The notes under the pieces were generated by a model. It saw only the letters and a list, made by a program, of their open reading frames with translations, did not search any database and had not been told where the DNA came from. DNA of 26,950 bases from a virus, in the IMG/VR virus record IMGVR_UViG_3300005929_000095, positions 1 to 26,950 of that record. One strand, 5' to 3'. A program made the translations under genes and the position numbers. Within the stretch, counting starts at the first letter, position 1; every line of letters begins with the position of its first letter. Below, in pieces: positions 1 through 26,950 of the stretch.

Positions 1-91
1 TTGCGTGAGTGCAGCAATCGGTAGCAACAGCATACGGCGCCCCGTAAAATTTTGCGATTTCTTTCTCAAACTCTTCGACCTTGTTAAACAT
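1..91 (-). CDS. DegT/DnrJ/EryC1/StrS-type aminotransferase, N-terminal fragment (cut by window edge)
   Basis: Reading the minus strand from an ATG at 91 gives 30 codons open to the left edge. They begin MFNKVEEFEKEIAKFYG and continue APYAVATDCCTHA. The pattern FEKEIAKFYGxxYAVAxxxxTxA is the usual N-terminal signature of the PLP-dependent DegT family, in which the helix FEKEFA precedes a YAVA strand and the PLP-phosphate-binding loop. Such enzymes transaminate keto-sugar nucleotides. It is divergent from a UDP-sugar dehydrogenase-like gene, which fits a sugar-nucleotide role. The start lacks a clear Shine-Dalgarno sequence, but AATAAATA lies 4 nt upstream. The frame stays open further upstream to a TAA near 147 without another ATG. 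Only the first 30 residues are visible, so the family call rests on one motif. Confidence 0.6.
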   Translation of the reverse strand, partial: MFNKVEEFEKEIAKFYGAPYAVATDCCTHA

Positions 92-95
92 CAAG

Positions 96-103
96 TATTT
101 ATT
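96..103 (-). promoter_or_regulatory. T4-type late-promoter octamer (AATAAATA)
   Basis: The minus strand reads AATAAATA, then 4 nt, then the ATG of the aminotransferase fragment. It matches the NATAAATA form of the T4-like late promoter. A T4 late promoter normally starts transcription about 6-7 nt past the octamer, so the transcript would begin at or next to the ATG. The match is short and AT-rich, so chance cannot be excluded. Its position at a divergent start supports it. Confidence 0.4.
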
Positions 104-137
104 CTGCCAGACCTTGGCTTTCCCCTCACAATGATTG

Positions 138-145
138 AATAAGTA
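138..145 (+). promoter_or_regulatory. Late-promoter-like octamer (AATAAGTA) for the first plus-strand operon
   Basis: AATAAGTA is one mismatch from NATAAATA. It lies in the divergent gap 24 nt before the ATG at 170. An AGGAGA ribosome-binding site at 160-165 sits between them. This is the only promoter-like element seen ahead of the six-gene plus-strand operon. It is inferred from sequence only. Confidence 0.35.
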
Positions 146-169
146 TTTTTAACAGAACTAGGAGAAATA

Positions 170-1387
170 ATGGACATAGGCTTTATTGGTGTGGGCAAGC
201 TCGGCATGCCCTGTGCAGAAGCAATTGCAGCAAAAGGGCATTCGGTTACAGGATATGATATTGCTAAGGTCTGTAGTGATACTGTAGATGTCGTAGACAC
301 TATAGGCGAATGTGTTGTAGGCAAGGATGTAGTATTTGTAGCAGTGCCTACCCCGCATGATCTCGAGTACGACGGTAATGCACCTTCGAGCCATCTACCA
401 CCTAAAGACTTTAGCTATACAATTGTCAAGGAAGTCTTGGAAGAAGCTAACAAGTACATGAATAAAGATCAGCTTCTTGTGCTTGTATCAACTGTGCTTC
501 CTGGTACTACGCGAGACCAATTTGTTGACTTAGTAGGTAATACTCGTTTTGTGTATAATCCTTACCTTATTGCCATGGGCAGTGTAAGTTGGGACATGGT
601 GAATCCAGAGATGATTATGATTGGTACAGAAGACGGCGAGGAAACAGGTGACGCAAAACAGCTGGTCGATTTTTATAAGACTGTAATGGACAACGATCCT
701 CGCTACGTTGTTGGTACCTGGGACGAATGTGAATGTATCAAAGTGTTTTACAATACCTTTATCTCTACAAAGATTGGTCTTGTTAATATGATACAAGATG
801 TTGCAGTAAAACAAGGCAACATCGATGTAGACGTAGTAACTCAAGCACTTGCGAATTCTAGTATGCGTATTATGAGCCCACAGTATATGACAGCAGGCAT
901 GGGTGACGGTGGTGGCTGCCATCCCCGCGATAATATTGCCTTAAGTTATCTTGCTGAAAAGTTAGATTTAGGGTATGACTTGTTTTCCTCGGTGATGACA
1001 GCCAGAGAAGTACAAGCAAAAAATCTAGCAGAAGAACTAGTCAAGCATGCAGCGCTCAATAACATGCCGATCTATATTCACGGCAAAGCATACAAGCCAA
1101 GAGTTCCTTATCTAGACGGTAGTTACAGTTTGCTAGTAGGGCACTATTGTGAGCAAGCAGGACATTCGCCCACATACATTGATCCGTACACCGGCGATGA
1201 CTTCCAACCAACTGCTCCGGGGGTATTTTTAATGGCACACTCTGCAGAGGTTACATACGAATACACAGGCATGACAGCTAGAGACGAATTGTATTGCTCG
1301 ATCCCGCCTTTCAGTGTTATAATAGACCCATGGCGTAAGATGTCTTCTAGCGTAAGCACAGTTATACATTATGGAAACACGAGGTAA
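170..1387 (+). CDS. UDP-glucose/GDP-mannose 6-dehydrogenase family protein
   Basis: This 405-residue protein resembles NAD-dependent nucleotide-sugar dehydrogenases, which oxidise a UDP- or GDP-hexose twice to the uronate. Near the N-terminus MDIGFIGVGKLGMP carries the Rossmann GxGxxG loop. VSTVLPGTT and YNPYLIAMGS follow where the family has its STVxPGT and NPE/xF loops. ECIKVFYNTF matches the conserved Lys/Asn helix, and GGGCHPRD matches the GGxCxPKD catalytic-cysteine motif. The C-terminal third is shorter and more divergent than in typical enzymes, so the sugar substrate is uncertain. The start is set by AGGAGA at 160-165. The stop is directly followed by the next ATG (TAAATG), so the genes are translationally coupled. 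It is divergent from a DegT-like aminotransferase, a common pairing in sugar biosynthesis. Confidence 0.85.
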   Translation: MDIGFIGVGKLGMPCAEAIAAKGHSVTGYDIAKVCSDTVDVVDTIGECVVGKDVVFVAVPTPHDLEYDGNAPSSHLPPKDFSYTIVKEVLEEANKYMNKDQLLVLVSTVLPGTTRDQFVDLVGNTRFVYNPYLIAMGSVSWDMVNPEMIMIGTEDGEETGDAKQLVDFYKTVMDNDPRYVVGTWDECECIKVFYNTFISTKIGLVNMIQDVAVKQGNIDVDVVTQALANSSMRIMSPQYMTAGMGDGGGCHPRDNIALSYLAEKLDLGYDLFSSVMTAREVQAKNLAEELVKHAALNNMPIYIHGKAYKPRVPYLDGSYSLLVGHYCEQAGHSPTYIDPYTGDDFQPTAPGVFLMAHSAEVTYEYTGMTARDELYCSIPPFSVIIDPWRKMSSSVSTVIHYGNTR

Positions 1388-3307
1388 ATGATTTACGATA
1401 TTATCTACATAGGCGAAGATAGCAGCGAGTGGAGAATTCTTAAATCAAGATTTCCAACAGCTAAAAAAGCCAGCTCGCTTGAAAAAGCACAAAAGATGAC
1501 TTTTACAAAAATGTTTTGGGTAGTGACTCCTGACGTCATTGTGTGTGATGATTTTGATTTTTCTTTTGAGCCTGACGAATGGAGTAAAGAGTATACTCAC
1601 GTATTTAAGAACGGTGAGTACTATGACGGAATTATTCTGTGCAACAAACGTGCCAACATTTCTAAGAAAGAGTTCGAGTACCGTTTTTATAGAAACAAGA
1701 AAGAAATCGACATTCAAGCAAGTATACCAAAACCCTATGAGATCTTTACCGTAGACTCGTACGAGGATTACTGCGAAGCGTATGAAAACAGTTCGACTAG
1801 TATGTTTTGGATGGTACCTAGTGATGTCGAAGTTGTAAGTGATTTTGACTTCTCATATAGAGTTGCTAAATGGGACGAACAGTTTCATCTTGTATTCAAG
1901 AACGGAAATTATTACGACGGTGTAGTACTTTGTACCAAACAGTCCAAACTTTCTAAGAACGAAATTGATTATAGATTTTATAGAAACAAGAAAGAAATCG
2001 ACATTCAAGCAAGTATGCCAAAGCCCTATGATATTTTTTATGCTGACGGGTATGACGACTATAAACGTGCACTTGAACAAAGCACAACAAAAATGTTTTG
2101 GTTGGTTTGGAACGACGTTGATATTCTAGACGAGTTTGATTTTTCGTTTCAGCCGGACGAAGCAAGTAAGAATTATGTTCATGTGTTTAAAAACGGCGAG
2201 TACTACGACGGCATTATTCTATGCAGCAGAGACTCAGAAATTACTCAGCGAGAAATTGATTATAGATTTTATAGAAACAAGAAAGAAATCGACATTCAAG
2301 CAAGTATGCCAAAGCCCTATGATATTTTCAACATAAACACTTACGAAGATTATCAGAATGCTCTTGAGAAGTCCAAGACGGATATGTTCTGGATAATCTG
2401 GCCGGGAATTAAAGTTAACGATGACTTCGACTTTAACTGGTATTTTTCGCATCACAATAGTTACGACAGAAAACAAAATCATGCATTTAAGAACGGCAAG
2501 TACTTCGACGGTATAGTACTTGCTAGCAAGCATGCACCAATAACCCGCCGAGAAGTTGAATTTCGTTTTGTAATAAACAGAAAAGAAGTTGACTACTGTG
2601 CAAGCATGCCGAAGCCGTATGATATTGTGTTCATAAGCTATAAGGAACCAAACGCAGAAAAGAATTACCATGCGTTGTTAGAAAGGTTTCCTCGAACAAA
2701 ACGTGTACACAACGTTAAAGGCATACACAATGCCCATATCAAAGCAGCAGGGATTGTCGATACTGATATGTTCTGGGTAGTAGACGGCGACGCCGAGATT
2801 GAAAAAGATTTCAATTTTGATTACCAAGTAGCTCATTGGGATAAAGACTGTGTACACGTATGGCGCAGCAAAAATCCTGTAAATGACTTGACTTACGGCT
2901 ACGGAGGTGTTAAACTATTACCCACAGAGCTGACAAAGAATGTTGATATTAATTCAACAGACATGACAACCAGCATAAGTTACAAGTTTAAAGCAGTACC
3001 GGAGGTGTCAAATGTAACCGCGTTCGATACAGACCCGTTTTCAACATGGCGCAGTGCTTTTAGAGAGTGTGCCAAACTAGCAAGCAGCGTAATACGAGGA
3101 CAGATAGATGACGAAACAAAAGAAAGGCTTGACAAATGGTGTAACTCCGATGAACGCCGTTCGAGTCAAGGGGCCTATGCAAGACGAGGCGCTATACACG
3201 GTCGTGAATTTGGGCTTTCTATTGAGTCTAGCGTTCAGTTGGGCAAGATAAACGACTTCGAGTGGCTGTACGAAAGATTTTTAGAGGAGAACAAAACTAG
3301 CGAATGA
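1388..3307 (+). CDS. Protein of tandem glycosyltransferase-like (GT-A-type) modules
   Basis: This 639-residue cytosolic protein has five related modules. Each contains an MFW core followed by a strand and a DFDFS/DFNFD block. The MFW cores lie at residues 42, 139, 236, 333 and 461. The first four are spaced exactly 97 residues apart. Only the last core has an acidic DxD-like site (DGD, 466-468). The equivalents in the first four are TPD, PSD, WND and WPG. Modules 1 and 5 also keep an N-terminal strand (YDIIYIG, YDIVFIS) that resembles a nucleotide-sugar-binding Rossmann edge. I infer a GT-A glycosyltransferase domain at the C-terminus preceded by non-catalytic copies, perhaps for binding. The family is not certain. 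It lies between a nucleotide-sugar dehydrogenase and a radical SAM gene. An acgagg ribosome-binding site precedes the ATG by 3 nt. The stop overlaps the next start as ATGA. Confidence 0.5.
   Translation: MIYDIIYIGEDSSEWRILKSRFPTAKKASSLEKAQKMTFTKMFWVVTPDVIVCDDFDFSFEPDEWSKEYTHVFKNGEYYDGIILCNKRANISKKEFEYRFYRNKKEIDIQASIPKPYEIFTVDSYEDYCEAYENSSTSMFWMVPSDVEVVSDFDFSYRVAKWDEQFHLVFKNGNYYDGVVLCTKQSKLSKNEIDYRFYRNKKEIDIQASMPKPYDIFYADGYDDYKRALEQSTTKMFWLVWNDVDILDEFDFSFQPDEASKNYVHVFKNGEYYDGIILCSRDSEITQREIDYRFYRNKKEIDIQASMPKPYDIFNINTYEDYQNALEKSKTDMFWIIWPGIKVNDDFDFNWYFSHHNSYDRKQNHAFKNGKYFDGIVLASKHAPITRREVEFRFVINRKEVDYCASMPKPYDIVFISYKEPNAEKNYHALLERFPRTKRVHNVKGIHNAHIKAAGIVDTDMFWVVDGDAEIEKDFNFDYQVAHWDKDCVHVWRSKNPVNDLTYGYGGVKLLPTELTKNVDINSTDMTTSISYKFKAVPEVSNVTAFDTDPFSTWRSAFRECAKLASSVIRGQIDDETKERLDKWCNSDERRSSQGAYARRGAIHGREFGLSIESSVQLGKINDFEWLYERFLEENKTSE
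1511..2683 (+). repeat. Four tandem 291-bp coding repeats inside the glycosyltransferase-like gene
   Basis: The MFW codons recur at 1511, 1802, 2093 and 2384, an exact 291-bp period. The fourth unit is stretched to about 300 bp by a 3-codon insertion. A 41-nt block starting at 1685 is identical in the first three units. Between units 2 and 3 the identity extends over 77 nt (1961-2037 and 2252-2328). Other parts of the units have diverged strongly. This indicates recent duplication or gene conversion in the conserved block. Confidence 0.9.
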
Positions 3308-4353
3308 GCTATCAAGACATTCCATTTGAGGATATTACGAGCTTAGGTCAGCAAACACTATTAGATACAAACCTTTTTACAGTGTCGTGGATATTAGCCC
3401 GATTCTGTAATTATGCTTGTTCCTACTGCTGGCCTTATGCTCGTACAAGCATTCCGGATCACCGTCCTTTAGAAGTCTACAAACAAACTATAGACGAAAT
3501 CAAAAGTCAAGCAAGAGCCAACGGTTTTACAGATTTTCACTTCTCTTTCTCAGGCGGCGAGCCCACAGCATACAAACACTTCGGCGAACTCATAGAACAC
3601 TATGCAGATGATAACAATCCGGGTTATCAAAGTATTCACATGACTACAAACATGTCGCCGGGCAGCAAATGGTGGAAGAAATGGCTGGCCGTTACTGATA
3701 CGTTAGACAGGCGCAGTATCACAGCCAGCTTTCACGGAGAGTTTGCCAACGAGCAAGAGTTTGGTGACAAGTGTTTGCAGCTACAGCGAGCAGGTGTGTA
3801 CGTCACAATTAATCAGGTAATGGTTCCGGATTTATTTGACGAATACTACTCGAGGTGCAAACGTTTTGCAGATAGAGGCATAAACGTCACGTTAAAGCCT
3901 CAGAGCGACCCTACAGCAAGTTTTGTTGTGTCGGGCTACTCAGAGTCCCAGCGAGAGTTACTTCAAATTGGATTTCCACAAAAATACGAAGGCGAGGCTC
4001 TGCCGCAAGTTAGACTAGAAGACAGCCAGGGCAATAAATATTACATTGACCAAGCAGAGCGGTTTAACGCATTTGGGTTTAACAAGTTCCAGGGTTGGGA
4101 TTGTAACGCAGGATACCAGAGCTGTATAATCAGAGAGCCCGGCGGCGAAGTCAAGCGTTCGTATAGCTGTCACGATCAACCACTAGGAACTATTGACAAC
4201 GGCTTTACGCTGTTTCCTAGTGCACAGCCTTGTATAACACCGACGTGTGTAAGTTCAGCAGATTCAAAAATACCCAAGGTAAAGAATGAAAGTAGAAATA
4301 GCAGACGTATTGTTCTGGATGGACGCGATCAGGAACTCAGAGGACCGATATAG
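3304..4353 (+). CDS. Radical SAM protein with C-terminal SPASM/twitch-like cysteines
   Basis: This 349-residue protein has the radical SAM cluster motif CNYACSYC (C35, C39, C42), which binds the [4Fe-4S] cluster that cleaves S-adenosylmethionine. SGGEP follows at 83-87, matching the SAM-amino-group-binding GGEP motif. A later TTNMSPG segment fits a barrel strand. C-terminal cysteines 267, 274, 289, 310 and 315 follow an FQGWDC element and could bind an auxiliary cluster, as in SPASM/twitch enzymes. The same FxGWxC element occurs in two other radical SAM proteins of this window (12480-13538 and 13531-14418), so the three are probably paralogues. The start overlaps the previous stop as ATGA. 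The 3' end runs 68 nt into the methyltransferase gene, an unusually long overlap. The substrate is unknown. Confidence 0.9.
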   Translation: MSYQDIPFEDITSLGQQTLLDTNLFTVSWILARFCNYACSYCWPYARTSIPDHRPLEVYKQTIDEIKSQARANGFTDFHFSFSGGEPTAYKHFGELIEHYADDNNPGYQSIHMTTNMSPGSKWWKKWLAVTDTLDRRSITASFHGEFANEQEFGDKCLQLQRAGVYVTINQVMVPDLFDEYYSRCKRFADRGINVTLKPQSDPTASFVVSGYSESQRELLQIGFPQKYEGEALPQVRLEDSQGNKYYIDQAERFNAFGFNKFQGWDCNAGYQSCIIREPGGEVKRSYSCHDQPLGTIDNGFTLFPSAQPCITPTCVSSADSKIPKVKNESRNSRRIVLDGRDQELRGPI

Positions 4354-4885
4354 GACTCTTGAAAGTTTTTGGAAGGGACAAGTAAGATCTAAGGTCTGGT
4401 TAGTAGAACATCTCGAAAAGATGCTATGGCCGCCTGCTGATATTGTTATACACGGAGGATGGAACGGGGTATTAGCTAGCCTGCTATTTAATAGTGAAAT
4501 AGACATCAAGCGTATTAAATCGTTTGACATAGATCCTGAGTGCGAGGAAATAGCCCGCACAGTAAATATGCGGCAACACATACAAGGAAAGTTTGAAGCA
4601 GTCACATGTGATTCATTGATAGAACGGTATAACGCTAACCTTGTTATCAATACAATCTGCGAACATTTGACACAAGAAGAATACGAACGATGGCTAACGT
4701 TAACACCGCGCGGTGCACTTATAGTATTACAGAGCAATGACTTCTTCGACTGTGGCGAACATGTTCGTTGCGCAAAAGATTTGAAAGAATTCGAAAAACA
4801 GTCAGGACTGAAGATAGTCTACAGTGACGAGTTAGAAACTCAAAAGTACACAAGATTTATGATAATTGGATTCAGAGATGTTTAA
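4286..4885 (+). CDS. Class I SAM-dependent methyltransferase-like protein
   Basis: This 199-residue protein has the layout of a small Rossmann methyltransferase. IVIHGGWNGVLASLL near residues 53-67 resembles the glycine-rich SAM-binding loop. KSFDIDPECEEIA follows, with an acidic residue at the end of strand 2 as expected for ribose binding. LVINTICEHL resembles the post-motif strand. An N-terminal helix and a C-terminal strand pair complete the fold. The target cannot be told. It starts at an ATG preceded by aaggtaaag, 68 nt inside the end of the upstream radical SAM gene. Its stop overlaps the next start by 8 nt (ATGTTTAA). Lying between two radical SAM genes, it probably works on the same pathway, which is inference. 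Confidence 0.7.
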   Translation: MKVEIADVLFWMDAIRNSEDRYRTLESFWKGQVRSKVWLVEHLEKMLWPPADIVIHGGWNGVLASLLFNSEIDIKRIKSFDIDPECEEIARTVNMRQHIQGKFEAVTCDSLIERYNANLVINTICEHLTQEEYERWLTLTPRGALIVLQSNDFFDCGEHVRCAKDLKEFEKQSGLKIVYSDELETQKYTRFMIIGFRDV

Positions 4886-5951
4886 ATTTACAGAGCTTGA
4901 AGATATACATTTTGAGATAACAAACAAATGCCAAGCGGCGTGCCCTATGTGTTCGCGCAATCATCACGGCGGCCAGATTAATCCGCTCATAAAGAACCAA
5001 GCCTGGACAATAGAAGATTTTAAAACAATAGCAACTCCAGAGGTATTAACCCAAATCAAAGGGTTTTATATGTGCGGCAATTTTGGCGACCCTATTATTA
5101 ACACAGATCTTGTTGATATGATTGAATATGCAGCTCGTATTAATCCTGATCTAAACATTCGTATTCATACAAACGGTAGTGCAAGGACAATAGCTTGGTG
5201 GGAGCGTTTAGCGAAGGCAATGCCCAAACAGCATAATGTAATCTTTGCATTAGATGGCTTAGAGGACACGCACCACCTTTATCGCATAGGTACAGATTTT
5301 AATCGCATAATTAAAAACGCTCGCGCATTTATGAAAGCTGGCGGCAGAGCCGAATGGTGTTTTATAAAGTTCAAGCACAACGAGCATCAAGTGGACCTAG
5401 CAAGGGAAAGAGCTGAAAAAGAAGGCTTTGCTATGTTTACAGAAAAGAATAGTTCACGTTTCATCGGAAGCCCAAAGTTTCCAGTATTCAACACCCAAGG
5501 TAACACTGAGTATTATTTAGAACCGCCTAGTATGTCTGAATTGTCGTACATTACCAATGACATGGTTAGGAACTATAAAGATGTTCTTGCTGATGTTAAG
5601 ATCGATTGTTACGTGAAACATACCAAAGAAATCTATATAGATGCTTATTGTAACGTGTTTCCCTGCTGTTTCCTTGCAAGTACGCCTTATAATTATGCTC
5701 CGGATACAGATATTACTAAAGAAATAAGAACTCGCATGTTAGAGCAATATCGAGAACTAAAGCAAACATTGGGTAACACAAGTGCACTAGAGCATTCGGT
5801 TAAAGATATTGTTAGTACTGAAAGTTGGCAAACAGCGTGGGACTACTATTGGACGCAGAACAAGTTGATAACCTGTGCACGAACATGCGGGCAAGTACCA
5901 AATGTACCTAAACCCAAAGACCAGTTTATCAAAGTAGTAAATTTTGAATGA
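4878..5951 (+). CDS. Radical SAM protein, SPASM-like, distinct subtype
   Basis: This 357-residue protein begins with FEITNKC and carries CQAACPMC (C18, C22, C25), the radical SAM cluster motif. YMCGNFGDPI at 65-73 stands where other members have GGEP. IHTNGS at 96-101 is the usual next strand. C-terminal cysteines 244, 258, 263 and 264 lie in a YIDAYCNVFPCC segment, and 333 and 337 follow. This matches a SPASM-type auxiliary-cluster domain in style. Known SPASM enzymes often modify peptides, but the substrate here is unknown. I chose the ATG at 4878 over an in-frame TTG 12 nt upstream. The 8-nt overlap with the methyltransferase (ATGTTTAA) recurs at other junctions in this window. Confidence 0.85.
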   Translation: MFKFTELEDIHFEITNKCQAACPMCSRNHHGGQINPLIKNQAWTIEDFKTIATPEVLTQIKGFYMCGNFGDPIINTDLVDMIEYAARINPDLNIRIHTNGSARTIAWWERLAKAMPKQHNVIFALDGLEDTHHLYRIGTDFNRIIKNARAFMKAGGRAEWCFIKFKHNEHQVDLARERAEKEGFAMFTEKNSSRFIGSPKFPVFNTQGNTEYYLEPPSMSELSYITNDMVRNYKDVLADVKIDCYVKHTKEIYIDAYCNVFPCCFLASTPYNYAPDTDITKEIRTRMLEQYRELKQTLGNTSALEHSVKDIVSTESWQTAWDYYWTQNKLITCARTCGQVPNVPKPKDQFIKVVNFE

Positions 5952-5961
5952 GGAAAAATAA

Positions 5962-7041
5962 ATGAAAGTATCAAAGATACCAGGCCTAGGAAACTATGGC
6001 ATATTCATCGACGGTGTAGATTTTGATCACCTAACAGATGATGAATGGATGGAAATTGGTAACCTGCAAATGGACAATCTCGTTACAATTCTTAGAGATT
6101 GTAACCTAGGTTGGGAAAAGCAAACAGATCGAGTTTTGCGTTGGGGAGATACCCGCTACGGAATACGCTACAATATCTTGAAAAAGTATCCTGGCATGAC
6201 TTGGACACAGGTTGTTCAAGCATCAATAGCAGACAGTCCTGAAATAGAAGATGTGGATAAACTGCGTCTTAAGAGTATTGCAAGAATGCAAGAGCATAGT
6301 CCAGAAGGCAAACACGTTATGCGTGTAAGCGGCCGGCGCGACGAGAACGGCAATGCTCTTGGTATGTTTGCAGAAGGCGAACTGCTGTGGCACTCAAACG
6401 AAAGCGGCAATTTAGCATTTACGCCAGGTGTTAGTCTACTAGGCGCCGAGAATATGATTGGTTCGTCGACTGGGTTCTTAACTACTCCTGATTACTATGA
6501 AAATGTCTCTGAAAGGTTTCGCTCTGAACTTGACGAAATGGTGTTGATTCACAAGTTTACACCGGGAAAGATCAATCCCGGACTGCGTATGGAACAAGAC
6601 GAAGTAATGCACAGTAATATGTGTCCTACGGACGGTGTTGAAATACCGATAGTAATTCAAAGTCCAGGCGGCATCAAAGGCTTGCATTACTCTGTAAACA
6701 CAATTTACAGCATCAAAGGTATGTCAGAAGAAGACAGTCAGAAAGTGTTTGATGAGATTAATAAGGAGTTGTTCGTTGATAAGTACATTTACGATCACGA
6801 ATATAAGAGCAATAATGATTTGTTAATGTTCGATAATTCAATTACTTTGCACAGAAGGTTAGGCGATATCAAAGATCGGTTGTGTTACCGTATACAACAT
6901 GACTACTCGAACCTGCAGGACGGTTTTTGGCAGCCTTACTTACAAGAGCCTTACAAGAGTAGATACAAAGAGATCATAACTGATTTTGTTGATACAGCAA
7001 ACATTCAGAACTTTAAATTACCATCTACCAGCAAAATCTAA
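5962..7041 (+). CDS. TauD/TfdA-like Fe(II)/2-oxoglutarate dioxygenase with altered metal triad
   Basis: This 359-residue protein resembles TauD-type dioxygenases, which use Fe(II) and 2OG to hydroxylate small molecules. LLWHSNESGN places H144-S145-N146 at the proximal HxD/E site. LLMFDNSITLHRRLG places H297 at the distal site in the usual xDNxxxxH context. RLCYRIQHDY supplies R310 for 2OG. The expected Asp is therefore Asn146, which could weaken iron binding or change the reaction; halogenases of this fold have Gly or Ala there. The N-terminal GLGNYGIFIDGVDF fits the family start. A gagga ribosome-binding site precedes the ATG by about 8 nt. It is last in the plus-strand operon, and its end overlaps the convergent gene by 24 nt. 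Confidence 0.75.
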   Translation: MKVSKIPGLGNYGIFIDGVDFDHLTDDEWMEIGNLQMDNLVTILRDCNLGWEKQTDRVLRWGDTRYGIRYNILKKYPGMTWTQVVQASIADSPEIEDVDKLRLKSIARMQEHSPEGKHVMRVSGRRDENGNALGMFAEGELLWHSNESGNLAFTPGVSLLGAENMIGSSTGFLTTPDYYENVSERFRSELDEMVLIHKFTPGKINPGLRMEQDEVMHSNMCPTDGVEIPIVIQSPGGIKGLHYSVNTIYSIKGMSEEDSQKVFDEINKELFVDKYIYDHEYKSNNDLLMFDNSITLHRRLGDIKDRLCYRIQHDYSNLQDGFWQPYLQEPYKSRYKEIITDFVDTANIQNFKLPSTSKI

Positions 7042-7590
7042 TTGCTCTAAAAACAGGTCCTGGTCAAACTGCCATACGGTTTGATCAGTGCCTCGGTAGT
7101 TCACTTCTTTTACAGGTTTCATAACGCCAGTCTTTTCCAAGGCAGGTCCGAATATTTTGTGCACTCTTTGTTGAGTTCCGGCCTCTAACTCATTTGAAGT
7201 AATGTACAGTTTGGCATCAGGTGGACACCAGTCTATACATGCAGGAATAAGAAATTGTGCTGTTGGGTTTTGATGCTTAGTAATAACATAGATGCCCCTA
7301 AGGCCATTAGCGTAAGTCATTCCTTTTAATCTGTCTGTAAACACGCAAGTTCTTGCAGCTATGCGGTAACTGTTCGATTCCATAACGTCGTCAAACGAAT
7401 GTGCAACTACAGAGCCTATAGCTTCGCCTCTATAATACAAGAGCCAAGTTTGTTTCTCGCGTTCGTTTCTAAAACAATCCACTAACATTCTTTGTGAAGA
7501 ATTGTTAGAGAATCCTCTGCGTCCTGCTTCTTTGTAAAAGTCAGATAAGTTAAGTTCTTGCGTCCAGGGTACTATCTCAAAATCACTCAT
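7018..7590 (-). CDS. Possible GNAT-type N-acetyltransferase-like protein
   Basis: This is a 190-residue soluble protein. The segment WLLYYRGEAIGSVVAHSFD (49-67) looks like the GNAT strand pair in which a substrate-side strand leads into 'GxxIGxVxxH'. LRGIYVITKHQNPTAQFLIPA (97-117) could be the strand and acetyl-CoA loop, but no clear R/QxxGxG/A motif is seen. The call is therefore weak. I chose ATG 7590 over an in-frame GTG at 7599; ATG 7590 overlaps the upstream stop by 8 nt. It is last in a minus-strand operon of oxygenases and a dehydrogenase. Its 3' end overlaps the convergent TauD-like gene by 24 nt, leaving no room for a separate terminator. Confidence 0.45.
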   Translation of the reverse strand: MSDFEIVPWTQELNLSDFYKEAGRRGFSNNSSQRMLVDCFRNEREKQTWLLYYRGEAIGSVVAHSFDDVMESNSYRIAARTCVFTDRLKGMTYANGLRGIYVITKHQNPTAQFLIPACIDWCPPDAKLYITSNELEAGTQQRVHKIFGPALEKTGVMKPVKEVNYRGTDQTVWQFDQDLFLEQLDFAGRW

Positions 7591-8137
7591 ATAAGTCACT
7601 CGCTAAAAATGAAAGTATTAGAACGCATCTATCCTTGCTAGAATTGTTGTATGCATAATGCGGCATACTTTCGTTGAATACATTTAATTTGCCTGTTTCG
7701 ACCGTGCTTGCTTCGTTATTCACTACAAGACCAGCCGTTCCGGTTACGTCAATACCTAGATGATACTTTATTACATAAGTGTCGTCTACTCCTGCAATAC
7801 AATCTTCGTCATGATCTTCGTGGTCGTCTATTTTGCTATAGGGCTTTAATACAGAAAACGTAGCAAGAATAGGCTGCACTTTTAATGACTGAATAATTTT
7901 TACAGTTTCAAGATTAGCAAACTCGTCGGGCAATCCGCTAAGCAATTCCTTGTTATAGATAAAAGGAGCAACCTGCCAAAAATGTCCCGTGTCTCGACGA
8001 TTTTCAACAATGTCATCCATATTGTTGTAGTCATAGAACATACGGTTATCTCGCAGGAACTCGTAATCTTTCTGAAAGGTAATTAGGTTGCTGAGTAATA
8101 GGTTGCTGTCCACCGCAGACTGCGGTGTCAAGAACAC
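7583..8137 (-). CDS. Aspartyl/asparaginyl beta-hydroxylase-like 2OG oxygenase
   Basis: This 184-residue protein fits the Asp/Asn beta-hydroxylase branch of Fe(II)/2OG oxygenases. DDHEDHDED contains H106 and D108 as a possible proximal pair. VIKYHLGID (122-130) matches the conserved strand that carries xxHLxI. NVFNESMPHYAYN gives the distal H160 in the typical 'FNdsxxHxxxN' setting. KDRCVLILSF gives R170 for the 2OG carboxylate. Vertebrate relatives hydroxylate Asp/Asn in EGF-like domains, but bacterial and phage substrates are mostly unknown. The start is GTG at 8137, supported by a strong GAGGAGA 5 nt upstream; no suitable ATG lies nearby. It overlaps the SDR gene by 10 nt. Confidence 0.75.
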   Translation of the reverse strand: MFLTPQSAVDSNLLLSNLITFQKDYEFLRDNRMFYDYNNMDDIVENRRDTGHFWQVAPFIYNKELLSGLPDEFANLETVKIIQSLKVQPILATFSVLKPYSKIDDHEDHDEDCIAGVDDTYVIKYHLGIDVTGTAGLVVNNEASTVETGKLNVFNESMPHYAYNNSSKDRCVLILSFLASDLYE

Positions 8138-8694
8138 TTTAGTCTCCTCACGTCAATGGTCGATATATAGAAGTCTTTTTCTAATACAAGTTTTACAAGG
8201 TCTGCAATTTCTTCTTCTGTGTTAAATGGTTCGTCCGATCTCTCCTGGTCTTTTGTGCCGATATTTAACGGACGTATTAATACACTTTGCGGCTGGTTGT
8301 TATAGGGATGAATTACACTTAGATCCTGATGTGCTTTGAGTAAAGCGTGTTTCGCAGCAATGTAATCTGTTTGATGAATAGGAGCTTGCCTAATTAAGTT
8401 CCACGAAAATTCTGTGGTCAATCCGCCTATACTAACAATCTTACCGTTCTTGTTATTCTGCTCCCACATCTTGTGAATCTCTAACAGTAAGTCGACTTGT
8501 GCCGGAAAAATTTTGCACACATTCAACACGTGGTCATAGTCTAAAGACATTTCGACAATGTCTTTTACAGTTTTTCTGTCAGTCAAGTCGTATCCGGTTG
8601 AACGGGATACGCCTGTGCAGTCATGCTTGTCTTTTAGCGTGTTGTACAAGACTTGGCCTAAGCCACTTGTATGGCCTGTGATTAATAGCTTCAT
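8128..8694 (-). CDS. Short-chain dehydrogenase/reductase (SDR)-like protein
   Basis: This 188-residue protein starts MKLLITGHTSGLG, the TGxxxGxG cofactor loop of SDR enzymes (G7, G11, G13). KIVSIGG (85-91) supplies a candidate catalytic Ser89. YIAAK (Tyr111, Lys115) is the YxxxK catalytic pair. The order and spacing fit an NAD(P)-dependent oxidoreductase, though it is shorter than the usual 240-260 residues because the C-terminal part is trimmed. The substrate is unknown; a sugar or a product of a neighbouring oxygenase is possible. The start overlaps the upstream oxygenase stop as ATGA, and the 3' end overlaps the next gene by 10 nt, so it is part of one minus-strand operon. Confidence 0.85.
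   Translation of the reverse strand: MKLLITGHTSGLGQVLYNTLKDKHDCTGVSRSTGYDLTDRKTVKDIVEMSLDYDHVLNVCKIFPAQVDLLLEIHKMWEQNNKNGKIVSIGGLTTEFSWNLIRQAPIHQTDYIAAKHALLKAHQDLSVIHPYNNQPQSVLIRPLNIGTKDQERSDEPFNTEEEIADLVKLVLEKDFYISTIDVRRLKCS
8143..8149 (-). promoter_or_regulatory. Strong Shine-Dalgarno (GAGGAGA) selecting a GTG start
   Basis: GAGGAGA on the minus strand lies 5 nt before the GTG at 8137, inside the end of the SDR gene. It decides the start of the Asp/Asn-hydroxylase-like gene, which has no ATG until well into the conserved part. Confidence 0.7.
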
Positions 8695-9380
8695 AAAAAT
8701 GTTTCGCAGTTCTGTAGATCTAAGTTCAAAATGTCTTCGGTCATAACACCTCCGTATATATGTGATCTAGTGTTACAGCCATTATTTGTTGTGCTGTGTA
8801 AGTACGTGGTATTTACAAGGTATATCCATCCGTCTGCTGGGATATGAACTTTTTTGCCATCTATAGTAAACGTTGCTTGCTCGTTTGTTTCTATAGGAAT
8901 ATGGAACCTAAGTTTTTCAGGACTGTCTTGATGTGGTGGCAAGTTAGTTCCCGGCGTGTGAATAGACACTTGAATGTCTCTTGCTCTAGCAGGCAAGTTC
9001 TGTACTACTTCTAACGCATAACCTGTAAAACACTCTCTTGCGCCCAGACTATCATGCGGCATTGTAGGGTTGAACTTGTCTTCGGCAATAGCACGCATCC
9101 ACGGCACCGGCCCTTTGGTGTCGTTGCCCCAAGTAAGCATTAGCCACGAAGCGTCGTCGGCCATAAACTTTCCTAATTCTTCGTTAGGATCGTATTTCCA
9201 CATATTTTTATGCTTGCTGTAAGTCCAGACCCAATCTCCGTAATTTTCAAGTAGATCACTGTACCAAGATTCTATCTTTGCTTGATCTACAGGCAACCAT
9301 CTTTTAATAAGCCACCCGGTGTCTAATTCGTTATAGTCCTTAATGCAATCGACTTGTTTAGATAATTTATTTTGGGCCAT
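8691..9380 (-). CDS. Fe(II)/2-oxoglutarate oxygenase (Asp-hydroxylase-like)
   Basis: In this 229-residue protein NLPPHQDSPEKLRFHIPI gives the proximal H150-Q-D152 followed by the RFHIP strand seen in Asp-hydroxylase-like families. WIYLVNTTYLHSTTNNG gives the distal H195, and CNTRSHIYG gives R205 for 2OG. All expected catalytic residues are present, so it is probably active. The N-terminal about 100 residues, rich in Trp (WVWTYSKHKNMWKYD), are probably specific to substrate. I chose the ATG at 9380 over an in-frame TTG at 9386; an aagaga sequence lies 7 nt upstream. It overlaps the upstream oxygenase gene by 14 nt and the SDR gene by 4 nt. Confidence 0.8.
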   Translation of the reverse strand: MAQNKLSKQVDCIKDYNELDTGWLIKRWLPVDQAKIESWYSDLLENYGDWVWTYSKHKNMWKYDPNEELGKFMADDASWLMLTWGNDTKGPVPWMRAIAEDKFNPTMPHDSLGARECFTGYALEVVQNLPARARDIQVSIHTPGTNLPPHQDSPEKLRFHIPIETNEQATFTIDGKKVHIPADGWIYLVNTTYLHSTTNNGCNTRSHIYGGVMTEDILNLDLQNCETFL

Positions 9381-9951
9381 GTTCAAATCTCTTAACTAAT
9401 TCATCAAATGGTATGTTTTCTTTTAGTTGCAGTGACACAGCAACTCTTGGAGTTTCTGCAACAATCATATGAGGCAATGCAGGGTTGATTAAACAAGGCC
9501 CCTCGCTAGACCATGCAGTTATTGGATCTACGTCTTTAACGTTTATAGGAATGTAGGAACCTACGTTTGATGTACTCCAATCAGGTAAGTCCTGATTACC
9601 GAACTTTACTTCAAGCTCTAAGTCTTGCGGTTCGTAGAAGTTTACTTTAGATCCTTTGGTAAGTGTCCAGTTTATCGCGGCAGTTATAGTATCGCCATCT
9701 GGACCAGAGTCTATATGAGCAATGTAAGGATTCTTTGCAAGCCAGTGCCAAACTACAACTTTGCGTAGTTCTATACCTCGTTCTACTAAAAACGCAACGA
9801 AGTCCTGATTTATAATATCGACACTGTAGTTATCTTTGCGTACAAAATTATCTGTATCAATATTTTCAAGGATTTTTATTAGGCTAATATCTAACAGCTC
9901 GTCTTTCTTAAAAGGAATGTAGTTGTTGAGTTCAAAGTAGTAAGGAGTCAT
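9367..9951 (-). CDS. Fe(II)/2-oxoglutarate oxygenase-like protein
   Basis: This 194-residue protein has AKNPYIAHIDSG with the proximal H79-I-D81, then AAINWTL. LINPALPHMIVAETPRVAVSLQL carries the distal H161 and R169 for 2OG. This is a complete triad. The layout closely parallels the protein at 16395-16982 (H79-F-D81, H152), so the two are probably distant paralogues; there the Arg is replaced by Trp. It is the first gene of the minus-strand operon ending at 7018. A GATAAGTA octamer lies 5 nt before its ATG and no strong ribosome-binding site is seen, so translation may be nearly leaderless. The substrate is unknown. Confidence 0.75.
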   Translation of the reverse strand: MTPYYFELNNYIPFKKDELLDISLIKILENIDTDNFVRKDNYSVDIINQDFVAFLVERGIELRKVVVWHWLAKNPYIAHIDSGPDGDTITAAINWTLTKGSKVNFYEPQDLELEVKFGNQDLPDWSTSNVGSYIPINVKDVDPITAWSSEGPCLINPALPHMIVAETPRVAVSLQLKENIPFDELVKRFEHGPK

Positions 9952-9956
9952 AAAAC

Positions 9957-9964
9957 TACTTATC
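9957..9964 (-). promoter_or_regulatory. Late-promoter-like octamer (GATAAGTA)
   Basis: The minus strand reads GATAAGTA, then 5 nt, then the ATG at 9951. It is one mismatch from NATAAATA and has the same close spacing to the start as three better matches in this window. It is the likely promoter of the 9951-7018 operon, but the match is imperfect. Confidence 0.3.
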
Positions 9965-9980
9965 TTCAGTCTGTTCAGAG

Positions 9981-9988
9981 TCTAAATA
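9981..9988 (+). promoter_or_regulatory. Weak late-promoter-like octamer (TCTAAATA)
   Basis: TCTAAATA is one mismatch from TATAAATA and lies 49 nt before the ATG at 10038. That gene has a good GGAGA ribosome-binding site at 10028-10032. No better promoter is seen in the divergent gap. Confidence is low. Confidence 0.25.
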
Positions 9989-10037
9989 AATTGTGTAAAT
10001 TATGACTATATACTAGCAACAAATAATGGAGAAATAA

Positions 10038-11450
10038 ATGTCAGACGAGTCCTGGATGCAACCCGAAGATACGTCCTTAGGCAAATACCAGCGTATTATA
10101 GAAACAGTATCAGAATCACCTACGTACTGCGTGCTCCCGTGGATACACTTTGCTACCCGTCCTAACGGCGATATGCGCTTGTGTTGCAGTGCAAACGCTA
10201 GCGGTGCGGGCACAGATCACGAAGTAGGACTGGTTAAAATGGAGGACGGCAAGCCTGCAAACTTTGGCAAGGATACTCCTATGTCAGCATGGAACAATGA
10301 TTACATGAAAAGTGTTCGCACTACTATGTTGAACGGAGAAGTGCCAGCGAGTTGTACCAAGTGTTTCAAAGAAGAGAAGCAAGGTGTTGTATCGAAGCGT
10401 ATATGGGAAACAATGACGTGGGACCAAGACGGCGTTGATATTCCTCATCTTATTGAACAGACACAGGAAGACGGTACAGTACCAGAAGAGTTACAGTACC
10501 TTGATCTAAGACTAGGACACACCTGTAATATCAAATGTGTTATGTGTTCACCGCATGACAGTTCTAAATGGGTATCAGACCATAAGAAACTAATTCCTAC
10601 ACTTCAGATCGACGAGGTCAAAGATCAGATGCAATGGGATGCCAGCGAGTTTAATAACAAGTGGCACGAAAAAGATACCTTCTGGGAGGAAATGTACAAA
10701 CAGATTCCTAATCTCAAACAGGTATATTTTGCTGGCGGCGAACCTTTAATGATCAAAGAACATAAAATGTTTATCGAAGAGATCATACGCCAAGGGTACC
10801 AAGACAAGATTCTGTTGCGATATAACTCCAACGGACTGCTAGTTGACGACGAGTTGATAGAGCTTTGGAAGAAATTTAGAAAGGTCAAGTTTGCTATCAG
10901 CATGGATGCCAGCCATGAGCGTGATGAGTATATTCGTTTTCCAACAGATTTTGCTCAAGTTGAAAAAACACTGCACATGCTAGACAACACTCCTGATAAC
11001 ATTCAAACCAGCCTAGCAACAGCAATTCAAATTTTCAATATCAAACACCTGCCAGAGTTTATGAAATGGAAGATTCGTTCGAACTTTAAGAAGCTGAACG
11101 CAGGCACTGTGCCCGGTGGAGTACAGATGGGCGGAGGGCTTGTAAACATGCACTTGTTATATATTCCAACGTTCCTGAGCATACAAATTCTACCTGAAGC
11201 AGACAAGCAAGAGGTACGTGCAATATTTGCAGAATTCAAAGAATGGTTGTGGGACAACTACAGACAAGACGACGACTTCTGGAAGATTAACCCTTACGGT
11301 TGGAAGCGTTGGGAGGCAGTGTTGAATCATATGGATGCACAAGACAACAGCTATCTACTGCCGGGCTTTAAAGAGTACGTAAACAAACTTGATGCAATTC
11401 GTGGGAATTCCGCTAAAGAAGTCTTTCCTGAGCTAGCACATTTATTATAG
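10038..11450 (+). CDS. Radical SAM protein with N-terminal auxiliary cysteine domain
   Basis: In this 470-residue protein the radical SAM motif CNIKCVMC (C163, C167, C170) lies unusually far from the N-terminus. It follows LDLRLGHT, and FAGGEPLM provides the GGEP motif near 234-240. Before it comes a cysteine-rich domain: CVLPWIHF (C31), RLCC (C49, C50) and ASCTKCF (C106, C109). This resembles a SPASM/twitch cluster domain placed at the N-terminus instead of the C-terminus. The same order is seen in the protein at 14415-15686. The reaction is unknown. GGAGA at 10028-10032 is spaced 5 nt from the ATG. It is the first gene of a plus-strand operon with the X and Y proteins, divergent from the oxygenase operon. 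Confidence 0.85.
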   Translation: MSDESWMQPEDTSLGKYQRIIETVSESPTYCVLPWIHFATRPNGDMRLCCSANASGAGTDHEVGLVKMEDGKPANFGKDTPMSAWNNDYMKSVRTTMLNGEVPASCTKCFKEEKQGVVSKRIWETMTWDQDGVDIPHLIEQTQEDGTVPEELQYLDLRLGHTCNIKCVMCSPHDSSKWVSDHKKLIPTLQIDEVKDQMQWDASEFNNKWHEKDTFWEEMYKQIPNLKQVYFAGGEPLMIKEHKMFIEEIIRQGYQDKILLRYNSNGLLVDDELIELWKKFRKVKFAISMDASHERDEYIRFPTDFAQVEKTLHMLDNTPDNIQTSLATAIQIFNIKHLPEFMKWKIRSNFKKLNAGTVPGGVQMGGGLVNMHLLYIPTFLSIQILPEADKQEVRAIFAEFKEWLWDNYRQDDDFWKINPYGWKRWEAVLNHMDAQDNSYLLPGFKEYVNKLDAIRGNSAKEVFPELAHLL

Positions 11451-11455
11451 AAGAA

Positions 11456-11463
11456 GATAAATA
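11456..11463 (+). promoter_or_regulatory. T4-type late-promoter octamer (GATAAATA)
   Basis: GATAAATA lies just past the radical SAM stop and 26 nt before the ATG at 11490. An aaagga ribosome-binding site lies at 11474-11479. A start about 6-7 nt past the octamer would leave a leader carrying this site. It could let X and Y be expressed apart from the upstream radical SAM gene. Confidence 0.5.
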
Positions 11464-11489
11464 CAAAAACGTTAAAGGATTTATTTAAA

Positions 11490-12248
11490 ATGACCGACAC
11501 AACAAGTGCACCATGGACTATTCCAGTCTTAAAAGGCTACATTGATAGCTGGAGCAAAGAAGCTGCGTTGTCCTTTCATGGCGCCGAAAGCCAAAGACAA
11601 GGACACGAAGGCAAAGAAGATTATATTTGGGAAGAAGCTAATTTCGGAGAGTACACAGGATTTGTACACTACGGCCCAGGAGTTGCTGCTTATTATCGCA
11701 ACGACGGCGCTGAGTATTTGTTGACATCAGAAAAATTGATCGTTGAAGATATGGATGTGCATCGGCATGCAAATGCCGAATTGTACAATCTGGCTGCAAG
11801 CGAAGGCGCAATCAATGTTTCTAAATTAAGTAACATTGGTCTTAGCAGGTATAAAAGTTTGACATTAGACGGCACAGATTACGTGTATTGTCTAATCAAC
11901 CATTTAGGTGGTGAACTAGGTGTTCCTTTAGCTTTGTATTGTACTGCTGATTTGTTAGATACGTTTGTTGATCAGATTGCAACTATGATGAAGTATCTTA
12001 AGAATCTTAACGATTCTGAAACAATTACATCGTATCCTTCGTCTAAATTTGCTTTGCTAACAAGAAATAGCAATGGACTGTATTGGAGATATTTACATAA
12101 CTGGAATCGTTCGAAAGAAGATTTCTATCATCAGCAAGTTGGTGAGTTACAAAAGTATATACAACACCTTGAAAAGAACAATATCACAGTTCCACAGGAC
12201 ACAGTAACTAAAGCGAGAGAAAAATGGGCAACAATATTAAGTATCTAA
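11490..12248 (+). CDS. Unknown protein X, possibly a degenerate kinase-like fold
   Basis: I do not recognise this 252-residue soluble protein with certainty. It is a clear paralogue of the protein at 15737-16420: both have YIW, then YYRNDG/FYRHDG, a central LY helix followed by a strand pair, a LYW/FFW segment and a C-terminal helix ending (A)REKWA/AKDQWA. The order N-terminal strands, HANAELYNLAASEG helix, hinge-like YVYCLINHLGGELG, helix, then SYPSSKFALLTRNSNGLYW resembles a phosphotransferase/kinase fold lacking the catalytic Asp and Asn. The PSS element also occurs in the pseudokinase-like protein at 17229-17921. This fold call is a hypothesis. The Y gene starts 25 nt inside its end. Confidence 0.5.
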   Translation: MTDTTSAPWTIPVLKGYIDSWSKEAALSFHGAESQRQGHEGKEDYIWEEANFGEYTGFVHYGPGVAAYYRNDGAEYLLTSEKLIVEDMDVHRHANAELYNLAASEGAINVSKLSNIGLSRYKSLTLDGTDYVYCLINHLGGELGVPLALYCTADLLDTFVDQIATMMKYLKNLNDSETITSYPSSKFALLTRNSNGLYWRYLHNWNRSKEDFYHQQVGELQKYIQHLEKNNITVPQDTVTKAREKWATILSI

Positions 12249-12472
12249 ATTATACAGTTAGTAAAGACGGCAATAAGCTAGCAAGCGGGTCTGTCCCGGC
12301 GTTGCTAGCAGTTGGTGGAACAAACAAGAACTACGACCTAGCAGGCGTTTGGTTGACTTACAAGTCTGAAGTTATGACTAAGATAGACCTTTCTGACAAT
12401 GATGCTATTGATATGTCTTTGTGCTCAGACTGCACAAAAGACGACTGGTTAGCATACAAAGAAGGTAAATAA
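12224..12472 (+). CDS. Small protein Y of unknown function
   Basis: This 82-residue protein has no recognised family. It is related to the 85-residue protein at 16975-17232. Both begin with a strand ending YTV, then a short turn with G, LxSG, a P, a hydrophobic helix, then GG and a G-V/M-W-L segment. It looks like a small beta-rich single domain with no signal peptide or membrane segment. Its size recalls accessory peptide-binding domains of radical SAM systems (for example PqqD-like), but I see no PqqD motif. The ATG lies 25 nt inside protein X, with gcgagaga upstream. In both places Y-type genes occur shortly after X-type genes, so X and Y probably function together. Confidence 0.55.
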   Translation: MGNNIKYLNYTVSKDGNKLASGSVPALLAVGGTNKNYDLAGVWLTYKSEVMTKIDLSDNDAIDMSLCSDCTKDDWLAYKEGK

Positions 12473-12479
12473 CACCGTC

Positions 12480-13538
12480 TTAGAGCAAGTTGTACACTTC
12501 TATCTTCTTAGCCTTAGGCACACACATACCGCAACCGCATCTATCGTTTGGACACACAATTGGGTCACTGTTTACAGCGTTAGATGCGTAATCAAAAATA
12601 GCATCAATATTATCTAACGAACCTAAAGGACCGCGTTTGCCACCGTGTAATGCTTGGCAGGTCTGATGATGGTACACTAGTTTCTCGTGCTGATCAATGT
12701 GCAAGAAGTAGTGGTTTACACTACAATGCCAACCTTTAAAGTTATTATCAACATGAGTGACGTCTTGCCATTCGCCGTCCACTTTGCCTTTTAAGCATCT
12801 TCCGCCACAACAACTACGTCCGACTTCAGACCCTTCCTTCTTTTCTTTAGCCGGTTTAGGTTGCCCGATATAATCAAAGAACCATTCCTGTTGTTCCTCG
12901 GTGTAGGTATGACTGGTCCTTCGCATTGTACCATCGGTGTCTTCGAACCATCCACTGCGTTCTACAGTACCGTCGCCGATGGGCCTTGGCGAATGTGTAA
13001 TGCCTAATTCTTTGAGCATATAGCACACGTTCTGCACTTCTTCGAAATAGTCAACATGCATCATTACGTTAATCTGCAACCAAATACCCGATTCATGCAG
13101 TCTTTTTATATTCTCTAAGACGTGTGCTTTTGCTTTTTCGCTGCCTTCAGGATGGTAACTTACAGTTAGTCCTTGAAATAGTTCTATAATTTCATCTGTC
13201 TTTCTAGGATGCCACACTCCGTTAGTGGTAAGACCGCATGTAATGTTAGGTTCGTTTTTCTTGATATGCCTTGCTAAGTGCCAGAAGTCTGGATTTATTG
13301 TTGGCTCGCCGCCTGTGAAGCTAATATTAATCTCAGCATCTTCGCCTTTGTATATTCCGGTGTACGCTTTGACAAACTCCAGTGTTTCAAGGAGTTCGTT
13401 GTAGGAATGCACAGGGCTATATGTGTCGTGTCTAGTAGCCTCGCAGTATGTACAGTCGTAATTACAGCGTCTACCAGTGTCCCAGGTAACCATCATCTTT
13501 TCTGGTTTTGCTAGTGTTATTGCTTCGGTTTTAATCAT
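12480..13538 (-). CDS. Radical SAM protein with cysteine-rich C-terminus
   Basis: This 352-residue protein has WDTGRRCNYDCTYC (C25, C29, C32) and FTGGEP (TGGEP at 75-79), followed by a TTNGVW strand. The C-terminus is rich in cysteine: SCCGGRC, then FKGWHC, then a HHQTC segment, and finally CPNDRCGCGMC close to the end. This could hold two auxiliary Fe-S clusters, as in SPASM enzymes. FxGWxC is shared with 3304-4353 and 13531-14418. The start is ATG 13538 rather than an in-frame GTG at 13571, giving an 8-nt overlap (ATGATTAA) with the upstream radical SAM gene. It is last of three tandem radical SAM genes and ends 7 nt from the convergent Y gene. The substrate is unknown. Confidence 0.88.
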   Translation of the reverse strand: MIKTEAITLAKPEKMMVTWDTGRRCNYDCTYCEATRHDTYSPVHSYNELLETLEFVKAYTGIYKGEDAEINISFTGGEPTINPDFWHLARHIKKNEPNITCGLTTNGVWHPRKTDEIIELFQGLTVSYHPEGSEKAKAHVLENIKRLHESGIWLQINVMMHVDYFEEVQNVCYMLKELGITHSPRPIGDGTVERSGWFEDTDGTMRRTSHTYTEEQQEWFFDYIGQPKPAKEKKEGSEVGRSCCGGRCLKGKVDGEWQDVTHVDNNFKGWHCSVNHYFLHIDQHEKLVYHHQTCQALHGGKRGPLGSLDNIDAIFDYASNAVNSDPIVCPNDRCGCGMCVPKAKKIEVYNLL

Positions 13539-14418
13539 TCTTTGTCTTAGTAAGTGGGATATCTGCCGCACAAGTGCACCACTTTCTTGTGCAGGTTACG
13601 TTTTCTTTGGGCTGTTCAAATGTACCAGTATAGAGGTTGCCTAGACTTCCGCCTACTCTGCAGGTAGCACGATGTACTTCACCGTCCCAGTTTATCATTA
13701 GGCTTTCTACACCAGCAGCACAACTCCACCCTTCGAACTGATTCAGGTGTTCCTTAATTACATCGTTGGCGTGCATTTCTTTTTCGCCGTCGATAAGGAC
13801 GTTAGCCGAAGCGGTAGCTTCACTGGCCATAATCCATTTCAGGTCTTCGTGGTTATATTTTAAGTCGTCAAACCAATCATGCTTTTCTGTCCATCGTATT
13901 CTGCGTACAACGTAAGGGATGCCGCCAACGTCAAGTTGTTTAGTGGCTTCTTTAACCTCGGCCATGTGTTCATGGTGTGCCATAACGTTGACATGGAAAG
14001 GAGTATGGTTTAACAAGCTGTACACGATAATGTTATCAAGCATTCTGTCCACAGTTTTGTTATCAAAGTGTAGGCTGAATACAATGTGATTAATAGGCTG
14101 AAGTGCGTACCACTCTGCTTTTCTTGAAGCATTTGTTGTAACGTTAATCCAGCTAACTCTTTCACTTGCGTATTGTAAGAATTCTTCTATCTTAGGATGC
14201 ACACATGGTTCGCCACCGGTCAAACTGATGCGTACAGGCTTTTCTAGCATAGCAAGCTGATCTACAGTGTTCTTTAACACATTGATATCTGTATGCGGGC
14301 TGAAGTTGTCGTGAATCTCAGCAGGGCAATATGCACAATCGAGGTTACAGCGTTTGCCAAGATTCCATTCTATTTTAATACTATCTTGATGCGGCCATTT
14401 ACTGGTTACATGTTTCAT
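13531..14418 (-). CDS. Compact radical SAM protein with SPASM/twitch-like C-terminus
   Basis: This is a 295-residue protein. WNLGKRCNLDCAYC gives C24, C28, C31, and SLTGGEP gives TGGEP at 67-71. INVTTNAS is the following barrel strand, and HIVFSLHF a later one. The C-terminus has FEGWSC, then GEVHRATC, and finally TCTRKWCTC; this is a short auxiliary-cluster domain. It resembles its neighbour at 12480-13538 in the N-terminal half (RCNxDCxYC, then HDxxSP), so the two probably arose by duplication. It starts with an ATGA overlap from the third radical SAM gene upstream. Three adjacent and overlapping radical SAM genes suggest sequential or complexed action, which is inference. Confidence 0.88.
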   Translation of the reverse strand: MKHVTSKWPHQDSIKIEWNLGKRCNLDCAYCPAEIHDNFSPHTDINVLKNTVDQLAMLEKPVRISLTGGEPCVHPKIEEFLQYASERVSWINVTTNASRKAEWYALQPINHIVFSLHFDNKTVDRMLDNIIVYSLLNHTPFHVNVMAHHEHMAEVKEATKQLDVGGIPYVVRRIRWTEKHDWFDDLKYNHEDLKWIMASEATASANVLIDGEKEMHANDVIKEHLNQFEGWSCAAGVESLMINWDGEVHRATCRVGGSLGNLYTGTFEQPKENVTCTRKWCTCAADIPLTKTKND

Positions 14419-15686
14419 ACGTATGGTTTAAACTCAGGGTTGACTTCTTCAAAGGGACCCTGGTTTCTACTGGCATCTAGGTTGTGGTTAAAGTCTACGC
14501 AGTCTTGCCAATACTCACTTAGGTCTGTCGATTTGAGAAAGTTTATGTTATCTTGTATTTGCTGTAGTGTTACTTTTTGCAATAGCTCTGAGCTCTGTAC
14601 AAACGGATATGTTAACACTTCGGTTTTCATTTCTTCTAGACGTACTATTGTACGCTCTTTTAGCTCGTTGGGCAAGACTTGTGCAGACAATGCTCTAGGA
14701 TAATTTACTCTGTGACTGTAAAATACAATACCCATCTCGTTGAGGAAATAGTCAATAACCTTGTCTATTTGCAGAATGTTGTTAGCTTGCACAGTAAATG
14801 CACCAACAATTCTGCTCACTGTTGGTATTGTCTTCATAATTTTTATGTTATCTTCGACTTCCTTAAACTTGCCATTGCCGCGTATATATTCGTAAACGTC
14901 GTGTATACCGTCTATGCTCACGTTTACAGCTACGCTTCTAAACTTGGGCCAGTACTCGTGTATGGTACGGCCTTTTCCTATGCCCGTCTTGGTGCCGTTA
15001 GTCGCGTACTTTAGCTCTATATTGTGTCCCCATGGCGCTAGCATGTCTAAGATCTTATAGTGATTTGGATCCATCAGCGGTTCGCCACCTGCGAACTCCA
15101 CTCTGCGGAAGTAGGGAAGCAGTTTTTCAAAGCTAGTCCACCAATTATCCGTGTCGTCGAAGGGTCCTATGTACTGCCCGGGCTTGTCTACTAGTGCATC
15201 TACAGTGGGGATGAGGTAGTTATTTTCTTTTTTGTAAAACTTAGTTACCTGGTCCCAGTCCTTCCAGCTGGTACTGTCCAAAGGATTGCACATTCTGCAC
15301 TTGAGGTTACAGAGATTGTTGATTTTAATTTCCATAGTAGGAAACTCAAAGGGCATTGTGTAGTCGTCTTCCAGTGCGTCTAGTGCATCAGGGTACAAGT
15401 TAGCCCGTGCTTCTGGTATAACACCTGCTATGTGACGCTGTCGTAAGCTCTCGACGCCTTGATCTTCGAGATCGAAACACGGTTTGCACACATCTGGCCG
15501 TTCGTTGTTCAGTACTTGCCGACGAACTTCCTGCATGCTTTTGTTGTTCCACGCTTCTTCTAACGATTCTTCTTGTATCCAGCCTATGGGTTGACTACGA
15601 CAGCATACTTTGATCGCTCCGTCTTCGCGTGTGGCTAATCCTGTAAAAGGGTGCATGCAGAATGTGCATGAGTTAGGTTTGTTCAT
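14415..15686 (-). CDS. Radical SAM protein with N-terminal auxiliary cysteine domain
   Basis: This 423-residue protein has the same domain order as 10038-11450. A cysteine-rich N-terminus comes first: CTFC (C7, C10), KVCC (C28, C29) and DVCKPC (C67, C70). The radical SAM motif CNLKCRMC follows (C126, C130, C133), then FAGGEPLM. MEIKINN before the motif and YATNGT after it fit the barrel strands. I start it at the ATG at 15686, because the 26 upstream in-frame residues are non-conserved in style and run through the divergent promoter region. CATAAATA ends 5 nt before this ATG and no Shine-Dalgarno is seen. It heads the operon of three radical SAM genes and is divergent from X'. Confidence 0.87.
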   Translation of the reverse strand: MNKPNSCTFCMHPFTGLATREDGAIKVCCRSQPIGWIQEESLEEAWNNKSMQEVRRQVLNNERPDVCKPCFDLEDQGVESLRQRHIAGVIPEARANLYPDALDALEDDYTMPFEFPTMEIKINNLCNLKCRMCNPLDSTSWKDWDQVTKFYKKENNYLIPTVDALVDKPGQYIGPFDDTDNWWTSFEKLLPYFRRVEFAGGEPLMDPNHYKILDMLAPWGHNIELKYATNGTKTGIGKGRTIHEYWPKFRSVAVNVSIDGIHDVYEYIRGNGKFKEVEDNIKIMKTIPTVSRIVGAFTVQANNILQIDKVIDYFLNEMGIVFYSHRVNYPRALSAQVLPNELKERTIVRLEEMKTEVLTYPFVQSSELLQKVTLQQIQDNINFLKSTDLSEYWQDCVDFNHNLDASRNQGPFEEVNPEFKPYV

Positions 15687-15691
15687 GAAAT

Positions 15692-15699
15692 TATTTATG
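15692..15699 (-). promoter_or_regulatory. T4-type late-promoter octamer (CATAAATA)
   Basis: The minus strand reads CATAAATA, 5 nt before the ATG at 15686 of the triple radical SAM operon. The transcript would start at or beside the ATG if T4 rules apply. It lies 13 nt from a plus-strand TATAAATA, making a compact divergent promoter pair. Confidence 0.5.
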
Positions 15700-15712
15700 C
15701 GCCGGCACTGCT

Positions 15713-15720
15713 TATAAATA
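15713..15720 (+). promoter_or_regulatory. T4-type late-promoter octamer (TATAAATA)
   Basis: This is the exact T4 late-promoter consensus TATAAATA, 16 nt before the ATG at 15737. A purine-rich aaaaagagg lies between them at 15722-15730. It probably drives the plus-strand operon 15737-19385. It is the best promoter match in the window. Confidence 0.6.
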
Positions 15721-15736
15721 GAAAAAGAGGATGCAT

Positions 15737-16420
15737 ATGAAACAAGACTTAGTAAACAAAGCAAAAAACTGGAGTGCCGAGCGTGCAGACCAGTTTCACA
15801 ACAATATTCCTAGGGTAAACCCAGTTAAAGGCAGCTATATCTGGCTGCCGCAGAACAATGGGTTTTATTATTGGGGGAAAGATGCTGTTGATTTTTATCG
15901 TCACGACGGCCTGGTGTTTTCTGTACAGAAAAAATGGTATGAGTCTGATTGGAAGTGTCACAAAAGGCTCTACGAGTACAGTATCGAATCTGGAGAATTT
16001 AGGATTTCAGAGCCGATGTACTGCGAACCAGTGACTATTAACGGCGAAGAATGGACCTACACAGTAATCCGTCATCCAGGAGACGACATAGGATACTCTT
16101 CTCATTACAAGGGACTAGTGAAAGACACTTATACATACACTAAACATTGGATTGATGACATAACTGTGCTGATAAAGTACTTTGATAAGCTAGACGAAGA
16201 ATTCGGATGTCAGTACCCTTCAAAAGTTAAGATGACAAACCGTCTCAAAGATGATCAAGGATTCTTTTGGAAAGATATCAAGTTTTGGGACAACAGCTTC
16301 GAGAGTTTTTATAACAAGCATGTGGGTGAAGTGCAGAAGGCAATTAATCGAGCGGAACACAACGGTCAAGATATAGGATGGGAACTAGCAGACTATGCAA
16401 AAGATCAATGGGCTAAGTGA
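15737..16420 (+). CDS. Unknown protein X', paralogue of protein X
   Basis: This is a 227-residue soluble protein. It shares with 11490-12248 the blocks YIW, FYRHDG, a LYEYSIESGEF helix, a WTYTVIRHPGDDIG segment that looks like a hinge, FFWKDIKFWDNS, and a final AKDQWA helix. The family is not recognised. The order again resembles a phosphotransferase-like fold, but no HxD...N catalytic loop is visible. The ATG at 15737 is preferred over one at 15731, because the aaagagg ribosome-binding site would touch the earlier ATG. The next gene begins 26 nt inside its end, almost the same overlap and place as between X and Y (25 nt). An oxygenase gene has been inserted between X' and Y'. Confidence 0.5.
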   Translation: MKQDLVNKAKNWSAERADQFHNNIPRVNPVKGSYIWLPQNNGFYYWGKDAVDFYRHDGLVFSVQKKWYESDWKCHKRLYEYSIESGEFRISEPMYCEPVTINGEEWTYTVIRHPGDDIGYSSHYKGLVKDTYTYTKHWIDDITVLIKYFDKLDEEFGCQYPSKVKMTNRLKDDQGFFWKDIKFWDNSFESFYNKHVGEVQKAINRAEHNGQDIGWELADYAKDQWAK

Positions 16421-16982
16421 TTATGTTGTAGCATTGTCTCAAGAAGTGCCCGAGGTAGTGCAAAGCAAGTCAGTCCTAGATGTTGAATGTACAGAGAACA
16501 GTTTTGTGCAAAAAGAAATAGACAAAGACGCAGTTAACCCTGAGCTGATTACTTGGCTTAACAGCTTAGGCTTAGAGATTAAACTAGCAGAGATGTTTTA
16601 TTGCATGCCTGGATCAAAGGTGCCTGATCATTTTGATGACATAGAACCAGAAGGCTGCTGCAAGCTAATTTGGACATATGGCAGTAGCAGTGTTCCTTTG
16701 GTTTGGTACAGCGTATATGATCAAGATAAGGTTGTTTATGAGAATAATTCTATAGGCGGGTATTACCTTACCTGTGAGTCGGACAACTATCAATTCGCTG
16801 AGTCTTCAATAATTAAAAACCCTAGTCTAATTAGAGTAGATAAACTGCACGGAGTAGAAAATAACACTGACGAACCCTGGTGTGCAGTTACACTGGTGTT
16901 GAAAGAAACAGATAGAAACGAGCACAGGGCCAACTGGAAACAGCTAATAGAAAAACTACCAATTGAGAGTGATAATGGATAA
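16395..16982 (+). CDS. Fe(II)/2OG-oxygenase-like protein with Trp in place of the 2OG Arg
   Basis: This 195-residue protein has YCMPGSKVPDHFDD giving the proximal H79-F-D81, and LIRVDKLHGVEN giving the distal H152. The following strand EPWCAVTLVL matches the strand that carries the 2OG-binding Arg in its relative at 9367-9951 (TPRVAVSLQL), but has W162 in that position. It may therefore bind a different co-substrate or be non-catalytic. LIWTYGSSSVPLVWY and the YYLTC strand complete a small cupin-like barrel. The only early start is the ATG at 16395, 26 nt inside X'. The end overlaps Y' by 8 nt (ATGGATAA). Confidence 0.6.
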   Translation: MQKINGLSDYVVALSQEVPEVVQSKSVLDVECTENSFVQKEIDKDAVNPELITWLNSLGLEIKLAEMFYCMPGSKVPDHFDDIEPEGCCKLIWTYGSSSVPLVWYSVYDQDKVVYENNSIGGYYLTCESDNYQFAESSIIKNPSLIRVDKLHGVENNTDEPWCAVTLVLKETDRNEHRANWKQLIEKLPIESDNG

Positions 16983-17232
16983 AAATTGTATTGTAAAGTA
17001 TACTGTATTTGAAGCAGGCGAGCCGTTAATCAGTGGTGAAATCCCTTTACACCTAGTACAAGCGGGTAGAGGCGGCGACAGCTCTTTAGAAGGCATGTGG
17101 TTAGCCGAATGGGGGCTGGACGTCAAAGGCTATCCGGGAAAGTATCGCAGGATCGAGGTATACTTTGACGATTTTACGTTTGTGATAAGAGACGATGCCC
17201 CGTTCCATAGACAAGAAGAGGATTATAAATGA
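16975..17232 (+). CDS. Small protein Y', paralogue of protein Y
   Basis: This 85-residue protein is related to 12224-12472: KYTVFEAGEPLISGEIP corresponds to NYTVSKDGNKLASGSVP, and both then have a hydrophobic helix, GG, and GMWL/GVWL. The C-terminal half of Y' is longer, with an IEVYFDDFTFVIRDD strand pair; Y instead has a SLCSDC segment. There is no signal peptide or membrane segment, and the function is unknown. I chose the ATG at 16975 rather than an in-frame TTG at 16963. It overlaps the upstream gene by 8 nt and the downstream pseudokinase-like gene by 4 nt (ATGA). Confidence 0.55.
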   Translation: MDKNCIVKYTVFEAGEPLISGEIPLHLVQAGRGGDSSLEGMWLAEWGLDVKGYPGKYRRIEVYFDDFTFVIRDDAPFHRQEEDYK

Positions 17233-17921
17233 AGTACGAATATTATTACAACAATACTCCTGAACACGGCTTAGTAAGAAATAATCTGGTTTACACTAGT
17301 CTTATATCCGAAGACAAGAAACGTTTTGTGCAGTGGTTTTATAATGATAAGATATATCATAAAGACCAGAACCAAGTAATAGATTCTGAGTTAATGGAAG
17401 AAAAATGGAATAGAGAAATTTACTTCTTGAAATTGATGCAAAAGAACTATCCTAATCTAGTTCCGGAGACAGATTTTATTGATCACGAACGAAAGGAACT
17501 GTACTTAAAAATAGATGGCGTTGATTTTTGGCAACAGTGCTTAGATGCTGAAAAGAGCTTTGAAGAGGTGTTGCCAGACTGGGAAGGTCAAATGTTAGAG
17601 ATACTACAGGCGCACAAAGATTTAGGCTTTTATAAGTATAGCCTGCACCCAAGTAGTTATTTCTTAATAGACGGCCAGCTAAAGAGTATTAATTACTTTT
17701 TCTGTCATGACAATAGTGAAGCAGTACACCCTATGCAAATATTCCAAAGCCATATCAGTCACGACAGACAAGCCAAACTTCTAGAATATTTTGAAAAAGA
17801 AGGATTATCCTGGGAGAGCACACTAACGTGGACTGCTTATCAGCTCATTGCGTTAGAAAGTTTTCGGTTTAACTATCCAGACAGTTTTATTGACAGAGCA
17901 AGACAGATTTATGTTTCTTAA
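17229..17921 (+). CDS. Probable pseudokinase / phosphotransferase-fold protein
   Basis: This is a 230-residue protein. Its order matches a compact kinase/aminoglycoside-phosphotransferase fold: N-terminal strands, a helix with Glu (WNREIYFLKLM, about 60-70), a strand pair, a hinge (LYLKIDGVDFW, 91-101), then a helix and a loop LQAHKDLGFYKYSLHPSSYFL (126-146). That loop aligns with the 'hxxGxxHgDLHPgNil' catalytic loop. The catalytic Asp is Ser138 and the Asn is Ser143. The metal-binding Asp of the following 'iDF' strand is Asn155 (INYFF). All three catalytic positions are lost, so I expect no phosphotransfer. A scaffold or binding role is possible, and the fold call is by pattern only. A good agaagagg ribosome-binding site precedes the ATG by 8 nt. 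Confidence 0.5.
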   Translation: MKYEYYYNNTPEHGLVRNNLVYTSLISEDKKRFVQWFYNDKIYHKDQNQVIDSELMEEKWNREIYFLKLMQKNYPNLVPETDFIDHERKELYLKIDGVDFWQQCLDAEKSFEEVLPDWEGQMLEILQAHKDLGFYKYSLHPSSYFLIDGQLKSINYFFCHDNSEAVHPMQIFQSHISHDRQAKLLEYFEKEGLSWESTLTWTAYQLIALESFRFNYPDSFIDRARQIYVS

Positions 17922-18606
17922 AGATTTGAATCACACTATAAGTACAGAGTCGTTAGCAGACTACTTAGAGGATGTTAATTGGGACGATACAAATAGAGCT
18001 AACCTTAATCACCCAACAGGGCATCGGCTATACGACCCTTACGAAGTTAATCAAGAGTGGAAGGGTACTCCGTTTGAAGATTTATTGATAGAGTTAGAAC
18101 AGTATTCTATTGGCGAAGCAAGACTAATTAAGCTAGGTCCTGGCACCTGCTATAGGTCGCACGCAGATATTGATGATCGTATACATTTGAACCTCCTGTC
18201 AAACGACCAATGTTATCTGATTAACCTCATAACAAACGAAATGCATAAGACCAGCGCTGATAATAAGATCTATTATATGGACGGAAGCTATGTTCACACT
18301 GCTGCAAATTTTGGATCAAGCCCAAGAGTACAGTTAGTTGCAAGAGTTAGATTATCTAATTACGACGACACTGGTCTTGAACGAATCGAACTTGTGTTTT
18401 CGAACAGACCTTATAATCTGCGTTATAACATTGATAATTCTGTGTCTGTGTTAATGTCACAATTGATCAAAGAGAAGAACATGAAGTTTATCGAGTTTGC
18501 TGATGACCGCATTGTAGTAGAAGTAAACGACGAGTCATTAGATAGACTGAATAAAGAATTAAACAAGTTAGAAGTACAATACAAAGTAAAAAGGGGTAAT
18601 AAATGA
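17911..18606 (+). CDS. Fe(II)/2-oxoglutarate oxygenase with extra C-terminal domain
   Basis: This is a 231-residue protein. CYRSHADIDDRIHLNL supplies the proximal H84-A-D86 and the following strand. YYMDGSYVHTAANFG supplies the distal H129, and SSPRVQLVARVRL supplies R139. All active-site residues are present. After the barrel, residues from about 150 on (LERIELVFSNRPYNL and a helical tail rich in Lys/Glu) are not part of the catalytic core and may bind substrate. I chose the ATG at 17911 over an in-frame TTG at 17890; it overlaps the pseudokinase-like gene by 11 nt. It ends in ATGA overlap with the next oxygenase gene. The substrate is unknown. Confidence 0.75.
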   Translation: MFLKDLNHTISTESLADYLEDVNWDDTNRANLNHPTGHRLYDPYEVNQEWKGTPFEDLLIELEQYSIGEARLIKLGPGTCYRSHADIDDRIHLNLLSNDQCYLINLITNEMHKTSADNKIYYMDGSYVHTAANFGSSPRVQLVARVRLSNYDDTGLERIELVFSNRPYNLRYNIDNSVSVLMSQLIKEKNMKFIEFADDRIVVEVNDESLDRLNKELNKLEVQYKVKRGNK

Positions 18607-19385
18607 TACGAGGCGTTAACAAAAAACCGTATATTAATCTAGACGAGCATATCGACGTTGAAGGGTTTTCAAAACTGCACTATAAGATTTGTCGAGGAAT
18701 TGTGCAATCTGAATATAAGAAAGAAGGAAACATGGTAAAGCCGGGCGGATGTGATGGCGCTTTTGAATTACCTATTAAGCCTCTATACCTTGCACTAGAA
18801 GAATATCACGCATTGCCTTACGATCACGAAATAAGAGTAGAAGGTCGTGCTATTGGGGAATACGACAATCGAGATCAGTTCATGCTGTTTTTGAAGTTAG
18901 CACTAGGAGCATTTGATCCATATCAGTTTGTGTTTCTTAAGACAGAAGCAGGCGGATGGGATTCACGATTCGAAGAAAAGACGTGGACACCAGATGCACA
19001 ATATTTTCCAGAATTAAAACAATGGTTGGAAAACTTAGTCGAACAGAATATATTAACGCACTTGGGCAGAGTTATCTTTTTTAAAGCAGAACATAATTGT
19101 TGGATGCCGCTGCACAGGGACCTAATATTGCCAGACGAGCATGACTACTTTGATCACAGACACGAGTTTATTCATATGCGTACTTGTTTGGATAAGCCGT
19201 TTTATATATGGGATCCTGAAACAGACGAAAAGGTATTAACCGAAAGTCGAGCAACGTTCTTTAACGATCAGGACTGGCACGCCGGTGGTACTTCTCCTGT
19301 TCAGACTTTTAGCTTGCGCATAGATGGTAAGTTTACAGATGAGTTTCGTGAAAAGATCGGACTAGGAAACGTTGATAGTTATTAA
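18603..19385 (+). CDS. Fe(II)/2-oxoglutarate oxygenase-like protein (HRD type)
   Basis: In this 260-residue protein WMPLHRDLILP gives the proximal H171-R-D173, followed by HRHEFIHMRTCLDKPF. FFNDQDWHAGG gives the distal H226, and TFSLRIDGKFTDEFR gives R239. It is a paralogue of 20578-21444. They share PYIxLD near the start, F/YDPY, HRxE before a long strand, FFNxxxWH, and a terminal DGKFTDEFR/EGKFTDEFR block. An N-terminal helical domain of about 150 residues may define substrate. aagggg at 18591-18596 is a good ribosome-binding site. It is last in the plus-strand operon. Its TAA shares the TTAA sequence with the stop of the convergent oxygenase gene. Confidence 0.75.
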   Translation: MIRGVNKKPYINLDEHIDVEGFSKLHYKICRGIVQSEYKKEGNMVKPGGCDGAFELPIKPLYLALEEYHALPYDHEIRVEGRAIGEYDNRDQFMLFLKLALGAFDPYQFVFLKTEAGGWDSRFEEKTWTPDAQYFPELKQWLENLVEQNILTHLGRVIFFKAEHNCWMPLHRDLILPDEHDYFDHRHEFIHMRTCLDKPFYIWDPETDEKVLTESRATFFNDQDWHAGGTSPVQTFSLRIDGKFTDEFREKIGLGNVDSY

Positions 19386-20008
19386 ATTGCAATCACTTGT
19401 ATCGTATACTTAGGATCTGGTCCTAAGTTACTTCCGCCGTGTGGAGTCCAGAAATTAAAAGACCACACGTCGCCTTGTTTTCCTTCAGAAATGATTTTAT
19501 TTCCATACCATAAATGATGCCATGGTTTTATATCTTCGGGAAGTATTGCTAGGCGTTTAATGTTCTTTATTTTTTCTTCGGGAATTTCAAAGTCGTCGAC
19601 GAATGCATCTACTGTGTCAACGTGTTGAGGTATACAGCATCCGGGATCTATTCTAGTCACCCAAATCTTGTACTGAGTAAACATCGATGATAGTTTGCTG
19701 TATAGATAGCTCAGATCAGCACCTAATTGATTAGCGTTAATGATTTGCCATTTCACGTTACTTTTGTCAGCAAACGATGTTGTATGAGTTATTCCTTCGA
19801 TCTCGTTGTACATAGGATTTTCTCTAGCCATTTTGGACATTGTTTCGAAGTCTCTAATAGTAATAGAACTCCAGTCAAACTGTTTAATTGATTCTAGCAG
19901 TTCGTTATTAATAACGCTGTTCCATAATCCGATATACACTGGATTGTGTACACCTTTTTCTTTTAAAAAAACGAATGTTCTGTCGTCTGCCGAGCTTATA
20001 ATTTTCAT
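19382..20008 (-). CDS. Fe(II)/2OG-oxygenase-like protein (Lys-type)
   Basis: In this 208-residue protein VTRIDPGCCIPQHVDT gives H129-V-D131. SFNFWTPHGGSN gives the distal H190. The terminal strand PDPKYTIQVIAI has K200 where most 2OG oxygenases of this fold have Arg. Its neighbour at 20005-20568 has the same Lys (ADKYVMHIVGI), the same PGxCxPxHxD block and a related IxxGNK turn, so the two are tandem paralogues. Lys can bind the 2OG carboxylate in some family members, so it may still be active. It starts with an ATGA overlap on its neighbour and could also be driven by GATAAATA at 20033-20040. It is convergent with 18603-19385. Confidence 0.68.
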   Translation of the reverse strand: MKIISSADDRTFVFLKEKGVHNPVYIGLWNSVINNELLESIKQFDWSSITIRDFETMSKMARENPMYNEIEGITHTTSFADKSNVKWQIINANQLGADLSYLYSKLSSMFTQYKIWVTRIDPGCCIPQHVDTVDAFVDDFEIPEEKIKNIKRLAILPEDIKPWHHLWYGNKIISEGKQGDVWSFNFWTPHGGSNLGPDPKYTIQVIAI

Positions 20009-20568
20009 TCTATACCTACAATATGCATAACGTATTTATCGGCGAATCCACAGTTAAACCCTAGGTGATACTCGTCCCATTTATCCCAGCGGTATATTGT
20101 GCCTTGAGAGATCATATGGAAGCATTTATTGCCTACTATAAACACTTGCCCTACTTTGCCAGTTTCTAAGAAGATTGTATATCTAACGAGATTGCCTTCA
20201 GCTGCCCATTTGTCTGCTTCGGTTTCTATGTCCCAGTGATAAGGTACACACTTGCCTGGCCGTATAGCACTGACCCACACGTTCTTTGGTGTTACGTTTA
20301 ACTGCTCTGCAACCTTTGTTACATGCGAATCGTTAAAATGTTCGCCTGGATAAAAGTTAATCCATTCCACAGAATCATTAGTAAAGTAGCCGCCGTGTTG
20401 CCACTGTTGCATCATTTGATCAACTGACTGTTGTATATTGTCGCTAAGAGTAACATCTGTGCCATACGGCTTTTCCGCAGTTTTGTAGTGGCCGTGGTCA
20501 ATGTTTAACTCACTTACCAGAGCTTCGCAATCGAACCTTTCTTTACTTGTGTGATTATTTTCGTTCAT
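20005..20568 (-). CDS. Fe(II)/2OG-oxygenase-like protein (Lys-type)
   Basis: In this 187-residue protein VSAIRPGKCVPYHWDI gives the proximal H111-W-D113. WDEYHLGFN gives the distal H168, and FADKYVMHIVGI places K178 at the 2OG-carboxylate position. QVFIVGNKCFHMISQGTIYRW forms the central strands. It is the tandem paralogue of 19382-20008. I start it at the ATG at 20568. An upstream in-frame GTG at 20598 would make its 5' end overlap the divergent oxygenase gene. The two divergent start codons lie only 9 nt apart, so both genes share one very short control region. The substrate is unknown. Confidence 0.68.
   Translation of the reverse strand: MNENNHTSKERFDCEALVSELNIDHGHYKTAEKPYGTDVTLSDNIQQSVDQMMQQWQHGGYFTNDSVEWINFYPGEHFNDSHVTKVAEQLNVTPKNVWVSAIRPGKCVPYHWDIETEADKWAAEGNLVRYTIFLETGKVGQVFIVGNKCFHMISQGTIYRWDKWDEYHLGFNCGFADKYVMHIVGIE
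20033..20040 (-). promoter_or_regulatory. Internal late-promoter-like octamer (GATAAATA)
   Basis: The minus strand reads GATAAATA inside the last codons of the upstream oxygenase gene. It lies 24 nt before the ATG at 20008. A taggt sequence lies between them. It may give separate expression of the second oxygenase. The octamer overlaps a coding strand, so chance is possible. Confidence 0.35.
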
Positions 20569-20573
20569 AAATA
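20566..20573 (+). promoter_or_regulatory. T4-type late-promoter octamer (CATAAATA)
   Basis: CATAAATA ends 4 nt before the ATG at 20578. It overlaps the start codon of the divergent minus-strand gene (complement of 20566-20568). No Shine-Dalgarno is visible for the plus gene, so its transcript may be almost leaderless. Confidence 0.5.
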
Positions 20574-20577
20574 TTGT

Positions 20578-21444
20578 ATGCTCACTATTAACGGACACCC
20601 TTATATTACATTAGACAAGTATTTAAACATTCCAAAATTCCTAGATTTGAGAAATGACTTTGAGTTTCTAGTATCTAACAGTTGGGAACACATCAGAACG
20701 GGTGTATGGAACGCAGGCGGACATTCCCCGCACGACTATTATAACGCACCTGAGATCTTTAGAGAAAAGGGATTGCTGTATTACGTGTATCGTCAAGCAA
20801 ACGAAGACCGTAAAACAGACGAAAAACTTAATCAGCATCTAAAACATTTTGAAGACAAAGATGATTTACACGGGTTGTCAAGATACTTGAAGCTTCGTTA
20901 CGATGCATACGATCCGTATAACATTCTTAATATACGTAAAACGTTCGGTCCTTATTATGCTGCTGACTCTTACATATTTACCGAGGAAGACTGGGCAAAG
21001 TATTATTGGGAAGAATATATGGAAGAGTATCCGGCGATAAAAGATTTTATTATAAACGATCTGCCATTTGACGAAATCGGAGTGGTTACTTTGTTTTACA
21101 ATGAGCATTTTGTAGTGCAAAACTTTCATCGAGACTTTAACTACTTTCCTTATGAAAAAGGCGATAAGCCAGAAACATTTCCGCACAGGCAAGAATTGAT
21201 TTGGTTACGTTTTGATTTAGACAGACCTTTTTGTTTGTTTGAATTAGATATAGAGAATGGGGATGTAATAAAAGAATATCCTGTTGAAGGATATTCGGCG
21301 TTTTTTAATCATCATAACTGGCACGGTTGTTTTGAAAGCAATCCTTATACGTCTATTACTTTAAAAGTAGAAGGCAAGTTCACCGATGAATTTAGAAAAC
21401 TCATCGGTGTTGATAATCTAGAATACTATTATTACGAGGATTAA
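20578..21444 (+). CDS. Fe(II)/2-oxoglutarate oxygenase-like protein (HRD type, Lys variant)
   Basis: In this 288-residue protein VVQNFHRDFNYFP gives H184-R-D186, FFNHHNWHGCF gives the distal H249, and SITLKVEGKFTDEFR places K263 where the paralogue at 18603-19385 has Arg. The paralogy extends over the whole length (HPYITLD, YDPYN, PHRQELIWLR). The N-terminal part is longer and rich in aromatic residues. The start at 20578 is chosen because conserved PYIxLD follows at once; a GTG at 20551 would run through the divergent gene start. It is a single-gene unit between a minus operon and the propeller-repeat gene, and its last codons form one arm of the hairpin at 21433-21460. A role in modifying the neighbouring fibre-like protein is only a guess. 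Confidence 0.72.
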   Translation: MLTINGHPYITLDKYLNIPKFLDLRNDFEFLVSNSWEHIRTGVWNAGGHSPHDYYNAPEIFREKGLLYYVYRQANEDRKTDEKLNQHLKHFEDKDDLHGLSRYLKLRYDAYDPYNILNIRKTFGPYYAADSYIFTEEDWAKYYWEEYMEEYPAIKDFIINDLPFDEIGVVTLFYNEHFVVQNFHRDFNYFPYEKGDKPETFPHRQELIWLRFDLDRPFCLFELDIENGDVIKEYPVEGYSAFFNHHNWHGCFESNPYTSITLKVEGKFTDEFRKLIGVDNLEYYYYED

Positions 21445-21460
21445 GGAGTTAATCCTCGTA
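21433..21460. terminator. Perfect 12-bp inverted repeat with 4-nt loop at convergent gene ends
   Basis: The arms 21433-21444 and 21449-21460 are exact reverse complements around a GGAG loop. Both stop codons of the convergent genes lie within the left arm and share TTAA at 21441-21444. Its position suggests a bidirectional terminator or 3'-end-stabilising hairpin. No run of T follows on either side, so factor-independent termination is not assured. Confidence 0.6.
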
Positions 21461-24400
21461 TGTCTCTAATACCAGGTGCAGTCTTAGTTAGATCATATCT
21501 TGCTTCGTTTACAACTTGTCCAACGTCTGCTATGAACTTATATTTTATACCTCTAGCATCACCTGTTATTTGAGGATATGATACTTGAACGTATTCTCCG
21601 TCCCACTGTCTTCCGGTAGGGCCTGTGTCTCCGTCCCACTGTCTTCCGGTAGGGCCTGTGTGTTCAATTGAACGATCTGGTATTGCCGTAAGTAATGGCT
21701 CGAACCCTACGTCGGCAAACTCTAATACGTAAACATCGTTTTGTGTCAAAGAATACTGATAAGCGTAACTAGTAGCTGCACCTACTACAAACAGCTTAGA
21801 TTGGTTATTGTTAAACGTGAATCCAAACGCAGCTTGATCCTGCGGTCGGGTATCGTAGAAATCGTCTGAATAACTTGCTGATGTTATGGCGTATGGCTGT
21901 GTCAATGTATATTTGTATACTCCAGTTTCGGTGTTAGCACCGAGCGTATATAAAACTGTTCCGTCCAGGCTAAATGCTAAGCCAACCATTAAGCTATTTT
22001 GACTACCTACAAACAGGTTTATATTGTCATACTGAGTATTCAACGCAAATGAATTATACGCTGCTGTTGTAAGGTCGTACGGCGTTGACAGTTCGCATTG
22101 GTAAATTAAACCAGCCCCAGTCCCAATAATGAACATTTTAGTTCCGTTGTTGTTAAACACAAGCCCTCCGAGACGATCATCCACTTGCATGCTAAACACT
22201 ACATTGTCGTATGACACAGTTGTTATATCAAACGGAGTTGTTAACGTATATTGATATACTTCGGCATTAGTTTTAACTCTACTACCAGTAATAAACATTT
22301 TAGACCCATCGTCATTAAATGCAATACCGTTTGGGTTCGTTTCTGTGTCGGATGTTAGAGTAAAGGTTCCTCCGTTGTACACTGCTGATCCTGTTTCGTA
22401 CGGTGTTGATAAATCATATTCATATAACTCGCCAAGGCCTGCTGAAACGTATAACTTTGTTCCGTTGTTATTAAAAGTCATAGAATTTGGCCCACTTACT
22501 TCAGAGAACGTATCGAGTTTAAACACTGCTGAATCTGGTTCGTAAGGTACATTTAGAAGGTATTGGTTTATACCGGTCCCAGAAGACCCTAGTACTCTAG
22601 CGTCGCCTAAGGTGTACAGCCTTGTGCCGTCGTTACTAAATGTAAAGTCAAGATAATTAAGGGCGAACGAGTCTCTACCTGGTCTCACTAATCTGTCAAC
22701 TGTTGCTGTTGATATATCGTACGGTGTGCTTAATGTATAACGTATGAATTCGATGGAGCCAGAGTTTAGGAACATTACACTTCCGTCGTTGTTAAATGTA
22801 AAGACACTAGGAAAGTCTTGCTCAACTGCTGTATTAAGAAACACGCTGTTATATGTCACAGACGAGATACTGTAAGGAGTATTTAATGTGTATTGATATA
22901 TGGTATCACTGTTGTAGCCTACCATATATAACCTAGTTCCGTCGTCGTTAAAGTTTATGTCTCGTGGCGAAAAGTCCTGCGGTTCTGTGTCAAGGGTTAT
23001 ACTATCATAAGACATTGTTGAGATGTCAAATGCTGTTGTAAGTGAATACTGATGGATAACATTATTATTACCGTCAGTTAAGAGCATAATCGTGCCGTCT
23101 GCACTAAAGAGTATATGTCTTGATGCTGCTGTTTGTACAGATAAATCATAAGATATGCTGTCGTAACTTGCAGTTGAAACATCGTTTGCAGTCGATAACG
23201 TATATTGGAAAAGAAAATCTGATGTACCGTCGAGTACAAACATCTTTGTACCGTTGTTACTAAATGCAAACGAACGAGGATTGGTGCCTTGAGCATCTAC
23301 GCTAAAGAACTTAACCGCGTAAACTGCCGTAGAGATATCATACGGGGTACTTAATAAGAATGGTTTTACCGTGTTTCGTAATCTGTCAATTACGTACATT
23401 TTTGTACCGTCGTTATTAAAAGTAATGCTCCAAGCTGTATCAACAACTGGGCCAACAAAGAAACTCACTCCGTCGTAGCTTGCTGTTGATAAATCAAACG
23501 CAGGCGACAAAGAGTACTGGTAGACAGTATTGGTTGTATCGCCTATCACATACATTTTTGTACCAGTGTTATTAAACGCAAGACTTCGTGCAGTAATGTC
23601 CTGTGGACTAACGTCGAGGTTAGTAGGGGATATCCCTGTGCTGCCTACTACGTCATAAGGTACTGCTACAGAAAGTTCGTAGATTCGATTCGAGTTAGTT
23701 GTAAAGAGTTTTGTACCGTTGTTATTAAATGCTAGCCCGTACATACCTTCTATCGCCCCTGTCGTGGCGCCGATATCGTATGAGCCATCAAGGGTTATTG
23801 TAGTAATATCATATGCAGTCGACAATGAGAACTGATGTATATTTGCTGGCACGCCCTTCAGTACATATAGTTTTGTGCCGTCATTATTAAAAATAGCATC
23901 AACTAGGCCAGTGGCGGTTGACGTAAAATCAAAGTTTACTCCGGTATACGTCACAGAGTCACTTAGCTCAAACGGGACAGCCAGAGCGTATTCATATATA
24001 CTACTGTTATATGCTCCTAATGCAAACATCTTTAGTCCTGTATCATCAAACAATATAGCTACTGGACTATCTTGGCCGCCAACGACTTTTTTTACAGAGT
24101 CGTATGATGAAGTTGAGATGTTGTACGATGTTGCTAGCGAATATTGATACACTGCCTCGCCGGCTGGATTCGATGATGCCTCCAGCAAGTTATTCGATAA
24201 TGTGTCTAGGACGTACATAAATTGCCCACCAGCAGATAGAGCCATGCTAGTTGAACTCGGAGCTTCGTTAGCTACACTAAAGCTGGCCGCAGGCGTAGAG
24301 TTTGCAGTCGACACGTCAAACGGTGTAACTACACTGTACTGATAAACAGTCGGAGTATTTTGAATACCAAATACGTACAATCTTGTTCCGGCATCGTTGA

Positions 24401-26950
24401 ATTCTACACTAAATGGAAATGCATTTTGTGTGTTTACATTAAAACTTTTTCCGTCATAACTTGCCGTTGACACATCGTATACTGTCGACAGAGAGAACTG
24501 ATAAACAGAGTCGGTGCTATCGCCTACTACATACATTTTTGAACCAGTGTTATTGAAAGTTAAATCTCTTGGAGATCCTTCTTGGCCGCCGACACTAAAA
24601 TTTAAAGTGTCGTACGTAGCTGTTGACAAGTCAAATGGAGTAGACATAGTGTACTGGTATATATCAGCATTATTGTTTCCGACTACATATAGTTTAGTGC
24701 CTGCTGGGTTTAATGCAATTCCTGTTGGGGTCACATCTTGAGATCTTACGGTTATGTGTTTTCTGTCGTAGTCTGCTGTCGATAAGTCAAAAGGAGTTGA
24801 CATAGTATATTGGTATACGGTGTCAGTCGAACCGCCTAGCATATACATTTTTGTACCGTCAACACTGATTTCTATAGCCTCCGGAGTAGCATCTTCGCCT
24901 TCGATGCCGTAACGGAACCCGTCATATGTTATTGATGCTACGTCCGGACCTACAGCTGACAGAACAGGGTCAGCTGTAAGAGGTGTTTCTGGTCCGGCAA
25001 CTAAGGCAGTGCCGTTAATTGAGTTGTTGATTGAATATTGATAAACTGAATCAGTGACTCTGCCACTGTAGTAAAGTTTAGTTCCGTCTGGACTGAAAAT
25101 AATATCGCGTGCATTCAGATCTTGTGGACCTGTGTCGAATGTTTTATTGATATAACTAGCACTTGATACGTCAAACGGTGTTGTTAACTCGTATTCGTAG
25201 ATTGTAGCAGTAAGCGAGACCATATACATTCTTGAACCTCGACTGTTAAATGCAATTGCTTCCGGTGCGTTTGCCTGCGGGCTGAAGTCAAACGATACAT
25301 TGTTATACGTGATCGTAGTAATGTCGTAAGGTGTTCCTAGAGTATATTGGTAAACCGTGTCGCTATTAATGCCAAGCACAAACATTTTTGTGCCGTCGTT
25401 GTTAAATGCAAAATCGTAAGGAGAAAAGTCTTGATTGCTAACATCAAAACCTACATCGTCAAATGTTACAGTTTTGTTAGGACGGTATTCTGCTGTTGAT
25501 AGATCAAAAGGAGTAGATAGTATGTATTGGTGCACTGTGCCACTAGAAAACCCCACCATGTACATTTTTGAACCATTATTGTTTAAAGTAAGGCCCCGTG
25601 GTTGTGTGTCCTGTGCATTCACGCTAAGACTCACAGTGTCGTAACTAGCAGTTGATATATCATACGGTGTTGATAGGGTGTATTGATATACTGTGTCGTT
25701 GCTGCCTCCTAGCGCGTACATTTTTGATCCGGTATTGTTAAATGCTATGCACACCATCGACGGATCTTCTGGCGGGGAATTAAAACGCACTGAGTTGTAA
25801 CTAGCAGATGTAATATCAAAAGGTGTTGACAGAGTGTATTGGATGAGATCTCCAGTATTCCCGCCGATAATGTACATCTTTGATCCGTTGTCGACAATCT
25901 CTATGCCATCCGGCGCAGTATCTTGTGCATTTACACTAAGACTCACACTGTTATAACTTGCTGTTGCGATATCAAAAGGCGTTGCTAGGGTGTATTGATA
26001 GACACTCTGAGTATCAGACCCCACTATGTACATTGTTGAACCAGTATCGTTAAAAGCAATGCCGTCTGGAAATGTATCCTGTCCGCTAGTGTCAAGACTC
26101 ACACTGTCGTAACTAGCAGTTGATATGTCAAAAGGGATTGATAGGGTGTACTGGTATACTGTGAACACGTTCCGATCCAATATATACATTTTTGATCCGT
26201 CGTTGTTAAACACAATATCAATTGGCGTCGTTTGTGTTTGCGCACTGAAGTCAAAACTTATGCTAGGATCACCGTCGCCATTGCTTATATCAAAAGGCAC
26301 AGACAGCGAATATTGATAAACAGTATCTGATGATGAATCTAGTATATACATTTTTGTGCCAGCATCATTAAATTTTACACTTAACGGAAATCTTGATTCA
26401 GAAATAAGATCTACACCACCACTTACAGATGACGAAGAGAGTTCAAAAGGCGTTGACAGATTATATTGTGTAATAAACTTATCATTGGCGTCAACGATAT
26501 AAACTTTAGTACCGTCAGGGCTTATCCCGATTCCATCAGGAGTTGTTGAGTTTTCATCACCGTCGATTAACGATCCGTCGTAGGTTGCCCATGAAATTGA
26601 TTCTGATAAAGTTCCAGAGTAAGGAATAATATTATCGCCGGATTGTAGAGCACCTACATCAGTTGAATTTACAGTTACGTAGTCTGAAGACGTTGATCTT
26701 ATGTATGGCAGTGGTAAATCTCTTGCTAAACATCTTGCGGGATCGAGTTCGTACGAAGTAAACATTCTTGGCAAACTATCGCGGCAGATTACAGTTGGCG
26801 CATTAGTTAAGCCTAACGATGATATATCTACTGAATACGAAATATTGCCGATTGTATATTGATATACGCCATCATCTCTAGTTCCAGATATGTACATTTT
26901 TGTACCAGCATTATTAAAAGCAATGCCCTTTCCGTAGTCGTCTTCTGAAG
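21441..26950 (-). CDS. Giant propeller-repeat protein, possible tail fibre/adhesin (5' end outside window)
   Basis: The minus-strand frame is open to the right edge. The 17 codons before the first in-window Met at 26897 (GKGIAFNNAGTK) are part of the repeat pattern, so the true start is outside. At least 1835 residues consist of about 31 repeats of about 52 residues: 'GTKMYVxGxxxxxVYQYxLSTPFDxSTASYxxxxF' followed by 'xxxxQDxxPxxIxFNNDG'. This resembles NHL/YVTN-type beta-propeller blades, so several propellers in a row are likely. The C-terminus differs. It has two copies of TGPTGRQWDGD/E and a non-repeat tail of about 50 residues ending GLTP. Such proteins are seen in marine phages and may be host-binding fibres, but no fibre-specific domain is visible. 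No signal peptide can be judged. Confidence 0.75.
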   Translation of the reverse strand, partial: SEDDYGKGIAFNNAGTKMYISGTRDDGVYQYTIGNISYSVDISSLGLTNAPTVICRDSLPRMFTSYELDPARCLARDLPLPYIRSTSSDYVTVNSTDVGALQSGDNIIPYSGTLSESISWATYDGSLIDGDENSTTPDGIGISPDGTKVYIVDANDKFITQYNLSTPFELSSSSVSGGVDLISESRFPLSVKFNDAGTKMYILDSSSDTVYQYSLSVPFDISNGDGDPSISFDFSAQTQTTPIDIVFNNDGSKMYILDRNVFTVYQYTLSIPFDISTASYDSVSLDTSGQDTFPDGIAFNDTGSTMYIVGSDTQSVYQYTLATPFDIATASYNSVSLSVNAQDTAPDGIEIVDNGSKMYIIGGNTGDLIQYTLSTPFDITSASYNSVRFNSPPEDPSMVCIAFNNTGSKMYALGGSNDTVYQYTLSTPYDISTASYDTVSLSVNAQDTQPRGLTLNNNGSKMYMVGFSSGTVHQYILSTPFDLSTAEYRPNKTVTFDDVGFDVSNQDFSPYDFAFNNDGTKMFVLGINSDTVYQYTLGTPYDITTITYNNVSFDFSPQANAPEAIAFNSRGSRMYMVSLTATIYEYELTTPFDVSSASYINKTFDTGPQDLNARDIIFSPDGTKLYYSGRVTDSVYQYSINNSINGTALVAGPETPLTADPVLSAVGPDVASITYDGFRYGIEGEDATPEAIEISVDGTKMYMLGGSTDTVYQYTMSTPFDLSTADYDRKHITVRSQDVTPTGIALNPAGTKLYVVGNNNADIYQYTMSTPFDLSTATYDTLNFSVGGQEGSPRDLTFNNTGSKMYVVGDSTDSVYQFSLSTVYDVSTASYDGKSFNVNTQNAFPFSVEFNDAGTRLYVFGIQNTPTVYQYSVVTPFDVSTANSTPAASFSVANEAPSSTSMALSAGGQFMYVLDTLSNNLLEASSNPAGEAVYQYSLATSYNISTSSYDSVKKVVGGQDSPVAILFDDTGLKMFALGAYNSSIYEYALAVPFELSDSVTYTGVNFDFTSTATGLVDAIFNNDGTKLYVLKGVPANIHQFSLSTAYDITTITLDGSYDIGATTGAIEGMYGLAFNNNGTKLFTTNSNRIYELSVAVPYDVVGSTGISPTNLDVSPQDITARSLAFNNTGTKMYVIGDTTNTVYQYSLSPAFDLSTASYDGVSFFVGPVVDTAWSITFNNDGTKMYVIDRLRNTVKPFLLSTPYDISTAVYAVKFFSVDAQGTNPRSFAFSNNGTKMFVLDGTSDFLFQYTLSTANDVSTASYDSISYDLSVQTAASRHILFSADGTIMLLTDGNNNVIHQYSLTTAFDISTMSYDSITLDTEPQDFSPRDINFNDDGTRLYMVGYNSDTIYQYTLNTPYSISSVTYNSVFLNTAVEQDFPSVFTFNNDGSVMFLNSGSIEFIRYTLSTPYDISTATVDRLVRPGRDSFALNYLDFTFSNDGTRLYTLGDARVLGSSGTGINQYLLNVPYEPDSAVFKLDTFSEVSGPNSMTFNNNGTKLYVSAGLGELYEYDLSTPYETGSAVYNGGTFTLTSDTETNPNGIAFNDDGSKMFITGSRVKTNAEVYQYTLTTPFDITTVSYDNVVFSMQVDDRLGGLVFNNNGTKMFIIGTGAGLIYQCELSTPYDLTTAAYNSFALNTQYDNINLFVGSQNSLMVGLAFSLDGTVLYTLGANTETGVYKYTLTQPYAITSASYSDDFYDTRPQDQAAFGFTFNNNQSKLFVVGAATSYAYQYSLTQNDVYVLEFADVGFEPLLTAIPDRSIEHTGPTGRQWDGDTGPTGRQWDGEYVQVSYPQITGDARGIKYKFIADVGQVVNEARYDLTKTAPGIRDIRGLTP
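21595..21660 (-). repeat. Two perfect 33-bp tandem copies encoding a collagen-like 11-residue unit
   Basis: 21595-21627 and 21628-21660 are identical. They encode TGPTGRQWDGD followed by TGPTGRQWDGE (the differing last residue falls at the repeat edge). The GPTG core resembles short collagen-like stretches common in phage fibres. Exact identity implies recent duplication and possible copy-number change between isolates. Confidence 0.9.

Follow-up and report, generated by a model that had tools for sequence, protein, structure and literature searches.

A recurring accessory island of radical SAM and 2OG-type genes in uncultured phages

Radical SAM and 2OG-type genes form a real, recurring and widespread enzyme set in a group of uncultured bacterial viruses. 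The window, a stretch of 26,950 nucleotides (positions 1 to 26,950 of IMG/VR record IMGVR_UViG_3300005929_000095), is a fragment of the widespread phage accessory island that carries this set. The best reading of the island is late-expressed cargo covalently tailoring virion fibres, which we put forward tentatively and at rather less than even probability. A sequence-only reading of the window had described a phage-like accessory block; this description is borne out and can be made more precise by placing the block, as an island, between genes for tail fibres. In the features below, family counts (c-numbers) refer to 65 loci sharing the radical SAM gene g17, which are not independent (46 are non-redundant), and radical SAM presence counts, made without an identity limit, include paralogue cross-matches at 20-30% identity.

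170-1387, plus strand: g01, UDP-glucose/GDP-mannose dehydrogenase family (Pfam PF00984, 2e-16; PHROG 9148, 2.8e-93)
1388-3307, plus: g02, repeat protein, possibly glycosyltransferase-like (weak; Glyco_transf_8C 3.4e-6, best stretch 20 residues; family c014, 18/65 loci)
3304-4353, plus: g03, radical SAM (PF04055, 6.9e-13; family c010, 37/65 loci)
4286-4885, plus: g04, putative methyltransferase (weak; itself without Pfam match; family c004, 54/65 loci)
4866-5951, plus: g05, radical SAM (PF04055, 1.2e-9; family c002, 56/65 loci)
5962-7041, plus: g06, TauD family by Pfam, activity doubtful (PF02668, 4.9e-13; PHROG 24590, 2.2e-113; HxD/E absent)
7018-7599, minus: g07, possible GNAT-fold acyltransferase (weak; FeeM in 6/22 members, best E 0.0097; family c009, 39/65 loci)
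7583-8137, minus: g08, Asp/Arg-hydroxylase-type 2OG (PF05118, 2.3e-16)
8128-8694, minus: g09, short-chain dehydrogenase-like (weak; RmlD 0.0012, Epimerase 0.0071)
8691-9386, minus: g10, Asp/Arg-hydroxylase-type 2OG (PF05118, 5.1e-10)
9367-9951, minus: g11, putative 2OG type, linked by hhalign in two steps (100% to the g19 family, which reaches g10 at 94%)
10038-11450, plus: g12, N-terminal twitch/SPASM radical SAM (NF033640, 386 bits; PF04055, 2.5e-11)
11490-12248, plus: g13, paralogue of g18 (hhalign 100%; without Pfam or PHROG match)
12224-12472, plus: g14, small protein (open reading frame; family c047, 4/65 loci)
12480-13571, minus: g15, radical SAM (PF04055, 2.9e-16)
13531-14418, minus: g16, radical SAM (PF04055, 6.6e-10)
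14415-15764, minus: g17, N-terminal twitch/SPASM radical SAM by which the 65 loci were collected (NF033640, 319 bits; SPASM at 36-96, 5.4e-8)
15713-15720, plus: presumed T4-type late-promoter motif TATAAATA, 18 bp upstream of g18 (sole exact copy in the window, both strands)
15731-16420, plus: g18, paralogue of g13 (hhalign 100%)
16395-16982, plus: g19, putative 2OG type by profile link (hhalign 94% to g10, 21-45% to g22, 26-38% to g08)
16963-17232, plus: g20, small protein (open reading frame; family c036, 5/65 loci)
17229-17921, plus: g21, predicted protein-kinase fold with catalytic residues replaced, pseudokinase (predicted structure and fold match; family c006, 47/65 loci)
17890-18606, plus: g22, Asp/Arg-hydroxylase-type 2OG (PF05118, 1.4e-7; family c003, 55/65 loci)
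18603-19385, plus: g23, 2OG-like by motif only (H171 and D173 at 1.00, H226 at 0.99 in 125 sequences)
19382-20008, minus: g24, putative 2OG type, placed by hhalign against g10 and g22 (95-96%)
20005-20598, minus: g25, putative 2OG type, placed by hhalign against g10 and g22 (92-96%; motif 1.00 in 200 sequences; family c008, 42/65 loci)
20551-21444, plus: g26, 2OG-like, same family as g23 (profile comparison)
21441-26897, minus: g27, beta-propeller with collagen-like end, likely fibre by eye (Pfam Lactonase, 1.8e-20), at the right edge of the island

Profile searches found the proteins first recognized by their motifs to be mostly of radical SAM or 2OG type. The six proposed radical SAM proteins (g03, g05, g12, g15, g16 and g17) are superfamily members as judged by domain match, all exceeding the curated Pfam cut-off for PF04055 (38.6-60.5 bits against 29.5). 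Full-length matches to the NCBIfam model NF033640 (twitch domain-containing radical SAM; cut-off 170) make g12 (386.4 bits) and g17 (319.2 bits) full-length members of a family whose name carries no function. At 38% identity, g12, g16 and g17 have relatives in 60-63 of the 65 loci, whereas g03, g05 and g15 have them in only 31-33.

The ten proposed 2OG proteins are supported to different degrees. Pfam matches above cut-off occur in four (TauD in g06; Asp_Arg_Hydrox in g08, g10 and g22), and the other six (g11, g19 and g23 to g26) gave no relevant Pfam match. Profile links were sought with hhalign after families had been enlarged with sequences from related loci. Both g24 and g25 reached all three Asp_Arg_Hydrox proteins at 82-96%, and g19 reached g10 at 94% but g08 and g22 at only 21-45%. 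The sole link of g11 was to g19 (100%), so it connects to a Pfam-positive member only through g19. The pair g23 and g26, without Pfam match, scored 100% to each other and 8-31% to g10, and a kinase-fold control in the same comparison scored at most 0.7%. This comparison superseded an earlier one with small families, in which g25 and g22 reached only 44-65% and g11, g19 and g23/g26 could not be placed. By PF05118, g08, g10 and g22 are of Asp/Arg-hydroxylase type, g11, g19, g24 and g25 are putatively so by profile link, and g23 and g26 are placed by their conserved HxD...H only. The HxD and distal His, read as present in all ten proteins in this or variant form, are conserved at 97-100% in eight of ten alignments (6-200 sequences, with one family accounting for two of the eight). 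H79, D81 and H161 are conserved in the g11 alignment (n=6), and H79, D81 and H152 stand at 1.00 in that of g19 (n=30). The g08 alignment (n=12) keeps both His at 100% and D108 at 75%. The TauD-type g06 lacks the HxD/E of the iron triad although PF02668 is above cut-off, and with the usual iron motif absent its oxygenase activity is doubtful.

The methyltransferase, SDR and GNAT-like helpers also proposed for the window are only weakly matched. Methyltransferase families match 5, 4 and 1 of 27 scanned members of the g04 family, RmlD matches g09 at E=0.0012, and FeeM, which we take to be a GNAT fold, matches 6 of 22 members of the g07 family. The AF2 prediction for g21 (pLDDT 92.6) has a protein-kinase fold, with a Foldseek match to TTK at 5.1e-7 and a VIA Z of 13.5 to IRAK4. 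Kinase activity was rejected because the catalytic Asp/Asn/Asp positions (HRDxxxxN Asp/Asn, DFG Asp) hold Ser138, Ser143 and Asn155, invariant in 28 of 28 sequences, and g21 is on this model a pseudokinase.

The island recurs as a mix of enzyme types rather than as a fixed gene set. Its composition is fluid and the exact ten-gene 2OG set is not conserved, because for six of these genes (g06, g08, g10, g11, g19 and g24) no more than 5-19 of the 65 loci hold a relative. Together with g13, g14, g18 and g20, they make up ten window genes with relatives in only 4-19 loci. A QueC-like ligase family (c005) is absent from the window and present in 51 of the 65 loci. Anchoring on the QueC-like or the pseudokinase protein recovers the same radical SAM and 2OG mix in most of the best 80 loci for each anchor. 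Outside the first 65 loci, at least three radical SAM genes are held by 62 of 63 QueC-anchored loci (52 also with at least two 2OG-type genes) and by 53 of 57 pseudokinase-anchored loci (51 also with at least two). In these counts the two anchor sets have contigs in common, overlaps were removed only where near-identical, and L028 and L042, which belong to the first set, were dropped from the 80 QueC loci beforehand. Counted from a structural gene, 87 radical SAM or 2OG genes fall in 359 kb to one side, compared with 1 in 179 kb to the opposite side. The profiles behind the anchor and side-of-gene counts were built from island proteins, and other subfamilies elsewhere would be missed. The two gene types occur together far above background. 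Neither outcome that would have refuted the sequence-only reading, namely that most of the proteins have other folds or that their relatives occur independently, was observed. In record G014, Pfam alone places 14 of 16 radical SAM matches inside the 43-kb island (13 above cut-off) and two outside (one above cut-off), and island-built profiles give 15 inside and one outside. Radical SAM matches range from 5 to 22 per record, with 22 (21 above Pfam cut-off) in one 117-kb record. The T4-type major capsid protein Gp23 is above cut-off in 5 of 30 related records, including all four of at least 124 kb and not the 117-kb one; the window is a fragment. Neighbouring core genes overlap (median -8 nt), and TM-like segments occur in 6 of 1140 proteins. 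No small ORF in the gaps of the 65 loci is common to more than two other loci, with the search covering gaps rather than ORFs inside called genes. In the accessory family c018, a 2OG domain is joined in one protein with a cold-shock (nucleic-acid) domain. Relatives of these two core proteins are common among environmental viruses: the QueC-like protein matches at least 514 stretches and the pseudokinase 435, counted per stretch and not per contig.

The island adjoins fibre genes in three mapped records, with gene names beyond the profile-tested ones assigned by eye. In the near-identical contig G001, fibre and late genes come after the counterpart of g27. The island spans about 43 kb in G014 and is absent from the relative L339, where fibre lies directly beside fibre (gene names partly by eye). 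In L269, L335 and L341 this position is occupied by other cargo (by eye). The motif TATAAATA, presumably a T4-type late promoter, precedes 12 of 190 operon-leading island genes versus 0 of 485 inner genes and ranks first of 56 permutations. The exact motif precedes only 6% of leading genes, and the leading-gene test came after a pooled look over all island genes in which raw counts put the motif in tenth place among 56. Late-type promoter motifs precede some island operons.

The QueC-like ligase c005 carries an SGGADS loop (SGGxDS type) and four invariant Cys in a C...CxxCxxC ladder (26 of 26), the first spacing being longer than the canonical eight. It resembles the QueC family, including Cap9 and QatC, in these features and in fold, as far as the consulted sections of PMC13279940 and PMC13329287 describe it. 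It differs in that the motifs YxQxHxxE, VPxRN and YPDC, given as canonical for QueC in the latter, are absent from its consensus by eye, and other PP-loop folds score close (VIA Z 15.0 to QueC, 13.9 to TilS). A single weak QueC Pfam match falls below cut-off, and the best-ranked Foldseek matches were tRNA thiolases and PAPS reductases. QueC came out on top only in the VIA second look, so the assignment of c005 to a subfamily is tentative.

We suggest that the island would be a large accessory block among the tail-fibre genes of T4-like phages. At least some of its operons would be expressed late alongside virion proteins, and their soluble products would work in the cytoplasm. These products would most likely install a multi-step covalent modification on the neighbouring receptor-binding fibres. 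N-twitch and other radical SAM enzymes might activate unreactive C-H positions, which Asp/Arg-hydroxylase-type 2OG enzymes could hydroxylate. The QueC-like ATP-dependent ligase might add a group together with transferases, and the pseudokinase could be a binding or scaffold part. We infer a shared substrate for all genes, the fibre as that substrate and the order of steps. Fibre tailoring is favoured by the fibre-adjacent location, the empty site in L339, a syntenic radical SAM block in the cultured phage Phosso, the similar core from other anchors, one-sided clustering, the concentration of Pfam radical SAM matches in the G014 island, the late motif at leading genes, the few TM proteins, the overlap of neighbouring core genes and the lack of a widely shared small ORF. 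Published QueC relatives also couple a group to protein N-termini, according to the available part of PMC13279940. Counted against it are the fluid 2OG composition, the low share and pooled rank of the exact motif, the variation of glycan-type genes between loci, the c018 fusion, and the search for fibre features, which found none that goes with island presence. The N-terminal Gly motif needed by known QueC-type protein modification was seen by eye at no start of the fibres examined. The dedicated biosynthetic or tailoring system first proposed stays an interpretation. A specific version, a new phage post-translational modification in which a carboxylated or nucleobase-like group built by radical SAM and 2OG enzymes is put on fibres by a repurposed QueC-like ligase while the pseudokinase binds the substrate, is quite unlikely. 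If the island does decorate fibres, host recognition would be tuned by protein chemistry as well as sequence.

Other explanations have to be weighed against fibre tailoring. There may be no single pathway, the inter-fibre gap being a cargo hotspot where radical SAM and 2OG genes pile up, each useful alone or in small groups. The other cargo at the same site in three relatives, the wide range of radical SAM matches per record, the ten rare window genes and the unequal spread of g03, g05 and g15 against g12, g16 and g17 are consistent with this. The shared core, however, returns from three anchor proteins, also without first-set contigs, and we regard a pure hotspot as a serious but minority possibility. 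It is also unlikely that the enzymes alter the surface of the host (its lipopolysaccharide or capsule) at a late stage of infection and so hide receptors from superinfecting phages. Islands do hold glycosyltransferase-, epimerase-, SGNH- and sulfotransferase-like genes (mostly by eye), the window encodes a UDP-glucose dehydrogenase (g01), the island of Vibrio phage K566 holds glycosyltransferase and lipid A genes, and the accessible portion of PMC7029224 proposes surface change for glycosyltransferases of pelagimyophages. Yet none of these glycan genes is found in most loci, and there are almost no membrane proteins.

Modification of nucleic acids or nucleotides, for instance with a 7-deazaguanine-like base, might be read from the QueC-like fold of c005, a QueE-like gene outside the G014 island (by eye; sub-cut-off radical SAM match at 171119), QueD in 2 of 12 records and the c018 fusion. 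It appears improbable given the sub-cut-off Pfam match and missing canonical motifs of c005, the late-type promoters and the fibre location. No TGT-type transglycosylase match was found in the 12 records, all fragments, and transglycosylase-based deazaguanine DNA modification was rejected. The least probable alternative, and a very improbable one, is a soluble small molecule or modified peptide acting in the cell or at lysis. Radical SAM SPASM/twitch, 2OG, halogenase, AMP-ligase-like and amidinotransferase-like genes (several by eye) resemble natural-product sets, but the core families include no exporter-like membrane protein, no precursor ORF was found and few gaps could hold one. A RiPP cluster was rejected on the same grounds across the 65 loci, namely the lack of precursor ORF, gaps or exporter-like proteins.

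The combined radical SAM and 2OG core was not found described in open-licence literature, so far in keeping with the proposal of a candidate undescribed system, but radical SAM clusters as such are in print (consulted parts of PMC2853527 and PMC7029224). According to the part of PMC2853527 consulted, Campylobacter phages CP220 and CPt10 resemble the island in having an exchangeable block that encodes five radical SAM proteins and an amidinotransferase; in CP220, what may be a baseplate gene lies some 3 kb upstream of it and a gene for a tail fibre some 11 kb downstream. There, 11 and 12 radical SAMs per whole Campylobacter phage genome are called highly unusual. The radical SAM proteins of the block match island profiles c001, c002 and weakly c040, and the amidinotransferase matches c064. 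In the stretch examined, no match to 2OG, QueC-like or pseudokinase profiles was found, and the N-twitch profile was reached by cross-matches only. In pelagimyophages, T4-like phages of SAR11, the host-recognition cluster is a large and variable island within the structural region; it combines fibre and glycosyltransferase genes with radical SAM cassettes, and the portion of PMC7029224 consulted mentions no 2OG-rich core. Vibrio phages K566 and K567 have a replaceable island (VPK566_0302 to _0314), named an anti-defence island in the consulted text of PMC12028318, in which four genes have N-twitch radical SAM as best profile. A fifth such gene lies about 10 kb beyond the fourth in K566, and the 41-kb stretch gave no match to island 2OG, QueC-like or pseudokinase profiles. 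Sinorhizobium phage Phosso (PV764938), the nearest isolate to the G014 capsid (74%), carries three radical SAM genes in the syntenic interval flanked by c029 and c259/c257, and a fourth nearby. These match island profiles only weakly (E 1.9e-11 to 6.7e-8), and no 2OG profile match was found at the site. Published descriptions of Sinorhizobium phage AP-J-162 and Agrobacterium phage Atu_ph07 do not use the term "radical SAM" in their main text. The unexplained radical SAM abundance in some phages is testable because Phosso and K566 are cultured and have comparable radical SAM blocks.

Further candidates were discarded. A defence system was rejected, as PADLOC hits on the six radical SAM proteins were viperin-model cross-matches (best E per protein 1.4e-4 to 3.7e-13). 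In PADLOC, g15 also drew one weak PDC-M51A match, and neither g21 nor any of three c005 proteins drew one. PDB profile searches with alignments A2, A3, A4, A6 and A7 returned nothing usable. A host-derived operon was likewise rejected, one bacterial scan having given five loci at 28-34% identity to the query. One Bdellovibrionales MAG holds four N-twitch family proteins and one c001 protein within 20 kb.

Between positions 170 and 21,444 the window, a 26,950-base virus record, holds 26 genes (taken from the ORF list, on both strands) that overlap or nearly touch, with a maximum gap of 86 bp. The sequence-only reading had counted six radical SAM (rSAM) proteins here, and all six exceed the Pfam cut-off. 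Two of these, g12 and g17, are full-length NF033640 members with an N-terminal SPASM/twitch domain. Of the ten 2OG-oxygenase-fold proteins it also claimed, four exceed the Pfam cut-off and four more are tied in by enlarged family profiles (g11 via g19 only); g23 and g26 have the motif alone, an HxD...H nearly invariant in 125 sequences, and HxD/E was not found in the TauD-type g06. The proposed SDR, methyltransferase and GNAT-like helpers each obtained marginal matches. The paralogues g13 (11490-12248) and g18 (15731-16420) occur in 5/65 related loci and have no meaningful Pfam or PHROG match. At 21595-21661, a 33-bp tandem repeat encodes a collagen-like repeat in the beta-propeller protein g27.

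A search of viral contigs with g17 recovered 65 loci at 60-100% identity, which share a core of protein families.

Core families by clustering (loci of 65)
N-twitch rSAM: 65
g15/g16-type rSAM: 64
g05 rSAM: 56
g22 2OG: 55
g04: 54
PP-loop protein c005 (no copy in the window): 51
g21 pseudokinase: 47
g23/g26: 46
g25: 42
g07: 39
g03 rSAM: 37

Outside the core, relatives of g06, g08, g10, g11, g19 and g24 occur in 5, 9, 12, 8, 6 and 19 of the 65 loci. Pfam rSAM matches range from 5 to 22 per record in 30 of the records behind these loci. When annotated phage isolates were searched by tblastn, c005 and seven proteins of the window found relatives that were few and distant, or none. Record G018 (locus L053) has 19 rSAM matches in 57 kb and G021 (L058) 22 in 117 kb; by eye, G021 also carries many SGNH-like, DegT-like, AMP-ligase-like and thiolase-like genes. 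A tryptophan halogenase (L076:12516-14075; PF04820, 2.3e-94) lies on the G014 contig distant from the island, and another member of its cluster, c105, within the G021 island (73386-74804).

The co-occurrence of rSAM and 2OG genes noted from the sequence recurs with other anchors. Among the best 80 loci each, at least three rSAMs were present in 79 for the PP-loop anchor and 76 for the pseudokinase anchor, and at least two 2OG-type genes in 70 and 77. With loci overlapping the first set removed, both held in 52/63 and 51/57. The structural-gene anchor c048 is blind to these enzymes, and 37 of its 80 loci extend 8 kb downstream. On that side rSAM genes occur in 21, 2OG genes in 28, either in 32 and both in 17. 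The downstream side holds 32 rSAM and 55 2OG genes (359 kb, 36 loci) and the opposite side 0 and 1 (179 kb, 18 loci), counts biased toward the island because the profiles were built from island proteins. Island-independent Pfam searches placed 14/16 rSAM matches of G014 (186 kb) within its 43-kb island and 22/22 of G021 (117 kb) at 48-105 kb; PF05118 matches (two and three, respectively) fall in the same stretches.

The island occupies a site among tail-fibre genes. In G014 it is flanked by fibre families c257-c261 and fibre c034, with late genes beyond; G021 shows c257-c261, by eye a c034-resembling fibre, and the same late genes. Record G001, which matches the window almost exactly between g04 and g26, begins within the island and continues past its right edge with a g27 counterpart, more fibre-like genes, c034 and late genes. 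Locus L339 has an empty site, with 66 bp and nothing else between fibres c034 and c259. Other cargo occupies the site in L269, L335 and L341, and the content of L269 marks this site as a cargo hotspot; by eye, L269:8199-15364 includes transporter-like and asparagine-synthase-like genes. Gp23 exceeded the cut-off in 5/30 records. Among the best 20 of 2486 records, the isolates nearest to the G014 capsid have genomes of 284-469 kb, with identities of 74% (Phosso), 70% (Vibrio 2.275.O) and 67% (Xanthomonas XbC2 and PA5oct-like Pseudomonas phages). Phosso carries an rSAM-containing block at the corresponding site.

The T4 late-promoter motif TATAAATA precedes 12/190 leading genes of island operons vs 0/485 inner genes (46 non-redundant loci). 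The share of copies before leading genes (12/71) ranks first among 56 same-letter permutations (median 1.1%, against which the binomial p is 3e-11), while the raw count over all island genes pooled ranks only tenth. Most leading genes have no exact copy, and the window has one, 18 bp upstream of g18. This pattern supports late expression of some island operons, as read from motif placement. Together with the neighbouring fibre genes, the late motifs point to enzymes that would act while virions are being assembled. An exported peptide as the product is disfavoured by soluble proteins (TM-like segments in 6/1140), overlapping genes and the failure to find a small ORF common to island loci. Taken together, these lines lead us to favour, tentatively and at less than even confidence, covalent tailoring of the fibres. 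Fluid island composition and variable glycan genes count against fibre tailoring, as does an accessory protein (L033:17639-18469; family c018, 13/65 loci) in which cold-shock and 2OG-Fe(II) oxygenase domains are fused (PF00313 4e-11, PF13640 1e-9). Its domains suggest a nucleic-acid substrate, for that protein alone.

Two core proteins were compared with known structures. All 26 c005 sequences examined carry SGGADS and four invariant Cys. Profile comparison gives a match to E. coli QueC that is weak (E 2e-4, probability 45%) and spans the cysteines, and the confident model (pLDDT 93.7) aligns best to QueC (Z 15.0, 180 residues, 3.9 A), followed by TilS (13.9), Cap9 (13.7) and QatC (12.8). Foldseek alone ranked thiolases on top, Pfam QueC gave one sub-threshold match in 12 records, and four members had weak NCBIfam matches to TilS, LarE and related families. 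We call c005 QueC-like with a remodelled pocket. QueC relatives are reported to couple a deazaguanine to a protein N-terminus (PMC13279940, PMC11996544). In the cultured Vibrio phage D479 (L104:11971-16651), an N-twitch-type rSAM and a gene whose annotation reads QueC-like are ~3 kb apart; the c005 profile does not match the latter, which may therefore belong to the ordinary 7-deazaguanine pathway. The second protein, g21, passed unnamed in the sequence-only reading and has a protein-kinase fold (pLDDT 92.6; Foldseek 5.1e-7 to TTK; VIA Z 13.5 to IRAK4, 190 residues, 3.2 A), with Ser, Ser and Asn replacing the catalytic Asp, Asn and DFG Asp.

The island is real and widespread, and belongs to an already known kind, phage cargo islands. 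Its standing as a candidate undescribed system survives for the combined rSAM and 2OG core, of which searches of an open-licence library gave no description, and fails for phage rSAM clusters, which are already published. PMC2853527 reports 11 and 12 rSAM proteins in the Campylobacter phages CP220 and CPt10, termed 'highly unusual', five of which share one exchangeable cluster with an amidinotransferase; island-derived profiles recognise the CP220 cluster proteins. Pelagimyophages carry rSAM cassettes in the host-recognition cluster (PMC7029224), and marine viral gene lists include rSAM and 2OG genes (PMC7150976). K566/K567 acquired an island in which the same profiles assign four genes to the N-twitch family. 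A Bdellovibrionales MAG (L097:9977-14688 and 18821-20278) encodes four N-twitch-family proteins, three of them ~43% identical to phage proteins, and one rSAM of family c001.
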